Below the pieces are notes generated by a model. That model saw only the letters and a program-made list of their open reading frames with translations. It ran no database searches and was not told where the DNA came from. This document shows, piece after piece, positions 1-64,000 of a stretch of DNA of 64,000 nucleotides (positions are counted from its first letter, which is position 1; every line of letters begins with the position of its first letter). This DNA comes from Selenomonas ruminantium AC2024. Lineage in GTDB: Bacteria; Bacillota; Negativicutes; Selenomonadales; Selenomonadaceae. The stretch is from positions 1,302,001-1,366,000 of the forward strand of contig NZ_JIAC01000001.1 of the NCBI RefSeq assembly GCF_000687995.1, in the 5' to 3' direction. The position numbers and the translations under genes are program-made.

Positions 1-3000
1 CTGCACCTATCCGCGTAAATGTCCGTCTTATCAACCGTGAGACAGGCGAAATTAAAGAACAGGAAGTATTCATGGGCGATTTCCCGCTCATGACCGATAC
101 CGGTACGTTTATCATCAATGGTGCAGAGCGTGTTATCGTCAGCCAGTTGGTTCGTTCTCCAGGTGCATATTATGGAGAGGAAATTGACCCGACGGGTAAG
201 CATCTTTATAATGCAACGGTTATTCCGAACCGTGGTGCGTGGATTGAACTCGAAACGGATACCAATGATGTGGTTTCCGTTCGTATCGACCGTACCCGTA
301 AGATGCCGGTGACCTACTTCATTCGCGCCCTTGGCTTTGCTACTGATGAAGAAATCATTGACCTCTTTGGCGAAGATCCCCGCATCATGAACACGTTGGA
401 ACGTGATGGCGAGGATGTAAAATCCCAAGGCAAGGCTGTAATCGAAATTTACCGCCGTCTGCGTCCGGGTGAACCCGCCAATGAAGACAATGCTCAGCAG
501 CTGCTGGATTCGCTGTTCTTTGACCCGAAGCGCTATGACCTCGCTACGGTTGGCCGCTACAAGCTGACCAAGAAGCTGGGCTGGAAGCGCCGTATTCTGG
601 GCAAAGTGCTGGCAGAACCCATTGTGGATAAGGAAACGGGCGAAATCGTCATTCCGCAGGGCGAAGTGGTTACGGAAGACATGCTGGATGCCGTTGACAT
701 CGAGCGTGAACGTCAGATTTTCGGCGAAGGTGAAATCGTACAGCTCTATCTGCTGAAGAAAGACGGCAGCCGTATGAAGCTGCTGTGCTCGCCGACGCTC
801 GATATCCATGACCGTACCATCACGAAGAACGATATCATTGCGTCCATTAACTACCTGCTGAACCTCATGGATGGTGTAGGCAATACGGATGATATCGACC
901 ATCTGGGTAACCGCCGCGTGCGTGCTGTAGGTGAACTCCTGCAGAATCAGTTCCGCATCGGTCTGTCTCGTATGGAACGTGTCGTTCGTGAACGCATGAC
1001 CATTCAGGATGTGGATGTTATCACGCCGCAGGCACTCATCAACATCCGTCCGGTTGTGGCAGCCATCAAGGAATTCTTTGGTTCCTCCCAGCTGTCCCAG
1101 TTCATGGACCAGCACAACCCGCTGTCCGAACTTACGCATAAGCGCCGTCTGTCGGCCCTCGGCCCGGGCGGTCTGTCCCGTGAGCGTGCAGGCTTCGAAG
1201 TCCGCGACGTACACAACTCTCACTACGGCCGTATGTGCCCGGTAGAGTCTCCTGAAGGTCCGAACATCGGTCTTATCGGTTCTCTGGCTACTTATGCCCG
1301 CGTGAACCAGTTCGGCTTTATGGAAACGCCGTACCGCCGTGTGGACAAGGAAACCCACCGTGTAACGGATGAAGTGCGTTACCTCACCGCTGATGAAGAG
1401 GATGAGCTCGTAATCGCACAGGCCAACGAACCGCTCGACGAAAACGAATGGTTCGTTAACCCGCGTGTAACGGCCCGTTTCAACGAGGAAACCGGTCTGC
1501 ATACCCGCGAATCCGTTGACTACATGGACGTTAGCCCGCGTCAGGTGTTCTCCATTGCAACGGCTATGATTCCGTTCCTGGAAAACGACGATGCGAACCG
1601 TGCCCTCATGGGTGCGAACATGCAGCGTCAGGCTGTACCTCTGCTCCGTACGCAGGCACCGCTCGTTGGTACCGGTATGGAATACAAAGCAGCCTGCGAC
1701 TCCGGCGTTATGATTCTGGCTAAGCGCGCCGGTGTGGTTGAAAATGTAACGGCTGATTACATTGAAGTTCGCACGAAGAATGGTGAACTTGACCATTACA
1801 AACTCCAGAAATTTATCCGTTCCAACCAGGGAACTTGCATAAATCAGATTCCTATCGTCTACAAAGGCGATGAAGTCGTGGAAAAACAGCCCATCGCTGA
1901 CGGCCCGGCTACGGACCACGGCGAACTGGCACTGGGTTACAACATTGTTGTTGCCTACATGCCTTGGGAAGGTTACAACTACGAGGACGCCGTACTTCTG
2001 TCCGAAAACCTCGTAAAACGCGACCTCTATACGTCCATTCATATTGAAGAATACGAATGCGATGCCCGCGATACGAAACTCGGCCCTGAAGAAATCACTC
2101 GTGATATTCCGAATGTGGCGGAAGAAGCACTCAAAGACCTCGACGAAGAAGGTATCATCCGCATTGGTGCCGATGTACGTCCTGGCGATATTCTCGTCGG
2201 TAAGGTTACGCCGAAAGGCGAAACGGAACTCACCGCTGAAGAACGCTTGCTGCGCGCCATCTTCGGTGAAAAGGCCCGTGAAGTTCGCGACACTTCCCTG
2301 CGTGTACCGCATGGTGAACAGGGTAAGATTGTCGATGTTAAGATTTTCACCCGTGAAAACAACGATGAACTGCCGCCTGGCGTAAACCGTCTGGTACGCG
2401 TTTACATCGCACAGAAACGTAAGATTTCTGTCGGCGATAAGATGGCAGGTCGTCATGGTAACAAGGGTGTCGTTTCCCGCATTATGCGCCAGGAAGATAT
2501 GCCGTTCCTGCCGGATGGTACTCCTGTCGATATCGTGCTGAATCCGTTGGGCGTGCCGTCTCGAATGAACATCGGTCAGATCCTCGAAGCTCATTTGGGT
2601 ATGGCTGTTAAGGTCCTCGGTCAGCAGATTAAGGATGGCGATCCGACGGTTGAAGCACGCCTGCGTGAAGCTGGTTATGACTTCGACAAGAATGGTATGC
2701 CGATTCCGGATGTTGCAGGCCTTCATATCGCTACGCCGGTATTCGACGGTGCAAGCGATGAAGCTGTATTTGGTACGATTCGTGCGGCAGGTCTTGCTGA
2801 CGATGCCAAGACGGTCCTCTATGATGGCCGTACTGGTGAACCGTTCGAAAACCGCGTAACCGTTGGCTGCACGTACTTCCTTAAACTGCATCATCTGGTT
2901 GCCGATAAGATTCATGCCCGTTCTACCGGCCCGTACTCCCTCGTTACGCAGCAGCCGCTGGGTGGTAAAGCTCAGTTCGGTGGTCAGCGTTTCGGTGAAA

Positions 3001-3458
3001 TGGAAGTTTGGGCGCTGGAAGCATACGGCGCCGCTTACACGCTGCAGGAAATTCTGACGGTTAAGTCCGATGACGTGGTAGGCCGTGTTAAGGCTTACGA
3101 AGCAATCGTCAAGGGCGAAAACATCCCGGAACCGGGTGTACCGGAGTCCTTCAAGGTACTCATTAAGGAACTGCAGTCCATTGGCCTCGATATCAAGGTT
3201 CTCAACGAAGATGCCAAGGAAATTTCCTTGCAGGATGAGGACGACGAAGATATCAACGAAACGGCTAAGAAACTTGATTTTGACGTGGCTGGCGTTGACC
3301 CCACGCAGGAAGGTGCTGCTGCACCGAAAACGGAAGACTCCTATGATGAGGGAGCACCTTCGGATGATGAGAAGCCGGACGACATCATTGCCGATATCGG
3401 CAGCCTCGGTTCCATTGTAGAACCTGGCGCAGAAGATACGGATAATGGTGAGGAATAA
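1..3458 (+). CDS. rpoB: RNA polymerase beta subunit (5' end outside window)
   Basis: Beta subunit of DNA-dependent RNA polymerase; forms the catalytic core with RpoC. The reading frame is already open at base 3 and runs into [13 protein letters not shown], so roughly the first 90-100 residues lie outside the window. The rifampicin-pocket segment ([14 protein letters not shown] then [14 protein letters not shown]) is near base 1090-1170 and keeps the residues equivalent to E. coli Q513, D516, H526 and S531, so no classical resistance change is seen. The segment [12 protein letters not shown] (near base 2430) is the usual catalytic-core region. The C-terminus carries a long acidic tail rich in D and E. 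rpoC follows after 18 bp, as in most bacteria. Confidence 0.99.
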
Positions 3459-3476
3459 GAAGGGAGTGTCATCTCT

Positions 3477-6400
3477 TTGCTGGATGTAAATAATTTTGAT
3501 TCGATGCGCATCGGTCTGGCCTCTCCGGACAAAATCCGCGAGTGGTCCTACGGTGAGGTCAAGAAGCCGGAGACCATCAACTATCGTACGCTCAAACCTG
3601 AGCGCGATGGTCTGTTCTGCGAGCGTATCTTTGGCCCGACCCGTGACTGGGAATGCCATTGCGGTAAGTACAAGCGTATCCGCTATAAGGGCATTGTCTG
3701 CGACCGCTGCGGCGTTGAAGTCACTCGCGCGAAAGTCCGCCGCGAGCGCATGGGACATATTGAACTGGCTGCGCCGGTTTCACATATTTGGTATTTCAAG
3801 GGCATTCCGAGCCGCATGGGCCTGATCCTCGACATCAGCCCGCGTGCGCTGGAAAAAGTTCTGTACTTCGCGTACTACATCGTGCTGGATTCCGGTGAAA
3901 ACACCGACCTCACGAAGAAGAGCCTGCTGTCCGAAAAAGAATACCATGATGCTTTGGAAAAATATGGCAACACCTTCCGCGTTGGCATGGGTGCCGAAGC
4001 AATCAAAGAACTCCTCGATGAGCTTGACTTGGAACGCATGAGCGAAGTTCTGCGCAAGGAAGTCCGCACGGCTTCCGGCCAGAAGAAGATTCGTGCCATT
4101 CGCCGTCTGGAAGTTGTGGAAGCATTCCGCAAGTCCGGCAACAAGCCGTCCTGGATGATTATGGATGTTGTGCCGGTTATTCCGCCGGAACTGCGCCCGA
4201 TGGTACAGCTCGATGGCGGCCGTTTTGCAACGTCCGACCTCAACGACCTCTATCGTCGTGTAATCAACCGTAACAACCGTCTGAAGCGCCTGCTCGATCT
4301 CGGTGCACCGGACATCATTGTCCGCAACGAGAAACGCATGCTGCAGGAAGCTGTTGACGCCCTGATCGATAACGGCCGCCGTGGCCGCCCTGTAACGGGC
4401 CCGGGCAACCGTCCGCTGAAATCCCTTTCCGACATGCTGAAAGGTAAGCAGGGCCGCTTCCGTCAGAACCTTCTCGGTAAGCGCGTTGACTACTCCGGCC
4501 GTTCCGTTATCGTCGTAGGCCCGGAACTGAAACTCCATCAGTGCGGCCTGCCGAAGGAAATGGCATTGGAACTCTTTAAGCCCTTTGTTATGAAAAAGCT
4601 GGTTTCCTCGGGAGCCGCTCACAATATCAAATCGGCTAAGCGCATGGTAGAACGTGCTAAACCTGAGGTTTGGGATGTTCTCGAAGGCGTAATCAAAGAG
4701 CATCCGGTTCTCTTGAACCGTGCCCCGACGCTGCATCGTCTGGGTATCCAGGCTTTCGAGCCGGTACTCACCGAAGGCCGCGCTTTGAAGCTGCATCCGC
4801 TGGCTTGTACGGCATACAACGCCGACTTCGATGGTGACCAGATGGCTATCCATCTGCCGCTGTCCTCCGAAGCACAGACGGAAGCCCGCATCCTGATGCT
4901 GGCTGCTAACCACATCCTGGCACCGAAAGATGGTAAGCCAATCATCGTTCCTTCGCAGGACATGGTTCTGGGTTCCTACTATCTGACCAACATCCGTCCG
5001 GGTGCCAAGGGCGAAGGCAAGGTCCTTACGGGCATTGCCGAAGCACTGCTGGCTTATCAGCAGCATGACCTCGACCTGCAGGCTGCTATTCAGTGCCGCA
5101 TCGATGGTTATGGCCTTGTCAAGACTTCTTTGGGCCGCATGATTTTCAACGAAATCCTGCCCAAGGAAATCCGTTACTTCTACAAGGATAAAGAATCCGA
5201 CCAGTGGTGCCTGGGCGTTCTGATGAACAAAAAGGAACTGGGCAAGCTCGTTGCCAAGTGCTACAACGCTTTCGGTGCTACGGAAACGGCTCACGTTATC
5301 GATGATGTTAAGAACCTCGGCTATCACTACGCCTGTGTAGCTGGTATGACCGTTGCTATCTCTGACGTTATCGTGCCGCCGAAGAAGAAGACCATCATCA
5401 ATGACACGCAGCAGATTGTCAACAAGGTTGAACGCCGCTATGACCGCGGTCTCATCACCGAAGAAGAACGTTACCACAAGGTTGTTGACCTCTGGTCCAA
5501 GGCTACGGATGACGTGGCTGACGCCATGATGGACAACATGGACGCCTTCAACCCGATCTTCATGATGGCTGACTCCGGTGCCCGTGGTAACAAACAGCAG
5601 ATGCGTCAGCTGGCCGGTATGCGCGGTTTGATGGCTGACCCGTCTGGTAAAATCATCGACTTGCCAATCACGGCAAACTTCCGTGAAGGCCTGTCCGTAT
5701 CCGATTACTTTATTTCTTCCCATGGTGCCCGTAAGGGTCTGGCCGATACCGCACTGCGTACGGCTGACTCCGGTTACCTGACCCGCCGTCTCGTAGACGT
5801 GGCACAGGATGTAATCGTCCGTGAGGAAGACTGCGATATCTCCACGCTGAACCTGGTTCAGGCTCGTGCACGTCTTGCCGAGTCCACCTTCGATGCGCTG
5901 GAAATCCTCAACGACAGCCTGATGGGCCGTCTGTTGGGTGCCGATGTCTTCGACCCGGAAACCAAGGAAGTGCTCTTTGCGCGCGACACCATTCTGGACG
6001 AGGAAAAACTGGCCGTTATCGGCGAGAAGGAAGTTCGCGAAATCATGGTTCGCGGTTCTTCTCTGGCCTCCGAAGCTGCTATCAGCAACGCCATGATTAC
6101 CGAAGCCATCACTTTGGGCGAGCCGGATGAGGCTGCCCGTGCCAAGGCTAAGGATTCCATGATTCACGAAATGAGCGGCAAGGATGTTACCCGTGATGTG
6201 GTTGACTCCGCAAATGCTGTAGTAGTAGCTGCTGGCACTAAGTTGACGGCTGAACTCATCGACACGATTCTGGCTTCCGACGCTAAGGAAATCCGCGTGC
6301 GCAACAACAACGTTCGCGGTATCGAAGTGGAGGCTATCAAGGAAGGCGATGGTATCATCGAATCCTTGGCAGAACGTATCGTTGGCCGTGTTCTGGCTGA

Positions 6401-7475
6401 AAACATCGATGACCCGGCTACGGGTGAACGCATTGCTTCCATCAACGACACCGTTGATGAAGATATGGCAAAACGCATTGAAAAAGTGCGTGACCACGTT
6501 TCCATCCGCAGCGTGCTCACCTGTAAGTCTCAGTTCGGCGTCTGCATCAAGTGCTATGGCCGCGATCTGGCTAATCAGGCTGAGGTTGAAATCGGTGAAG
6601 CAGTTGGTATCATCGCTGCTCAGTCCATCGGTGAACCGGGTACACAGCTCACCATGCGTACGTTCCACTCCGGCGGTGTTGCCGGTGACGATATCACCCA
6701 GGGTCTTCCGCGTGTCGAAGAATTGTTCGAAGCACGTAAGCCGAAGCACCATGCTATCATCGCTGAGATTGAAGGCCGTGCCGAAGTTGAAGACTCCGGT
6801 AAGGGTATGCGCAAGGTTACGATTGTACCGGACGAAGGCGAAGCCCGCGAATATGCAATCCCGTATGGCGCCCGTATGGCAGCCAAGCAGGGCATGCATT
6901 TGAAACCGGGTGACAAACTCACCGAAGGTTCCATCAACCCGCACGATATCCTGCGTGTCTGCGGTCTGCAGGCAACCCAGCGTTACCTGGTATACGAAGT
7001 ACAGAAAGTGTATAAGTCCCAGGGCGTTGAGATTAACGATAAGCATATCGAAGTTATGGTTCGTCAGATGCTCCACAAGGTTAAGATTGAGGAATCCGGC
7101 AGCACGGATTTCCTGCCTGGCGAGTACATCGACATCAACCAGTTCGAGGCTGCCAATACCAAGGCAATCGAGGAAGACGGCGAACCCGCTGTGGCAAAAC
7201 CGATTCTCCTCGGTATCACCAAGGCATCTCTGGCTACCGATTCCTTCATGTCGGCTGCTTCCTTCCAGGAAACCACCCGTGTACTCACGGATGCCGCCAT
7301 CAAGGGCAAGGTTGACCCGCTTATCGGCCTCAAGGAAAATGTTATCATCGGTAAGCTGATTCCGGCTGGTACGGGTATGAGCCGTTACCGCAACCTTAAG
7401 ATTGTGGATAAAGACCCGAAACCGGTAGAAGAAGTTGCTGAAGAAACTGTGGAAACCGATACGGTAGAAGCATAA
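3477..7475 (+). CDS. rpoC: RNA polymerase beta' subunit
   Basis: Beta' subunit of RNA polymerase, 1332 residues, a normal Firmicutes length. The N-terminal zinc site is visible (CHCGKY, then CDRCG about 15 residues later), as is the invariant NADFDGD catalytic Mg loop near base 4820. The second zinc region contains [15 protein letters not shown] near base 6520. The start chosen is TTG at 3477, preceded by AAGGGAG with suitable spacing; the protein then begins [16 protein letters not shown], matching the family. It is co-transcribed with rpoB. A 1259-codon open frame on the opposite strand is a codon-bias shadow. Confidence 0.99.
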
Positions 7476-7498
7476 TAGAACATAAAAGACTACTTGGG

Positions 7499-7547
7499 AA
7501 GCCTTTCCTTTTGGGGAAGGGGGACCGCGTAGCGGTGGATGAGGTTC
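7499..7547 (+). repeat. Short interspersed palindromic repeat, copy 1 (degenerate)
   Basis: This stretch (AAGCCTTTCC, then GGGGAAGG, then an ACCGC/GCGGT arm, then GGATGAGG) aligns along its length with 36283-36334. Each copy has an inner hairpin and ends in (G/A)ATGAGG. The two unrelated locations suggest a small dispersed intergenic repeat. It merges at its 3' end into the rpoC terminator. Confidence 0.55.
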
Positions 7548-7579
7548 AAAGGTAGTCAATACCTTTGAACCTCATTTTA
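7539..7579 (+). terminator. Intrinsic terminator after rpoBC
   Basis: A perfect 16-bp stem (ATGAGGTTCAAAGGTA paired with TACCTTTGAACCTCAT), loop GTCAA, followed by TTTTAT. It separates rpoC from mrp. Confidence 0.9.
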
Positions 7580-7599
7580 TATTTTAGGAGGTATGTTCA

Positions 7600-8433
7600 A
7601 TGGCTGAAGAATGTAATCATGATTGTAGTTCCTGCGGTACCACCTGTGGAGCCGATACCCGTCCGAAGGATTTGCATGAAGCACCCCATGAGCTCAGTGA
7701 TATCCGTCATGTCATTGCGGTAGTCAGTGGCAAGGGCGGTGTTGGTAAATCCTTGGTGACTGGGCTGTTGTCTGTGGCGATGTCCCGCAAAGGCAAGCAT
7801 GTGGGCATTATGGATGCAGATATTACCGGCCCATCCATCCCAAAGATGTTTGGTGTCAGTGGTGAAGTGTGTGGCAGTGAAAAGGGAGCATACCCTGTGA
7901 CCACTGCCGGAGGTATCGACATCGTCAGCATGAACCTCCTGCTCGATGATGACACAGATCCAGTCGTATGGCGCGGCCCCATCATCAGCGGTGTGGTCAA
8001 GCAGTTCTGGCATGATTTCATCTGGGAAGATGTGGACTATATGTTCGTGGATATGCCTCCCGGAACTGGTGATGTGCCGCTGACGGTTATGCAGTCCATC
8101 AAACTGGACGGCATCATCATCGTTACGAGCCCGCAGGAACTTGTGTCCATGATTGTGGAAAAGGCCGTGAAGATGGCCGAAGCCATGAAGGTGCCTATCC
8201 TGGGCCTCGTGGAAAATATGAGCTACTTTGAGTGCCCTGACTGCGGTAAACGCCATGCAATCTATGGTCAGAGTCATATTGAGGAAATTGCCAAAGAATA
8301 CAACCTCGATGTGCTGGGGCGCATCCCCATCCAGCCTGCACTGGCAGCAGAATGTGATGCTGGGCAGATTGAGACGACCGAGGCCGATTACCTCGACGAA
8401 GCAACGGCGAAACTTCTTGCTTTAGATGAATAA
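7600..8433 (+). CDS. Mrp/ApbC/NBP35-family iron-sulfur carrier ATPase
   Basis: P-loop ATPase that binds and delivers Fe-S clusters to apo-proteins in the cytoplasm (family knowledge). 277 residues. The deviant Walker A GKGGVGKS sits near residue 45. DADITGPSIPKMFG and FVDMPPGTGD are the family signatures. A C-terminal CPDCG (CxxC) near residue 210 is the usual cluster ligand pair. The N-terminus has an extra Cys cluster (C..C..C..C within the first 16 residues) that may hold a second cluster, as in NBP35 types. It has a strong AGGAGG site before ATG 7600 and is flanked by terminators, so it is probably monocistronic. Fe-S supply fits the many Fe-S enzymes in this window. Confidence 0.93.
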   Translation: MAEECNHDCSSCGTTCGADTRPKDLHEAPHELSDIRHVIAVVSGKGGVGKSLVTGLLSVAMSRKGKHVGIMDADITGPSIPKMFGVSGEVCGSEKGAYPVTTAGGIDIVSMNLLLDDDTDPVVWRGPIISGVVKQFWHDFIWEDVDYMFVDMPPGTGDVPLTVMQSIKLDGIIIVTSPQELVSMIVEKAVKMAEAMKVPILGLVENMSYFECPDCGKRHAIYGQSHIEEIAKEYNLDVLGRIPIQPALAAECDAGQIETTEADYLDEATAKLLALDE

Positions 8434-8467
8434 GTAAATATCCCAACGCGACAGTGCGTTACCACAA

Positions 8468-8500
8468 AAGGTTCTGCGATATTTCTTGCAGAGCCTTTTT
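8468..8500 (+). terminator. Intrinsic terminator after mrp
   Basis: Stem AAGGTTCTGC with GCAGAGCCTT (one G-T type pair), loop about 10 nt, followed by TTTTT. Confidence 0.85.
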
Positions 8501-8693
8501 GCTGACCATGTGGGGGCCTTAAATAAATGCATATGAAAATTTTACTATTGTTTCGTGGGTAAATTCTTAAGCAAAATGAAAAAGGACCTGTTTATCCGTC
8601 CATACACGCAAGCTGACCAATTCGTAGTCCTTTGGACTTGACTCGGTCAGATTTCATAGTAGAATATAATTAAGCAACACAGGAGGAATAATC

Positions 8694-9539
8694 ATGGTAG
8701 CATTTCGGATTAATCGGACAAATGACGCGGTATTTAAGGCCGTTTTTGCCAAGCACCCGCAAATAACCATATCCTTGATTAATGCTTTTTTCGAGTTTCA
8801 GGGGACGGAGCTTATTGAAGATATTGAGTTTATCGACCGCGAAATGGACGCAGACGAGTATGAGGGCAAAGAGTCACGGCTGGACATTTTAGGCCGCACG
8901 GCTTCAGGCACCAAGGTCAATATTGAAATGCAGGTCAATGCCCTTGCCGCTATGGGCGAGCGTTCTGTTTATTATTGGGCGCGGAACTATGCTGATTTGA
9001 AGCGGGGCGAGGAATATGACCAGTTAAATCGCACCGTGGCCATCAATATTTTGGGGTTCAGTCTGTTTGATGCGAATAAATATCCGGATATGCACAGCTG
9101 CTTTGGCATTTATGATGTTCAAACCAGCTGCCAGTTGACGGACAAGTTGGAGATACATTTCCTAGAATTGCCGAAATTCAAGGGCAGAAGCGTAAGAGAA
9201 ATGAACCGCATGGAGAAATGGGCGGCTTATTTCTCCCCCAGTACGCCGGACGAAGAACTGGCAGAAATCGCGGCTTCAGAAGAAGCTATCAAAGAAGCGA
9301 TGGAGGTGGAAGATGTGTTTACTAAGGACGAAGTGGCCAAACGCTCGTATGAAAAAGCAGAAAAATTCCGCCGTGACCAGGCGGCGCAGTTAACTTTTGC
9401 TCGACGTGAAGAAAGAGTGAAGGCTGTTACCATGCTTAAAAAGTTAAAAATAAGTAAAGATTTGGCTATCACACAGATTATCGAAAACTACGCGCTCTCC
9501 AACGAGGAAGCAACGGCTTTAGTTAATAGTTGTTGGTAA
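8694..9539 (+). CDS. Rpn-family PD-(D/E)XK nuclease / putative transposase
   Basis: 281 residues. The N-terminus (NRTNDAVFKAVFAKHP) and the order LDILGR near residue 64, then NIEMQ near residue 78, match the PD-(D/E)XK core of the Rpn/RpnC family (D...ExQ catalytic residues). These proteins are DNA nucleases that promote recA-independent recombination and are often mobile. The C-terminal third is rich in K and E and probably helical. A clear AGGAGG precedes ATG 8694, with a TATAAT at 8665-8670 just upstream. No terminal repeats or target duplications were found, so it is not shown to be part of a transposon. It stands alone between two terminators. Confidence 0.85.
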   Translation: MVAFRINRTNDAVFKAVFAKHPQITISLINAFFEFQGTELIEDIEFIDREMDADEYEGKESRLDILGRTASGTKVNIEMQVNALAAMGERSVYYWARNYADLKRGEEYDQLNRTVAINILGFSLFDANKYPDMHSCFGIYDVQTSCQLTDKLEIHFLELPKFKGRSVREMNRMEKWAAYFSPSTPDEELAEIAASEEAIKEAMEVEDVFTKDEVAKRSYEKAEKFRRDQAAQLTFARREERVKAVTMLKKLKISKDLAITQIIENYALSNEEATALVNSCW

Positions 9540-9616
9540 ACTTCCTAGATATAGAGATATTTCCTGAAAATCGTCAATCGAATATTGTTTTTTCTCTGAT
9601 GATAATTTCGATAAGC

Positions 9617-9666
9617 AAAAGCTGGAGCTTGACATGTCAAATTGACAAGTCAAGTTCCAGCTTTTT
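9617..9666. terminator. Bidirectional terminator between convergent genes
   Basis: AAAGCTGGA...CTTGAC pairs with GTCAAG...TCCAGCTTT, with A-runs and T-runs on the two sides. It serves the Rpn gene on + and the methyltransferase on -. The inner part holds two TTGACNNGTCAA palindromes (9629 and 9642). Confidence 0.85.
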
Positions 9667-9686
9667 CGTGCCTATAGTTATGGAAG

Positions 9687-10289
9687 TTATGGATGAGTAA
9701 GCCGGAACACCAGCAGTTTTTCCCGTGGGTCGCTGTATTTTTCTCCGGGGCGGCAGTCGATGGTGTCAATGAGTGTCAGATGGGAGAGCTCCGCGAGGTA
9801 TTCGGTGTAGGCGGGGGATGGGTAGTAGAAAATCAGGAGTATATCTCTGGGCGCGTTTTTGCAGGAGTCTTGCAGATTGTCCAGCACAGTGCGGAGGATT
9901 TCCACGGCGAAGGGATTGAAGAAGAAGCAGCGGTCCACTTGCTCGGGAACGGTGAAGTTGACTGCATCCTGTTGGAGCAGGGTAACCCGATTGCCCCGCG
10001 GGGCGGTTTGCTGATTGGTGCAGGCTCTTTCGTAGAGGCGGGGATTATACTCAATGCCGATGGCGTGGCATTTTGTCTGGCTCGTGAGGAAAAAGCTGAC
10101 CCGGCCTTTGCCACAGCCGTAGTCCACCACGGTATTGTGCTTGTCAATATAGCCGCTGCGGGCGAGCTGTTCGAGCACAGTGTAATCGGTCGGTTCATAG
10201 GGATAACGCACCAAATCGGAAATGGTGTCATCCCGTCCCGTGGTCTTGATATGCAGCAGTTTGTCCCAGTCGTTTTCCAGGTCGGTCAT
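9687..10289 (-). CDS. Class I SAM-dependent methyltransferase, substrate unknown
   Basis: 200 residues. The SAM-binding motif I is VVDYGCGKGRVSFFL near residue 53, followed by an acidic residue ending the next strand (IGIEYN). A downstream FFFNPFA takes the place of the usual motif IV. No substrate-binding domain is recognised. The start ATG at 10287-10289 has AAAGGAG 12 nt upstream. A good promoter lies at 10326-10354. The gene is divergent from the alaX-type gene and shares no obvious function with it. The cellular target cannot be stated from sequence alone. Confidence 0.82.
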   Translation of the reverse strand: MTDLENDWDKLLHIKTTGRDDTISDLVRYPYEPTDYTVLEQLARSGYIDKHNTVVDYGCGKGRVSFFLTSQTKCHAIGIEYNPRLYERACTNQQTAPRGNRVTLLQQDAVNFTVPEQVDRCFFFNPFAVEILRTVLDNLQDSCKNAPRDILLIFYYPSPAYTEYLAELSHLTLIDTIDCRPGEKYSDPREKLLVFRLTHP

Positions 10290-10325
10290 AAGGTTTAGAG
10301 GCTCCTTTGCGATAATGATTGTTCT

Positions 10326-10354
10326 ATTTTATCGTATCAATGAAAGGTTTTCAA
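10326..10354 (-). promoter_or_regulatory. Promoter for the methyltransferase gene
   Basis: Read on the minus strand: -35 TTGAAA, 17-bp spacer, -10 TAAAAT, about 40 bp before the start codon. Confidence 0.6.
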
Positions 10355-10415
10355 TGGGGGAGGAAAAGGATATTTTCCTGCAGCCACGAATTATTTTCTG
10401 TGGAGGATGAGGCTT

Positions 10416-11573
10416 ATGACGAAAAAAATATTTTTGGAAGATGTGCTGCAGCGCAGTTCTGAGGCTGTGGTTACGGATTGTGTGGAATTAAAGACGGGCT
10501 TTGGCATTGTGCTTGACCTGACGGTGTTTTATCCCGAAGGGGGCGGGCAGCTTAGCGATACAGGAAAACTAATTTGTGGTGACCGGGAAGTTGTGGTCAC
10601 GCATGTCCGGGAGACAGAGGGACGCATCCTTCATGAGACGGCGGAGCCTTTGCCGGTTGGTACGCAGGTACTGGCAGAAATTGACTGGCAAACGCGCTTT
10701 GACCATATGCAGCAGCATTGTGGGGAGCATCTGCTGTCCTATGGTTTCTGGAAAATTTGCGGGGCCGACAATGTGGGCTTTCATATGTCGCCGGAGATGG
10801 TGACGATTGATTTGAGCCGTGAGGTGACAAGTGCGGAAATTGCACAGGTGGAGGCGCTGGCCAATCTGCATATTCAGGAGAACCGCTCCATTAAGGCAGA
10901 GTGGATGGCGGTCGAGAAAGCTGCTAAATGCGCCACCCGCAAGTTTAATGACAAACTTATCGGGCCTGTGCGGGTCGTGCAGATTGAAGGCAGTGATGCC
11001 TGTACCTGCTGTGGCACGCATCCGCCCATGACAGGTATGGTGGGGCTGGTAAAAATTTTCAAGGCGGAAAAGCATAAGCAGGGCACGCGGATTTATTTTC
11101 TCTGCGGGCGGCTGGCCATGGAAAAAATCAGCCGCTGCTGGCAGGAATTAAATGGTGCGGTGCAGCTATTGTCTCTTAAAGATGAGGAAATCCGTCTGGG
11201 CGTGGAGCGGCTACAAGATGAAATTAAGGAGCTCAAGGAAAAGCTGTCTGGGGCCGAACTTCGCTGGGGGCAGGAAAAGGCCCGTCAGCTGTTACAGGAT
11301 ACGCCGCTTACGGATGGTGTGAAGTCCATTACCCTGCAGGAAGAAGATATTTCGGCGGACGCGGCCAGAAAGCTGGCGCAGGTTTTGAGCGAAGACCCGC
11401 AGGCAGAGGTTACGATTTATTATTCAAGTGACGGCCGGATGAATTATGTGCTGGCCTGCGGCAGTGAAGTGAAGGTTAGCTGCCGGGAACGGATTAAGGC
11501 GATTAACGAACGGCTCGGAGGCCGGGGCGGGGGCAAGGATAATTTTGCCCAAGGCAGTGCAGAGGTGAGATAG
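10416..11573 (+). CDS. AlaX-type alanyl-tRNA editing protein (long form)
   Basis: Trans-editing hydrolase that removes mischarged amino acids (Ser/Gly) from tRNA-Ala, according to family knowledge. The N-terminal barrel contains FYPEGGGQLSDTG, the alanyl-tRNA synthetase editing signature. The zinc ligands are visible as HMQQHCGEH (near residue 92) and CTCCGTHP (near residue 196). The C-terminal half has a coiled-coil segment (LKDEEIRLGVERLQDE onward) and a DHHA1-like tail ending GGRGGG, making this the long AlaX-L type. ATG 10416 is preferred over ATG 10407 because GGAGG is 9 nt from the former and touches the latter. The next gene starts two bases after the stop, so the two are coupled. Confidence 0.9.
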   Translation: MTKKIFLEDVLQRSSEAVVTDCVELKTGFGIVLDLTVFYPEGGGQLSDTGKLICGDREVVVTHVRETEGRILHETAEPLPVGTQVLAEIDWQTRFDHMQQHCGEHLLSYGFWKICGADNVGFHMSPEMVTIDLSREVTSAEIAQVEALANLHIQENRSIKAEWMAVEKAAKCATRKFNDKLIGPVRVVQIEGSDACTCCGTHPPMTGMVGLVKIFKAEKHKQGTRIYFLCGRLAMEKISRCWQELNGAVQLLSLKDEEIRLGVERLQDEIKELKEKLSGAELRWGQEKARQLLQDTPLTDGVKSITLQEEDISADAARKLAQVLSEDPQAEVTIYYSSDGRMNYVLACGSEVKVSCRERIKAINERLGGRGGGKDNFAQGSAEVR

Positions 11574-11574
11574 C

Positions 11575-12402
11575 GTGTTGACATGTCAACTTTGTCCCCA
11601 TCATTGCAAACTGGCGGAAGGGCAGGTAGGATATTGCCGGACCCGCCGCAATGATGGGAGCGTGGTGCGGAGTTTGAGTTATGGACAGGTGACTTCGCTG
11701 GCACTGGACCCTATAGAGAAGAAGCCCCTTTATCATTTTTATCCTGGCACGGTGATTTTGTCCGTGGGGAGTTTTGGCTGCAATATGCGCTGTCCCTTTT
11801 GTCAGAATTACAGCATATCGCAGGATGACGGGGGCGAGGTGCAGGGCTATCTGGCACCGGAAAAATTGGCGGAACTGGCGGTGGAAACGCAAAGGAAGCA
11901 TGGCAGTATCGGCGTGGCTTTTACCTATAATGAACCGTTGCTGAGCTTCGAGTATTTACTGGATGTGGCGCCGCTTTTGCGGACGGCGGGGGAGAAGGTG
12001 GTATTGGTCAGCAATGGGCAGATTGAGGCGGAACCTCTACGCAAGTTATTGCCGCTGCTTGATGCCGCCAATATTGATTTGAAAGCCTTTAATGCGGCAA
12101 CCTACCAATGGATGGGTGGCTCCTTGGAGGCGGCGCAGAGAACCATCCAGATGATGGTGGAGGCTGGTGTTCATGTGGAGGTTACCACGTTAGTCATTCC
12201 CGGCAAAAATGACGGCATGGAGGAATTCCGGGCAGAAACAGAGTGGTTGGCAGGGATAAGTCCTGCGATACCGCTGCATCTGTCCCGCTATTTCCCCCGC
12301 TATCAGTGTGCAATCGAAATGACGCCCCTGGCCACTTTGCAGCAGTTGCAAAAAGTGGCGCTGGAGCGTCTGCAGTATGTGTATTTGGGCAATGTCCGTT
12401 AG
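11575..12402 (+). CDS. AmrS-type radical SAM enzyme (AmmeMemoRadiSam family)
   Basis: 275 residues. The N-terminus has CQLCPHHCKL with a later C (a Cys-rich entry typical of the family), then the radical-SAM triad CNMRCPFC near residue 67. TYNEPLLSFEYL and NIDLKAF are further family signatures. The family resembles pyruvate-formate-lyase activating enzymes, but its substrate is not established. A GTG start at 11575 follows AGGTGA. It is translationally coupled to the AlaX-type gene upstream, an association I cannot explain. The start codon region overlaps a TTGACATGTCAA palindrome at 11578-11589. Confidence 0.88.
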   Translation: MLTCQLCPHHCKLAEGQVGYCRTRRNDGSVVRSLSYGQVTSLALDPIEKKPLYHFYPGTVILSVGSFGCNMRCPFCQNYSISQDDGGEVQGYLAPEKLAELAVETQRKHGSIGVAFTYNEPLLSFEYLLDVAPLLRTAGEKVVLVSNGQIEAEPLRKLLPLLDAANIDLKAFNAATYQWMGGSLEAAQRTIQMMVEAGVHVEVTTLVIPGKNDGMEEFRAETEWLAGISPAIPLHLSRYFPRYQCAIEMTPLATLQQLQKVALERLQYVYLGNVR

Positions 12403-12404
12403 GC

Positions 12405-13253
12405 TTACTGCTTCCGATAATCCCGCGGGGCGCATTTGAACATTTCCTTGAAGGCCCGGGAGAAGGTGGAGTAGTCGGCAAAGCCCACTTCCTCGCAGAT
12501 GTTGGTGATGGACATATCGGTCTTGAGCAAATCACGGGCCAAAAGCAGCCGTTTGCTGCGGATGTACTGGTGGATGCCGTAACCGGTATCGGCCTTGAAC
12601 TTGCGCATGAGGTAGAACTTGCTGATATAGGCCCTGGCCGCCAAATCGTCAATGGAAAGTTCCTCGGCCAGATGGGCATTGATATAGGAAAGAATTTCCT
12701 GAATCTTGGGGTCGTAGCTGGCACTGGTGAGACCCGAGAGTTCATGCTCATGCAGGGAACGGTTCAGCAGAATCATAAACTCAATAAACATGATTTCCGT
12801 AAACAGTCCGTTGGCAAAGCCCTGCCCGCGGGCTGTTTTTTCGAGCTTGTCCATATGAAAGAGCAGGTCATGGCTCGTGCCGGGGGGCTGCTGCATGACG
12901 CTGCTGTTTTCGCGGGCATAGGCAAAGCATTGGGCAAGGTCGGTATGCTCGGCATCCTGCTCCTGCCAGCGGCGCAGGAAATCCGGTGCCACGTAGATGA
13001 CAATGCGCTCGTAATCTTTCGCTTCGTCGGTAAAGACAGGACGGTGGATTTCTCCGGCGGTGACAAAGACGATGTCCCGTGGGGCCAGATGGTAGGTCTT
13101 GCCTTCGATGACATAATCCACAGCACCGTCGAGGAACATAATGATTTTATGGAAATCGTGATAATGGAAGGGAATGGGCTTTAAGGCAGCATCTTTCAGG
13201 CGGAATACCCGAAAGTCGCTGACCAGATAGCCCTTCTTCTCGTAATCGCTCAT
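12405..13253 (-). CDS. AraC-family transcriptional regulator
   Basis: 282 residues from ATG at 13251-13253 (GAGGAG 7 nt upstream). The N-terminal cupin-like sensor contains PFHYHDFHKIIMFLDG and a second strand set ending in GEIHRPVF. The C-terminal 100 residues hold two helix-turn-helix motifs: ELSIDDLAARAYISKFYLMRKFK and DMSITNICEEVGFADYSTFSRAFK, followed by the conserved PRDYR. The effector is unknown. It is divergent from a DapF-like small protein, and an inverted repeat lies between the two promoters, so it probably controls itself and that neighbour. Confidence 0.93.
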   Translation of the reverse strand: MSDYEKKGYLVSDFRVFRLKDAALKPIPFHYHDFHKIIMFLDGAVDYVIEGKTYHLAPRDIVFVTAGEIHRPVFTDEAKDYERIVIYVAPDFLRRWQEQDAEHTDLAQCFAYARENSSVMQQPPGTSHDLLFHMDKLEKTARGQGFANGLFTEIMFIEFMILLNRSLHEHELSGLTSASYDPKIQEILSYINAHLAEELSIDDLAARAYISKFYLMRKFKADTGYGIHQYIRSKRLLLARDLLKTDMSITNICEEVGFADYSTFSRAFKEMFKCAPRDYRKQ

Positions 13254-13283
13254 GGTTTCACTCCTCATGCTGGACTTGCCTCT

Positions 13284-13354
13284 AGTATAGTACATTATTT
13301 GCAATATTGAAAGCATAAATTCAACTTTTATTGCAAATATGCACTTGCTATAAT
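13284..13354. promoter_or_regulatory. Divergent promoters with an inverted-repeat operator
   Basis: Minus promoter: TTTCAA, 17 bp, TATACT (13284-13312). Plus promoter: extended -10 TGCTATAAT ending at 13354. A perfect inverted repeat, ATTTGCAATA at 13297-13306 and TATTGCAAAT at 13329-13338 (half-site centres 32 bp apart, three helical turns), lies over the minus spacer and just upstream of the plus -10. This is the expected geometry for AraC-type control. Confidence 0.6.
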
Positions 13355-13405
13355 ATAGACAGTGAATAAATCAGAGACGCGAAGTCAGAAAGGCCGGTGA
13401 GCAGG

Positions 13406-13732
13406 ATGTTGTTAGTTCGTTTGTATCATGTGGAGGATAAGGAAGTCATGGTTATGGATGGCACAAATGGTTATATGCCGGAAACGGGCGCTATCCGCCT
13501 GCTGGCCAGCCGCGAGTCCGGCGTGGGCGCTGACCGGGTGATTGTCTACTGTGGCAAGCAGAACCGCGAAGGCTTCCGTGCCTTTGCTGCTGATGGCAGC
13601 GAAATGGAACTGACGGCAGAGGATTGCCTGCTGCTCTCGCGCCAACAGGCAGACATTGAAGTGCGTCTGACGGATTACTTCGTGGGTCGCATGCGTCAGG
13701 CTGATGAGGAGAAACTGGCAGCAGCCTGCTGA
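13406..13732 (+). CDS. Short protein resembling the N-lobe of diaminopimelate epimerase
   Basis: 108 residues from ATG 13406; a GTG at 13397 is possible. Segments line up in order with the DapF N-terminal lobe: LYHVEDKEVMVMDG (family: HGxGNDFVVVD), GVGADRVIVY (family: GIGADG), and FRAFAADGSEMEL (family: MRIFNADGSEAEMCGNG). The catalytic CGNG is absent, replaced by TAEDC, and the second lobe is missing, so it cannot be a normal epimerase. It may be a binding or regulatory derivative, or a remnant that still has a good promoter and ribosome site. It is divergent from the AraC regulator. The DapF relationship is my reading of motif order and needs a profile search. Confidence 0.5.
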   Translation: MLLVRLYHVEDKEVMVMDGTNGYMPETGAIRLLASRESGVGADRVIVYCGKQNREGFRAFAADGSEMELTAEDCLLLSRQQADIEVRLTDYFVGRMRQADEEKLAAAC

Positions 13733-13805
13733 TAAATAAAATTTTCTGCAATTATTAGAAGGAAAACTGAATCGTATCGAGAAATAAGCCTATGGAATAT
13801 CTAGT

Positions 13806-13845
13806 AAAAGCCTATATTACGATAAAAATAGTTTATATAGGTTTT
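13806..13845 (+). terminator. Probable terminator after the DapF-like gene
   Basis: AGCCTATAT pairs with ATATAGGTT across a 15-nt loop, followed by TTTTT. It is A/T-rich and of moderate strength. Confidence 0.55.
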
Positions 13846-13948
13846 TATCGGATTTTGTCGTATTCCCTAGAAGGGGGAGTACAATCCGTCCATAGGTTTT
13901 TTTGTTGCAGTTCAGGGGAAGATTGCAACTGGAAAAGGAGGAATTTTT

Positions 13949-15016
13949 GTGAAGGTAAGAGTAACCGCGATTCTTATGACCTTGGCAATGCTGCTGGTTG
14001 GGGTACAGTGTGCCTTTGCTGCGCAGGCAAAGCCGAACATCAAGATTCTGGCAACCGGTGGAACGATTGCCGGCAGTGCGGCATCTGACACGGCAACCAC
14101 CGGCTATAAGGCTGGTGCTTTGGGCATTGATGTGCTGATTAATGCCGTTCCCGAAGTCAAGAAATATGCCAATGTATCCGGTGAACAGATTTGCAGCATC
14201 GACAGCAAGGACATGACTAATGATGTCTGGCTCAAACTGGCCAAACGCTGCAACGAATTGCTGGCCCGCAGTGATGTAGACGGTATCGTCATCACCCATG
14301 GTACGGATACGCTGGAAGAAACGGCTTATTTCCTGAACCTCACGGTTAAGAGCAATAAGCCTGTGGTCATCACCGGTGCTATGCGTCCGGCTACGGCTAT
14401 CAGTGCTGATGGCCCGATGAATCTTCTGAATGCTGTCCGCGTGGCTTCTGATAAGAAGTCTGCAGGCCGTGGCGTACTGGTTGTACTCAACGACACCATC
14501 AATGGTGCCCGTGATGTGACTAAGACCCACACCACTTCCGTGGATACCTTTAAGGCTCCGGAACTCGGTGCTTTCGGTTATGTGAATGATGGCGTTCCAG
14601 AATTTTATCGTGCAACCACTCGTCTGCACACCACCAAGAGCGAATTTGCTGTTGGCAACCTCACGAAACTTCCCTATGTAAAGGTTATTTATGGCACGGC
14701 TAATGACGATGCTCTGTTCGTAGATGCAGCCATCAAAGGCGGCGTTAAGGGCATCATCTATGCCGGTACGGGCAATGGTTCCGTACACAAAGATGCAGAA
14801 GCAGCCTTGGCAAAAGCTACGGCTGCAGGTATTGTTGTAGTTCGCAGTGCCCGCGTAGGCAACGGCTCCGTCATTCCGGCTGAGCAGAGCTACATCAACT
14901 ATCACTTCCTGGATGGTGATTCCCTGAATCCGCAGAAGGCTCGTATTCTTCTGCAGCTGGCCCTGACTAAAACGAAGGACCTCAAGGCTATTCAGGAGAT
15001 GTTCCACAAGTACTAA
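13949..15016 (+). CDS. ansB: Type II L-asparaginase, secreted
   Basis: Hydrolyses L-asparagine to aspartate and ammonia outside the cytoplasmic membrane. 355 residues. The N-terminus [19 protein letters not shown] ending in AFAAQA is a clear Sec signal peptide. The two catalytic threonine motifs are present: [11 protein letters not shown] near residue 34 and HGTDTLEET near residue 112. The catalytic Lys region appears as the family variant GAMRP. GTG at 13949 follows AGGAGG with 7-nt spacing. The unit is monocistronic and ends in a strong hairpin shared with the convergent Nif11-Hint gene. Confidence 0.95.
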
Positions 15017-15034
15017 AAAATTTGCTTCCCCAAT

Positions 15035-15084
15035 AAAGCAGGGGCGCGTAGTTACTTTTAGCAGCTACGCGCCCCTGTTGCTTT
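15035..15084. terminator. Bidirectional terminator
   Basis: Near-perfect stem of about 17 bp (AAAGCAGGGGCGCGTAG with CTACGCGCCCCTGTTGCTTT) between the convergent ansB and Nif11-Hint genes. Confidence 0.88.
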
Positions 15085-15087
15085 ATA

Positions 15088-15897
15088 TCAGTGCAGGCTA
15101 AATCCTTCAGCTGCAACGCCGTTGATGAACATGATGTTGATGCCGTCTACTTCAATATCGTAGACCATTTCATTTTTACCCGTCATGGTGGCTTTTTCGA
15201 CTGTCGCGGTGCCATCCAGAGTGATGGCAGGATTTCCCTGCGTGTTCATGGCGATGTTGTATTGGCCATTGCCGCAGTAGTACCACTGCGTTGCCGTGGT
15301 CTGCCATACTTTCCCATCGGTAAAGCGTACGGTTACGATTTCCTGCAGGGCAGGTGTGTGAACCTTGGTGACCTTGCCGCTGATTTTTTCGCCGTCAGAA
15401 TTGAGCGTCAGCACTTCATCGCCCTCGTGGATGTTTTCAATGGGAATGCTGCCGTCTGGGGTGGCAACCAGGGAACCGGCAGCGAAGTAGCGTCCACCGC
15501 CAAACAATTTTGTCAGGATATGGGCAATGCCGCCGCCAGCTTTTTTGACGGTTTTGGCAACTTTTTTTACTTCCTTGGGATGCTGCGTGACTTCGTGGAT
15601 GGTCTCGACCGTGGTCGTTACCGGATCGCCCTCGTCATTTTGAGGCGATTCCTGCGTACCTGCTCCGCCGACCACGCAAGCCAAATCATCAAAGGAAAGT
15701 TCGGTACAGGAAAGTTTTTTCATTTCCTGCATGAACTCTTCGACGGTAAAAGGAATGCCTTTTTCTTCAGCAAGTGCAAGAATAGCAGCGACATCCTCAT
15801 CGGTGCCATTCTTTTCCAGAATCTGTCCGAGCTTTGCCTGAACTTCTTCATTTTCCTGCATCATTTCTATGAATTTCATTACATTTTGCTGTGCCAT
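15088..15897 (-). CDS. Nif11-type leader protein fused to a degenerate Hint domain
   Basis: 269 residues from ATG at 15895-15897 (AGAGGAGG upstream). Residues 1-78 look like a Nif11/NHLP-type RiPP leader: short helices with EEKGIPFTVEEFMQEM and a terminal CVVGGAG double-glycine site. Residues 136-265 have the Hint (hedgehog/intein) fold signature: YFAAGSLVATPDGSIPIENI then HEGDEVL, TTATQWYY, and the final YDIEVDGINIMFINGV. In active Hint domains the first residue of this block is Cys and the second block carries TxxH; here they are Tyr137 and Gln204, so self-cleavage looks lost. No membrane segment or secretion partner is nearby. The role is unknown; a modified or exported scaffold peptide is one possibility. 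Confidence 0.7.
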   Translation of the reverse strand: MAQQNVMKFIEMMQENEEVQAKLGQILEKNGTDEDVAAILALAEEKGIPFTVEEFMQEMKKLSCTELSFDDLACVVGGAGTQESPQNDEGDPVTTTVETIHEVTQHPKEVKKVAKTVKKAGGGIAHILTKLFGGGRYFAAGSLVATPDGSIPIENIHEGDEVLTLNSDGEKISGKVTKVHTPALQEIVTVRFTDGKVWQTTATQWYYCGNGQYNIAMNTQGNPAITLDGTATVEKATMTGKNEMVYDIEVDGINIMFINGVAAEGFSLH

Positions 15898-15968
15898 GAT
15901 TATTTCCTCCTCTGTAGTTGGATTGTGTTTTGCTTTACATTGGTATATACGATAGGGGAGACGATTCA

Positions 15969-15990
15969 TTACAAAAATTTTATTTTGTAA
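15969..15990. promoter_or_regulatory. Perfect 22-bp palindrome upstream of the Nif11-Hint gene
   Basis: TTACAAAA (15969-15976) and TTTTGTAA (15983-15990) form a perfect inverted repeat with a 6-bp A/T centre. It lies about 70 bp upstream of the Nif11-Hint start and 24 bp upstream of the tRNA promoter. A repressor operator is the simplest reading; no regulator gene adjoins it. Confidence 0.45.
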
Positions 15991-16013
15991 GAGAAGTTGA
16001 AAACGGCTTAGAC

Positions 16014-16042
16014 TTGACAAATTCGTGGATAACTACTATAAT
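16014..16042 (+). promoter_or_regulatory. Consensus promoter for tRNA-Leu
   Basis: TTGACA (16014-16019), exactly 17 bp, TATAAT (16037-16042): a full consensus promoter 30 bp before the tRNA. Confidence 0.9.
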
Positions 16043-16072
16043 AAGTGCCGTTATCTACGATTGTAGAGTACT

Positions 16073-16157
16073 GCGGATGTGGCGGAACTGGCAGACGCGC
16101 TGGATTTAGGATCCAGTGCCGCAAGGCGTATGGGTTCGACCCCCTTCATCCGCACCA
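16073..16157 (+). tRNA. tRNA-Leu(UAG)
   Basis: 85 nt including an encoded CCA. The acceptor stem is GCGGATG/CATCCGC. The anticodon arm is CTGGA-TTTAGGA-TCCAG with anticodon TAG, which reads CUN leucine codons. The long variable arm (GCCGCAAGGC region) is that of a class II tRNA. The T arm contains GGTTCGACCCC. It has its own promoter and terminator. Confidence 0.97.
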
Positions 16158-16169
16158 AAGGAATATCAG

Positions 16170-16197
16170 GCGGTAGCTTTCGGGCTATCGCTTTTTT
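16170..16197 (+). terminator. Intrinsic terminator after tRNA-Leu
   Basis: GCGGTAGC pairs with GCTATCGC around a TTTCGG loop, followed by TTTTTT. Confidence 0.88.
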
Positions 16198-16216
16198 GTT
16201 ACAATTATTTCGCGTA

Positions 16217-16245
16217 TTGACTTATTGTCTGCTATCGGTTACAAT
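16217..16245 (+). promoter_or_regulatory. Promoter of the glmS ribozyme transcript
   Basis: TTGACT (16217-16222), 17 bp, TACAAT (16240-16245), about 90 nt upstream of the ribozyme cleavage site. Confidence 0.75.
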
Positions 16246-16332
16246 AAGCAAGTGCTTTGTTAAGAAAAGCACAAAGTAAGAAGAAATCCAGAGTGAATAA
16301 TCCTGTTGTTCTGGTGTATTAAAAGGACGTAA

Positions 16333-16640
16333 GTTCTAGCGCAAGTTCTGAAAGCGGTGCGTGCTTTCAGAAGACGAGGAGAAGGTTGTCGAGGAGGAGT
16401 CAGAAGATAATCGGTTGGACATAATGCGTAGTATAAATTTGCATAGACAAGGCAGAGGAAGGAGGCATAGCTGCGCTATGTCGACTGACGATAACGCAGT
16501 ATATGCGAATTTAGACAAGCAGGATGTTCAACAGATTATCGGATGACTCCGTGGTCAGCGGATGCCTTCCGGCTTGCTCGGCCGATAAATGCAAACGAAA
16601 GTCCTGCCGTGAGGCGGGAAACAAGGATGCAGGGAGCGCA
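16333..16640 (+). ncRNA. glmS ribozyme with a large extra arm
   Basis: Glucosamine-6-phosphate-activated self-cleaving riboswitch in the glmS 5' leader. The cleavage site should lie between A16338 and G16339 (TTCTA|GCGC). P1 is CTGAAAGC/GCTTTCAG, followed by the invariant GACGAGG. A second conserved strand, GCGGATGCCTTCCGGCT, matches the B. subtilis core GCGGATGCCTCCCGGCT, and GAAGG pairs with CCTTC. Between these, positions 16396-16550 form a long peripheral arm closed by GGAGTC/GACTCC and GATAATC/GATTATC, which replaces a short loop in B. subtilis. The remaining 3' part runs to near 16640. Cleavage when GlcN6P is abundant destabilises the glmS mRNA. Confidence 0.88.
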
Positions 16641-16673
16641 GCAGGATAGTACAATTTCATAGGAGGTACTATT

Positions 16674-18503
16674 ATGTGTGGTATCGTAGGTTATGTCGGT
16701 GACAAAGAGGCAGCTAGCTTCCTGCTTGAAGGTCTGGCTAAGCTGGAGTATCGTGGTTATGACTCCGCTGGTATTGCTGTCTTTGACGGAGCGAAAATCG
16801 GCGTGGAAAAGAGTGTTGGCAGACTTGCCGCACTCCGTGACAAGCTGAAAGGTCATGAGCTCAAGGGCACGATGGGTATCGGTCATACCCGTTGGGCAAC
16901 GCATGGCCGTCCGTCCGATGTGAACTCCCATCCCCATACGGATTGCTCCGGGGATTTCGTGGTGGTACACAACGGCATCATCGAAAACTACCTGACGCTG
17001 AAGGAAGAACTCATCGAAAATGGTCATTCCTTCAAGTCCGAAACGGATACGGAAGTAGTAGCCCACTTAATCGAAGAAGTCTACAATGGTGACTTTGTAG
17101 CTTCTGTTCGTGAAGTTCTGCGCCGCGTGGAAGGTTCTTACTCGCTCGTATTTATGAGCAGCAAGCACCCCGGTACGCTGATTGCGACCAAGCAGGATAA
17201 CCCGCTGGTTATCGGCGTTGGCGAAGGCGAAAACTTCATCGCTTCCGATATTCCCGCTATCATTCAGCGCACCCGCCGCACTTACATCCTGAACGATGGT
17301 GAACTGGCTGTTATCACGAAGGACAGCATCAAGATTTCCAACCGTCAGGGTGAACCTGTGACCAAGAAGATTTTCGAGGTCAACTGGAATGCTGAAGCTG
17401 CGGAAAAGGGCGGCTATGAGCACTTCATGCTCAAGGAAATCCATGAACAGCCGAAGGCTGTCCGTGACACCATGAGCCAGCGTATCGCCAAAGACGGCAA
17501 GACCATTGTGATGGATGAGCTGAAATGGGACGCTGACTATCTCAATTCCTTTAACAAGATTTATATCGTGGCCTGCGGCACGGCTTATCATGCCGGCATG
17601 GTGGGCAAATACTATATCGAAAAACTGGCGCGTACGGTTGTAGAAGTAGATGTTGCTTCTGAATTCCGTTATCGTGAACCGATTGTGGATGAAAACACGC
17701 TGTTCATCGCTGTTTCTCAGTCTGGTGAAACCAGTGATACGCTGGCCGCTATGAAAGAATCCAAGCGCCTCGGCGCTAAGACGCTGGCCATCACCAACGT
17801 GGTTGGTTCGTCCATCGCCCGTGAAGCTGACCAGGTGCTCTACACTTGGGCTGGTCCGGAAATCGCCGTAGCTTCCACGAAGGCTTACACGACGCAGATT
17901 GTGCTGTTCTTCATGTTGGCTCTCTACATGGCCGAAATCAAGAAGACGGTTGCTCCGGAACGTGTAGCTGAACTCATTGCTCAGCTGCAGAAAATTCCTG
18001 CACAGATTAGCGAAACGCTGTCCGATGTGGAACCGCTGAAGACCTTTGCAAAGCGCTATGGATTCAATGATGATGTGTTCTACATTGGCCGCGGTCTGGA
18101 CTACCATGTAGCTCTGGAAGGTTCCCTGAAACTCAAGGAAATCTCCTATATTCATGCCGAAGCTTATGCAGCTGGCGAACTCAAGCACGGCACGCTGGCT
18201 CTGATTGTGGAAGGCGTTCCCGTTATCGCTCTGGCTACGCAGAAGAGCGTTTACGAAAAGACCCTGTCCAATATCAAGGAAGTCAAGGCGCGTGATGCAG
18301 TCGTTATCGGTATCGCTACCGAAGGCGACGAGGAACTGGAAAAATATGTTGACCATGTGATGAAGGTTCCTGAAACGGATGAACTCGTTATTCCGATTCT
18401 GACCGTTGTTCCCTTGCAGCTCTTGGCATATTATGCAGCTATCACTCGTGGCTGCGATGTGGATAAACCGCGTAACTTGGCTAAGTCCGTAACAGTTGAA
18501 TAA
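16674..18503 (+). CDS. glmS: Glutamine-fructose-6-phosphate aminotransferase (isomerising)
   Basis: Makes glucosamine-6-phosphate from fructose-6-phosphate and glutamine, the first step toward UDP-GlcNAc and the cell wall. 609 residues, the usual length. The N-terminal nucleophile cysteine is exposed as MCGIVGYVG. The glutaminase domain is followed by two SIS sugar-isomerase domains (ACGTAYHAG and SQSGETSDT; GRGLDYHVALEGSLKLKEI). The C-terminus DKPRNLAKSVTVE is the family signature. AGGAGG precedes ATG 16674. Regulated by the upstream glmS ribozyme. Confidence 0.98.
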   Translation: MCGIVGYVGDKEAASFLLEGLAKLEYRGYDSAGIAVFDGAKIGVEKSVGRLAALRDKLKGHELKGTMGIGHTRWATHGRPSDVNSHPHTDCSGDFVVVHNGIIENYLTLKEELIENGHSFKSETDTEVVAHLIEEVYNGDFVASVREVLRRVEGSYSLVFMSSKHPGTLIATKQDNPLVIGVGEGENFIASDIPAIIQRTRRTYILNDGELAVITKDSIKISNRQGEPVTKKIFEVNWNAEAAEKGGYEHFMLKEIHEQPKAVRDTMSQRIAKDGKTIVMDELKWDADYLNSFNKIYIVACGTAYHAGMVGKYYIEKLARTVVEVDVASEFRYREPIVDENTLFIAVSQSGETSDTLAAMKESKRLGAKTLAITNVVGSSIAREADQVLYTWAGPEIAVASTKAYTTQIVLFFMLALYMAEIKKTVAPERVAELIAQLQKIPAQISETLSDVEPLKTFAKRYGFNDDVFYIGRGLDYHVALEGSLKLKEISYIHAEAYAAGELKHGTLALIVEGVPVIALATQKSVYEKTLSNIKEVKARDAVVIGIATEGDEELEKYVDHVMKVPETDELVIPILTVVPLQLLAYYAAITRGCDVDKPRNLAKSVTVE

Positions 18504-18542
18504 TTTTCAGCCCAATTAAGGGACTGTGCTAATTTGCTAAAG

Positions 18543-18576
18543 AAATCCGTTGACGCAAATGTCAACGGATTTTTTG
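18543..18576 (+). terminator. Intrinsic terminator after glmS
   Basis: Perfect 12-bp stem AAATCCGTTGAC/GTCAACGGATTT, loop GCAAAT, followed by a T-run. Confidence 0.9.
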
Positions 18577-18591
18577 TAGTTTATGGTTTAT

Positions 18592-18644
18592 ATTGAAGTT
18601 GCATTGAAGTTGAAAAAGAAGTTATATTGAAGTATAATTGAAGT
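18592..18644 (+). promoter_or_regulatory. Promoter embedded in 11-bp-spaced ATTGAAGT repeats
   Basis: ATTGAAGT occurs exactly at 18592, 18603, 18626 and 18637, with a weaker copy (AAAGAAGT) at 18615, giving a period of about 11 bp. A promoter (TTGAAA 18610-18615, 17 bp, TATAAT 18633-18638) is built into the array. Helically phased repeats over a promoter suggest cooperative binding by a regulator. Confidence 0.65.
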
Positions 18645-18670
18645 AGTTCAATTAGCGAGGTGATACAGGT

Positions 18671-20113
18671 ATGTTTATAGAAGAGCTGACGGGTAGCGTA
18701 AAGCTGGAGGATAGCCAGACAGAATATAAAGGGAAATTAAACCGGGATGATGTTGTGGGCTGGTTAAAGTCCATAGCTGGTTTTGCCAATGCTGCTGGCG
18801 GCGATATGTATTTAGGGGTTGAAGACAAGACACATAAGCTTATAGGCTATGAACGGATGGCGGCTGACAAGGAGAGAAACTACTTTAATAATCAGGTTAA
18901 TGAGCATTTGGTTCCCCGTCCGCCTATGAAAATTGAGTTTCTGCGTTATGAAGTAAAGGACAAGGAACGTTTTGTGGTTCATATAAGGGTAGAAACATCC
19001 CCTACACGGCCTGTTATCCTTAAATATCAAAATATTCCTGCCATATATATGAGGCGTGATGGCTTTACGAATGGTGCTACTTATGAAGAAATTATAGAAA
19101 TGAGCATAGCCAGTCAAAATGCCCAGTTTGATAGTTTACTATCAGACGTTCAGTATAAGCGAGAGGATTTTGGGACGCTGTTGGACTTTTATGCGCAGCA
19201 TAATGGCGGTAAGACATATACGGATAAAGCGTTACGCTCGTTGGGCTTCTTTGATGAAAATGGTATGCTGACCAATGGTGCCACGTTATTTGCCGATGGC
19301 TATGATGGGGCTAAGACAGCAGTAACTTGTTCTGTGTTTTCTGGCTTCAATAAGGGGAGTCAGCGCATTGTGACGGTGAACCGTTTTCAAGGCAACATCA
19401 TCCAGACCATCCAAAATATCTGTGATTTTGTTTATCAACGCATGAATCATTCGCTGTTAAAGACCAATACTGGGCGTATCAATATAGATGCCTACCCCCA
19501 GCGTGCTGTGTTTGAAGGTGTGATAAACGCCGTAGCACATAGAGATTATTTCCTTGATGGTACACAGATACAAGTTGATATGTTCCGTGACAGGCTGGAA
19601 ATATCATCGCCGGGAAGTTTCTACCGTGGGGCTGAAATTGGTGTAACTTATGATTTATCAAACATTATCTCTAAGCGCAGAAATGAAATTATTTGTGCCA
19701 TATTAGTGGCCTGTAATGTCATGGAGGCAGCAGGGACGGGGTTTGATAAGATTGTAGAGGAATATGCAACAGCAGATGAACGGCACAAACCTTACATCTC
19801 TTCTACGTCAGATCACTTCACATTGGTTCTGCCTGACTTGACCTATAATGAGGGACTGGAACGTGGCAGTGCTATGAGTCTGTCATATCCCCCAGTGTCG
19901 CAAGGAACTGAGCATGATGATAAGGTGTTGAGTTACTGTTACAATCAAGCTCGTAATGCTGCCAATATTGCTGCTCATTTGGGAATTAGCAATTCCAGCT
20001 ACTTGCGCAGCAAGGTACTAAATAACTTAACAGAACAGGGCTATTTGCTGGTAAGCCGTCAATCGAGGACGAAGTTCTATAAAACGAATAGTGATATGGT
20101 TGCGCTAGGGTGA
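18671..20113 (+). CDS. AlbA_2-domain ATP-binding protein (COG2865-type)
   Basis: 480 residues. The N-terminal AlbA_2/Schlafen-like domain is recognisable by ESQ-like entry (LEDSQTEYKGKL) and FANAAGGDMYLGVED near residue 40, which is the predicted nucleotide/DNA-binding part. The central and C-terminal parts contain the GHKL-like segment typical of COG2865 (INAVAHRDYFLDGTQIQV and EAAGTGFDKI). A winged-helix end (ARNAANIAAHLGISNSSYLR) follows. Such proteins are annotated as putative regulators and are common in defence islands. It lies directly upstream of a helicase-methyltransferase pair in an accessory block. The exact role is unknown. Confidence 0.82.
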   Translation: MFIEELTGSVKLEDSQTEYKGKLNRDDVVGWLKSIAGFANAAGGDMYLGVEDKTHKLIGYERMAADKERNYFNNQVNEHLVPRPPMKIEFLRYEVKDKERFVVHIRVETSPTRPVILKYQNIPAIYMRRDGFTNGATYEEIIEMSIASQNAQFDSLLSDVQYKREDFGTLLDFYAQHNGGKTYTDKALRSLGFFDENGMLTNGATLFADGYDGAKTAVTCSVFSGFNKGSQRIVTVNRFQGNIIQTIQNICDFVYQRMNHSLLKTNTGRINIDAYPQRAVFEGVINAVAHRDYFLDGTQIQVDMFRDRLEISSPGSFYRGAEIGVTYDLSNIISKRRNEIICAILVACNVMEAAGTGFDKIVEEYATADERHKPYISSTSDHFTLVLPDLTYNEGLERGSAMSLSYPPVSQGTEHDDKVLSYCYNQARNAANIAAHLGISNSSYLRSKVLNNLTEQGYLLVSRQSRTKFYKTNSDMVALG

Positions 20114-20351
20114 CGGACATAAGAATAGGTTAGCGCCAAAGGCATGCTGGACATTGTGCAGAAGCGAAAGGATAAGGGACGACAATAAGCCAGCAAACTG
20201 ATCGGAGCTAGTGCGAAAGTTCCAATGCAGGAAAATAGCTTCCGTCAGCGAATCAATTAGAATGTGCGGATATTCTCGGCTAACGATGTACAAAAGGCTA
20301 AAAAGCTCAGATGTTAAGGCTGGAGCTATAGTGAATTTATGGGGTGAGAAA
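20114..20351 (+). other. Intergenic gap with possible gene remnants
   Basis: No complete gene is visible. A short open stretch (GCC AAA GGC ATG CTG..., ending in TAA near 20188) reads like a coding C-terminus, and a second short open stretch follows before further stops. These may be decayed coding sequence, but I could not identify a parent gene. An upstream in-frame start for the helicase at 20211 has no ribosome site. Confidence 0.3.
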
Positions 20352-23300
20352 ATGAGCGTTGATAATGACCTGAAATTTTTTACAAATGAGCCGGAGCGTG
20401 ACTTGTATAGCCGGTTTTGCAATATTCTGAAGGGACATACCCAGTTTTTTGATATATTGGTGGGCTACTTCCGTACCAGCGGTTTCTTCAAGTTGTATCC
20501 GGCTATGCAGGACTTGGAGAAGATTCGTATATTGGTAGGGCTGAACGTAGATGCCAGGACTGTCCAAATCATCGAGCAATCGAAACAGGGCAATTTATTT
20601 GGAGGCGTGACCATCAAGGAGGCAACGGAGAAGTTTTCAGAGGCCGTAGTTGATGAGTTTGCGGATGCAGAACCTTCCATGCCTGTGGAGCAGGGTGTGC
20701 GTACCTTTATAGAATGGCTGAAATCCGGCAAAATAGAGATGCGAATGTACCCTGACGAGCCTATTCATGCCAAGGTCTATATACTTCGTAAAGACCCCGA
20801 ACACGTGCCAGACCAGTTCGGCAGCGTCATTACAGGCTCCAGCAACTTCTCTATGGCAGGTTTGCAGAACAACCTTGAATTCAATGTAGAGCTTAAAGAT
20901 AGCCATGATGTGAAATTTGCCTTGGATAAGTTTGAAGAACTGTGGAAGCAGGGAGTTGATATTACAGAGGCTTATATATCAACCGTAGATGACAAGACGT
21001 GGATGCGTGGGGATATTACGCCTTATGAGATTTATCTCAAGACCATCTATGAATACTTCAAAGAGGAAATCAATACTGACAAAGAAGAGCTGGCAGAGAA
21101 TATTCTGCCGGATGGCTTTATGCGACTGCAATATCAGTTGGATGCTGTTATACAGGCAAAGCGTATATTGGAAGCCCATGACGGTGTATTCATATCAGAC
21201 GTAGTAGGTCTGGGCAAAACATATATCTGTTCAATGTTGGCCAAAATCCTAAAAAAGGGGCGGAAACTGGTAATTTGCCCGCCTGTACTGGTTGATTACT
21301 GGAAAGATGTGCTTTTAGAGTTCGATGTGGCCGCTGATGTTGTGTCGTTGGGGAAATTGGAGTCTGTTTTAGACCGAGCCGATAAGTATAAATACGTATT
21401 TGTGGATGAAGCCCACAGATTCCGCAACGCAGGTACGGATGCTTTTGGCAGACTTCATGCTATCTGCTACGGCAAGAGGGTAGTGCTAATTTCTGCTACG
21501 CCAATCAATAACTACACTAGCGACATAGAAAACCAGATATATCTTTTCCAACCTAAGCATAATTCCAATATTGTTGGTGTTAAGAATTTAGAAGAATTCT
21601 TCTTGCAACTTCGTAAAAGCCAAAACGAAGCGAAAAAGCAGGGAGGAGCTGCTTACCTTGCTCAGATAAGTGCTAATTCAGAAATTATCCGTGATAAGCT
21701 GCTCCGTCACATCATGATTCGCAGGACGCGCAGCGAAGTAGCTAAGTATTATGCCAAGGACATGGAAAGGCAGGGCTTAAAATTCCCACGTCTGGATGCA
21801 CCTGAAAAAATTATTTATGAATTTGATGAACTGACAGATAGTGTATTTACAGAAACTATCAATGCCATCAAGGATTTCAATTACGCACGTTATAGGCCTC
21901 TCACCTATCTAAAGACAGAAGCAGCGGAACCGTATACTCAAATGATGGTAGCCCAGCAAAACATGGGCGGTTTCATGAAAGGGATATTGGTAAAACGCTT
22001 AGAGAGCAGTTTCTATGCCTTTAAACTAACATTAGGCAGGTTCGTAACATCTTACGAAAAATTTATTGATATGTTTGATAAAGGCGAGGTTTATATCAGC
22101 AAAAAGGTTGATGTCTATGATCTCATGGATAATGGTGATGATGAACTTCTTCTTAGTTACATTGAGACTGAAGACGTAATGCACTTCAAGGCCAGTGATT
22201 TCCGCTCCAATTTCATTATAGATTTGAAGCGTGACTTGCAGAAACTCTGCTATTTGCAAGACCTGTGGAAGTCTGTCAAGACAGACCCCAAGCTCATCGA
22301 GTTTGAAAATGACTTGAAAAACGTGCCTGTTCTGGCTAGAGCTAAAAAAATTGTCTTCACGGAATCCAAAGAAACCGCACAGTACCTCACGGAAAATCTG
22401 GAAAAAATATATGGTGAGCGCATCATTTCTTATTCAGGTGATAGCAGTGCTGCTTTGAAGAAGGAGATAGAGTACAGCTTTAACCCGAAGTACATGGATA
22501 AAAATCGGGATAAGTACGATATTCTTATTACCACTGATGTGCTTGCTGAAGGTATCAACCTGCACAGGTCTAATGTCATTATCAACTATGACCTGCCGTG
22601 GAACCCTACACGCATCATGCAGCGTGTAGGACGTATCAACCGTGTCGGTACAGCTTTTGACAAAATATATGTTTTCAATTTCTTCCCCACATCCCAAGCC
22701 AGTAAACAGCTTCCGCTGACAGACCGTATATTGGAGAAGCTGCAAGCCTTCCATGATACATTGGGTGAAGACTACAAGTTTTTGTCCGAAGAGGAAAATC
22801 CCAGCCCACAAAAGCTGTTTAAGGATTTGTCTCAGACATTGGAGGAGGAAGAAGGAGCCAGCCCGGAGCTGGAGTATCTGGCTAAAATTCGTGATGTCCG
22901 TGACAATGACCTTACACTGTTCAATAAAATAAAAAGCCTGCCAAAGAAATCTAAGACGGGCAGGTTGAGCGACAAGGTTCAGAAAGAGGCAACACTTACC
23001 TTTATCCGCAAGGGAGCATTAAAGAGCTTCTTCTTGTCAAATGACCATGAGACTCATGAAATAGGTTTTATGGATGCTATGGGGTATCTGGAGTGTGAGC
23101 CGGCTGAGAAAAAAATTCCCGTGGGTAGTATCTACTACGACCAATATCAAGCTAATAGCAAGTTTTTTGATGAATCACTCACGGCAGAAGATGTTATTAC
23201 TACGAAAAGAGCAGCCATAAGAGGAAACGATGCCACTATTGTCAAGACACTAAAAGGAGCATTGGCTTCGGGAGAGCTTACTGATGACCAAGAAGCGGTA

Positions 23301-23519
23301 GCAGGGCGTATTATGCAAGCTATTGAAAATGGTGATATTCCCAAGAACACTACTAAGGAAATAGTCAAGCAATTGAAAGCAGCCAGCAATATAGTAGCAG
23401 CCTTCGCTACCATAAGGGATAATATTGACGATACCTATCTGTATGAGCGTAAGAACGTTGTGCTCCCCGAAGGGGAAAAAGAGGTTATTCTCTCATGCTA
23501 CATGAAGGAACAGGAGTAA
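20352..23519 (+). CDS. PLD-like nuclease/SNF2-type helicase fusion
   Basis: 1055 residues from ATG 20352 (GGGGTGAG upstream). The N-terminal phospholipase-D-like domain shows an HxK motif (HAKVY near residue 138) with ITGSSNFS after it. The SF2/SNF2 helicase follows: Walker A GLGKTY near residue 287, DEAH near 352, SATP near 381, then TDVLAEGINLH and QRVGRINRVG near 756. The C-terminal 250 residues are not assigned. The methyltransferase gene begins 3 bp after the stop, so the pair is an operon. Nuclease-helicase plus DNA methyltransferase implies a restriction-like antiphage function. It is not a standard type I or III enzyme, and I cannot name the system with confidence. Confidence 0.8.
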   Translation: MSVDNDLKFFTNEPERDLYSRFCNILKGHTQFFDILVGYFRTSGFFKLYPAMQDLEKIRILVGLNVDARTVQIIEQSKQGNLFGGVTIKEATEKFSEAVVDEFADAEPSMPVEQGVRTFIEWLKSGKIEMRMYPDEPIHAKVYILRKDPEHVPDQFGSVITGSSNFSMAGLQNNLEFNVELKDSHDVKFALDKFEELWKQGVDITEAYISTVDDKTWMRGDITPYEIYLKTIYEYFKEEINTDKEELAENILPDGFMRLQYQLDAVIQAKRILEAHDGVFISDVVGLGKTYICSMLAKILKKGRKLVICPPVLVDYWKDVLLEFDVAADVVSLGKLESVLDRADKYKYVFVDEAHRFRNAGTDAFGRLHAICYGKRVVLISATPINNYTSDIENQIYLFQPKHNSNIVGVKNLEEFFLQLRKSQNEAKKQGGAAYLAQISANSEIIRDKLLRHIMIRRTRSEVAKYYAKDMERQGLKFPRLDAPEKIIYEFDELTDSVFTETINAIKDFNYARYRPLTYLKTEAAEPYTQMMVAQQNMGGFMKGILVKRLESSFYAFKLTLGRFVTSYEKFIDMFDKGEVYISKKVDVYDLMDNGDDELLLSYIETEDVMHFKASDFRSNFIIDLKRDLQKLCYLQDLWKSVKTDPKLIEFENDLKNVPVLARAKKIVFTESKETAQYLTENLEKIYGERIISYSGDSSAALKKEIEYSFNPKYMDKNRDKYDILITTDVLAEGINLHRSNVIINYDLPWNPTRIMQRVGRINRVGTAFDKIYVFNFFPTSQASKQLPLTDRILEKLQAFHDTLGEDYKFLSEEENPSPQKLFKDLSQTLEEEEGASPELEYLAKIRDVRDNDLTLFNKIKSLPKKSKTGRLSDKVQKEATLTFIRKGALKSFFLSNDHETHEIGFMDAMGYLECEPAEKKIPVGSIYYDQYQANSKFFDESLTAEDVITTKRAAIRGNDATIVKTLKGALASGELTDDQEAVAGRIMQAIENGDIPKNTTKEIVKQLKAASNIVAAFATIRDNIDDTYLYERKNVVLPEGEKEVILSCYMKEQE

Positions 23520-23522
23520 ACA

Positions 23523-26500
23523 ATGACAGATAACAGCAAGAAAAAAGAGTTATTTTTACAAACGCTTACAAAAGCCTATAATCATCAGGAATATGTGCGT
23601 TTTCTGCAAGAATTGTTAAACGATGTGCAAATGGTGGCTCCAACACGATTCAACAAGGAGTTTAGCAGTTTGTCTGGAATAATTGCCGGACATTACCATA
23701 TCGGCAATTACAAAGGTTCCGATGGAAAGAAAATGGCTCTCTTTGCCGTACAGCTGCAAAACAAGGGAAATGTAGAGAATGCTCGCAGTTCCCAGAGAGC
23801 ATTCATCAAGACACTGCTGGATAACTCCGGGTGTGATGGTGCTTTGGCAGCCTTTTTTACCATGGAAAAAGATGCAAATGGACAGGAACGACCAAGTGAT
23901 AAGTGGAGGTTATCCCTCATCCGCATGGAATATGGCTTTGCCGATGGTAAACTGAGCACAAAACTTACTCCTGCCAAGCGTTATTCTTACCTTGTAGGCA
24001 AAGGAGAGCCTTGCCATACGGCGCAGGAAAGGCTTTACGGTATTTTTGTGCAGGATAATGTTAATCCCAGCCTCGCCGAACTGGAAGAAGCTTTCAGCGT
24101 TGAGACTGTTACCAAACAGTTCTTCAACGACTACAAGGAAAAGTATCTGGCCGTCAAGGAGTATTTGGAAAATACCCCTGACTTTATGGTAGAGGCTGAA
24201 CGTTGCGGTTTCACCAGTGAGCAGTTTACCAAAAAACTCATGGGGCAGATTGTTTTCCTCTACTTCATACAGAAAAAGGGGTGGCTGGGCGTATCGGCAT
24301 TCCCGACACGACTGACGGAAAAAGCGTATAAGAGTGCTCTATTTCGCAATGCCAAGGCTCATAACATAGTTGAAAGTGTATATTCTCAGCCTAATGCGGA
24401 TGGTATTTCCTTTATCAATCGTGAGGCTTTATTTGCCCTGTCCGATGAGGATGCAAAATTCCTGTCAACATTGGTTAAAGGCAAGTCATGGGGCGAGGGG
24501 CCGAAGGATTTTATGCGTGCCCTGTATAAATCCTGTGTAAAGCAAGGTCGAAACTACTTTGATGATTACTTGGAGCCGCTGTTTTATGAGGCATTGAATG
24601 TTGACCGTGGAGAAAGTGGCTTCTATGCACGCTTCCATTGCCGTGTCCCCTTCCTGAATGGTGGCCTGTTTGAGCAGTTGGATAATTATGACTGGGTAAA
24701 CTCTGACTTCCATATTCCAAATTCTATGTTCTCTAATGCGGATGAGAATGACAAGGATGAGGCAGACGGCATTCTGGATATTTTTGACCGCTACAACTTC
24801 ACCATGGCAGAAGACGAACCTATGGAACGTGAAGTAGCCATCGACCCAGAAATGCTGGGGAAGGTCTTTGAAAATCTGCTGGATGTGAAGGACAGAAAAT
24901 CCAAGGGGGCATTCTATACGCCACGTGAGATAGTACACTATATGTGTCAGGAAAGCCTGATAAACTATCTGACCACCAATACCGGCATCGAAGAAGCAGA
25001 TATCAGGAAATTTATCCTGTATGGCGAATACTTCCGTGATAACGATTGTCTAAAAACAAAAGAAGTTATAAAGAACGGCAAAAAAAGCCATACGTTGGAC
25101 AAGACTCGTGACTTGGAAATGCCGGAAAGCATCTTTAGTTTCAAACAAGAGGTAAACCGTCTAAAAGAACTGGATGAACTGCTGTCAAATGTCAAGATAG
25201 CTGACCCGGCGGTAGGCTCCGGGGCATTCCTGTTGGGGCTTCTGAATGAGATTGTCAGGGCACGGCAGACTCTCACCGCCTACATGACTATAGAAATGAA
25301 CAACTTCGAGCGATTTAACTTCTACGCCTATGGACGTAAAGCCTATGACCTCAAGGTGAATACTATCAAAAATTGCCTCTTTGCTTGTGATTTGGAGCCG
25401 AGTGCCACGGATATCACTAAACTGCGGTTGTGGCTGTCCATCGTTATTGATGATGAACTGGTAAAGCAGGATAACTCTGAAGGTATGTATGATGTCCACA
25501 CAGAGCCGAGACCTCTGCCTAATCTGGACTGCAATATTATTTGCGGCAATAGCTTGATGGATGAGTTTGAAGGAATAAAGCTTATTACTGAAAGCAGTAT
25601 TTTAAACAATCAAGCAAAAACAGGCATGGATAGCTTCTATCAGGCTGGTTTTGACAATATGTTGCAAGAGCTTATCAAGCTACAGGATGAGCTATATTTC
25701 ACCAAGCAACACGAAACTAAACAGGAGATAAAAAAGAAAATACACGCTATCTATGATAGAATTATTCTGCATCAGTTGGAAAGTAACCTGTCAGCAGTAG
25801 AAAAATATAAGAAAGTTAAGGATGCCGCACAGCAGCCATTTATTTTGTGGCAGTTATATTTCCCTAAGGTCTTTAAGGAAAAACAAGGTTTTGATATTGT
25901 AATCGGTAATCCACCGTATGGAGCAAAGTTTTCACGGAAAGAAAAAAATATACTAGATAAGATTTTTAATGATTGCAATGTTCCAGATTATGAATCGGCA
26001 GATTTTTTTATAGAACTAGGAAATAGAATTGTACGCAAAAAAGGATTATTATCTTTTATCGTCCCTAATATGTTTATGGCTAATGTATTTGCTGAAAAAT
26101 ATCGCCATCATTTAATTGCCACATGGAACTTGAGTGAGATTGACAATCTATCAGATATTGATGTTTTTGATAGTGCAAAAGTTAGAAATTGTATTATATT
26201 CTTTGAGAAAATAAGTTATGAAAAATCAACCATTTTAAGAAAGTTAACCATACTAAATCATCAGCCAAAAGTGGAGAAAGAAAAGTATATAAACAAAAAT
26301 ATACTAAAAGAAAATGTAGATAACTGGCTTAATCTTATTGAAAAAGATGAAACAGCTCTATCGATTGTAAAGAAAATACAATCTAATTCAGTTCCTTTAG
26401 GTGAAATATCCGAAATATCTCAAGGGCTTATTCCATATGATAAATATCGTGGCCACTCAGAAGAAACTATAAAGAACAAAATATGGAATGCAGATTATAA

Positions 26501-27038
26501 AAAAGATGAAACATATAAAAAGGAACTTAGAGGTAAAGATGTAAGTAGATATTCAATTAAGTGGAATGGGAAAGACTGGATAAGCTACGGCGATTGGTTA
26601 GCTGCACCGAGAAAACCTGCTTTTTTCAAGGAAAAAAGAATATTGATTAGAGAAATAACAAATCCACGTATATTCGCAACATATACAGATGAAGAATTCT
26701 ATAATACACCTTCAATAATAAACTGTATTCATTTCAAAAAAGATATTTTTTTCATATTAGGAATTCTTAATTCTAAGATGATGTCCTTTTATCATTGTGC
26801 TAATTCACCCAAAGCTGGAAAAGGGTTATTTCCTAAAATCCTTGTGAATGATGTTAGAAAAATTCCTATATGTAAGTGTGATGACTTCATGATAGCCAAG
26901 ATTTCAACTTTGGTTAAGAGCATTATAAATGATGGAGAGATATCAAGTGACATTGATAAAAAAATAGATGATATTGTTTACGAGATGTATAACATTACTG
27001 ATGAAGAACAGATATATATAGATAATTGGTTTTCTTAA
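23523..27038 (+). CDS. Large N6-adenine DNA methyltransferase (Eco57I/PglX-like)
   Basis: 1171 residues. Methyltransferase motifs: GAFYTPREIVHYM near residue 461, motif I ADPAVGSGAFLLGLL near 560, and motif IV IGNPPYGAKFS near 795, which define an N6-adenine enzyme. The N-terminal 400 residues are unassigned; they lack a PD-(D/E)XK nuclease I can point to. The last 380 residues (26,000 onward) are much richer in A+T than the rest and contain TRD-like target-recognition features, suggesting the specificity domain has been exchanged. AGGAG precedes ATG 23523. Probably modifies the host recognition site while the upstream helicase-nuclease acts on unmodified DNA. Confidence 0.85.
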   Translation: MTDNSKKKELFLQTLTKAYNHQEYVRFLQELLNDVQMVAPTRFNKEFSSLSGIIAGHYHIGNYKGSDGKKMALFAVQLQNKGNVENARSSQRAFIKTLLDNSGCDGALAAFFTMEKDANGQERPSDKWRLSLIRMEYGFADGKLSTKLTPAKRYSYLVGKGEPCHTAQERLYGIFVQDNVNPSLAELEEAFSVETVTKQFFNDYKEKYLAVKEYLENTPDFMVEAERCGFTSEQFTKKLMGQIVFLYFIQKKGWLGVSAFPTRLTEKAYKSALFRNAKAHNIVESVYSQPNADGISFINREALFALSDEDAKFLSTLVKGKSWGEGPKDFMRALYKSCVKQGRNYFDDYLEPLFYEALNVDRGESGFYARFHCRVPFLNGGLFEQLDNYDWVNSDFHIPNSMFSNADENDKDEADGILDIFDRYNFTMAEDEPMEREVAIDPEMLGKVFENLLDVKDRKSKGAFYTPREIVHYMCQESLINYLTTNTGIEEADIRKFILYGEYFRDNDCLKTKEVIKNGKKSHTLDKTRDLEMPESIFSFKQEVNRLKELDELLSNVKIADPAVGSGAFLLGLLNEIVRARQTLTAYMTIEMNNFERFNFYAYGRKAYDLKVNTIKNCLFACDLEPSATDITKLRLWLSIVIDDELVKQDNSEGMYDVHTEPRPLPNLDCNIICGNSLMDEFEGIKLITESSILNNQAKTGMDSFYQAGFDNMLQELIKLQDELYFTKQHETKQEIKKKIHAIYDRIILHQLESNLSAVEKYKKVKDAAQQPFILWQLYFPKVFKEKQGFDIVIGNPPYGAKFSRKEKNILDKIFNDCNVPDYESADFFIELGNRIVRKKGLLSFIVPNMFMANVFAEKYRHHLIATWNLSEIDNLSDIDVFDSAKVRNCIIFFEKISYEKSTILRKLTILNHQPKVEKEKYINKNILKENVDNWLNLIEKDETALSIVKKIQSNSVPLGEISEISQGLIPYDKYRGHSEETIKNKIWNADYKKDETYKKELRGKDVSRYSIKWNGKDWISYGDWLAAPRKPAFFKEKRILIREITNPRIFATYTDEEFYNTPSIINCIHFKKDIFFILGILNSKMMSFYHCANSPKAGKGLFPKILVNDVRKIPICKCDDFMIAKISTLVKSIINDGEISSDIDKKIDDIVYEMYNITDEEQIYIDNWFS

Positions 27039-27054
27039 ATAATTAGGAGTAGCT

Positions 27055-27285
27055 ATGGAAAATGTCAAATTTGAAATAAAACACCATATAGGTATTCTCT
27101 CAGAAAGTGATAAAGGCTGGCGTAAGGAACTAAATCTTATTTCATGGAACGGACGTGACCCCAAATACGACATCCGAGACTGGGCACCAGAACATGAAAA
27201 GATGGGCAAGGGAACTACTCTGTCCAACGAAGAAGTTGAAAGTCTTTATGCCTTGCTAAAAAACATAATGGAGACGCATGATTGA
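27055..27285 (+). CDS. YdbC-family PC4-like single-stranded DNA-binding protein
   Basis: 76 residues. The sequence (FEIKHHIGILSESDKGWRKE then LNLISWNGRDPKYDIRDWAP) matches the YdbC/PC4 family, whose members bind single-stranded DNA as dimers. It follows the methyltransferase by 16 bp with AGGAG before the start. A role helping the upstream restriction-like proteins is possible; chance adjacency is equally possible. It overlaps the broken nuclease gene by 8 bp. Confidence 0.85.
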   Translation: MENVKFEIKHHIGILSESDKGWRKELNLISWNGRDPKYDIRDWAPEHEKMGKGTTLSNEEVESLYALLKNIMETHD

Positions 27286-28014
27286 TATGTTAATGAATCA
27301 GACAGACTATCTGTCTACGATACAGGAAATCAAGGCTGAAATCCAAAAGGCGCAGTATCAGGCAACAGTAAAGGTCAACCATGAATTGCTGTTGCTGTAC
27401 TACCACATCGGACAGGCCATCAATCGGCATAAGGTCTGGGGGAACAAGTTCATCGAGAACCTGTCCCGTGACCTTCGGCTGGAATACCCTGATGCCAAGG
27501 GATATTCAGTGCGTAACCTCAAATATATGGCCATATTCGCCGCTCTTTTTCCAGAAAAAGAAATTGTGCAAGAGGTGCTTGAACAATTATCATGGTACCA
27601 TGTTGTTACCCTTATGGATAAGGTAAAGGAACGGCCTGTTCTGCTCTGGTATGCAAAGCAGAATATTGAAAATGGCTGGTCGCCTACTTGGATTTGCTCT
27701 TCTACAACCTGAAACTGCGCTGCTATGTGGTTATCGAGTTGAAGACGGGCGACTTCAAGCCGGAATATGCTGGCAAGCTGAACTTCTACCTGACGGCAGT
27801 GGATAATATTCTGAAGACAGAGCAGGATGCGCCCACTATCGGCTTGCTCCTATGCAAGAGTAAGGACGACTTGATTGCCGAATATGCCTTACAGGACATC
27901 AATAAGCCCATTGGCGTTAGTGAGTATAGGATAACGGACGATATCCTGGAGAAATTCCGCCAGCAGTTGCCATCCATCGAGGATATAAAAAATCGAATGG
28001 GGAATACCTATTGA
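27278..28014 (+). pseudogene. Broken YhcG/DUF1016-family nuclease
   Basis: The 5' frame (27278-27712) has the DUF1016 N-terminal domain up to QNIENGWS. The 3' frame (27688-28014) has the PD-(D/E)XK C-terminal domain (DLLFYNLKLRCYVVIELK) to its normal end. Between GWS and DLLFY intact relatives carry roughly 100 further residues that are missing here, and the two parts are in different frames. One out-of-frame internal deletion explains both facts. The active-site strand itself is intact. It is most likely inactive. Confidence 0.8.
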
Positions 28015-28021
28015 CACATAC

Positions 28022-28056
28022 GCGGCGTATTTTTGATAGATACGCCGCATATTTTT
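28022..28056 (+). terminator. Intrinsic terminator after the defence-like block
   Basis: Perfect 9-bp stem GCGGCGTAT/ATACGCCGC followed by ATATTTTTT. Confidence 0.85.
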
Positions 28057-28161
28057 TCCTTAGTATTTTTGCAGGATTCGTGATAAAATATACTTCGGCG
28101 CCTTTTTGGGCGGTAGCCCTCTGGGGCAAATATCTATAGAAGAAAGTGAAAGGGACGATAA

Positions 28162-29232
28162 ATGGAAAAAGAACTTTTGCGTCTTGAACGCGTCAACAAA
28201 AGCTATGATGGTCGGCAGATTCTTGAAGACCTGGATTTAACCATTCACGAGAATGAATTTGTGACCCTTTTGGGCCCCTCAGGCTGTGGCAAGACCACAA
28301 TCCTGCGGCTGATTGGCGGGTTTGAAACCCCGGACAGCGGCAAAATCTGGTTTGATGGGCAGGATATTACCCATTTGCAGCCAGAGAAGCGGCAGGTCAA
28401 TACGGTGTTTCAGAAGTATTCCCTGTTCTCCCATATGGACGTGGCGGAGAATATCGCCTTTGGCCTGAAACTCAAGGGGAAAAGCGCAAGTTACATTCGC
28501 GATAAGATAAAATATGCCTTGAAGCTCGTGAACCTCGATGGCTATGAACATGCCCGGGTTACGCAGATGTCCGGCGGCCAGCAGCAGCGCATTGCCATTG
28601 CCCGCGCTATTGTAAACGAGCCGAAGGTATTGCTGCTCGATGAACCGTTATCAGCACTGGACCTCAAACTGCGGCAGAATATGCAGCGGGAACTCGTGAA
28701 AATCAAGCGGGAACTGGGGATTACCTTTGTGTTCGTCACCCACGACCAGGAAGAAGCGCTGTCCATGTCGGATACCGTAGTGGTCATGAATCAGGGCTGG
28801 ATTCAGCAGATTGGTACGCCGGAGAACGTGTACAATGAGCCGGAAAATGCCTTCGTGGCCGACTTTATCGGCGACAGCAACATCATTGACGGCATTATGG
28901 TGCGGGATAAGCTCGTACACCTTTTGGGCAAGGATATTCCCTGCATCAACACGGGCTTTGGCGAAAATGTTCCCGTAGATGTGCAGATTCGCCCGGAGGA
29001 TATTCAGATTTGTGCGCCCGCGGATGGACAGTTCACCGGCAGAATCAAGCAGGTTGTCTTCAAGGGGACGGTATACGATATCACCATTGAAGCCGGCGGC
29101 TTTGAATGGCTCGTGCAGACCATTACCGGTCACGAGCAGGGCAAAGAGGTGGGCATTAAATTGGCCGCTTCCAATATTCAGATTATGGCGAAGCCTGAGT
29201 CCGAAGACGAGGAGGCGGTGAGCGATGAATGA
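28162..29232 (+). CDS. potA: Spermidine/putrescine ABC transporter, ATPase
   Basis: 356 residues; drives polyamine import. Walker A GPSGCGKTT near residue 40, signature MSGGQQQR near 138, Walker B LLLDEPLSALD near 160 and switch His in VFVTHDQEE. The C-terminal TOBE-like domain contains VQIRPEDI. Preceded by AAAGGGACG. The stop overlaps potB by 8 bp, starting a four-gene coupled operon. Confidence 0.95.
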   Translation: MEKELLRLERVNKSYDGRQILEDLDLTIHENEFVTLLGPSGCGKTTILRLIGGFETPDSGKIWFDGQDITHLQPEKRQVNTVFQKYSLFSHMDVAENIAFGLKLKGKSASYIRDKIKYALKLVNLDGYEHARVTQMSGGQQQRIAIARAIVNEPKVLLLDEPLSALDLKLRQNMQRELVKIKRELGITFVFVTHDQEEALSMSDTVVVMNQGWIQQIGTPENVYNEPENAFVADFIGDSNIIDGIMVRDKLVHLLGKDIPCINTGFGENVPVDVQIRPEDIQICAPADGQFTGRIKQVVFKGTVYDITIEAGGFEWLVQTITGHEQGKEVGIKLAASNIQIMAKPESEDEEAVSDE

Positions 29233-30064
29233 ACGCCTTTCCAGCCAGCGCTTCTTAGCCCTGCCCTTCGGGATTTGGGCAACGCTCTTTATCGTGCTGC
29301 CCTTGTTCTTTGTTCTTTGGAATGGCTTGAAGGATGTAGAGACTGGGGGCTTTACTCTGGTGCATCTGCAGACGGTGCTCCAGTGGGAATATCTGAAGGC
29401 TCTGGGGCTGTCTGTGGAGCTTGCCTTAATCAGCACCTTTATCTGTCTCGTACTGGCCTATCCGCTGTGTTTGATTTTAAGAGAGCGCAAGGAAAGCCGG
29501 GGGCTGCTGGTATTTGTGCTGTTCCTGCTGCCGCTCTGGATGAACTCGCTGCTTACAACCATGGCCTGGCAGACCATCTTGGAAAAGCATGGTCTTATCA
29601 ATATGTTCCTGCAGTCCGTGGGCTTGCCGGAAGTGCATATCATCAATACGCCGCTGGCCATCATTATCGGCATGGTCTATAATTTCCTGCCCTATATGGT
29701 GCTGCCTCTCTATGTGGCGATTAACCGCATTGACAGCAGTATTATCGAAGCGGCCAGAGATTTGGGCGCCAATCCCTATCAGACTTTCCGGCGCGTGCTG
29801 TTGCCGCTGTCCATGCCCGGTATTGTCAGCGGTTCCACCATGGTCTTTATCCCTGCGCTGACCACCTTCGTTATCAGTGCCCTCTTAGGCGGTAACAAGG
29901 TGCTGCTCGTGGGTAACATCATTGAACAGGAATTCACGGCGGCCTATGACTGGCAACTCGGCAGTGCCCTGTCCATGGTGCTCATGGTCTTTATCATTCT
30001 GAACATCCTGCTGGAAGCCTTTACGGATAATGGCGAGCAGGCGAAGAAAGGAGTAAGGCCATAA
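29225..30064 (+). CDS. potB: Spermidine/putrescine ABC transporter, permease 1
   Basis: 279 residues with six predicted membrane helices. The cytoplasmic EAA loop reads IIEAARDLGANPYQTFRRVL, the contact site for PotA. The start lies within the end of potA and its stop overlaps the potC start by one base, so translation is coupled. Confidence 0.94.
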   Translation: MNERLSSQRFLALPFGIWATLFIVLPLFFVLWNGLKDVETGGFTLVHLQTVLQWEYLKALGLSVELALISTFICLVLAYPLCLILRERKESRGLLVFVLFLLPLWMNSLLTTMAWQTILEKHGLINMFLQSVGLPEVHIINTPLAIIIGMVYNFLPYMVLPLYVAINRIDSSIIEAARDLGANPYQTFRRVLLPLSMPGIVSGSTMVFIPALTTFVISALLGGNKVLLVGNIIEQEFTAAYDWQLGSALSMVLMVFIILNILLEAFTDNGEQAKKGVRP

Positions 30065-30864
30065 TGCAGAAAATCAAGACTACCTATCTGGCCGCCATTG
30101 TGGCTTTCCTCTATGCGCCCATCGTGGTGCTCATTGCCCAGTCCTTCAATGCCAGCCGTTATCGCGGCCAGTGGACGGGCTTTACCTGGGAATGGTATGA
30201 GAAACTTATCGAAAGCGAAGATATCATCAACGCTTTTTCCAATACGTTGACCATCGGCGTGACCTCGGCAATTTTGGCCACTTTGCTGGCTTTGGTAACG
30301 GCTTTGGGCATGCGGCAGATGGGACGGCAGAGCCGGATGCTCCTGCGGGGGCTGGCCAATGTGCCCCTGCTCAATGCCGATATCGTGACGGGAATTTCGC
30401 TGATGCTGCTCTTTTTGGGGCTGGGGCTGAAGCTGGGCTATGACACGATTTTGCTGGCCCATATCGTCATCAGCCTGCCCTATGCCATGCTCTGCATCCT
30501 GCCGCAGGTACTGACCATGGACAATGTCTGGTACGAGGCGGCCCGGGATTTGGGCGCTACGCCCTTTCAGGCTTTCCGCAAAGTCATTTTGCCAGAACTG
30601 ATGCCGGGCATCGTGGCGGCGTTCCTGCTGTCCTTTGCCATGAGTGCGGATGACTTTATCGTGACGTACTTCACCAAGGGTGCGGGTATTGAAACCCTGA
30701 CCACGGAAATTTATTCGGAGCTCAAATTGGGCGTCCATCCCGAGATGTATGCGCTGTCTACGCTGTTCTTCTGCGGCGTGCTGGTCTTTGCGGCTCTCCT
30801 GATGCTCAATTATAAGGTGATTCGCCGTTACCGGGCAGCAGAAAGAAGGGGGCAGGAAGCATGA
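30064..30864 (+). CDS. potC: Spermidine/putrescine ABC transporter, permease 2
   Basis: 266 residues with six predicted membrane helices and the EAA loop YEAARDLGATPFQAFRKVI. Overlaps potB by one base and potD by 4 bp. Confidence 0.94.
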   Translation: MQKIKTTYLAAIVAFLYAPIVVLIAQSFNASRYRGQWTGFTWEWYEKLIESEDIINAFSNTLTIGVTSAILATLLALVTALGMRQMGRQSRMLLRGLANVPLLNADIVTGISLMLLFLGLGLKLGYDTILLAHIVISLPYAMLCILPQVLTMDNVWYEAARDLGATPFQAFRKVILPELMPGIVAAFLLSFAMSADDFIVTYFTKGAGIETLTTEIYSELKLGVHPEMYALSTLFFCGVLVFAALLMLNYKVIRRYRAAERRGQEA

Positions 30865-31949
30865 AGAAATGGAAAACGTATGGCCGCTCCCTGTTGCTGA
30901 CTTTGCTCGTACTATGTACCTTCCTGCTGTCCGGCTGCGATATGTTTGCCGAGGAGGAAGAAGAGGGGGCGGACGTGCTCTACGTCTACAGCTGGGGCGA
31001 TTATCTCAGCGAGGACGTCATCAAACAGTTTGAGGAAGAAACCGGCATCAAGGTGGTGCTCGATGAATACGACACCAACGAGAGCATGTATCCCCGCATT
31101 GCCGAAGGCGCAGAGGCTTATGATGTGCTCTGTCCTTCCGACTACATGATTAACAAGCTGATTCATAATGATTTGCTGCAGCCGCTGGACTTTGCACAGC
31201 TGCCCAATGCGCGGAAAAATATCGGACAGGACTTCTTTGACCAGTCCAGGGCTTTTGACAAGGAAGGGAAATACTCCGTTCCTTATTGCTGGGGCACCGT
31301 GGGCATTATGTACAACATTGAGAAGGTCAAAGAACCTGTGGACAGCTGGAAAATCCTCTGGGATGAAAAGTATAAGGACAACATCCTCATGCAGGATTCT
31401 GCCCGGGATGCCATTATGATTCCCTTGAAGATTCTGGGTTACTCCATGAATACCGTAAATGAGACGGAACTCAAAGCCGCCCGCGATATGCTGATTCAGC
31501 AGAAACCGTTGGTGCAGGCTTATGGCGTGGATGATATCCGCGATAAGCTGAGCTCCGGCGAAGCGGCGCTGGGCGTAATCTTTTCCGGCGAAGCCATTAA
31601 GCTCATGAAGTCCAATCCCAATCTGCGGTTCCAGCCGGCGCCGAAGGAAGGCACCAATGTCTGGATTGATTGCTGGGTGATTCCCAAGAACGCCCGCCAT
31701 GTGGAAAATGCGCACAAGTTCATTGATTTCCTCTGCCGTCCTGACATTGCGGCGGCCAACTTCGAGGAGCTTGGCTATTCCACGCCGAACACGGCGGTGC
31801 GGGAACTGGTGGAAGAAGATTTAGGCGAATATGTGGACACGGCCTTCCCGCCAGAAAATGTCTACAAAGGCCAGGAATCCTACAGTTATCTGGGAGAAGC
31901 CCTCGATAAACTCTATACCAAACTTTGGCTGCAGGTAAAAGTTGAATAA
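30861..31949 (+). CDS. potD: Spermidine/putrescine-binding lipoprotein
   Basis: 362 residues. The signal peptide ends in a lipobox (LLSGC), so the mature protein is a lipid-anchored binding protein. VLYVYSWGDYLSEDVI and CPSDYMINKL are PotD signatures. It captures polyamines for PotBC. The gene is last in the operon and is followed by a strong terminator. Confidence 0.94.
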   Translation: MKKWKTYGRSLLLTLLVLCTFLLSGCDMFAEEEEEGADVLYVYSWGDYLSEDVIKQFEEETGIKVVLDEYDTNESMYPRIAEGAEAYDVLCPSDYMINKLIHNDLLQPLDFAQLPNARKNIGQDFFDQSRAFDKEGKYSVPYCWGTVGIMYNIEKVKEPVDSWKILWDEKYKDNILMQDSARDAIMIPLKILGYSMNTVNETELKAARDMLIQQKPLVQAYGVDDIRDKLSSGEAALGVIFSGEAIKLMKSNPNLRFQPAPKEGTNVWIDCWVIPKNARHVENAHKFIDFLCRPDIAAANFEELGYSTPNTAVRELVEEDLGEYVDTAFPPENVYKGQESYSYLGEALDKLYTKLWLQVKVE

Positions 31950-31958
31950 TTAACAGGA

Positions 31959-32018
31959 AAAAACAGCTCCTTTGTGGAATAGTATGTAAGATGACATACT
32001 GACAAAGGAGCTGTTTTT
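31959..32018 (+). terminator. Terminator after potD, holding the next gene's ribosome site
   Basis: AAAACAGCTCCTTTGT pairs with ACAAAGGAGCTGTTTT, with an inner AGTATGT/ACATACT stem and a T-run. The AAAGGAG on the 3' arm is the only ribosome site for ATG 32021, so read-through transcripts would be poorly translated unless the hairpin opens. Confidence 0.8.
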
Positions 32019-32020
32019 CT

Positions 32021-32464
32021 ATGAATATCAAAGCAGAAGTTTTTAACAAGTATTTGAAAGAAAAAAAGATTGATGCCTTTCAGGTGGAAGAGGTAGCGGA
32101 TGATGCCCAGCATACGGTGGTCTATCGTTCCCATATCGTAATCGAAGGCCAGCAACTGCCCACGCTGGTGCTGCTCGATGACAGTGTCTTTTCCATGATT
32201 CGCGTTCAGATTTCTCCGAAAGCCCGCACGGAGGAAAATGAACTGGCTGTGCTGCGCATGGTCAGCGAGCAGAACATGAAGTACAAACCCTTCAAGCTCT
32301 ATTTCGACCAGACCGGTTCTTTGATTCTCGATGTTTGCCTGCTGACTCCCGGCAAGGAAGAAAGCGACTTCCCAGAATTGGGTGAGGAAGTCTACGGCAT
32401 GTTTGACGTGCTGATTAAATTCCTCGAAGAAAACTACCGCAGCTGGATGAAGGAAATCTGGTAA
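32021..32464 (+). CDS. YbjN-like protein of unknown function
   Basis: 147 residues, soluble, no signal peptide. The alternating strand pattern (TVVYRSHIVIEGQQLPTLVLL, then IRVQIS, then LILDVCLLTP) and the closing helix resemble the YbjN/type III chaperone-like fold. Family members have no agreed biochemical role. It is followed 12 bp later by a flavin-reductase-like gene. Confidence 0.6.
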   Translation: MNIKAEVFNKYLKEKKIDAFQVEEVADDAQHTVVYRSHIVIEGQQLPTLVLLDDSVFSMIRVQISPKARTEENELAVLRMVSEQNMKYKPFKLYFDQTGSLILDVCLLTPGKEESDFPELGEEVYGMFDVLIKFLEENYRSWMKEIW

Positions 32465-32476
32465 GGAGGCTGTAAA

Positions 32477-33031
32477 ATGAGTGTTGAATTTACCGGCAAA
32501 CAGGCCTGCATTGCCCCGGAGGGTGTTTTTATCATTGGCACTTATGATGAGAATGGTGTTCCCAATGCCATGAATGCTGCCTGGGGTGCCCAGTCTGACT
32601 TTGATGAAATCACGCTGTTCCTGGCCAAGCATAAGACCACGGAAAACATCAAGCACAGCAAGGCTTTTACCGTAGCTTTTGCCACGAAGGATACCGTGGA
32701 AATTGCAGATTATTTCGGCGTGGAGACGGGCAATAAGGTCAATAAGATTGAAAAGGCCGGCTGCCACGTGCATAAGAGCAGTCATGTCAATGCGCCGATT
32801 ATCGAGGAATTCCCGGTGACTTTGGAATGTGAATGCGTGAGCTACAGTGATGAAACGGGGATTTTGGTGGGAAAAATCGTTGCCCAGCAGGCAGATGAGG
32901 CGGTGCTGACGGATGGCGTTGTGGACTACGATAAACTTCAGCCCATCATCTTCGATATCGCCACGAAAACCTATCGGCTGGTCGGCCCTGTAGTCGGGAA
33001 AGCTTTCCATGATGGTTTGAAATTGAAATAA
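32477..33031 (+). CDS. Flavin-reductase-like FMN-binding split-barrel protein
   Basis: 184 residues. The N-terminal segment (GVFIIGTYDENGVPNAMNAAWG) and KHKTTENIKHSKAFTVAF follow the DIM6/NTAB flavin-reductase pattern, which binds FMN and reduces flavins or nitro-like acceptors. AAGGAGG precedes the ATG. It sits directly upstream of the first sulfur-regulated promoter but belongs to the YbjN unit; no terminator is seen between. Confidence 0.82.
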   Translation: MSVEFTGKQACIAPEGVFIIGTYDENGVPNAMNAAWGAQSDFDEITLFLAKHKTTENIKHSKAFTVAFATKDTVEIADYFGVETGNKVNKIEKAGCHVHKSSHVNAPIIEEFPVTLECECVSYSDETGILVGKIVAQQADEAVLTDGVVDYDKLQPIIFDIATKTYRLVGPVVGKAFHDGLKLK

Positions 33032-33047
33032 AGTAAATTTTATTTAG

Positions 33048-33080
33048 CCTATTGACATGATAGGCGTAATAGTGTAACAT
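33048..33080 (+). promoter_or_regulatory. Sulfur-regulon promoter/operator A
   Basis: Operator CCTATTGACATGATAGG (33048-33064) overlaps the -35 TTGACA (33052-33057). A 17-bp spacer and -10 TAACAT (33075-33080) follow. The same design recurs at 46829, 47980, 49984, 52455, 56411 and 63760, always before sulfur-related or co-regulated genes. Placement over the -35 predicts repression, and the half-site resembles Rrf2-type (CymR/IscR-like) operators. No such regulator gene lies in the window. Confidence 0.85.
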
Positions 33081-33086
33081 AAGGTC

Positions 33087-33166
33087 AACGTCAAAAAGAC
33101 GAATGAACTGACTGGATGACCAGAGGTTCTGCGCAAGGGAGATTCCCTGCACAGAACCTCTTTTTT
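33087..33166 (+). ncRNA. Conserved sulfur-gene leader/attenuator, copy A
   Basis: After a small hairpin (CGTC/GACG) comes GAAC-UGA-CUGG-AUGA-CCAG-AG-GUUC (33105-33129), a hairpin with an internal loop. Its last bases, GAGGUUC, are also the 5' arm of the terminator GAGGTTCTG/CAGAACCTC (33123-33160), which is followed by TTTTTT. The two hairpins cannot coexist. Copies C, E, F and G share this plan. Confidence 0.8.
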
Positions 33167-33190
33167 ATTTTTGGAAAGGGTGTAGCGATT

Positions 33191-33253
33191 ATGAAGTGTA
33201 TCTGTTGCAATATTGGTAAGATTCTGTTTAGATACGAACGAATGTGGATTTAA
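33191..33253 (+). CDS. 20-residue Cys-rich leader peptide
   Basis: ATG 33191 follows GGAAAGGGTG. The peptide begins MKCICC (three cysteines in its first six residues) and stops at 33251-33253, two bases before the GGGAGGG site of the next gene. Cys-rich upstream peptides can act as cysteine-supply sensors through ribosome stalling (known for other bacteria). Here the stop position suggests control or coupling of translation of the methyltransferase. It is too short for homology to help. Confidence 0.5.
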   Translation: MKCICCNIGKILFRYERMWI

Positions 33254-33267
33254 CGGGAGGGATTTTC

Positions 33268-34176
33268 ATGATTGCCGCGCAGGAAAGTATGACCGCCAAG
33301 CTTTGCTCCTTTGCCAGGGCTTATCATTCGATGCTCGGAAAGAACAAGATTTTTGATGATTATCTGGCCTATGACATTATCGGCAAAGATGTGTATGACG
33401 AGATTGGCAGCCTGCTCAAAGGGCAGGTGGAGGCGGCAGGCCAGCTGCCCCGCTACGGTTTTGAGAGCTTGCTCGTGTTCGAGGAGATGGACCATTATTT
33501 CTCGCCCATTGCCTTGTCACGGATTGCCTTTGCCGAGCGGGCTTTGGACCGGTTCGCACGCAATCGCGCCAGCTGTCAGTATGTGATTTGCGGGGCGGGG
33601 ATGGATACCTTTGCTTTTCGCAACACGGATGAAGCGGTGCAGGTTTTTGAGCTGGACCACCCGGATACGCAGGCGTACAAACTGCGGCGGATTCATGAAC
33701 TGCGTTGGGAAGTTCCGCCCAATGCGCATTATGCGGCTATCGACTTTGAGCAGGATGACTTGGGACGGACGCTTTTGCATAGCGGCTTTCATACGTCGGA
33801 ACCGTCGTTTTTCTCCCTGCTCGGAGTTTCCTACTATCTGACCGCGGAAGCCTTCCGCGAGTTCGTGCGCAGCGTCAGCATTCTGGCCTCGCCGGGCAGC
33901 CAGTTTGTTTTGGATTTCCCCGATGAATCGACCTTTGAGCCGGATTCGACCTCAAGGGTACGGCGGTTGGCGCAGATTACCGAACAGCTCGGTGAGCCTA
34001 TGCGGCATGGTTTCTCGCTTGCGGAAATGCGGGAGATTCTGGCCAGTGAAGGTTTTGTTATCCGCAATCACGAATCACCGGCGGATATTCAGCGGCATTT
34101 CTTCGCTGACCGTACCGACCATCAGCAGGCGATGGAGAATGTACACTTTATCCTGGCGGAAAAAAGACGACAATAA
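33268..34176 (+). CDS. SAM-dependent methyltransferase, PPM/LCMT-like family
   Basis: 302 residues from ATG 33268 (GGGAGGG, 6-nt spacing). The motif VICGAGMDTFAFR near residue 105 and VFELDHPDTQAYK after it are the hallmark of the leucine-carboxyl-methyltransferase-like (TIGR00027) family. SFFSLLGVSYYLT is a further signature. First gene of the sulfur-regulated operon that continues with MccB and MccA. In B. subtilis a different methyltransferase (YrrT) precedes mccA-mccB, so the arrangement is analogous. Possible substrates are thiol or carboxyl compounds; nothing in the sequence decides this. Confidence 0.83.
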   Translation: MIAAQESMTAKLCSFARAYHSMLGKNKIFDDYLAYDIIGKDVYDEIGSLLKGQVEAAGQLPRYGFESLLVFEEMDHYFSPIALSRIAFAERALDRFARNRASCQYVICGAGMDTFAFRNTDEAVQVFELDHPDTQAYKLRRIHELRWEVPPNAHYAAIDFEQDDLGRTLLHSGFHTSEPSFFSLLGVSYYLTAEAFREFVRSVSILASPGSQFVLDFPDESTFEPDSTSRVRRLAQITEQLGEPMRHGFSLAEMREILASEGFVIRNHESPADIQRHFFADRTDHQQAMENVHFILAEKRRQ

Positions 34177-34196
34177 CTTGATAAAGGATGATCAAT

Positions 34197-35357
34197 ATGT
34201 GTAAGCAGAAATTTAACACCGCCCTGATTCACGGCGGGATTGATGGGGACAGCCGGACAGGCGCGGTCAATGTGCCCATTTATCAGACTTCGACATTTAA
34301 GCAGGACGGTTTGGGGGAACTGCGGGAGGGGATTTGGGAGTATTCCCGTACAGGCAATCCGACAAGGGCGGCACTGGAAGCCCTGATTGCCCAGCTGGAA
34401 GGCGGCGAAGCCGGCTTTGCCTTTGCATCGGGGATGGCGGCGATTACGGCGGTGTTGAGCCTGTTCCAAAGCAATGTAAAAATTCTCCTGTCGAGCAATG
34501 TGTATGGCGGTACCTTCCGCGTGCTGGACAAGGTGTTTAGCCGGTTCAATTTGACGTATTCGTTGGAAGATACGACGGATTTGGCGGCGCTCGAAAGGGA
34601 GTTTACGCCGAATGTCAAGGCCATCATCATTGAAAGTCCGGCTAATCCCTTGCTGACCATCACCGATATCCGGGCGGTGGCGGAAATCGCTCACCGTCAT
34701 GGGGCGCTTGTGATTGTGGACAACACGTTTATGACGCCTTATCTGCAGCAGCCGTTGGCTTTGGGCGCAGATGTTGTCGTCCATAGCGCCACGAAATATC
34801 TGGGCGGGCACAGCGATTTGGTCGCAGGGCTGGCGGTGGTCAAGACACGGGAGCTGGCCGACAAGCTCGCCTTTGTACAGAATTCCACGGGCGCGGTCTT
34901 AGGGCCGCAGGATGCATTCCTGCTGATTCGGGGCATCAAGACGTTGGCGGTACGCCTTGACCGTCATGTGGAAAATGCCGCCTATCTGGCCGATTGGCTG
35001 GCGGGCAATCTGGAGGTGAAGAAGATTTACTATCCGGGGCTGACCAGCCATATCGGTTATGAAATCAATCAGCAGCAGGCGAAAAACGGCGGCGCGATGA
35101 TTTCCTTTGAACTGGCAGAAGGTCATGATATCCGCAAATTCTTCAAGTCGCTGCAGCTTATTGCACTAGCCGAGAGCCTGGGCGGTGTGGAAAGTCTCGT
35201 CTGCCATCCGGCAACCATGACGCATGCCGCCATTCCGCGGGAAACGCGGGAGAAAATCGGCATTACGGATAACCTTATCCGCCTGTCGGTTGGCATTGAG
35301 GATAAGGCCGATTTGCTGGCGGATTTGAAACAGGCCATTGAGGAAAGCCGTATTTAA
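34197..35357 (+). CDS. mccB: Cystathionine gamma-lyase/homocysteine gamma-lyase type (MccB-like)
   Basis: 386 residues. PLP enzyme of the Cys/Met metabolism family. The PLP-binding lysine is in HSATKYLGGHSD near residue 200. YSRTGNPTRAALE and SGMAAITAVL are family marks. Start ATG 34197 is chosen because AAAGG is 9 nt away; ATG 34188 touches it. Next to an O-acetylserine-type cystathionine synthase homologue, the likely role is cleavage of cystathionine to cysteine (reverse transsulfuration). Cystathionine gamma-synthase (MetB) is the main alternative, since sequence alone does not separate these well. Confidence 0.85.
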   Translation: MCKQKFNTALIHGGIDGDSRTGAVNVPIYQTSTFKQDGLGELREGIWEYSRTGNPTRAALEALIAQLEGGEAGFAFASGMAAITAVLSLFQSNVKILLSSNVYGGTFRVLDKVFSRFNLTYSLEDTTDLAALEREFTPNVKAIIIESPANPLLTITDIRAVAEIAHRHGALVIVDNTFMTPYLQQPLALGADVVVHSATKYLGGHSDLVAGLAVVKTRELADKLAFVQNSTGAVLGPQDAFLLIRGIKTLAVRLDRHVENAAYLADWLAGNLEVKKIYYPGLTSHIGYEINQQQAKNGGAMISFELAEGHDIRKFFKSLQLIALAESLGGVESLVCHPATMTHAAIPRETREKIGITDNLIRLSVGIEDKADLLADLKQAIEESRI

Positions 35358-35373
35358 CAGGGGGAGCGCAAGC

Positions 35374-36297
35374 ATGCACTATTATAAGTCTATGCAGGAG
35401 CTCATCGGGCATACGCCGCTCGTTGAGCTGACACATTTTGAGTTGCCGGAGGGCGTCCGGCTGTTTGCCAAATTAGAATTATGGAATCCCGGCGGCAGTG
35501 CCAAAGACCGTGTAGGCAGGGCGATGATTGCCGATGCTGAGGCCCAGGGGCTGTTAATGCCCGGCGGAACCATTATCGAGGCTACGGCAGGCAACACAGG
35601 CCTGGGCATTGCCTATGCCGCGCTGAATCGTGGCTATCGCGTAATCTTCGTGGTGCCGGAGAAGTTTTCCGTGGAAAAACAGACCTTGATGAAGGCTTTG
35701 GGGGCAGAACTGGTGCATACGCCAAGAGCGGGCGGCATGCTTGGGGCGGCGGAAAAGGCGGAGGAACTGCGTCAGCAGATTCCCGGAGCGATTACGCTGA
35801 AGCAGTTTGAAAATCCCGCCAATCCCCGTGCCCATTACGAAACGACCGGGCCGGAAATCTATGCCGATTTGGACGGGCAGGTGGATTACTTCGTTTCCGG
35901 GGCGGGCAGCGGCGGCACGTTTTCGGGCGTTATGCGCTACTTGAAAGAACAGAATCCGGCGATTAAAGGGGTACTTGCGGACCCCTATGGTTCCATTATC
36001 GGCGGCGGGGAGCATGGTGATTATGAAATTGAGGGGATTGGCAATGATTTTATTGCGGCAACGATGGACACATCGTTTATCGATAAGGTCTATAAGATTA
36101 AAGATGAAGAGGCTTTGGCTGGCGTAAGGCAGCTCGCGGGCCGGGAGGGAATCTTCGCGGGCAGCTCGAGCGGGGCAGCCTTGGCGGCGGCGTTGAAGCT
36201 CGCGCATTCCGGCATTCAGGGCAATATCGTCCTGCCGGTTATCGACCGTGCGGAGCGTTACTTCAGCAAACACATTTTGGAAAAGCCTTCCCCTTGA
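35374..36297 (+). CDS. mccA: MccA/CysK-type PLP synthase
   Basis: 307 residues from ATG 35374 (GGGGAG upstream). NPGGSAKDRVG carries the PLP lysine near residue 43, EATAGNTGLGIA the substrate loop, and SGAGSGGTFSG the phosphate loop. This is the cysteine synthase/cystathionine beta-synthase family. Pairing with MccB suggests the MccA reaction: homocysteine plus O-acetylserine to cystathionine. A plain cysteine synthase cannot be excluded. The last four residues (KPSP) and the stop codon come from an interspersed repeat that has entered the 3' end. Confidence 0.85.
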   Translation: MHYYKSMQELIGHTPLVELTHFELPEGVRLFAKLELWNPGGSAKDRVGRAMIADAEAQGLLMPGGTIIEATAGNTGLGIAYAALNRGYRVIFVVPEKFSVEKQTLMKALGAELVHTPRAGGMLGAAEKAEELRQQIPGAITLKQFENPANPRAHYETTGPEIYADLDGQVDYFVSGAGSGGTFSGVMRYLKEQNPAIKGVLADPYGSIIGGGEHGDYEIEGIGNDFIAATMDTSFIDKVYKIKDEEALAGVRQLAGREGIFAGSSSGAALAAALKLAHSGIQGNIVLPVIDRAERYFSKHILEKPSP

Positions 36298-36334
36298 GGG
36301 GAAGGTGGCAGCCGAAGGCTGACGAATGAGGTGG
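36283..36334 (+). repeat. Short interspersed palindromic repeat, copy 2
   Basis: AAGCCTTCCCCTTGAGGGG, then AAGG, then a CAGCCGAAGGCTG hairpin, then ACGAATGAGG. It aligns with 7499-7547. It overlaps the last codons of mccA and ends just before the ribosome site of the NifX-like gene. Two hairpins (CCTTCCCC/GGGGAAGG and CAGCC/GGCTG) are visible. Confidence 0.65.
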
Positions 36335-36348
36335 AAAGGGGTGATTAA

Positions 36349-36711
36349 ATGCCTTATCGCATAGCCTTGGCGTCCAGTGACGGCCTGCATATTGACCGTC
36401 ATTTTGGCGCCAGCGATGGCTTTTTGATTGTGGAGGTGACCCAAGATGGCACCTTTTTGGAGGTCGAACGGCGGCAGGTAAAAGCGCCCTGTCAGCATGG
36501 CTATCACGATGATGGGGCAATGCTGGAAGCCGTGCAGGCATTAAGCGACTGCCGCTATGTGGTGGCGGAGGCCATTGGCCCCGGTGCACAGAAGGCACTC
36601 GAACGGCAGGACATCCTGCCACTCGAGATTGACGGGCAGACGGTGGATACGGCTGTGCCGAAAATCCATGATTATGAAGTAAAGAAACAACAGGCAAGTG
36701 TAGCGTATTGA
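36349..36711 (+). CDS. NifX/NifB-C-terminal-like cofactor-binding protein
   Basis: 120 residues of the dinitrogenase iron-molybdenum cofactor family. IALASSDGLHIDRHFGASDGF is the conserved start, and a single-domain length matches NifX-like carriers. Such proteins bind nitrogenase cofactor precursors. In a cluster without NifEN it could carry the NifB product to the NifDK-like enzyme. AAAGGGG precedes the ATG. Confidence 0.85.
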   Translation: MPYRIALASSDGLHIDRHFGASDGFLIVEVTQDGTFLEVERRQVKAPCQHGYHDDGAMLEAVQALSDCRYVVAEAIGPGAQKALERQDILPLEIDGQTVDTAVPKIHDYEVKKQQASVAY

Positions 36712-36737
36712 GGAGTTAAACGAAAGGGGCTGTCGCT

Positions 36738-37601
36738 ATGGATGAAAAGCGGGTCAGGGAGCTGCACCCATGCTTTGGAGCAAAGCAGCACAGGGGGCGT
36801 ATCCATTTGCCGGTATGCCCCGGATGTAATTTGGAATGCCGTTTTTGCGACCGCAAGATTAACGATGTGGAAAACCGACCGGGGGTGACTGCGGCGGTTA
36901 TTCAACCGGATGAAGCGGTCATGTATATAGAGCGGGCGTTGCAGTTCTGCCCGGAACTCAGCGTGGTGGGCATTGCGGGGCCGGGGGATACCCTGGCATC
37001 CGACAGGGCTATAGAGACGTTTCGCCTGATTGGTGATAAGTTTCCGCAGCTTCTCAAGTGCATGAGCACCAATGGCCTGCTTTTAAGCGAGCGGGCGCAT
37101 GACGTAATTGATGTGGGTATCGATACGCTGACGGTCACGGTCAATGCCGTAGACCCGGCGATTGAAGCCCAGATGATTAATGGGCTGGTCTATCATGGTA
37201 AGCGTTATACCGGTGAGGAAGCCGGAGCGCTCATCATTCAGAATCAGCTTGCAGGTATCCGCAAGGTGGCCGCCGCCGGTGTGGTGGTCAAGGTCAATAC
37301 GGTGCTCGTCAATGAAATCAACCGTTTCCATATCGGCGCGATTGCCAAGGCGGTCAAGGAAGCAGGGGCAACGATTTATAACATCATTCCGCTGATTCCG
37401 CAGCATGATTTGAAAAATTGCGAGGCACCGAGCTGTGTGGATTTGGCGGTGGCGAGAAAAGAAGCAGGGAAACACATTGATGTATTCCGCCACTGTCAGC
37501 ACTGCCGCGCAGATGCCGTGGGGGTACCGGGGAAAAACAACTTTAGCCAGGAAGTGTATAAGGGGCTCTTGCAGGCGAAAGAAACCTTTTCCCACGGTTG
37601 A
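36738..37601 (+). CDS. NifB-like radical SAM cofactor synthase
   Basis: 287 residues. HPCFGAKQHRGRIHLPVCPGCN leads into the triad CPGCNLECRFC region near residue 30, a NifB signature. Extra cysteine pairs near the C-terminus (CEAPSC and CQHCRAD) are typical NifB ligands. NifB makes the Fe8S9C precursor (NifB-co) of nitrogenase. It lacks the fused NifX domain, which is encoded by the preceding gene. Its presence implies that the downstream NifDK-like enzyme uses a carbide-containing cluster, unlike chlorophyll-type relatives. Confidence 0.9.
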   Translation: MDEKRVRELHPCFGAKQHRGRIHLPVCPGCNLECRFCDRKINDVENRPGVTAAVIQPDEAVMYIERALQFCPELSVVGIAGPGDTLASDRAIETFRLIGDKFPQLLKCMSTNGLLLSERAHDVIDVGIDTLTVTVNAVDPAIEAQMINGLVYHGKRYTGEEAGALIIQNQLAGIRKVAAAGVVVKVNTVLVNEINRFHIGAIAKAVKEAGATIYNIIPLIPQHDLKNCEAPSCVDLAVARKEAGKHIDVFRHCQHCRADAVGVPGKNNFSQEVYKGLLQAKETFSHG

Positions 37602-37646
37602 ATTAGACGTCAGAAAACAGTTGTTTATGTAGAAGGGGAGTTTTGA

Positions 37647-38507
<861 letters not shown>

Positions 38508-38522
38508 TGGGAGGGAGAGCTT

Positions 38523-40109
38523 ATGCCAAAGAAAATCAATCTGGATATTGCCTCCGTCGAGCAGCGGGAACAGCGCTTGGGGACCATTATCGCCTGGGAT
38601 GGTACTACCGAAGAACTGCACAAGCAGTCCAGCTATGAACTGCGTGGACAACGGGAGCGGGGCGCAGGCTGTGGCGGCAACTGCCGCCTGTGCGAACTGT
38701 CGGGGCCGTTTACGCAGGGCTCGGTCTGCAGTGAGCAGATGGTGGAATGCCAGGCAGGCAATGTCCGCGATGCGGTGCTGATTCAGCACGCCCCCATTGG
38801 CTGCGGCGGCGGGCAGACCGTCTACAACAACATTTACCGCAATGGTCTGGTTATGCGCGGCTATAAGGCCGAAAATTTGCGCATCATCAACACCAATCTG
38901 ATTGAGAGCGACATGGTGTTTGGTGCGGCGGATAAACTGCGTCAGTCCATTGACGATGCCTTTGAGCGCTATCAGCCACAGGCAATCTTTGTTGCCTCCT
39001 CCTGCGCCACGGGCATTATCGGTGAGGATATCGAAAGCATTACGGACGAGAAGGAGGCAGAACTGGGGATACCCGTGGTGCCGCTTGCCTGCGAAGGTTT
39101 CCGGTCCAAGCATTGGAGTACCGGTTTTGATGCCACGCAGCACGGCATTTTGCGGCAGATTGTGCGCAGGAACCCCACGAAAAAACAGGAGGATTTGGTC
39201 AATGTCATCAATCTTTGGGGTTCGGATGTCTTTTCGCCCATGCTGGCGCACTTGAATTTGCGGGTAAATTATGTCGTGGATTTGGCTTCGGTGGAAGAAT
39301 TGGCACAGATGTCCGAAGCGGCGGCTACGGTGGGCTTCTGCTACACCTTGTCCTCCTATATGGCGGCAGCCTTGGAACAGCATTTCGGCGTGCCGGAGGT
39401 CAAGGCGCCCATGCCATACGGTTTTGCGGGGGCAGACGCGTGGCTACGGGAACTGGCGAAAGTCACCCATCGGGAACATCTGGTGGAAAAATTCATTGCC
39501 GAAGAACACGCCCGCGTCAAGCCGAAGATTGAGGAACTCAAGAAAAAACTCAAAGGCGTCAAGGGCTTTGTCGCTACGGGTTCTGCCTATGCGCATGGGC
39601 TTATACAGGTCTTGCGGGAGTTGGATGTGGAAGTGGACGGCTCGCTGACCTTCCATCATGACCCGGTTTACGACAGCGGCGACCAAAGAGAGGATTCGCT
39701 GGGCCATCTGAATGAGCATTATGGTCAGGTTAAAAACTTCCATGTGTCTAACCGCCAGCAGTATCAGCTCTACGCTTTCCTGCAGGAAAACAAGCCGGAC
39801 TTTTTGTTGATTCGCCACAATGGACTCGCGCCTCTTGCCTCACGTTTAGGGATTCCTGCCGCTCCCTTGGGCGATGAACATATTGCCGTGGGCTATGACG
39901 GAATTGTGAATCTGGGCGAAACCATTTTGGAAATTTTGGCGCACAAGAAATTCCATGACGATATCAAAAAACACGTCAAACTGCCGTATAAGAAGTGGTG
40001 GCTGGAACAGAAAGATGCCTATATTCTCGCCAAGCACCCCGAACTGGTGAAATTTGACGAGGATGAATATCGCGCCGAGCAGGAAAGAAAGGAGGCAGCC
40101 CATGCCTAA
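38523..40109 (+). CDS. NifD-like catalytic subunit (methylthio-alkane-reductase-like candidate)
   Basis: 528 residues. The P-cluster-type cysteines are visible in HAPIGCGGGQ (near residue 95) and SSCATGIIGED (near 160), with an N-terminal Cys group (GCGGNCRLC) that may supply the third. VGFCYTLSSYMAAALEQHFGVP aligns with the NifD segment holding the cofactor Cys275. GDEHIAVGYDG aligns near the region of cofactor His442, although with a shorter spacing. Dinitrogenase would normally have NifEN and nif regulation nearby; here the context is sulfur metabolism. The inference is a C-S bond-cleaving reductase, not N2 fixation. Confidence 0.82.
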   Translation: MPKKINLDIASVEQREQRLGTIIAWDGTTEELHKQSSYELRGQRERGAGCGGNCRLCELSGPFTQGSVCSEQMVECQAGNVRDAVLIQHAPIGCGGGQTVYNNIYRNGLVMRGYKAENLRIINTNLIESDMVFGAADKLRQSIDDAFERYQPQAIFVASSCATGIIGEDIESITDEKEAELGIPVVPLACEGFRSKHWSTGFDATQHGILRQIVRRNPTKKQEDLVNVINLWGSDVFSPMLAHLNLRVNYVVDLASVEELAQMSEAAATVGFCYTLSSYMAAALEQHFGVPEVKAPMPYGFAGADAWLRELAKVTHREHLVEKFIAEEHARVKPKIEELKKKLKGVKGFVATGSAYAHGLIQVLRELDVEVDGSLTFHHDPVYDSGDQREDSLGHLNEHYGQVKNFHVSNRQQYQLYAFLQENKPDFLLIRHNGLAPLASRLGIPAAPLGDEHIAVGYDGIVNLGETILEILAHKKFHDDIKKHVKLPYKKWWLEQKDAYILAKHPELVKFDEDEYRAEQERKEAAHA

Positions 40110-41469
40110 GATAAAAAAGGACAAGAACGGTCAGACCAATTCCATCAATCAGGTGCGCTACGGCTGTGCCCTGGGCGCGATGCATTCGGTCAGCGCAATT
40201 CCGGGAGCCATTCCCATCACCCATTGCGGCCCGGGCTGCGTGGACAAGCAGTACATGAGCCTGTCGTTTTACAACGGCTATCAGGGCGGCGGCTATTCCG
40301 GCGGTGCGGTACCGCCCAGCTCCAATCTGCAGGAAAAGGACGTCGTCTTTGGCGGCGCCAAACATCTTGATCAGCTGATTGAGGCATCGCTCAAAATCAT
40401 GGAAGGGGATTTGTTCGTCGTGCTCAACGGCTGTATCCCTGAAATCGTCGGCGATGACATCGGAGCCGTAGTGGCGCGTTATCAGGAAAAGGGCGTGCCC
40501 ATCGTGTCTGCCGAAACCGGCGGCTTTAAGGGCAACAACTTCACGGGCCACGAAATCGTCACCGAGGCAATTATCGAGCAGTATGTGGATAAATATGCTC
40601 AGGACAAAGAGACGAAAAAGAAGGGCTTAATCAATGTCTGGTCGGAACTGCCGTTTCAGAATACCTTTTGGCGCGGCGATTTGACGGAACTCAAGCGCAT
40701 TCTGGAAGGGGCGGGCTGGGAGGTTAACATCCTCTTTGGCTATGGTTCTAAGGGCGTGAAGGAATGGCTGACCATACCCAATGCCGAGTTCAATCTGGTG
40801 GTCGGCCCCTGGCTTGGCTTAAAGACGGCCAAACTGTTGGAGAGCAAATACGGCCAGCCCTATCTGCATTTGCCGGTACTGCCCATCGGCGCCAAGCAGG
40901 TGGCTGAATTTTTGCGGGCGATTGCTGAATTTGCACAGGAAAATGAAGTGCAGACCGAGCGCTTTATCAAGCAGGAGGAAAAGGAATACTACTATTATCT
41001 GGAATACTTCACGGACTTTTACGCTGAATACTGGTGGGGCCTGCCCGCTGTTTACTCCGTGGTCAGCGATGCCGCCTATAATCTAGCCATCAATAAATTT
41101 GTGGTGAATCAGCTGGGGCTTATCCCCGCCAAGCAGATTATCACCGACCATACGCCGGAAAAATATCATGAGGCCATTCGGGCAGAATACCAGAAACTCG
41201 CCGAAGACGTGGGGGCTGAGGTGGAATTTGTGGAAGATGGCTATATCGTCAATCAGCTGCTAAAACAGGAAGATTACGGGCATAAACCGCCGGTCATCTT
41301 TGGCACCAGCTGGGAACGTGATACTGTCAAGGAATTGAACGGGCATATCGTGGAAGTCAGCTATCCTGTATCCTATGATGTGGTGCTGAATAAAACGTAT
41401 ATTGGCTACCGGGGCGCGTTGACGCTTTTGGAAACCATATTTACTACGGCGATTAGTAAATCGGCATAG
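40102..41469 (+). CDS. NifK-like beta subunit (methylthio-alkane-reductase-like candidate)
   Basis: 455 residues from ATG 40102, overlapping the NifD-like stop by 8 bp. P-cluster-type cysteines are in YGCALGAMHSV (near residue 21), HCGPGC (near 40) and NGCIPEIVGDD (near 113), the same order as NifK Cys70, 95 and 153. EYYYYLEYFTDFYAEYWWG is an unusual aromatic stretch. Last gene of the operon; a strong terminator follows. Confidence 0.84.
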   Translation: MPKIKKDKNGQTNSINQVRYGCALGAMHSVSAIPGAIPITHCGPGCVDKQYMSLSFYNGYQGGGYSGGAVPPSSNLQEKDVVFGGAKHLDQLIEASLKIMEGDLFVVLNGCIPEIVGDDIGAVVARYQEKGVPIVSAETGGFKGNNFTGHEIVTEAIIEQYVDKYAQDKETKKKGLINVWSELPFQNTFWRGDLTELKRILEGAGWEVNILFGYGSKGVKEWLTIPNAEFNLVVGPWLGLKTAKLLESKYGQPYLHLPVLPIGAKQVAEFLRAIAEFAQENEVQTERFIKQEEKEYYYYLEYFTDFYAEYWWGLPAVYSVVSDAAYNLAINKFVVNQLGLIPAKQIITDHTPEKYHEAIRAEYQKLAEDVGAEVEFVEDGYIVNQLLKQEDYGHKPPVIFGTSWERDTVKELNGHIVEVSYPVSYDVVLNKTYIGYRGALTLLETIFTTAISKSA

Positions 41470-41476
41470 AGTAGTC

Positions 41477-41515
41477 AAACTCCGTTGAGGCTTTGAGGCT
41501 TCAACGGAGTTTGTT
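41477..41515 (+). terminator. Terminator of the nitrogenase-like operon
   Basis: Perfect 12-bp stem AAACTCCGTTGA/TCAACGGAGTTT, then TTGTTTG. Confidence 0.85.
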
Positions 41516-41584
41516 TGTGCGTGCTTATATTGATTTGTTATATCTTAGTCAGGTGACAGTGAAAAAGGTTAAGAGAAATAGTAT

Positions 41585-41613
41585 TTGACAAAATAAAGTT
41601 TTGGGGCTAAAAT
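41585..41613 (+). promoter_or_regulatory. Promoter for the nitroreductase/VOC pair
   Basis: TTGACA (41585-41590), 17 bp, TAAAAT (41608-41613). It lacks the ATAGG half-site of the sulfur operators. Confidence 0.75.
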
Positions 41614-41662
41614 AACTTTGGCAGGAAATAAGAAAACGGATTTTGAAAGGGGATTTATAGAG

Positions 41663-42160
41663 ATGGACGCAATTTTTACCCGCACCAGTGTGCGCAGCTA
41701 TGAGGAACGGCCGGTGGAGGCAGAGAAAATCGAAAAGATTCTGCGCGCGGCAATGGCGGCTCCTTCGGCGGTCAATCAGCAGCCGTGGGAGTTCTATGTG
41801 GTCACGAATAAAGCGGTATTGCAGGAACTTTCCGAAACTAGTCCGTATACCGCTATGACGGCGAAGGCCCCGGCGGCTCTGGTGCTTTGCTCCCGCAAGG
41901 AAAACATCATCGTGCCGGAACTGATTGAAGTAGATATGGCCTTGGCAACGGAAAATGCTTTGCTGGAGATTGAGGCGCAGGGCTTGGGCGGCGTTATGCT
42001 GGGCGTGGCACCCTTTGCTGACCGCATGGAAAAGGTCGCTAAGGCAATTAACCTGCCGGAACATCTGGTACCCTTTACCGTGGTACCCTTCGGCTATCCG
42101 GCCAAGAAGAATCCGCAGCAGGATCGCTATGATGAAGAGCGGGTGCATTATGTGCGGTAA
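41663..42160 (+). CDS. Nitroreductase-family FMN oxidoreductase
   Basis: 165 residues from ATG 41663 (AAAGGGG about 12 nt upstream). RTSVRSYEERPVE, AAPSAVNQQPWEF and GLGGVMLGVAP are the standard FMN-binding motifs of the small nitroreductase family. Substrate unknown. Overlaps the following VOC gene by 11 bp. Confidence 0.9.
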   Translation: MDAIFTRTSVRSYEERPVEAEKIEKILRAAMAAPSAVNQQPWEFYVVTNKAVLQELSETSPYTAMTAKAPAALVLCSRKENIIVPELIEVDMALATENALLEIEAQGLGGVMLGVAPFADRMEKVAKAINLPEHLVPFTVVPFGYPAKKNPQQDRYDEERVHYVR

Positions 42161-42548
42161 ATTGAACTTACAGCACATCCATCATGTGGCCATTATCGGC
42201 AGCAATTATGAGCGGAGCAGGCATTTTTATGTGGACATTCTGGGCTTTGCGGTGATTCGGGAAAATTACCGCGAGGAGCAGCAGGATTGGAAAATTGACC
42301 TGCGGCTGGCGGATGCGGAGCTAGAACTCTTTATCAAAGAGGGTTGCCCGCCAAGAGCAGGCTGGCCGGGCAAGGAGGCTTATGGCCTTAGGCATTTGGC
42401 TTTCCGTGTGGATTCCGTGGACGATACGGTTCGCAAATTAAATGCCTTGGGCGTTGAGACAGAACCGGTACGCTGTGATACCTTTACCGGGGAAAAGATG
42501 ACGTTCTTCCATGACCCGGATGGATTGCCGATAGAAATTCATGAATAA
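42150..42548 (+). CDS. VOC/glyoxalase-like protein (YaeR/SMU1112c type)
   Basis: 132 residues from ATG 42150, overlapping the nitroreductase end. HIHHVAIIGSNYERSRHFYVD, KIDLRLADAELELF and GLRHLAFRVD match the one-domain VOC family close to YaeR. Metal-site residues (His near residue 10, Glu in LELF, His in GLRHLAF, Glu in the final PIEIHE) are present. Substrate unknown; probably detoxification or dioxygenase-like chemistry. Confidence 0.87.
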   Translation: MCGKLNLQHIHHVAIIGSNYERSRHFYVDILGFAVIRENYREEQQDWKIDLRLADAELELFIKEGCPPRAGWPGKEAYGLRHLAFRVDSVDDTVRKLNALGVETEPVRCDTFTGEKMTFFHDPDGLPIEIHE

Positions 42549-42554
42549 AGACAA

Positions 42555-42605
42555 GAGCGGACGGCTTGACTGGTCAATTTGATTTGACCGGTCAGCCGCC
42601 CGCTT
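42555..42605. terminator. Bidirectional terminator
   Basis: Long stem (GAGCGG...CGGCT-TGACTGGTCAA with TTTGACCGGTCA-GCCG...CCGCTTT) between convergent units. It contains TTGACTGGTCAA at 42566-42577. Confidence 0.85.
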
Positions 42606-42616
42606 TATTATGCGGT

Positions 42617-44041
42617 TTAGAAATTATGGGTTACTTTGCCCGTATCAATAAGGTTGTGATTTTTGACATAGTCCAGCCAGCCTGCCTGCAAGGTGGCAAG
42701 TTCGTTGGTGTCATCTTCCGACAGCGCATCAACAGGCTTTTTGTGATTGAAAATGCCATGAGAGGTATCGGTGATGATGGGATTGCGGTCGTCTACATGG
42801 GCAAGCTGCTGATGGAAGTCCATATCGAAACTGTCTTCCGGCGGGCGGCTGTCCAGTACATCACGGGCTGTTTTGGTCTGGTGTTTTTTTTCGTCTTCGG
42901 GGTCAGCGGTCATTTTATCCAGAATTTGCGAAGTCTGCTCCAACTGCTGGCGCAGGTTGTCGAGGTAGGAGGTATCGGTCTTGAAGGCTGCTTCGGGCGT
43001 TTTCTGTTTATCCGGTTCTACATTTTTGGCCTTGTTTTTCTTCTTATAAGCCTTGGCGATAGCTGCTTCGACATCTTCCTCGTATTTTTTGTCTTTGATA
43101 TCGAGTTCGCCGCCGCCCTGTACATAGCGTACCATTTTTTCGACCTGCTTCAGCAGGGGATTTTTGTCCGGGCTGTCGCCGGTGATTACGTCAAAGGCGG
43201 TCTTGATGTCTTCTAAGAATTGGTCATCCTTGCCAAAGTTTTTGACATAATCGTTGAGCTGGCTGGCAAGCTTGCCGAAAAGACCGCCGGAGATTTCCTG
43301 GGTGGAACGCAGCACAGCATCTCCTGCGTGTTCATAGGTATCGACAAAGATATTTTTGTCTTTTAACTGGTCATAGGCTTCAGAGTAGCTGGCATAAGGC
43401 TTCAAAATATCGCGGATGGTGTCGTGAATATCCTGCTTTAGCGTATTTTTCAGTTTAGCTTCGCTTTCTTCTACCTTGTTTTTCCCGTCAATAGTGGCGG
43501 TATTTTCGACAAGACCATCTTTGGCTGTCCAAGTGTAGTGCTGGCTTTTTATGGTGTCAATCGAATTCGGGTAACGATAGGCTAATTCCGGTGGTACATA
43601 GACGTTTAAGATGGGGAGGGGCTTAGAGGCTTCTTTTACTTTTTCGATTATAGCCAGTGTTTCCGGGGAAGCAGGCTTGGCGATGTCCATCAGGTTAACC
43701 TGTTCAATGCCGGAGTCAATGCGTGATAAATCTGTATTGGGGGTCCAGCTGAAGGGTTTTTTGTTTTGTTCCCGCTGTTCCATGACATCGGCTATGGCAG
43801 CCTGCATTTCGGCTAACTCATCAGTCTGGCTTTGCCCATCACGATAGGTGAGATAGGCGGTGCGGTTTAACTCGACCCAGTGACTCTTATAGCTTTCCTT
43901 TGCCCCGCTCAGTTCCACCTGATAGGCAGGGGCTTCTGCTGTTAATTTTTCGTTTTCTTTTGCCTGCTGTACTGCCTTGCTCGTGTCGACGGCAACACTA
44001 ACATTAAGGTTGCTGCCATCCGCAGCTCGTCCGATAAGCAT
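42617..44041 (-). CDS. Unrecognised 474-residue protein
   Basis: No family recognised. Soluble, highly polar (K, D, E, Q rich), no signal peptide or membrane segment. The segment NVYVPPELAYRYPNSIDTIK is the most hydrophobic and distinctive. Long helical stretches with coiled-coil character occupy the last 200 residues. It follows the 199-residue unknown gene by 21 bp and has GGAGGG before its start, so both form one unit. Confidence 0.6.
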   Translation of the reverse strand: MLIGRAADGSNLNVSVAVDTSKAVQQAKENEKLTAEAPAYQVELSGAKESYKSHWVELNRTAYLTYRDGQSQTDELAEMQAAIADVMEQREQNKKPFSWTPNTDLSRIDSGIEQVNLMDIAKPASPETLAIIEKVKEASKPLPILNVYVPPELAYRYPNSIDTIKSQHYTWTAKDGLVENTATIDGKNKVEESEAKLKNTLKQDIHDTIRDILKPYASYSEAYDQLKDKNIFVDTYEHAGDAVLRSTQEISGGLFGKLASQLNDYVKNFGKDDQFLEDIKTAFDVITGDSPDKNPLLKQVEKMVRYVQGGGELDIKDKKYEEDVEAAIAKAYKKKNKAKNVEPDKQKTPEAAFKTDTSYLDNLRQQLEQTSQILDKMTADPEDEKKHQTKTARDVLDSRPPEDSFDMDFHQQLAHVDDRNPIITDTSHGIFNHKKPVDALSEDDTNELATLQAGWLDYVKNHNLIDTGKVTHNF

Positions 44042-44062
44042 GGTTTTCCCTCCTTGTAAGCA

Positions 44063-44662
44063 TCATGCGGATTTTTCCGCTGCTGCGTTCGTTTCCGTAT
44101 ATTCGGCTTGGAGCTTGTCCAGTCCGGACATGATGGCATCGTAGGTGTCCAGGCAGATTTGCGGCAAGTCCTTTTCCTTGGTGGTGGCTTGATAATCGCG
44201 GCGGAATATCGCTACGGCTTTTTCAATTTCCTGCCGGATTTCGGCAATTTTATCGGAATTGCCTTGAGCGACCTGTGCGGCCATGCTCAGAATGCAGTTG
44301 CTTACCGCCTCGACGGAGTAGGGGCCGCCCGGCCCGATTGCCCGCGCGGCTTCGGCATAGCTGGGCAGTACCGCAGGCATGGTGAATTTTTCGCCCGGCT
44401 TAAAGTGTCCGCCGGAATGATAATACGCCTGCCAACTTAAATTGTCCTGTGCATGGTTTTGGATACTCTCCACAGAATCTTTACTTGCCACAGGCTGTAA
44501 GGGCAGCTGGTCGCTTTTTTCTGTCACAGGCACCACAGGTTCATTTTCTGGTGGCGAAAATTCGCTCATAAGCGCTTTGAATGCACCGTTTGCTTGTGGC
44601 TGTGATTGCGTATTGACCGCAGCAGAAGGAGAGTCGGTCAATTTGCTGATGTAAATACCCAT
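44063..44662 (-). CDS. Unrecognised 199-residue protein
   Basis: Start ATG at 44660-44662 with GGAGGTG 5 nt upstream. The first 60 residues are low-complexity and rich in P, Q, S and E; the C-terminal 130 residues look helical (DKIAEIRQEIEKAVAIFRRD). No signal peptide. First gene of a two-gene unit with the 474-residue protein. No function can be proposed from sequence. Confidence 0.6.
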   Translation of the reverse strand: MGIYISKLTDSPSAAVNTQSQPQANGAFKALMSEFSPPENEPVVPVTEKSDQLPLQPVASKDSVESIQNHAQDNLSWQAYYHSGGHFKPGEKFTMPAVLPSYAEAARAIGPGGPYSVEAVSNCILSMAAQVAQGNSDKIAEIRQEIEKAVAIFRRDYQATTKEKDLPQICLDTYDAIMSGLDKLQAEYTETNAAAEKSA

Positions 44663-44766
44663 TTGTACACCTCCAAAACAAAAAATACAATAATATATCC
44701 TTATGCAATCATATATCATCCCTTCTGTATATCGAATATTTGCGCAATTTTATAAGGGGGCAAGCC

Positions 44767-44799
44767 AAAAAAGCGGCTGACCAATTTAGGACAGTCGCT
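44767..44799 (-). terminator. Terminator of the small-protein unit
   Basis: On the minus strand AGCGACTGTCC pairs imperfectly with GGTCAGCCGCT, followed by TTTTTT. Confidence 0.65.
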
Positions 44800-44845
44800 C
44801 ACTTTCGCGGTATTGGTTTGTGGGTGATGATTTCGGCTAGTCGGG

Positions 44846-44956
44846 CTAACGGAAACTATATGCGGCGTATGCTGCCAACAGGACGATTCCGATGGAGAGA
44901 ATTACTCCTGTCAGGAGTACACCCGCATATACAAGCATTTTACGGTTTGATTTCAC
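44846..44956 (-). CDS. 36-residue single-span membrane protein
   Basis: GTG start (44954-44956) with AGGAGAG 9 nt upstream. A basic start (KSNRK) is followed by one hydrophobic span of about 24 residues (MLVYAGVLLTGVILSIGIVL region) and a short tail ending SFR. It sits 90 bp downstream of the 66-residue gene on the same strand and before a terminator. Too short for family assignment; the ribosome site and span make it a likely real small protein. Confidence 0.55.
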   Translation of the reverse strand: MKSNRKMLVYAGVLLTGVILSIGIVLLAAYAAYSFR

Positions 44957-45046
44957 GAATATAACTCTCCTGCATACATCTGGATATCGGCATTGGGTAT
45001 ATATTTTATGAATATTCGTTGCGCATTTATGCGTCCAAAGGCTGTT

Positions 45047-45247
45047 TTAGTCATCGGTGAGTTTTATTTTACGATACATGGCGTAATACAGCCGTTCTTT
45101 TTCGACGCATTGTTCAAGTCTTTGCAGTAGTGTCTTGACTTCTTCCTGCATTTCATCGTCCCAATGTTGTACTTTATCGTATTCGCGAAGTGCAGCTAAT
45201 GATTGAAGGATAGTTGAATGAAGCTGCTGATTATCGTTGACGTTCAT
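45047..45247 (-). CDS. Small unrecognised helical protein
   Basis: 66 residues with GGGGTGG 4 nt before the ATG. Polar and predicted all-helical (EMQEEVKTLLQRLEQCVEKE). No family recognised. Upstream of the 36-residue membrane protein in the same direction, so the two may be co-transcribed. Confidence 0.5.
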   Translation of the reverse strand: MNVNDNQQLHSTILQSLAALREYDKVQHWDDEMQEEVKTLLQRLEQCVEKERLYYAMYRKIKLTDD

Positions 45248-45327
45248 GTTACCACCCCTTGAACTGGTCTAATAAAGGAATACATGATATCTGTTTCTTT
45301 ATTACGTATATTATTCCTCCCCCATGG

Positions 45328-45357
45328 ACTTTTCCTGCCGGAGGGGAAAAGTTTTTT
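45328..45357 (+). terminator. Orphan plus-strand terminator-like hairpin
   Basis: ACTTTTCC pairs with GGAAAAGT, followed by TTTTT. No plus-strand gene lies upstream within 2.7 kb, so it either ends an undetected RNA or is incidental. Confidence 0.4.
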
Positions 45358-45375
45358 GGATTTTGCTCTTTTAGG

Positions 45376-45415
45376 CAAAAAAAGAACAGCTGACCAAGGC
45401 TGGTCAGCCGTTCTT
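45376..45415 (-). terminator. Terminator of the DAACS transporter gene
   Basis: On the minus strand, AAGAACGGCTGACCA pairs with TGGTCAGCTGTTCTT, loop GCCT, then TTTTTT. Confidence 0.9.
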
Positions 45416-45429
45416 GCTCGAGCTGGTTC

Positions 45430-46692
45430 TTATTTTTCGTGATTGAATGCAGGTTCGGCGATAAGTTCTGTGTCTGTGCCTGCTGTATCGTCTTCATACA
45501 TATTTTCCATACGCGCAACAGCCAGCGTACTGACCACATCGCCGGTCACGTTGAGGGCGGTGTGAATCATGTCGATGGGGCGGAAGATGCCCACAATCAT
45601 GCCCATGATGGCGGTGGGCAGGCCCATGGTGTTCAGCAGCATGATGGCGAGCACGATGCCGCTGGCGGGAATGCCCGGTGTACCAATGGAAATCAATGTG
45701 GTCAGGAAGATAAACATGGCCTGCTGTCCGAGCGTGAGGTCAACGCCGTAAATCTGGGAAACAAAGATGATGGTGACGGCGTAGTAAACCGCAATACCGT
45801 TCATATTGATGGTGGCACCCAGCGGCAGGGAGAAGGAGGCCAGTTCGCTCTTGACGCGGAAATCCTCTTCCGTGACTTTGAGGCTGACCGGCAGGGTTCC
45901 GGAACTGCTCGTAGTGCTGAATGCTACGAGCCATACGCTGATAATCTTGCGGAAAAATTCCGTAAGCGGAATTTTGGCAATGACTTTGATGATGAATAAG
46001 TAAAGCAGTACAATGACGGCAAAGGCGCCGACATAATGGGTCAGAATGAACATGCCCAAAGCGCTGAACATCGCAGTTCCGTATTCACCGACACTGCACG
46101 CCGCCAGAGCAAGCACGCCCAATGGTGTAGTCAGCATGACGATATCGGTGAGCTTGAACATGATGAGCGTGCTTTCTTCGACAAATTTTTTGACCGTGCT
46201 GACCTTGCTGCCCAGCATGGTCATGACAATGCCGAGAAAGGCGGCAAAGACAATCACCTGCATGATATTGCCTTCACTGAGGGCGTGCAGGGGATTTGCC
46301 GGAATCATGCCTAGTATCGTGCTGCCCACGGTCATGGGCGCGGCCTCCTTGATGGGCTCGCCTGTCGCGATAATCTGGTCGGCGCTGAAGCCCTTGCCCG
46401 GCTGCATGAAGTTGGCAACCGCCAGACCGATGATGGTGGAGAGAATCGTGGTGATGACGTAAAAGCCCAAAACCTTGGAACCGATGCGCCGTAGCTTGCC
46501 AATGTCCCCGATATTGGCAATACCGCCAATGATGGAGCAGAAAATCAGGGGCACGACAATCATCTGAATCAGCCGCAGGAAGATATCGCCCACAGGCTGC
46601 AGGAACAAGATGTCTTTCTGAAAGATGATGCCGAGCACTGTGCCGATGACAAAAGCAATCAGCACCTGTGTCGCTAGATTAAGTTTTCGCAT
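45430..46692 (-). CDS. DAACS-family cation symporter, possibly a cystine importer
   Basis: 420 residues with about eight membrane helices. The family's reentrant-loop serine motif is STTSSSGTLPVSL, and SLPLGATINMNG and GTPGIPASG complete the substrate site. Substrates in the family include glutamate, C4-dicarboxylates, serine/threonine and (TcyP) cystine. The promoter is divergent from and within 25 bp of a sulfur-regulon operator shared with mnmA, which favours a sulfur amino acid substrate; that is inference. GGAGG precedes the ATG. Confidence 0.88.
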   Translation of the reverse strand: MRKLNLATQVLIAFVIGTVLGIIFQKDILFLQPVGDIFLRLIQMIVVPLIFCSIIGGIANIGDIGKLRRIGSKVLGFYVITTILSTIIGLAVANFMQPGKGFSADQIIATGEPIKEAAPMTVGSTILGMIPANPLHALSEGNIMQVIVFAAFLGIVMTMLGSKVSTVKKFVEESTLIMFKLTDIVMLTTPLGVLALAACSVGEYGTAMFSALGMFILTHYVGAFAVIVLLYLFIIKVIAKIPLTEFFRKIISVWLVAFSTTSSSGTLPVSLKVTEEDFRVKSELASFSLPLGATINMNGIAVYYAVTIIFVSQIYGVDLTLGQQAMFIFLTTLISIGTPGIPASGIVLAIMLLNTMGLPTAIMGMIVGIFRPIDMIHTALNVTGDVVSTLAVARMENMYEDDTAGTDTELIAEPAFNHEK

Positions 46693-46774
46693 AATGCCTC
46701 CTTGATAAAAATGATTCCTTGAAAAAGATATGACTGTACAAAAAATGATGAAACACTATCTTTTTAATAGTAAA

Positions 46775-46804
46775 AGTATATACCTTTGACATTTGACATG
46801 TCAA
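46775..46804 (-). promoter_or_regulatory. Promoter of the DAACS transporter gene
   Basis: Minus strand: TTGACA (rc of 46799-46804), 18 bp, TATACT (rc of 46775-46780). The -35 is half of the palindrome TTGACATGTCAA (46793-46804). The sulfur operator B starts 25 bp away. Confidence 0.7.
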
Positions 46805-46828
46805 CTTGTAAACCTGTGAATTTGAATA

Positions 46829-46861
46829 CCTATTGACATGGTAGGCTAAAGAGTATAACAT
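46829..46861 (+). promoter_or_regulatory. Sulfur-regulon promoter/operator B
   Basis: CCTATTGACATGGTAGG (46829-46845), -35 TTGACA, 17-bp spacer, -10 TAACAT (46856-46861). The downstream leader keeps AGGTCATC but has no terminator hairpin, so only the transcription-initiation part of the control is kept. Confidence 0.8.
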
Positions 46862-46907
46862 TAGGTCATCATGGACAGTGAACGATAGAGAGGAAGAATT
46901 TTTGGCT

Positions 46908-47972
46908 ATGAGCAGAGGTAAGGTAATCGTGGGCATGTCCGGCGGGGTGGATAGTGCGGTGACGGCGTATTTGCTGAAGGCGGCAGGTTTCGAGGTCATC
47001 GGCATTACGTTAAAATCGTGGGAGAGTGGCAGCAGTAAGTGTTGTGAGATAGATGAGGCTGCCCGGACGGCGGATATTTTGGGCATTGCCTATTATCCCT
47101 GGAATACGGTGGCATGTTTCCATGATTATGTGACGAAGCCCTTTGTGGCGGATTATGAAGCGGGGCGCACGCCCAACCCCTGCGTGGAGTGCAACCGCTA
47201 TGTGAAGTGGGAGCAGCTGTTAAGCGTCGCGGCGCATATGCGGGCAGATTATGTGGCGACCGGCCACTATGCCATCATCGAGCGGCTGGAAAATGGCCGC
47301 TATACGCTGCGGGCAAGCGCAGATAAGCAGAAAGACCAGTCCTACATGCTCTACAAACTCACGCAGGCACAGCTCGCGCGTACCATTCTGCCCTTGGGGA
47401 GGCTGACCAAAGCCGAGGTGCGGGATATTGCCCGCAAGGCAGGGCTCAATGTAGCGGATAAGGAAGATTCGCAGGAAATCTGCTTTGTGACAGAGGGCAG
47501 TTACACCGATTATATTGAAGAATATAGTGACAAAGATTTAACAATGACAGGAAATTTTGTCGATGAAATGGGCAAGGTTTTGGGTCAGCATAAAGGAATC
47601 ATTCATTACACAGTCGGTCAGCGAAAAGGCTTGGGGCTGGCGTTAGGTTATCCTGCCTATGTTAAGGAGATACGCGCCGCAGCCAATGAAGTGGTCATAA
47701 GCGGTGAGGAAGGGCTATACACGCAGGAAGTTTTCTGTAAAGACCTGTGCTTTATGTCACGTGAGGTTGTAGAAGGCGAAGATGTTTCAGCGCAGGTAAA
47801 GATACGCTACCACCATGCAGGTGCAACCGCCAGCCTGCAGCGCATCGCTGACGACCAGATAAAGATAAACTTTGCCGAGCCTGTCCGCGCTCCGGCACCA
47901 GGTCAGTCGGCAGTTTTTTACGATGAGCAGGGCAATATTATTGGCGGTGGGAAAATTTTTTTGGCAAAATAA
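46908..47972 (+). CDS. mnmA: tRNA 2-thiouridine synthase
   Basis: 354 residues from ATG 46908; TTG 46902 is closer to GAGAGGAAG and remains possible. Thiolates U34 of tRNA-Lys/Glu/Gln. PP-loop ATP site GMSGGVDSAV near residue 9. Catalytic cysteines are in NPCVECNRYVKW (near 100) and EICFV (near 198). DKQKDQSYML and GQRKGLG are MnmA marks. Control from a sulfur-responsive promoter is notable because thiolation consumes cysteine-derived sulfur. A second, housekeeping copy elsewhere in the genome is possible. Confidence 0.92.
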   Translation: MSRGKVIVGMSGGVDSAVTAYLLKAAGFEVIGITLKSWESGSSKCCEIDEAARTADILGIAYYPWNTVACFHDYVTKPFVADYEAGRTPNPCVECNRYVKWEQLLSVAAHMRADYVATGHYAIIERLENGRYTLRASADKQKDQSYMLYKLTQAQLARTILPLGRLTKAEVRDIARKAGLNVADKEDSQEICFVTEGSYTDYIEEYSDKDLTMTGNFVDEMGKVLGQHKGIIHYTVGQRKGLGLALGYPAYVKEIRAAANEVVISGEEGLYTQEVFCKDLCFMSREVVEGEDVSAQVKIRYHHAGATASLQRIADDQIKINFAEPVRAPAPGQSAVFYDEQGNIIGGGKIFLAK

Positions 47973-47979
47973 ATTAAAG

Positions 47980-48012
47980 CCTATTGACATAATAGGTGTA
48001 ATATTGTAACAT
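47980..48012 (+). promoter_or_regulatory. Sulfur-regulon promoter/operator C
   Basis: CCTATTGACATAATAGG (47980-47996), -35 at 47984-47989, 17-bp spacer, -10 TAACAT (48007-48012). Confidence 0.85.
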
Positions 48013-48018
48013 AAGGTC

Positions 48019-48097
48019 ATCGTCAGGTGGACGAAAGAACTGACTGGATAACCGGAGGTTTTGCAAGAACGTGAATTCTGTGCAAAACCTCTTTTTT
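48019..48097 (+). ncRNA. Conserved sulfur-gene leader/attenuator, copy C
   Basis: First hairpin CGTC-AGGUG-GACG; core GAAC-UGA-CUGG-AUAA-CCGG-AG-GUUU; terminator GAGGTTTTGCA/TGCAAAACCTC (48055-48091) plus TTTTTT. The change GUUC to GUUU is matched by a compensating change in the terminator's 3' arm and kept pairable with GAAC by a G-U pair. Confidence 0.8.
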
Positions 48098-48126
48098 AGT
48101 AGGTATGTAGGAGAGGTGACCTGTTT

Positions 48127-48747
48127 ATGAAAAATCCCTTGCGTTATCAGGTATCGGAGTATGATTGCGGGCCGACCTCCATGCTCAATGCGATTTCCTA
48201 TCTGTTTGAGCGCGAAGAAATCCAGCCGGAAATTCTGCGCAACATCATGATTTATTCGCTGGATTGCTATGGCAAAGGCGGCGTGCCCGGCAAAAACGGC
48301 ACTTCCCGCATGGCAATGATGTTTTTATCCCGCTGGCTGTCCGGTGTGGGAGAGGCAGGGATATTGCCTATCGAAAGCCAATATCTTTCCGGCAAGGCGG
48401 TGTATTTAGGCGAGAACAGTCTGGTGGTGGATGCCTTGAACCGTGGCGGCGTGGTGGTCGTGCGCCTGCATATGGACGGGGAACATTATGTATTGCTGAC
48501 TAAGCGGGATGGGGAAAAGATTTATCTTTTTGACCCGTATTATATGACGGAAAATCCGTTCGGTGAGGAGATTGTATGCACCTTGTCGCAGCCACTGTCC
48601 TATAACCGCGTTGTGCCTTTTTCCTGCTTTAACCGGGAGGATGTTGCGCCGTATGCTTTGGGGCGTGTGGAGGAGCGGGAGGCGGTACTCTTGTTTGACA
48701 CCCGCAATAAACTTACGGCAGAACGGACGATTGAATATTTTATTTGA
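48127..48747 (+). CDS. C39-like papain-fold peptidase
   Basis: 206 residues, no signal peptide and no transporter domain. YDCGPTSMLNAI places the nucleophile at Cys14. GEHYVLLT gives His120 and FDPYY gives Asp136, a complete C39-like triad. Stand-alone C39-like proteins are poorly characterised. Expressed from a sulfur-regulated promoter with an M20 deacetylase 16 bp downstream, it may help release sulfur amino acids from peptides or conjugates (inference). Confidence 0.78.
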   Translation: MKNPLRYQVSEYDCGPTSMLNAISYLFEREEIQPEILRNIMIYSLDCYGKGGVPGKNGTSRMAMMFLSRWLSGVGEAGILPIESQYLSGKAVYLGENSLVVDALNRGGVVVVRLHMDGEHYVLLTKRDGEKIYLFDPYYMTENPFGEEIVCTLSQPLSYNRVVPFSCFNREDVAPYALGRVEEREAVLLFDTRNKLTAERTIEYFI

Positions 48748-48763
48748 GAACGGGGGGAGCGAT

Positions 48764-49969
48764 ATGTTTCATTGTGACAGCGGATTTGCCCGGGAATGCC
48801 GCAGATGGCTGCATCAGCATCCGGAACTGAGCAATCAGGAATACAATACGGCGAAATTCATTCGGGAAAAATTGAACGAGTTTGGCATAGAATATCAGGA
48901 AGTGGAGAAAACCGGAACCTTTGCGCGGATAAAGGGGCACCGTGACAATGGCAGAACGATTCTCCTGCGGGCGGATATTGATGCTTTGCCCATTGAGGAA
49001 CAGACGGATTTACCTTATAAATCGGTAAATCCAGGTGTCATGCATGCCTGCGGCCATGATGTGCATACGGCGGCGCTGTTGGCGGCGGCGAAGAAACTTG
49101 CCGAGCTGAAAGGCAGCTTTGCCGGTACGGTACTGCTGGTCTTTCAGCAGGCAGAGGAGATGGGGCATGGTTCGCAGTATTTCCGGGAGCAGGGACTCTT
49201 AAACAATTACGATAGGGCTTTTGGCGTTCATATTGCCCCCGATGTGCCAGTCGGGACGGTGGTGTTTTCGCGCAAGGAAGATGCGGCTTCCTGCGATTTT
49301 TTCCGCATAAATCTGACGGGCAGGAAAGCGCATACCTCCAAGCCGCATCTGGGCAGGGATGCCCTGCAGGCAGGCGCGGTATTGGTGGGCGAAATCAGCA
49401 AGCTTTCGGGCAGGCTTTTGCCGTCGGATGAACCGGTCAATGTAGGCATTGGTGTCTTTAAGGCAGGCACTTCCTATAATATTGTAGCCGATAGTGCCCT
49501 TATCGAAGGCAGTTTTCGGGTCTTCTCAGAGGAAAACCGTGAAAAGCTCAAGGCGAAAATCCACGAGCTGGCGGAAAATATAGCGGCAGTGTACGGTGTG
49601 CAGGCGGCAGTGACCTACGATTGCAATGCCAGCCCATTGATTAACGATGAACAGGCGCGGGAAGAAGCAGCGCAGATTGCCCGGAAACTTTTGGGCGAGG
49701 ATAAGGTGACGATTTCTGAAGCACCGGTCTTTGGCTTTGCCGCCGATGATTTTGCCGAGTACATCAAGGACGTTCCCGGCGTATATGCACATGTAGGAAC
49801 CGCCAGGGAGGGTTCGGATTCAGCCAGAGTGCTCCATAGCGAAAAACTGGCACCGGCAGAAGAAGCGGTGGAGGTTGCCGCCGATTTGCACATTAACTAC
49901 GCCTTGAACTTTTTGGGACAGGATAAAGAATATCTTTCTGAACTGGATGACACTTTAGTAAAAATTTAA
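48764..49969 (+). CDS. M20-family amidohydrolase (N-acyl amino acid deacylase type)
   Basis: 401 residues from ATG 48764 (GGGGGGAG upstream). WLHQHPELSNQEYNT, RADIDALPIEE, HACGHDVHTAALL and QQAEEMGHGS supply the dinuclear metal ligands and catalytic Glu of M20D peptidases. GRKAHTSKPHLGRDA marks the lid domain. The family includes hippurate hydrolases, IAA-amino-acid hydrolases and the N-acetylcysteine deacetylases of B. subtilis. The sulfur-regulated context favours deacetylation of an N-acetylated sulfur amino acid (inference). Confidence 0.9.
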   Translation: MFHCDSGFARECRRWLHQHPELSNQEYNTAKFIREKLNEFGIEYQEVEKTGTFARIKGHRDNGRTILLRADIDALPIEEQTDLPYKSVNPGVMHACGHDVHTAALLAAAKKLAELKGSFAGTVLLVFQQAEEMGHGSQYFREQGLLNNYDRAFGVHIAPDVPVGTVVFSRKEDAASCDFFRINLTGRKAHTSKPHLGRDALQAGAVLVGEISKLSGRLLPSDEPVNVGIGVFKAGTSYNIVADSALIEGSFRVFSEENREKLKAKIHELAENIAAVYGVQAAVTYDCNASPLINDEQAREEAAQIARKLLGEDKVTISEAPVFGFAADDFAEYIKDVPGVYAHVGTAREGSDSARVLHSEKLAPAEEAVEVAADLHINYALNFLGQDKEYLSELDDTLVKI

Positions 49970-49983
49970 CATTTTTTATTACA

Positions 49984-50016
49984 CCCATTGACATGATAGG
50001 TGTAATAGTGTAACAT
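49984..50016 (+). promoter_or_regulatory. Sulfur-regulon promoter/operator D
   Basis: CCCATTGACATGATAGG (49984-50000; one mismatch in the left arm), -35 TTGACA 49988-49993, 17-bp spacer, -10 TAACAT 50011-50016. The leader is short and has no terminator before the gene. Confidence 0.8.
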
Positions 50017-50045
50017 AATGCTATCGTCATTTAGGAGAGATGTAT

Positions 50046-50366
50046 ATGAAGGATGTACCTGTTGATGTATTGAATTACATTATGTCGGTTTTACGGGGCC
50101 TGTACTTCGGGGAAGTGGTACTGATTGCCCAGAATGGTGTTCTGATTCAGGTGGAGCGTACCGAAAAGATGCGTGTGCATCCCTGGCAGGGCATTCCAAA
50201 ACCTGCGGAATGGTCGGAGGATACCGAGCGGAATTTGCGCCGCACCATTGAGCGAGAGCTTGCCAGCCTTTATTATGGCCGCTTGAGCATCATCGTAAAA
50301 CAGGGTACAGTTACCCATTTTGACCGTTTGGAAAAACAGCGGTTTATGGATGGCGATGGTATTTGA
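50046..50366 (+). CDS. YezD-like (DUF2292) protein with two tandem repeats
   Basis: 106 residues from ATG 50046 (AGGAGAG, about 6 nt upstream; ATG 50040 touches it). Usual DUF2292 proteins are about 50-60 residues. Here two related blocks are seen: NYIMSVLRGLYFGEVVLIAQ with VERTEKMRV, and RTIERELASLYYGRLSIIVK with FDRLEKQRF. Function is unknown, but the family often lies near sulfate-assimilation genes. It has its own operator D and terminator. Confidence 0.75.
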   Translation: MKDVPVDVLNYIMSVLRGLYFGEVVLIAQNGVLIQVERTEKMRVHPWQGIPKPAEWSEDTERNLRRTIERELASLYYGRLSIIVKQGTVTHFDRLEKQRFMDGDGI

Positions 50367-50389
50367 CAAGTCAAAGATAAATAGCGGGG

Positions 50390-50420
50390 AAACTCCAGAC
50401 GGGAAATGTCTGGAGTTTTT
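50390..50420 (+). terminator. Intrinsic terminator after the YezD-like gene
   Basis: Perfect 10-bp stem AACTCCAGAC/GTCTGGAGTT with TTTTTC. Confidence 0.88.
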
Positions 50421-50452
50421 CTTAAGAGGGGATAAGATAAGGGGATGATGAA

Positions 50453-51211
50453 ATGGTAAAAGAACATATCAGTTGGTACAGTGAGCGCTTGCAGCGGGAT
50501 ATGAGCATCCGCATCTATGGGGACAAGGGGACGCCTGTTTTGGTGTTTCCCACGCAGGATGCCATGAGCGATAATTTCGAGAACTTCGGCATGATTGATA
50601 CGCTGTCTGGGTATCTAAATGAAGGAAGGATTCAGCTCTTTTGCGTAGATACGGTGGATACGGAAACCTGGTCAAATGTCTGGGGCGATAAGGGCTGGCG
50701 TGCCAACCGTCAGGAAGCGTACTATAACTATATCGTGGCGGAGGTCTTGCCCTTTATCGCGGACAGGAATGGCACGGGCAAATTGCCGATTGTGACCGGC
50801 TGCAGTCTGGGCGGTCTGCATGCGGCAATATTATTCCTGCGCCGTCCGGAACTTTTTGCGGGAATATTGTCCCTGTCGGGCGTTTACGATGCCAAGTTCT
50901 TCTTTGATGGCTGGCTGAATGAAACGCTTTATGAAAACTCGCCGATGGATTTTTTGGCGCAGATGCCGCCTGACCATCCGTATATCCGGCAGTACAACGA
51001 AAAGCCCATCATTCTCTGTGTCGGTCAGGGTGCCTGGGAAGATGAGGGCCGACGTACGACCGCCATTATGGGCGATATTTTCCACGCGAAGGGGATTCAC
51101 GGCTGGACGGATTTTTGGGGTTATGATGTGAACCACGACTGGTGTTGGTGGCAGAAGCAGATTTTGTACTTCCTGCCCTATATGCTGGGTGAAACAAGAA
51201 TTGGAGGCTAA
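50453..51211 (+). CDS. Esterase-like alpha/beta hydrolase
   Basis: 252 residues, cytoplasmic. The nucleophile elbow is GCSLGG near residue 123, and DVNHDWCWW supplies the likely catalytic His. PVLVFPTQDAMSDNFENFG is characteristic of a subgroup of putative esterases. It forms a two-gene unit with the ATP-grasp protein 6 bp downstream. Substrate unknown. Confidence 0.8.
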   Translation: MVKEHISWYSERLQRDMSIRIYGDKGTPVLVFPTQDAMSDNFENFGMIDTLSGYLNEGRIQLFCVDTVDTETWSNVWGDKGWRANRQEAYYNYIVAEVLPFIADRNGTGKLPIVTGCSLGGLHAAILFLRRPELFAGILSLSGVYDAKFFFDGWLNETLYENSPMDFLAQMPPDHPYIRQYNEKPIILCVGQGAWEDEGRRTTAIMGDIFHAKGIHGWTDFWGYDVNHDWCWWQKQILYFLPYMLGETRIGG

Positions 51212-51217
51212 TGGCAA

Positions 51218-52462
51218 ATGAATTTTGTATTTATTTCCCCGCATTTTCCCAAGCATTATTGGAATTTCTGTGACCGCCTGCATAAAAATGGCGTGAATGT
51301 GCTGGGGATTGGTGACTGTCCTTATGATGCGTTGGACAAGCGGCTGAAGGATTCCCTGACGGAATACTATTTCGTGCCGGACTTGTCGGACTATGACCAG
51401 ATGTACCGCGCGGTGGCGTATTTTGCCTTTAAACATGGGAAGATTGACTGGATTGAGTCCAATAACGAGTTTTGGCTGGAACAGGATGCCCGCCTGCGCA
51501 CAGATTTTCATGTGACCACGGGTTATCAATATGAAAATATTGCCAGCATCAAGAACAAGTCCGCCATGAAGGAGTTTTATGCCAAGGCGGGCGTGCCGAC
51601 GGCGCGTCTGCATAAAATCACGGACATTGAAGCGGCGCGGAAGTTTATCGCGGTAGTGGATTACCCGGTAATCGTCAAGCCGGATGTGGGCGTTGGTGCC
51701 TGCGATACCTTTAAGCTCGAAAATGATGCGGATTTGCAGGAATTCTTTGCCAAAAATCTGCCTGTGCCCTATGTGATGGAGGAGTTTGTCACGGGGGATA
51801 TCTGCTCCTATGATGCCATTATCGATTCGGATTCCAAGCCGCTGTTGGAGTCCATGACGGTATGGCCGCCTTCGGTTATGGATATCGTGCTCAAGCAGCT
51901 GGACTTGTCCTATTATACGGCTGCCCATGCTCCGGCGGAGTTAAAGGGCGTAGGCCGGGCTACGGTCAAGGCGTTTGGCGTCAAGAGCCGCTTTGTCCAT
52001 CTGGAATTTTTCCGTCTGACCAAGGCAAAGGCGGGCTTGGGCGATGTTGGGGATTTTGTAGGGCTCGAAGTCAATATGCGACCTGCGGGCGGCTATACGC
52101 CGGATATGATTGACTTTGCCCATTCCACCGATGTGTATCAGGTTTGGGCGGACATGGTGACGGACAACTATCGGAAACTGCCGGACAGCGGTGAGCATTG
52201 TTACTGTGTCTATGCCAGCCGCCGTGACTGCCATCAGTATGTGCATACCCATGGCGAAATCATGGAGCGCTATGGCGCGCAGCTTGTCATGTGTGAACGC
52301 ATGCCGGAAATGATGGTACCGCAGATGGGCAATCAGATGTACACCGCCAAGGTGCCGAGTCAGGACGCCGTAGATGAATTCATCCATTTTGTGCTCGACC
52401 AGGCGGTGGCAGAGGATACGGCTGCTGAGGAGGCGGATGTAAAATTTTGCCTTGCCTATTGA
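51218..52462 (+). CDS. ATP-grasp carboxylate-amine ligase-like protein
   Basis: 414 residues. The ATP-grasp core is visible: NKSAMKEFYAKAGVPTAR, VIVKPDVGVGACDTF (ATP-binding Lys), VMEEFVTGDICSYDAII and GLEVNMRPAGGYTPDM (metal ligands E and N). It should join a carboxylate to an amine or thiol nucleophile. It is coupled to the esterase gene; the pair may make and trim a small conjugate. Substrates unknown. The stop codon (52460-52462) lies inside operator E. Confidence 0.85.
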   Translation: MNFVFISPHFPKHYWNFCDRLHKNGVNVLGIGDCPYDALDKRLKDSLTEYYFVPDLSDYDQMYRAVAYFAFKHGKIDWIESNNEFWLEQDARLRTDFHVTTGYQYENIASIKNKSAMKEFYAKAGVPTARLHKITDIEAARKFIAVVDYPVIVKPDVGVGACDTFKLENDADLQEFFAKNLPVPYVMEEFVTGDICSYDAIIDSDSKPLLESMTVWPPSVMDIVLKQLDLSYYTAAHAPAELKGVGRATVKAFGVKSRFVHLEFFRLTKAKAGLGDVGDFVGLEVNMRPAGGYTPDMIDFAHSTDVYQVWADMVTDNYRKLPDSGEHCYCVYASRRDCHQYVHTHGEIMERYGAQLVMCERMPEMMVPQMGNQMYTAKVPSQDAVDEFIHFVLDQAVAEDTAAEEADVKFCLAY

Positions 52463-52487
52463 CATGATAGGTGTAATAGTGTAACAT
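52455..52487 (+). promoter_or_regulatory. Sulfur-regulon promoter/operator E
   Basis: CCTATTGACATGATAGG (52455-52471), -35 52459-52464, 17-bp spacer, -10 TAACAT 52482-52487. It overlaps the stop codon of the preceding gene. Confidence 0.85.
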
Positions 52488-52493
52488 AAGGTC

Positions 52494-52612
52494 ATCGCAA
52501 ATGAACACAAGTGCTAAATGCTTGTGCGAAGTAAATATGGTTCAGCGAACTGACCAAAAAAATTGGAGGTTCCACAAATTCCTTGCGGGGAATTTTGTGG
52601 AGCCTCTTATTT
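52494..52612 (+). ncRNA. Conserved sulfur-gene leader/attenuator, copy E
   Basis: A longer first hairpin (CACAAG...CTTGTG), then core GAAC-UGA-CCAA-AAAAA-UUGG-AG-GUUC (52547 onward), then terminator GAGGTTCCACAAATTCC/GGAATTTTGTGGAGCCTC (52566-52606) with TTATTTT. It precedes sbp. Confidence 0.8.
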
Positions 52613-52654
52613 TATATAGGAAATTATTTATATTTATGTTGGGGAGGTAATTAT

Positions 52655-53683
52655 ATGAAGTGGTGGAAAACGGCAAGTGTGGCATTAGGAATACTAACGG
52701 CAATCGGTTTTGCTGGCTGCGGCAGTGAACAGGCAGCAAGTAATGCGGACAGCAAGGGGGCAGGGGAATTTTTGAATGTGTCCTATGACCCGACGCGCGA
52801 ATTCTATGCCGAATTTAATCAGGTGTTTACGGGGGAATGGAAGAAGGAAAGCGGTCAGGATGTGGAGTTCCGCCAGTCCAACGGCGGTTCCGGCAAGCAG
52901 GCCCGCTCGGTTATCGAAGGTTTAGAGGCAGATGTGGTGACGCTCGCTCTGGCGTATGACGTGGACGAAATCGCGCAGGCAGGGCTTATCGACAAGGATT
53001 GGCTGAAGAAGTTTCCCGATAACTCCGCACCCTATACTTCGACCATTGTCTTCCTTGTGCGCAAGGGCAATCCCAAGAACATTCACGACTGGGATGATTT
53101 GGTACGGGATGATGTGAAAATCGTCACGCCGAATCCAAAGACTTCCGGCGGTGCCCGCTGGAATTACTTAGCGGCTTGGGAATATGCCCGCCAGAAATTC
53201 AACGGTGACGAAACGCAGGTCAAGGGCTTTATCAAAAAGTTGTTCCAGAATGTGGTGGCGCTTGACTCCGGTGCCCGTGGCGCAACGACCAGCTTTGTAC
53301 AGCGCGGTCAGGGTGATGTGCTGATTGCCTGGGAAAATGAAGCGCTGATTACGCTTAAAGATTCGCCGGATTATGAAATCGTAGCGCCGTCCCTGTCCAT
53401 TCTGGCCGAACCGTCTGTTGCAGTGGTGGATAAGGTCGTGGACAAGAAGGGAACGCGCAAGGTGGCTGAAGCCTACATTAACTATCTCTATTCCGAAAAC
53501 GGGCAGGAAATTGCCGCCAAGAATTTCTATCGTCCGCGCAACAAGGCCGTCTTTGAAAAGTACAAGGGCCAGTTCCCGGAACTTAAGCTCTTTACCATTG
53601 ATGATGCCTTTGGTGGCTGGACGAAAGCGCAGAAGGAACATTTTGCCGATGGCGGCACCTTTGACCAGATTTATCAGAAGTAA
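52655..53683 (+). CDS. sbp: Sulfate/thiosulfate-binding lipoprotein
   Basis: 342 residues from ATG 52655 (GGGGAGG upstream); an in-frame upstream start overlaps the leader terminator and is rejected. The signal peptide ends in a lipobox-like [33 protein letters not shown] and [13 protein letters not shown] are the sulfate-binding protein signatures. Delivers sulfate to CysT/CysW. cysT follows after 18 bp. Confidence 0.95.
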
Positions 53684-53701
53684 GCGTAAGGGGGAAGTGT
53701 T

Positions 53702-54526
53702 ATGCTGAGACTGGGGCAGGTTATTCCGGGCGGCGGGTTCGCCTTGGGGATTGTGTTTTTCTATCTGTCGTTGTTGATTTTTTTGCCGCTGGGCGCGTTC
53801 GTACTTTATGCCAGTGGCATGAGCGGGGAAAGCTTTATCCGGCAGGTGACGGATTACCGCATGGTGCATGGCTATATGCTGAGCTTTGGCTGTGCATTGG
53901 CGGCGGCTGTGATTAATGCCGTGTTCGGGCTGCTGCTGGCCTGGGTGCTGGTGCGCTATAATTTCCCCGGCAAACGGTTGATGGATGGGCTTATCGACCT
54001 GCCCTTTGCCCTGCCGACGGCAGTAGCAGGTATCGCACTGACTACGCTCTATGTGGAAAATGGCTGGCTCGGCCAGTTCTTCTATGCCGCAGGCATTCCG
54101 TCGGCGTTCTCGGCGGTGGGCATAACCATTGCGCTTATCTTTGTGGGGATACCCTTTGTCGTGCGCAGTGTCCAGCCGGTGCTCAGGGATTTGGACGGCT
54201 CGTTGGAGGAAGCGGCAGCCATTATGGGGGCGGGAAAATTCCTGACCTTTCGCAAGGTGATTTTCCCGGAACTTGTGACACCGCTAATCAGCGGTTTTGC
54301 TTTGGCCTTTGCCCGGGGGATTGGCGAGTATGGCAGCGTGGTTTTTATTGCGGGGAATATGCCCTATGAAACGGAGATTGCGCCGCTGCTCATTATGACG
54401 AAACTGGAGCAGTTTGATTATCAGGCGGCTGCGGCGGTGGCGATTGTGATGTTGGGGATGTCATTATTGGTGCTGCTTATCTTGAATGGGTATCAGCATT
54501 ATCGGCTGCAGAGATTAGGAGCATAA
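53702..54526 (+). CDS. cysT: Sulfate ABC transporter permease
   Basis: 274 residues with six predicted membrane helices. DLPFALPTAVAGIALTTLY and the EAA loop LEEAAAIMGAGKFLTFRKVIFPEL are typical CysT. Partner of CysW, which lies 2.1 kb away beyond a repeat-bounded insertion. Confidence 0.94.
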   Translation: MLRLGQVIPGGGFALGIVFFYLSLLIFLPLGAFVLYASGMSGESFIRQVTDYRMVHGYMLSFGCALAAAVINAVFGLLLAWVLVRYNFPGKRLMDGLIDLPFALPTAVAGIALTTLYVENGWLGQFFYAAGIPSAFSAVGITIALIFVGIPFVVRSVQPVLRDLDGSLEEAAAIMGAGKFLTFRKVIFPELVTPLISGFALAFARGIGEYGSVVFIAGNMPYETEIAPLLIMTKLEQFDYQAAAAVAIVMLGMSLLVLLILNGYQHYRLQRLGA

Positions 54527-54557
54527 TGAACGATACGTTAAGGGACAGTAGTGGCTC

Positions 54558-54729
54558 GGCGCAGGTGCTTACTTTTTGACCTGCGCGCAAATGGCTCCCT
54601 CGCTAATACCGTTAACTTAGCTAGATGCTCCGGTTACCACGTCGCGGCTTTCAGCCGTTTACTTAGATTTTTTCTTAGTGGAGCCAGCCTTCGACGGTGC
54701 GCTCCGGTCAAAAAGCAAGCACCTGCGCC
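54558..54729. repeat. 172-bp palindromic repeat, copy 1
   Basis: Ends are inverted repeats: GGCGCAGGTGCTT-A-CTTTTTGACC at the left and GGTCAAAAAG-C-AAGCACCTGCGCC at the right (23 of 24 pair). Inside, GGCTCC/GGAGCC and CGGCTTTCAGCCG form further stems. A near-identical copy of the same length and orientation is at 55464-55635. The 350-bp gap here holds nothing else recognisable. MITE-like or a structured RNA/DNA element. Confidence 0.85.
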
Positions 54730-54876
54730 AAGTTACGTTTCGTAAAGACGTTTCTTGGTGCTGGTGCTTTTTTGTGCTTAAATGGTTGGTGGCAGGATTT
54801 GGTTTTGGTGGGGGCGAATCTTGTGATATAAGAAAAGTGATGAAGTATGCGTGACTTTTGGTGAGGAGGATTGGCG

Positions 54877-55440
54877 ATGAACAGGCGGGAGTTTTTGTGT
54901 TTGGGGGCGGCCTGTTTGCTGGGTATGGTAGATGGGCAGAAAATCGTGGAGGCTTCTTATTATGAGCCGATGATTTATAAGCGTTTTTTTCAGTTTACGG
55001 AATACGAGGAGCGGCCGGTCACAGATGCTTTGGTCATTCACCATACGGGCTTTCCGGATGTGGATAAGGATTCAACGGCGGCTGCTATTCATAAATTCCA
55101 TCAGGAGGAACGGAAATGGGCGGGGATTGGCTATCATTACCTGATACGCAAGGATGGCATGATTGAGCAGGGGCGGCGTCCTAGGGCGATAGGTGCGCAT
55201 GCGCTGGGGCATAATAAGCATTCCTTGGGGATTTGTCTGGCGGGGAATTTTGAAATCGGCAAGCCGACGGAAGCGCAGATGGATTCGGTTAAGGAACTTT
55301 GTCGCTGGCTCTGTAAGAAATATGGGCTTGACCCAATGGAAAAGGGCGTGATTGTGGGGCATCGGGATTTGAATGATACGTTGTGTCCGGGGAAGAATCT
55401 TTATAGGCGACTGGAGGAGATTCGGAGATTTTGCGTATAA
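54877..55440 (+). CDS. N-acetylmuramoyl-L-alanine amidase-like (amidase_2/PGRP) exported protein
   Basis: 187 residues from ATG 54877 (GAGGAGG upstream). The N-terminus NRREFLCLGAACLLG resembles a twin-arginine signal (RRxFL). The amidase_2 zinc ligands are visible: VIHHTG near residue 54, GAHALGHN, and GHRDLNDTLCPG near 167. Predicted to cut the amide between MurNAc and peptide in the cell wall. It lies between two 172-bp repeats within the sulfate transporter locus, so it looks like inserted cargo. Confidence 0.87.
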   Translation: MNRREFLCLGAACLLGMVDGQKIVEASYYEPMIYKRFFQFTEYEERPVTDALVIHHTGFPDVDKDSTAAAIHKFHQEERKWAGIGYHYLIRKDGMIEQGRRPRAIGAHALGHNKHSLGICLAGNFEIGKPTEAQMDSVKELCRWLCKKYGLDPMEKGVIVGHRDLNDTLCPGKNLYRRLEEIRRFCV

Positions 55441-55463
55441 ACTGATAAGCTACTAAGTGGGAT

Positions 55464-55635
55464 GGCGCAGGTGCTTACTTTTTGACCTGCGCGCAAATGG
55501 CTCCCTCGGTTGTGCCGTTAACTTAGGGGGATGCTCCGGTTACCACGTCGCGGCTTTCAGCCGTTGACTTAGATTTTTTCTTTTTGGAGCCAGCCTTCGG
55601 CGGTGCGCTCCGGTCAAAAAGCAAGCACCTGCGCC
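55464..55635. repeat. 172-bp palindromic repeat, copy 2
   Basis: Direct copy of 54558-54729 with the same terminal arms and inner stems; differences fall mainly in the 54601-54625 equivalent and the loop. Both copies are followed by a related stretch (TGGTGGCAGGATTT, then GG-GGCGAAT) at 54784 and 55710, so the duplicated unit extends past the palindrome. Nothing else is recognised in the 356-bp gap. Confidence 0.85.
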
Positions 55636-55796
55636 AAGATAAGTTTGTAGTCCTTCCCTATAGTTAGAGGTTAACGGTAGCAGTAAGTTTTCCTGTCGTT
55701 TTTCTGACGGACTGGTGGCAGGATTTATTTGTTTGGGTGGCGAATTTTTAGGGCAAATCGATTTGGGAAAATATGATTAATGAGGAGGCGTATGTG

Positions 55797-56378
55797 ATGA
55801 AAAAAATGTTTACCTTGCTGATGGCAGCGTTGTTGGTCTGCCTGATGACGGCTACTTCGTTTGCGGCGACCAGTCAGGAGAAAATCGACAAGGAGCGGGC
55901 GGAAATTGATAATCTGTCGGTAAAGGCGCTGCATAATCTTTATGAAAAAGTTCCTTCTGCCGAAAATGTCATCAATAATTGCTACGCTTATGCGACTTTG
56001 AGCAATACGGGCATGAAGCTTGGTTTGTTCGGCGATGCACATGGCAGAGGCCTGGCGGCTAACAATACCACAGGCGAAAAAGTCTACATGCGGATGAAGG
56101 AATTGGGACTGGGGATTGGTCTCGGAATAAAAGAGTATGATTTGATTTTTGTCATCGGCACGGAACAGGCCTGGAAAGCATTTATCTCCGGGGATATCAA
56201 ATTTGCCAGCTCGGCAGATGCTTCAGCCAGTGACGGACAGGCAGGTGGTGCGGTAGAAGGGGCCTCGATTGCTGCCAATGGCATCTGGGTGTACCAGATG
56301 ACGAAAAAGGGCCTGTCTCTAGATGCTTCCATCAAGGGAACAAAGATTTATGCCGATAAGAAATTGAATAAGCGGTGA
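55797..56378 (+). CDS. YSC84/SYLF-like lipid-binding domain protein, exported
   Basis: 193 residues from ATG 55797 (GAGGAGG upstream). A Sec signal peptide (KKMFTLLMAALLVCLMTATS) ends at FAATS. LGLGIGLGIKEYDLIFVIGT and GGAVEGASIAANGIWVYQMT match the SYLF pattern, which binds phosphoinositides in eukaryotes and is of unknown role in bacterial envelopes. Its upstream DNA is related to that of the amidase, suggesting both arrived or duplicated together. Confidence 0.75.
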   Translation: MKKMFTLLMAALLVCLMTATSFAATSQEKIDKERAEIDNLSVKALHNLYEKVPSAENVINNCYAYATLSNTGMKLGLFGDAHGRGLAANNTTGEKVYMRMKELGLGIGLGIKEYDLIFVIGTEQAWKAFISGDIKFASSADASASDGQAGGAVEGASIAANGIWVYQMTKKGLSLDASIKGTKIYADKKLNKR

Positions 56379-56410
56379 GCGGAAAATTTATTTGGCAAAT
56401 TCTCCTTACA

Positions 56411-56443
56411 CCTATTGACATAATAGGTGTAATAATGTAACAT
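56411..56443 (+). promoter_or_regulatory. Sulfur-regulon promoter/operator F
   Basis: CCTATTGACATAATAGG (56411-56427), -35 56415-56420, 17-bp spacer, -10 TAACAT 56438-56443. Confidence 0.85.
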
Positions 56444-56449
56444 AAAGTC

Positions 56450-56556
56450 ATCGCCAAAGAGCGGCGACGATAAAAAGTGTAAATCGGGTTGAACTGACCA
56501 AAAAAATTGGAGGTTCTGCAGATTGCCTGTACGGGTGATTTGCGGAGCCTCTTTTT
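56450..56556 (+). ncRNA. Conserved sulfur-gene leader/attenuator, copy F
   Basis: First hairpin CGCC-AAAGAGC-GGCG; core GAAC-UGA-CCAA-AAAAA-UUGG-AG-GUUC (56491-56516); terminator GAGGTTCTGCA/TGCGGAGCCTC (56510-56551) with TTTTT. It precedes cysW. Confidence 0.8.
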
Positions 56557-56580
56557 GTTATGCTGACTGGGGGGAGCGCT

Positions 56581-56664
56581 ATGAGCATGTGGAATAAATG
56601 GGAGTTGTTGGCAGAGTCAGGAGGTGTGGCTGATGGAGTTGGTCAGCAAATTAGCAAGTGTTAA
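56581..56664 (+). CDS. Possible 27-residue upstream peptide overlapping cysW
   Basis: ATG 56581 has GGGGGGAGCGCT directly upstream. The frame (starting MSMWNKWELL) ends with a Cys codon and TAA at 56662-56664, overlapping the first codons of cysW. It may couple translation to cysW or be incidental. Confidence 0.35.
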   Translation: MSMWNKWELLAESGGVADGVGQQISKC

Positions 56665-57520
56665 AGCAAAAGAAAAACTTGCAAAGGGAGCCTGGCAGGA
56701 AACGTTAATCAAGTGGTCGTTGATTTTGTTGGGGGCGGCGTTCTTGGTCGTGATGATGGTTCTGCCTTTGGTACTGATTGGTGTGGAGGCTTTGGCCAAA
56801 GGCTGGGCAGCTTATATGCGGGCTATCAGCGAACCCTTTGCCCAGAAGGCTTTATGGCTGACGGCGGAAGCCACAATTCTTGCGGTATTGTCCAATACCG
56901 TGTTTGGGCTGGCGGCGGCGTGGCTGCTCACGAAGTTTGATTTCAAAGGCAAGAGTTTATTAGGCGCCATTATTGATTTGCCCTTTGCGGTATCGCCGGT
57001 GGTGGCGGGCTTGTTCTTTATCATGTTGTTTGGCAGGTTAAGTCCGTTTTATGATACCTTGCAGGCCTATCAGGTGGCGGTGGTGTTTGCGGTGCCGGGG
57101 ATTGTGCTAGCGACTATCTTTGTGACTTTGCCGTTTATCGCCCGCAGCATTGTGCCGGTGATGGAGGCGCAGGGGCGGCAGGAGGAAGAAGCGGCGGCGC
57201 TTATGGGGGCCAGCGGCTGGCGGATTTTTTGGCAGATTACCCTGCCCAATATCAAATGGGGCCTGCTTTACGGCATTATCCTTTGCAGCGCCCGCGCGAT
57301 GGGCGAGTTTGGGGCCGTTTCGGTGGTGTCTGGTCATATCCGGGGCAAGACCAATACCCTGCCGCTGCATATTGAGATTCTCTACAATGAATATAATTTT
57401 ACGGCGGCGTTTGCTGTGGCCTCGATTCTAGTGATTCTGGCCGTGGTGGTGCTTATCTTACGCAATTTGGTGGAATGGCGGCTGACGAGAGCGGAAAGGA
57501 CTGGTGAACATGAGTTATGA
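56633..57520 (+). CDS. cysW: Sulfate ABC transporter permease
   Basis: 295 residues from ATG 56633, with AGGAGG 8 nt upstream. Six predicted membrane helices. DLPFAVSPVVAGLFFIMLFG and EEEAAALMGASGWRIFWQITLPNI (EAA loop) are typical CysW. The next gene, cysA, overlaps by 11 bp. Confidence 0.94.
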   Translation: MELVSKLASVKAKEKLAKGAWQETLIKWSLILLGAAFLVVMMVLPLVLIGVEALAKGWAAYMRAISEPFAQKALWLTAEATILAVLSNTVFGLAAAWLLTKFDFKGKSLLGAIIDLPFAVSPVVAGLFFIMLFGRLSPFYDTLQAYQVAVVFAVPGIVLATIFVTLPFIARSIVPVMEAQGRQEEEAAALMGASGWRIFWQITLPNIKWGLLYGIILCSARAMGEFGAVSVVSGHIRGKTNTLPLHIEILYNEYNFTAAFAVASILVILAVVVLILRNLVEWRLTRAERTGEHEL

Positions 57521-58583
57521 AGTAGAACTGAAACATATCGAAAAATATTTTGGCAGTTTCAAAGCGGCAGATGATGCAAGCTTTGGTGTGGAAAAAGGAC
57601 AGCTGGCCGGGCTCCTGGGGCCTTCCGGCAGTGGCAAGACCACGCTCCTGCGGATGCTGGCGGGGTTAGAACAGCCGGATAAGGGCGATATTTGGATTGC
57701 CGGGCGGCGGGTCAATAAGATTCCGGCGCGGGAGCGGGGCATTGGCTTTGTGTTTCAGAATTATGCGCTGTTCCGCCATATGACGGTGCGGGATAATCTC
57801 GCCTTTGGCCTGCGAGTGCAGAAGGTGGATGGTCACACCATCAAGGTGCGAACGGATGAACTCTTGGAGCTTACGGGGCTTACAGCAGTCGCCAAGCGTT
57901 ATCCGCAGCAGCTTTCCGGCGGTCAGCGGCAACGGGTGGCCTTTGCTCGGGCGCTGGCACCCAATCCCAAGGTCTTGCTGCTCGATGAGCCCTTTGCGGC
58001 CATTGATGCCAAGGTGCGCAAGGAACTCAGAAGCTGGCTGCGGGAGGCGATTCATAGCCTGGGCATTACGAGTTTGTTTGTGACCCATGACCAGGACGAG
58101 GCTGTGGAGGTGGCGGATAAAATCATCATCGTCAACAAGGGACGCATTGAGCAGGCGGGCAGTCCTGTGGAAATCTATCAGTCACCGCAATCGCCGTTTG
58201 TGGCGGATTTTATCGGCGAATCCGTGAAGGTGGAGGACTATACGCGCTTTAAGGGCTTTGGGGGCGAGCAGAGTCAGGCTGGAAATCATCAGGGTATTAT
58301 TCGTCCGGAGTTTATCGAACTGGCCAAGGATGAGCGGGAGATTTCCCTGCCGCTAGGCGCCGAGCAGGGGGTGGTGAAGGCCACCTACTTCCGAGGCAGC
58401 AATATGGCGGTGGACATTGAGGTTCGCGGACAGATTTTGCGGGCGGCGCGTAGTCTCGAAAAGGAACCCTTGCAGGTTGGGGATAAGGCGCTGGCCTTTA
58501 TTCATCGGATTTACAGTTTGGAGGCTGGGCAGACGCGGATTATCGAAAACCGCGCCAAGCGGCAGGAGTCCGTAGTGATTTGA
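57510..58583 (+). CDS. cysA: Sulfate ABC transporter ATPase
   Basis: 357 residues from ATG 57510. Walker A GPSGSGKTT near residue 37, signature LSGGQRQR, Walker B LLLDEPFAAID, switch His in LFVTHDQDE, and a C-terminal TOBE-like domain with IIRPEFIEL. Energises CysTW. Followed after 16 bp by aprA. Confidence 0.95.
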   Translation: MSYEVELKHIEKYFGSFKAADDASFGVEKGQLAGLLGPSGSGKTTLLRMLAGLEQPDKGDIWIAGRRVNKIPARERGIGFVFQNYALFRHMTVRDNLAFGLRVQKVDGHTIKVRTDELLELTGLTAVAKRYPQQLSGGQRQRVAFARALAPNPKVLLLDEPFAAIDAKVRKELRSWLREAIHSLGITSLFVTHDQDEAVEVADKIIIVNKGRIEQAGSPVEIYQSPQSPFVADFIGESVKVEDYTRFKGFGGEQSQAGNHQGIIRPEFIELAKDEREISLPLGAEQGVVKATYFRGSNMAVDIEVRGQILRAARSLEKEPLQVGDKALAFIHRIYSLEAGQTRIIENRAKRQESVVI

Positions 58584-58599
58584 TAAGGCAGATGAGGAT

Positions 58600-60276
58600 A
58601 TGAATGTACGAGAAGAACAGGCGGATATTTTGCTTATCGGCGGCGGGGCGGCGGGCTGCTATGCGGCGCTTACGCTGGGCGAAAAACACCCGGAATTAAA
58701 TGTCCTGCTGGTGGATAAGGCAAATATCAAGCGCAGTGGGTGCCTTGCGGCAGGAGTCAATGCACTGAACGCCTATATCACGCCGGGGCATACGCCGCAG
58801 GATTATGTGGATTATGCCAAGGAAGATGCGGCAGGCATTGTGCGGGAGGACTTGCTCCTGACCATGAGTGAAGGGCTCAATGAAGTAACCGAGAAACTCG
58901 AAAAACTGGGGCTGGTGCTCCAGAAAAATCCCGATGGCTCTTATGCCGCGCGGGGCTGGCGCAATATCAAGATAAATGGGGAAAATATCAAGCCGCTGCT
59001 TGCCAAGGCCGTACTTGACTTGTCAAATGTCAAAGTCAGAAATCATGTCAATATCGTGGATTATCTTGTAATTGGTGGTCAGGTGTGCGGGGCCTGGGGG
59101 ATTGACTTAAAGCAGGAAGAAATCGTACTCTTTACCGCCAAGGCGGTAATCTGTGCTACGGGCGGGGCGGCAGGGCTTTACCAGCCCAATCATCCCGGAA
59201 CTTCCCGCCATAAGATGTGGTACAGTCCCTTTAACACCGGCGCAGGCTATGCCATGGGCCTGCGGGCAGGGGCGGAAATGACCACGTTCGAGATGCGTTT
59301 TATCGCCCTCCGGTGCAAGGGGACAATCGCGCCAACCGGTACGATTGCGCAGGGCGTGGGCGCGCCGCAGATCAACTCCCGTGGGGAAAAGTATCAGGGA
59401 AAATATGGCAATACCACGGCCCAGCGCCTTTGGGCGGTGGTCAAGGAAAATCTGTCCGGCAATGGCCCTTGCTATCTGGCTACGCATGGTATCAGCGCGG
59501 AGCAGGCGGCGGCTTTGGAGCGTGCCTATCTCAATATGGCGCCCGCGCAAACGCTCTTTTGGCGGGAAAGCGGCCTAAGCCCGCAGGAGTTCGATGTGGA
59601 AATCGAAGGTTCCGAGCCTTATGTGGTCGGTGGTCATACCGCCAGCGGCTATTGGATTGGCGCTGACCGGTCAACGACCCTGCCGGGGCTCTTTGCGGCG
59701 GGGGATGTGGCAGGCGGCTGTCCGCAAAAGTATGTGACGGGGGCTTTTGTCGAAGGGGAGATAGCCGCCGAATCTGCGGCAAAATACGCGGTCAAGGCTG
59801 CAACAAAAATGGATTTGACTGGCATAAAAGATACGATTATCAGGCAGGTACAGCATTTTAGCGGCACAACTGCAGACAGTCCCTATACGACCGAAAGTCT
59901 CGAAGAAGCCATGCAGCAGGCTATGGATGAATATGCCGGCGGCATTAAGACGCATTATGGTTATAGCGAAAGTTCCTTAAAGATTGCCGCCAAGCATATC
60001 GAGCGGCTGCAAAGTCTTAGCGACAGCCTGCGGGCGTCAGATGCCTATGGGCTATTAAAAATTTTTGAACTGCGGGAACGGCTGCTCGTCTGTCAGGCTC
60101 TTTTGGCGCATCTAGCGGCACGCAAGGAAACCCGTTGGCCGGGCTTTGCCGAGCATTTGGATTATCCGGAGACGCGCGACGAGTTCAAGGTATTTATCAA
60201 TTCGCGATTAGAAGATGGGCAGATTCAGATTATCCGCCGTCCGTTAGCAGTGAATGCAGAGGAGGCGGCCGGATGA
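58600..60276 (+). CDS. aprA: Adenylylsulfate reductase alpha subunit
   Basis: 558 residues; FAD flavoprotein that reduces APS to sulfite and AMP. FAD motif LLIGGGAAGCYAALTLGEK near residue 12. Others are CLAAGVNALNAYI, RGWRNIKINGE, CATGGAAGLYQPN and AAGDVAGGCPQKYVTGAFVEG. Position between sulfate transport and CysDN points to assimilation. Its electron partner aprB overlaps its stop by 4 bp and carries a stop codon. Confidence 0.93.
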   Translation: MNVREEQADILLIGGGAAGCYAALTLGEKHPELNVLLVDKANIKRSGCLAAGVNALNAYITPGHTPQDYVDYAKEDAAGIVREDLLLTMSEGLNEVTEKLEKLGLVLQKNPDGSYAARGWRNIKINGENIKPLLAKAVLDLSNVKVRNHVNIVDYLVIGGQVCGAWGIDLKQEEIVLFTAKAVICATGGAAGLYQPNHPGTSRHKMWYSPFNTGAGYAMGLRAGAEMTTFEMRFIALRCKGTIAPTGTIAQGVGAPQINSRGEKYQGKYGNTTAQRLWAVVKENLSGNGPCYLATHGISAEQAAALERAYLNMAPAQTLFWRESGLSPQEFDVEIEGSEPYVVGGHTASGYWIGADRSTTLPGLFAAGDVAGGCPQKYVTGAFVEGEIAAESAAKYAVKAATKMDLTGIKDTIIRQVQHFSGTTADSPYTTESLEEAMQQAMDEYAGGIKTHYGYSESSLKIAAKHIERLQSLSDSLRASDAYGLLKIFELRERLLVCQALLAHLAARKETRWPGFAEHLDYPETRDEFKVFINSRLEDGQIQIIRRPLAVNAEEAAG

Positions 60277-60584
60277 GTATTGCCATTGAAAAAGACAAAT
60301 GCGTAGGCTGTGGCCAGTGCACCGAGGTATGTCCGGGAAATCTTCTGTAGCTGCGTGAGGGAAAAGCCGCTATCCGTGAGGTGCGGGACTGCTGGGGCTG
60401 CACCGCCTGCGTCAAGGAATGTCCGCGCAAGGCCATTTACTATTATCTGGCGGCAGATTTGGGCGGCCACGGCGGGCGGCTCTATGCAGAGAACAATGAA
60501 CAAGAAATCAAATGGCAGATGCAGTGGCCGGACGGCAGCCAGGAGGAAATCGTCACGGCGAAGCAGGAAGCCAATCAATATTAA
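60273..60584 (+). pseudogene. aprB: Adenylylsulfate reductase beta subunit with in-frame amber codon
   Basis: Full frame is 103 codons plus stop and matches AprB: first cluster CVGCGQCTEVCPGNLL, then TAG at 60348-60350 (codon 26), then LREGKAAIREVRDCWGCTACVKECP (second cluster) to the normal AprB end. The codon position normally holds Lys; a single base change from AAG would give TAG. No frameshift accompanies it. Without read-through only a 25-residue stub or a restart at GTG 60381 lacking the first cluster would be made, so AprAB electron transfer would fail. Sequencing error or a suppressor tRNA are alternatives. Confidence 0.85.
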
Positions 60585-60601
60585 ATAAACGGGGGAGCGT
60601 T

Positions 60602-61423
60602 ATGTCACAAGCAATCGAAACAGCAGATAAATTAGACAAGCTGGAAGCAGAAAGCATTTATATTTTACGGGAAGCCTACAAGAAATTGGGCAAGCTGGGG
60701 ATGTTATGGTCCATCGGCAAGGATTCGACGGTCCTTCTCTGGCTGGCGAAAAAGGCCTTTTATGGTCATTGCCCCTTTCCGTTTATCCATGTCGATACCA
60801 AGCATAAGATTCCGGAAATGATTGCCTATCGTGACCGGGTGGCCAAGGAACTGAACTTGGATTTGATTGTCCATACCAATCAGGCGGCTATCGATGCCGG
60901 TATGGGACCGGACAAAGGGCGGCTGGCCTGCTGTCAGGCACTAAAGACCGAGGGGCTCAAGCAGGTGGTCAAGGAATACGGCTTTGATGGGCTGATTGTG
61001 GGCGTGCGCCGCGATGAGGAAGGTTCCCGCTCCAAGGAACGCGTGTTCAGTGAGCGCAAGGAGGACGATGCCTGGGACTATGCCAACCAGCTGCCGGAGC
61101 TTTGGGACCAGTTCAAGACGGATTTTCCGAAAGGCCATCATATCCGCGTCCATCCATTGCTGGCCTGGAATGAATTGGATATTTGGGAGTACATCCGCCG
61201 GGAAAATATTCCCATCATTGATTTGTATTTTGCCAAGAACGGCAAGCGCTACCGCTCGTTAGGCTGCGCCTGCTGCACGGGGCAGATTGAGTCGGAGGCG
61301 GACACGCTGGATAAAATCATCGAGGAATTAAAACATACGACCACCAGCGAGCGGGCCGGGCGCAAGCAGGACCAGGAGGATTCCTATGCGATGCAGAAAC
61401 TGCGGAAAGAGGGGTATATGTAA
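60602..61423 (+). CDS. cysD: Sulfate adenylyltransferase subunit 2
   Basis: 273 residues from ATG 60602 (GGGGGAG upstream). Activates sulfate with ATP to APS together with CysN. PP-loop WSIGKDSTVLLWLA near residue 38, FIHVDTKHKIPEM, and GVRRDEEGSRSKERVFS are CysD signatures. LGCACCTGQIES is the C-terminal mark. The stop overlaps the cysN start by one base. Confidence 0.95.
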   Translation: MSQAIETADKLDKLEAESIYILREAYKKLGKLGMLWSIGKDSTVLLWLAKKAFYGHCPFPFIHVDTKHKIPEMIAYRDRVAKELNLDLIVHTNQAAIDAGMGPDKGRLACCQALKTEGLKQVVKEYGFDGLIVGVRRDEEGSRSKERVFSERKEDDAWDYANQLPELWDQFKTDFPKGHHIRVHPLLAWNELDIWEYIRRENIPIIDLYFAKNGKRYRSLGCACCTGQIESEADTLDKIIEELKHTTTSERAGRKQDQEDSYAMQKLRKEGYM

Positions 61424-62847
61424 TGGGGAAAGCATTAGAACAAAAAGAAGCAGGGCTGAATATCGTCGTGGTGGGTCATGTGGACCACGGTAAATCCACA
61501 GTCATTGGCCGCCTGCTCTACGATACAGGTTCTCTGCCGCAGGGAGCCATTGACAAGGTCGAAAAAATCGCACACGATACGGGCAAGCCCTTTGAATACG
61601 CCTATCTGTTGGATGCCTTTGAGGAAGAACAGCAGCAGGGCATTACGATTGACACCACGCGCATTCAGTTCTCTACCGCTAAGCGTGACTATGTGATTAT
61701 TGATGCACCGGGCCATAAGGAATTTTTGAAGAACATGATTTCCGGCGCGGCAGGTGCCGAAGCGGCGCTCCTGATTGTCGATGGTAAACAGGGCGTGCAG
61801 GAACAGAGCCGCCGCCATGCCTATATGCTGAGTCTGTTGGGCATCAAAAAGGTTTATGTGCTGGTCAATAAGATGGATTTGGCAGGCTATGCGGAAATCG
61901 CTTTCGTTAAAATCAAACATGATATGGGGGCGTTCCTGGCGGAACTAGGGATTTATCCGCTCAAGTATATTCCCGTATCCGGCCTGCAAGGAGATAATAT
62001 CGCCAGCAAGTCGGTGCATATGCCGTGGTATCAGGGCGAGCCATTGTTGGAGGCTTTAGATTTGTTGGAAGGTGAACAGGCGGCGGTTGACCGCGCTCTG
62101 CGCCTGCCGATTCAGGATGTGTATAAATTCGATTCCCGCCGCATAATCGCCGGACGGATTGAAGCAGGGCAGTTGGCTGTGGGCGATGAAATCGCCATCT
62201 ATCCCGGCGGCCGCAAGACCAAGGTAGTGGCCTTTCCCTATTGGCAGGCAAAAGACCAGCGCACACAGGCTTTTGCCGGTGCGTCCACAGGCATACAGGT
62301 GGCCGATGAATTCTTCAATCAGCGGGGCGAAATCATCACGCGGGCGGGCGATACGCCGCCGCTTACGGGCAAACGCCTGCGTGTGTCCCTGTTTTGGCTC
62401 GGCAAAAAGCCTTTGCAGCTCAATCGTCGTTATAAGCTAAAACTCGGCACGCAGGAAGTGGAAGCGCAGGTGGAAAGCATTGAAAAACTTATTGACGCGT
62501 CAAGCCTTGACCAGCGCGCGGCGGATACCGTCAAGGAAATCCGCCTCAATGATGTGGCAGAGGTGATTTTGAAACTCAAAGAAGAAATCGCTTTTGACCG
62601 CTTTCAGGACTATCAGGCAACAGGCCGCTTTGTGCTGGTGGATGGCTATGATGTAGCAGGCGGCGGCATTGTGCTGGCGGCGGAAAAAGAAGCGCCTGGC
62701 GAATTCTCCCAGAAGGCAATGCGCTATATCATGAACCATTTGCCGCAGAATGGCGAACTTATCGTCGTGGTCAAAGATGGCGAAATCGTGCGCCTTGAAC
62801 GCACTGAACGGGAAGTTTTCAGCGGCATAGACGGCGAAGGGATTTAA
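61423..62847 (+). CDS. cysN: Sulfate adenylyltransferase subunit 1 (GTPase)
   Basis: 474 residues. GTPase of the EF-Tu type that powers CysD. G1 GHVDHGKST near residue 19, G3 DAPGHKEF near 91, and G4 NKMDLAGY near 146. Ends after the EF-Tu-like beta domains with a short tail, so there is no fused CysC (APS kinase) domain. This agrees with reduction through APS rather than PAPS. Confidence 0.95.
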   Translation: MGKALEQKEAGLNIVVVGHVDHGKSTVIGRLLYDTGSLPQGAIDKVEKIAHDTGKPFEYAYLLDAFEEEQQQGITIDTTRIQFSTAKRDYVIIDAPGHKEFLKNMISGAAGAEAALLIVDGKQGVQEQSRRHAYMLSLLGIKKVYVLVNKMDLAGYAEIAFVKIKHDMGAFLAELGIYPLKYIPVSGLQGDNIASKSVHMPWYQGEPLLEALDLLEGEQAAVDRALRLPIQDVYKFDSRRIIAGRIEAGQLAVGDEIAIYPGGRKTKVVAFPYWQAKDQRTQAFAGASTGIQVADEFFNQRGEIITRAGDTPPLTGKRLRVSLFWLGKKPLQLNRRYKLKLGTQEVEAQVESIEKLIDASSLDQRAADTVKEIRLNDVAEVILKLKEEIAFDRFQDYQATGRFVLVDGYDVAGGGIVLAAEKEAPGEFSQKAMRYIMNHLPQNGELIVVVKDGEIVRLERTEREVFSGIDGEGI

Positions 62848-62884
62848 GGGTATACTTAAAGAAAAAAATAGGAGAGCTGATACT

Positions 62885-63748
62885 ATGGCATACGATTACA
62901 AGGAGCTCAAATCCCATGGCTTTATGCAGCAGAAACAGCCCGGCTGTTTTTCTATGCGCCTGAAAAGCGTGGGCGGCAAGTTCACTGCTGCCCAGCTGCA
63001 GACCGTGCAGGAAGTAGCGGAAAAATTTGGCGAAGGCTATGTGCATCTGACTTCCCGTCAGGGCATTGAGATTCCCTTTATCAAGGAGCAGGATATCGAT
63101 GAAGTTAAAAAAGCCTTGGCAGCGGGCGGCCTTGCCACAGGTTTTTGCGGCGCACAGGTGCGTACGATTACGGCCTGTCAGGGCAATGCCGTCTGCCGTT
63201 CGGGCCTTATCGATACCGCAAGGCTAGCAGAGGAATTTGCGGAGCGCTATGCAGGCAAAATGCTGCCGCATAAATTCAAGGTGGGCTTTACGGGCTGCCA
63301 TAACAACTGCCTGAAGACCGAGGAAAACGATATCGGCATCAAAGGCGGCGTAAAGCCCGTGTGGCAGAAGGATAAGTGCAAGCTCTGCGGTGCCTGCGTT
63401 AAAATCTGCCCGCGGGGCGCGCTGACTTTAGACAGGGAAAAGGGCAAAATCCTTTGGGACAGAAAGAAATGCTATTTCTGTGGCAAATGCACCAAGGGCT
63501 GCAAATTCGAGGCATTTGAGAAAAAGTCCGGCTTTGTCGTGTCCTTTGGCGGGCTCTACGGCAACCGCATTGCCATCGGCAAGAAGATTGTGCCGCTGAT
63601 TTACGGTGAGGATAAACTGCGCAAGGCCCTCGATGCCGCGCTGGATTACTTTGAACAGCACGCCAACAAAGGTGAACGCTTCCGCAATATGCTCGACCGG
63701 ATTGGCTGGGAGGAGTTTACGCAGATAATCCGCGAGAGCCAAAAATAA
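62885..63748 (+). CDS. Siroheme sulfite reductase with ferredoxin domain
   Basis: 287 residues; reduces sulfite to sulfide. The siroheme/[4Fe-4S] ligands are in TACQGNAVCRSG near residue 98 and GFTGCHNNC near 137. A two-cluster ferredoxin insert follows (CKLCGACVKICPRGA and CYFCGKCTKGCKFEA). The small size and layout fit the low-molecular-weight, AsrC-like assimilatory type rather than CysI. Last gene of the operon and 38 bp after cysN. Confidence 0.92.
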   Translation: MAYDYKELKSHGFMQQKQPGCFSMRLKSVGGKFTAAQLQTVQEVAEKFGEGYVHLTSRQGIEIPFIKEQDIDEVKKALAAGGLATGFCGAQVRTITACQGNAVCRSGLIDTARLAEEFAERYAGKMLPHKFKVGFTGCHNNCLKTEENDIGIKGGVKPVWQKDKCKLCGACVKICPRGALTLDREKGKILWDRKKCYFCGKCTKGCKFEAFEKKSGFVVSFGGLYGNRIAIGKKIVPLIYGEDKLRKALDAALDYFEQHANKGERFRNMLDRIGWEEFTQIIRESQK

Positions 63749-63759
63749 TTTTTTGAAAA

Positions 63760-63792
63760 ACTATTGACATAATAGGTGTAACACTGTAATAT
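63760..63792 (+). promoter_or_regulatory. Sulfur-regulon promoter/operator G
   Basis: ACTATTGACATAATAGG (63760-63776; first base differs), -35 63764-63769, 17-bp spacer, -10 TAATAT 63787-63792. Confidence 0.85.
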
Positions 63793-63798
63793 ATAGAC

Positions 63799-63910
63799 AT
63801 GCCAAAAACATTTGGCATACAACCTAAAAAGAGAAAAGAACTGACCAAAAAAATTGGAGGTTCCAGAAGCAAGACCCTTGGCATGAAGGGAGCTTTTGGA
63901 ACCTCTTTTT
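63799..63910 (+). ncRNA. Conserved sulfur-gene leader/attenuator, copy G
   Basis: First hairpin TGCCAAA-AACA-TTTGGCA; core GAAC-UGA-CCAA-AAAAA-UUGG-AG-GUUC (63838-63863); terminator GAGGTTCCAGAAGC/GCTTTTGGAACCTC (63857-63905) with TTTTT. It precedes metY. Confidence 0.8.
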
Positions 63911-63933
63911 GATGATGAAAGGGGATTTTATTT

Positions 63934-64000
63934 ATGAGCCAGTACAAATTTGAAACCTTGCAGTTACATGTTGGACAGGAACAGCCGGACCCAGCATCGG
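63934..64000 (+). CDS. metY: O-acetylhomoserine sulfhydrylase, 5' end only
   Basis: Only 22 codons are in the window: MSQYKFETLQLHVGQEQPDP matches the start of MetY, a PLP enzyme joining sulfide to O-acetylhomoserine to give homocysteine. GGGG precedes ATG 63934. It is cut by the window end. The leader G control fits a sulfur-assimilation role. Confidence 0.85.
   Translation, partial: MSQYKFETLQLHVGQEQPDPAS

Follow-up and report, generated by a model that had tools for sequence, protein, structure and literature searches.

Sulfur control in the Bacillota has mostly been described through the S-box, the T-box and CymR. In the hut operon of Bacillus, the gene for the regulator HutP lies ahead of the terminator that HutP relieves. 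HutP is an antiterminator protein that acts on nascent RNA (PMC8934654, PMC12456014, in the parts available) and binds repeats in the terminator sequence (PMC8934654, likewise). BglG, SacY and LicT bind a short antiterminator hairpin, the RAT, that overlaps the 5' arm of a terminator. ANTAR proteins also bind a hairpin overlapping a terminator, according to the available text of PMC8934654. The accessible portion of Naville and Gautheret (2010; PMC2965389) presents an ABC-leader from an alkanesulfonate operon of bacilli, and a shared element from a sulfonate operon.

The window (the whole 64 kb stretch of Selenomonas ruminantium AC2024 DNA analysed here) contains five leaders that resemble these systems. 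They are very probably transcription attenuators in which an antiterminator competes with a terminator. The DUF2292 protein is the likely RNA-binding factor in an antitermination system for sulfur scavenging similar to HutP and LicT, a reading given a probability of roughly one half on sequence comparison. This system differs from that of HutP in that its antiterminator hairpin is defined, one genome contains many leaders, the genes concern sulfur rather than histidine, and DUF2292 is the candidate protein. The HutP-like gene order recurs in 37 Bacilli genomes, where DUF2292, the putative regulator, is followed by the element and the operon. In contrast to the BglG, SacY and LicT targets, the hairpin has one 2x1 internal loop, and there is no general link to the PTS. 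In contrast to ANTAR targets, the internal loop is conserved and not the terminal loop; under the loop rule applied, a hexaloop with A1 and G4 occurs in 0 of 173 rows, and an ANTAR target was rejected. The ABC-leader of PMC2965389 likewise combines an antiterminator and a terminator ahead of a sulfonate transporter in Bacilli and may be the same motif. The available text of that paper names no wider regulon, structure or protein. The S-box (SAM riboswitch, RF00162) similarly controls sulfur genes of Bacillota by way of a terminator, and the element gives no RF00162 match.

The five leaders of the window

The five leaders proposed by the first-pass annotation are all present where it had placed them, on the + strand (Table 1). 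The core pattern has five matches in the complete 2.83-Mb genome, which are exactly these leaders, and none in the reversed control. A stricter pattern has four matches in the window and none in 100 shuffles. Within the 64 kb, covariance model R3 returns exactly the five leaders at E up to 10; its 111 training rows include none from the window, although they were found with model R2, whose training includes the window.

Table 1. Features of the five leaders, their downstream genes and the DUF2292 locus, by window position.
Feature	Position	Strand	Remark
Leader 1 promoter	33052..33080	+	TTGACA-17-TAACAT, overlaps palindromic operator-like site; read from sequence
Leader 1 first hairpin	33089..33101	+	CGUC/GACG; not conserved in family
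Leader 1 antiterminator hairpin	33105..33129	+	
Leader 1 intrinsic terminator	33122..33166	+	-26.5 kcal/mol; 5' arm common to antiterminator
Genes behind leader 1	33244..36297	+	
Methyltransferase	33244-34176	+	
Cystathionine-lyase/synthase-type PLP enzyme	34188-35357	+	
Cysteine-synthase-type PALP	35338-36297	+	
Leader 2 promoter	47984..48012	+	with palindrome
Leader 2 antiterminator hairpin	48037..48061	+	
Leader 2 terminator	48055..48097	+	-18.7 kcal/mol
Genes behind leader 2	48127..49969	+	
Protein of unknown family	48127-48747	+	
M20 amidohydrolase/peptidase	48563-49969	+	ORF
Palindrome-promoter and DUF2292 gene	49985..50366	+	no RNA element
DUF2292 protein, two repeats	50040-50366	+	candidate trans-acting factor
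Leader 3 promoter	52459..52487	+	with palindrome
Leader 3 antiterminator hairpin	52547..52572	+	
Leader 3 terminator	52566..52613	+	-26.6 kcal/mol
Genes behind leader 3	52655..54526	+	
Sulfate-binding protein	52655-53683	+	
Sulfate permease CysT	53702-54526	+	
Leader 4 promoter	56415..56443	+	with palindrome
Leader 4 antiterminator hairpin	56491..56516	+	
Leader 4 terminator	56509..56556	+	-30.6 kcal/mol
Genes behind leader 4	56624..63748	+	ABC permease, ABC ATPase, adenylyl-sulfate reductase alpha, CysD, CysN, sulfite-reductase-type protein
Leader 5 promoter	63764..63792	+	TTGACA-17-TAATAT, with palindrome
Leader 5 antiterminator hairpin	63838..63863	+	
Leader 5 terminator	63856..63911	+	-30.6 kcal/mol
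O-acetylhomoserine sulfhydrylase-like first residues	63934..64000	+	by eye; gene cut by window end

The promoter ahead of every leader, TTGACA-17-TAACAT in leaders 1-4 and TTGACA-17-TAATAT in leader 5, overlaps the palindrome CCTATT-gacat-AATAGG. This palindrome has seven copies within three mismatches in the window. Two of these lack the RNA, and one of the two stands with its promoter ahead of the DUF2292 gene. Because the promoters bear this operator-like site, both initiation and termination would be controlled in this genome.

The proposed link to sulfur is borne out. Most recognisable genes behind the motif concern sulfur, in distant groups as well, and some first genes are not recognisably sulfur genes. 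Across genomes, the motif operons include nitrogenase-like, sulfonate, sulfate, methionine and corrinoid-methyltransferase operons. The gene census covered 84 proteins of the 91 ORFs picked behind 93 matches (two matches had no ORF; L173, L201, L207, L229, L239, L240 and L244 were omitted).

Structure, covariation and distribution of the element

Each leader contains a 25-26 nt hairpin made up of an outer stem, a near-invariant GA/A internal loop and an inner stem (consensus NNRCU-GA-YNNN-loop-NNNR-A-GGYNN). The core described previously, GAAC-UGA-stem-AG-GUUC, is present, but its internal loop is not UGA opposite AG. The outer stem, GAACU/GGUUC, includes a U-G pair, and GA lies opposite A. 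In relatives, the U-G pair is replaced by C-G in 3 of 62 (A4) and 8 of 110 (A6). The GA is kept in 62 of 62 and 108 of 111 rows and the opposed A in all rows (62/62 and 111/111). The terminal loop varies from 4 to 10 nt, and conservation in the leader is confined to the 2x1 loop and its flanking pairs. A kink-turn was set aside by inspection of this loop.

In all five leaders, the 3' arm of the hairpin doubles as the 5' arm of a strong intrinsic terminator. The shared closing arm, as the first-pass annotation had it, is 7-8 nt long. Folding energies are -18.7 to -30.6 kcal/mol for the terminators and -7.1 to -9.4 kcal/mol for the antiterminators. The first terminator control, with six pairs, was too lax (163 of 173 rows and 589 of 820 shuffles), and a threshold series was therefore used in its place. 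Stems of 10 or more pairs that begin at the AGG arm are present in 159 of 173 rows and 37 of 820 shuffles; because A4 and A6 have at least five elements in common, the 173 rows represent fewer independent elements than that. Terminator overlap and shuffle-tested stems uphold the attenuator logic proposed earlier. The UGA side lies outside the terminator, and its conservation therefore speaks for recognition of the antiterminator.

A first hairpin is found in all five leaders, as had been claimed, but it is not a member of the conserved element, since relatives have short leaders without it. Many relatives have a promoter-like site about 20 nt ahead of the outer stem, according to a weak scan (53/62 and 87/111 rows, against 25 and 48 in shuffles).

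The core covaries. None of 500 shuffles reaches its values for cells paired, double-change cells or covariation score, and slid structures also fall below it; in A4, two of five measures (pairs with double change and pair types) are not above shuffles. The covariance-model search suggested earlier yielded further copies across Negativicutes, with covariation supported beyond the source genome. The motif is present in 104 of 380 Negativicutes genomes and, within one Bacilli order, in 70 of 239 genomes (including three, G380, G381 and G384, reached via motif loci). It is also seen in a Pelotomaculum and in MAGs labelled Deltaproteobacteria, with up to 17 leaders detected per genome. The five copies are real, but the element is neither a local oddity nor limited to Negativicutes.

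Matches were called under strict filters, at E 0.001 with R2 in Negativicutes and at E 0.01 with R3 in Bacilli, and some genomes counted as motif-negative are therefore misses. For example, in two R2-negative genomes (G251 and G245), an R3 match adjoins a DUF2292 gene (L290 and L268). R2 was trained on 48 of 56 sources, without four duplicates (L008, L010, L011, L029), L072 (CUGG core) and three weak, core-less matches before alaS- and tmk-like genes (L076, L091, L093). R3 was trained on 67 of 93 regions and 17 of 60 named loci, all hand-picked, and its 111 rows were left uncleaned by eye.

The element was described earlier as matching no S-box, SAM-II/III or T-box pattern, and no Rfam 15 family matches it at gathering score. 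In the window and 20 loci, this threshold gives only tRNA, SAM and 6S matches, all elsewhere than the element, and no T-box. The only SAM-clan match is an S-box in locus L063 (117-219), a feature separate from the element there (955-1020). Single elements searched at E up to 10 give only sub-threshold chance matches. The literature searched, including term searches of PMC6429828, PMC8632094 and PMC11109978 but not the 2017 catalogue of 224 candidate RNAs, did not show the motif apart from the possible sighting in PMC2965389.

DUF2292 as a candidate antiterminator

DUF2292 (PF10055; YezD in Bacillus) is a small alpha-beta-beta protein of one or two repeats. In counts uncorrected for phylogeny, it is present in 101 of 104 motif-bearing and 42 of 276 other Negativicutes genomes, and in 66 of 70 motif-bearing and 42 of 169 other Bacilli genomes. 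Three and four motif-bearing genomes, respectively, lack it. Outside the Negativicutes, all 17 chosen motif-bearing genomes contain it. The control, CysT, is present in 14 of 40 motif-bearing and 6 of 40 motif-negative genomes, which were hand-chosen (the negatives all from the window's own family, the motif-bearing set excluding G012, G017 and G118, which lack DUF2292). The motif is tracked far better by DUF2292 than by CysT, a member of the regulon.

In 37 Bacilli genomes, the element lies directly 3' of the DUF2292 domain on the same strand, with a gap of 3-53 nt in 36 and 295 nt in one. For 6 of 93 elements, the first downstream gene is DUF2292 itself; the count is not 7 because at L232 a downstream DUF2292 ORF was substituted for the first ORF. 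In the available text of PMC6385201, yezD is up in starving B. subtilis and its deletion left survival unreduced. In the literature searched, the name DUF2292 occurs in only two papers, in passing both times.

In the proposed mechanism, the nascent RNA would first form the short antiterminator hairpin. Unaided, the much more stable terminator would capture the 3' arm of this hairpin and transcription would stop by default. Under sulfur limitation, the presumed signal, a factor would grip the hairpin via the GA/A loop, block the terminator and allow the sulfur genes to be read. This factor is most likely DUF2292, which would serve many leaders in trans; in Bacilli, its gene often directly precedes one of the hairpins that it would target. 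Initiation would be a further point of control in the genome of the window, through the palindromic site. The hairpin, its terminator overlap, covariation, gene context, co-occurrence and adjacency are seen in the sequences and support this model.

The same RNA evidence, covariation and terminator overlap, would apply if another protein were the antiterminator and DUF2292 merely a further member of the sulfur regulon. This is a less likely but serious alternative. No RNA-binding fold is recognised in DUF2292, and genomes in which no motif was detected contain it too. The motif-bearing genomes that lack it, the unreduced survival of the yezD deletion and the DUF2292-like tail of CysN also count against DUF2292 as the factor. 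Its predicted structure is confident (mean pLDDT 85) and has no clear match among known folds (best Foldseek E 0.05, best VIA-align Z 3.9), from which no verdict on RNA binding follows; no solved structure of a relative was found. Against another protein stand the tracking of the motif by DUF2292 in two classes and beyond, its adjacency to the motif and its advantage over CysT. The obvious alternative, CAT_RBD (PF03123), sought in motif-bearing genomes only, is present in 19 of 54, and it is absent from 35 and from the window's genome. A BglG-type factor was rejected on this basis.

The in-line probing proposed in the first-pass annotation implied a metabolite or tRNA sensor. A protein-bound antiterminator is more likely, because the conserved part is tiny (one 2x1 internal loop) and the DUF2292 link is close. 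It is improbable that the hairpin is a very small riboswitch that directly binds a sulfur metabolite (e.g., O-acetylserine, cysteine or sulfide). The conserved internal-loop bases, the sulfur regulon and the terminator-based platform would suit one, but the variable terminal loop and the restricted conservation would not, and the DUF2292 link would be left unexplained. To our knowledge, such a riboswitch would be smaller than any known aptamer.

Control in cis by translation, in which a ribosome ending at DUF2292 or on a leader peptide chooses the hairpin, is very unlikely. The 36 Bacilli cases with short gaps can be read as a stop codon followed by the hairpin, but 64 of 114 Bacilli matches have no DUF2292 nearby and many Negativicutes have promoter-like sites, in the weak scan above, about 20 nt ahead of the hairpin. 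A leader-peptide attenuator was rejected, as no ORF rich in Cys codons occurs in any of the five window leaders: among closed ORFs of 5 codons or more, one contains a single Cys codon and the rest contain none. That the leaders are plain terminators or copies of a dispersed repeat with no regulatory role, as the identical core of leaders 3-5 in this genome might suggest, is highly unlikely given compensatory changes in both stems across many families, conserved bases outside the terminator and sulfur genes in distant groups.

As an RNA family, the motif is a marker for a sulfur-scavenging regulon in two classes at least, and so can guide the functional assignment of unknown genes in its operons. 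DUF2292 gains a testable function. Should it prove to bind the hairpin, it would represent a novel kind of RNA-binding antiterminator, as small as about 50 residues and recognising a compact RNA site. DUF2292/YezD could quite plausibly be an unrecognised antiterminator family that, with the 25-nt hairpin, provides widespread sulfur-starvation control in Bacillota and some groups beyond. CysN carries a DUF2292-like tail (Pfam E only 0.6), which perhaps points to a role of DUF2292 at sulfate activation.

Leaders in the window

The window contains five leader RNAs, all on the + strand and at the positions given by the first-pass annotation. The core pattern has five matches in the complete 2.83-Mb genome, all inside the window; the reversed pattern has none. 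The promoter TTGACA-17-TAACAT (variant TAATAT in leader 5) lies upstream of each leader and overlaps a palindrome, which in leader 4 is ACACCTATT-gacat-AATAGGTGT. Two further copies of the palindrome, with three and one mismatches, lie ahead of mnmA and of the gene for DUF2292 (PF10055, a small protein family; YezD in Bacillus), and the attenuator RNA is absent at both. On this sequence evidence, the DNA-level regulon of palindrome and promoter would be broader than the RNA regulon. The palindrome may serve as operator for an Rrf2/CymR-type repressor.

Leaders and related features in the window
Feature	Leader start	Hairpin or feature position	Strand	Downstream genes
Leader 1	33087	33105	+	methyltransferase, cystathionine-lyase-type and cysteine-synthase-type enzymes
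Leader 2	48019	48037	+	protein of unknown family, M20 peptidase
Leader 3	52494	52547	+	sulfate-binding protein, CysT
Leader 4	56450	56491	+	ABC permease, ABC ATPase, adenylyl-sulfate reductase, CysD, CysN, sulfite-reductase-type protein
Leader 5	63799	63838	+	gene running past window end; by eye resembles O-acetylhomoserine sulfhydrylase
Palindrome copy		46830-46861		mnmA
Palindrome copy		49985-50016		DUF2292 gene
CysN		61423-62847

The first-pass annotation described the core as a hairpin with a UGA/AG internal loop. The hairpin stands but the loop does not; the fold is GAACU-GA-[4 bp]-loop-[4 bp]-A-GGUUC. In the five leaders, this hairpin has a folding energy of -7.1 to -9.4 kcal/mol and the terminator one of -18.7 to -30.6 kcal/mol. 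The two share an arm, as had been proposed, with the final 7-8 nt of the hairpin forming the start of the terminator.

The hairpins are mutually exclusive, conserved and covarying, they occur in a sulfur gene context, and DUF2292 is closely linked to them. The leaders are very probably an attenuator of sulfur genes (probability roughly 0.93). Judging from folding energies, termination would be the default state. A factor that holds the antiterminator would switch the genes on; this factor may be DUF2292, and the signal would be sulfur limitation.

Spread and conservation of the RNA family

A first search model (R1), built from five sequences, matches 67 of 380 Negativicutes genomes at E 0.01. 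These matches were inspected by eye and weak ones without the core were dropped. The second model (R2), built from 62 matches, finds the motif at E 0.001 in 104 of these 380 genomes, spread over 40 of the 102 genera. In 16 chosen motif-bearing genomes there are 4 to 17 motifs each. The third model (R3), built from 111 rows with the window sequence excluded, recovers the five leaders and nothing else in the window. In the Bacilli order that includes Niallia circulans, it matches 70 of 239 genomes at E 0.01.

An exact-pattern scan of named sequences finds 60 stretches. These come from Pelosinus, Sporomusa, Propionispora, Anaerospora, other Negativicutes or unplaced MAGs, from ten Bacilli (including Niallia circulans, Priestia abyssalis, Bacillus methanolicus, Brevibacillus thermoruber and Fictibacillus), and from a single Pelotomaculum and six MAGs with a Deltaproteobacteria label.

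The core stems covary among these relatives, as they appeared to within the window. Double-change cells are far above shuffles in both alignments (104 vs 31 in A4, 62 rows; 105 vs 23 in A6, 110 distinct rows), although these and the other covariation figures are not probabilities because the shuffles preserve columns and not relatedness. Paired cells reach 96.3% in A4 (83.2% shuffled) and 95.5% in A6 (85.8% shuffled). In A4, double changes occur in 7 of 9 pairs, and neither this number nor the count of pair types is above shuffles; in A6 there are 8 of 9 such pairs (5.7 shuffled) and 21 further pair types (16.8 shuffled). When control structures are slid by 1-3 columns, 20-60% of cells pair. 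The unpaired 5'-side GA is fixed in 62/62 rows of A4 and, for each base, in 108/111 of A6. The opposed A, followed by GG, is fixed in 62/62 and 111/111 rows. In 159 of 173 rows, the AGG arm begins a terminator stem with 10 or more pairs; the shuffles give 37 of 820.

Rfam has no match to the RNA family, in agreement with the initial view that it fits no S-box, SAM-II/III or T-box pattern. Naville and Gautheret (PMC2965389) depict an ABC-leader for an alkanesulfonate operon of bacilli; this leader may be a family member. In locus L063, an S-box (117-219) and the element (955-1020) are separated by ~740 nt, and two sulfur RNAs therefore coexist in one genome.

Genes behind the motif in other genomes

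The first genes behind 93 motifs in nine genomes were collected, and 84 proteins were scanned for families. Among the commonest are Cys/Met PLP enzymes (8), URO-D proteins (7) and ABC permeases (7). Also in this commonest group are DUF2292 (7, one by the author's replacement of an ORF), PALP cysteine synthases (6), nitrogenase-type component 1 (5), NMT1-type binding proteins (5 and 4) and MetN-type NIL domains (2). Part of the remaining genes have no recognisable sulfur role. By eye, sulfate-binding proteins are present in six of the ten Bacilli loci; at the remaining loci there are transporters of sulfonate type, a set resembling MetNIQ and a carrier resembling TcyP.

Nitrogenase-like genes lie downstream of motifs at five loci (L110, L114, L116, L193 and L225); they may be methylthio-alkane reductases. 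A RuBisCO-like protein with a PTS behind a motif may belong to methionine salvage. At L211:771-1277, a motif (E 1.3e-5) is upstream of a non-sulfur gene that by eye looks NusG/LoaP-type.

DUF2292 as a candidate trans-acting factor

A many-copy hairpin with a single 2x1 loop suggests a bound protein. A CAT_RBD protein, the evident alternative to DUF2292, is disfavoured as this factor, being present in 19 of 54 motif-bearing genomes and absent from the window's genome. DUF2292 is recognised as a recurrent motif neighbour in the first-gene listing, and there is an even chance that it is the RNA-binding factor of the leaders. Antitermination through a bound factor is of a known kind; DUF2292 in that role would be new.

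In the Negativicutes, PF10055 is found in 101 of 104 motif-bearing genomes (all except G012, G017 and G118) and in 42 of 276 others. In the Bacilli order, the counts are 66 of 70 (all except G427, G431, G530 and G537) and 42 of 169. Outside the Negativicutes, all 17 chosen genomes carrying the exact pattern contain PF10055; R2 itself, run on 11 of them, picks up the motif in 10. In a chosen set of 80 genomes, which excludes G012, G017 and G118, DUF2292 is present in 40/40 motif-bearing and 4/40 motif-negative genomes; the regulon control CysT is above cut-off in 14/40 and 6/40.

In the Bacilli, 37 of 114 R3 matches (37 genomes) begin 3-295 nt downstream of a same-strand DUF2292 domain, with a spacing of 3-53 nt in 36 of the 37. 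Five further matches are upstream of the domain within 1 kb and eight are opposite one within 1.5 kb. In the loci read, the DUF2292 stop codon is followed by a few bases and the hairpin. The hutP regulator gene lies ahead of its own terminator, and these Bacilli loci have the same layout, with DUF2292 as the putative regulator.

In the literature searched, the name DUF2292 occurs in two papers, in passing in each. In one study, yezD is up during B. subtilis starvation and its deletion leaves survival unreduced (PMC6385201). Structure searches give no solved relative and no clear fold match; the AlphaFold model predicts alpha-beta-beta twice (mean pLDDT 85, pTM 0.76). The Bacilli proteins examined have a single repeat. 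Those of the Negativicutes have two, in one protein or across two adjacent ORFs, and the 35 two-repeat proteins aligned end in G-(D/E)-G-I. The repeats are separate adjacent small ORFs at L263, L264, L267, L279, L288 and L290. In the window, the C-terminal stretch of CysN resembles a DUF2292 repeat by our own HMM (Pfam E just 0.6), with a GDGEGI-like end.
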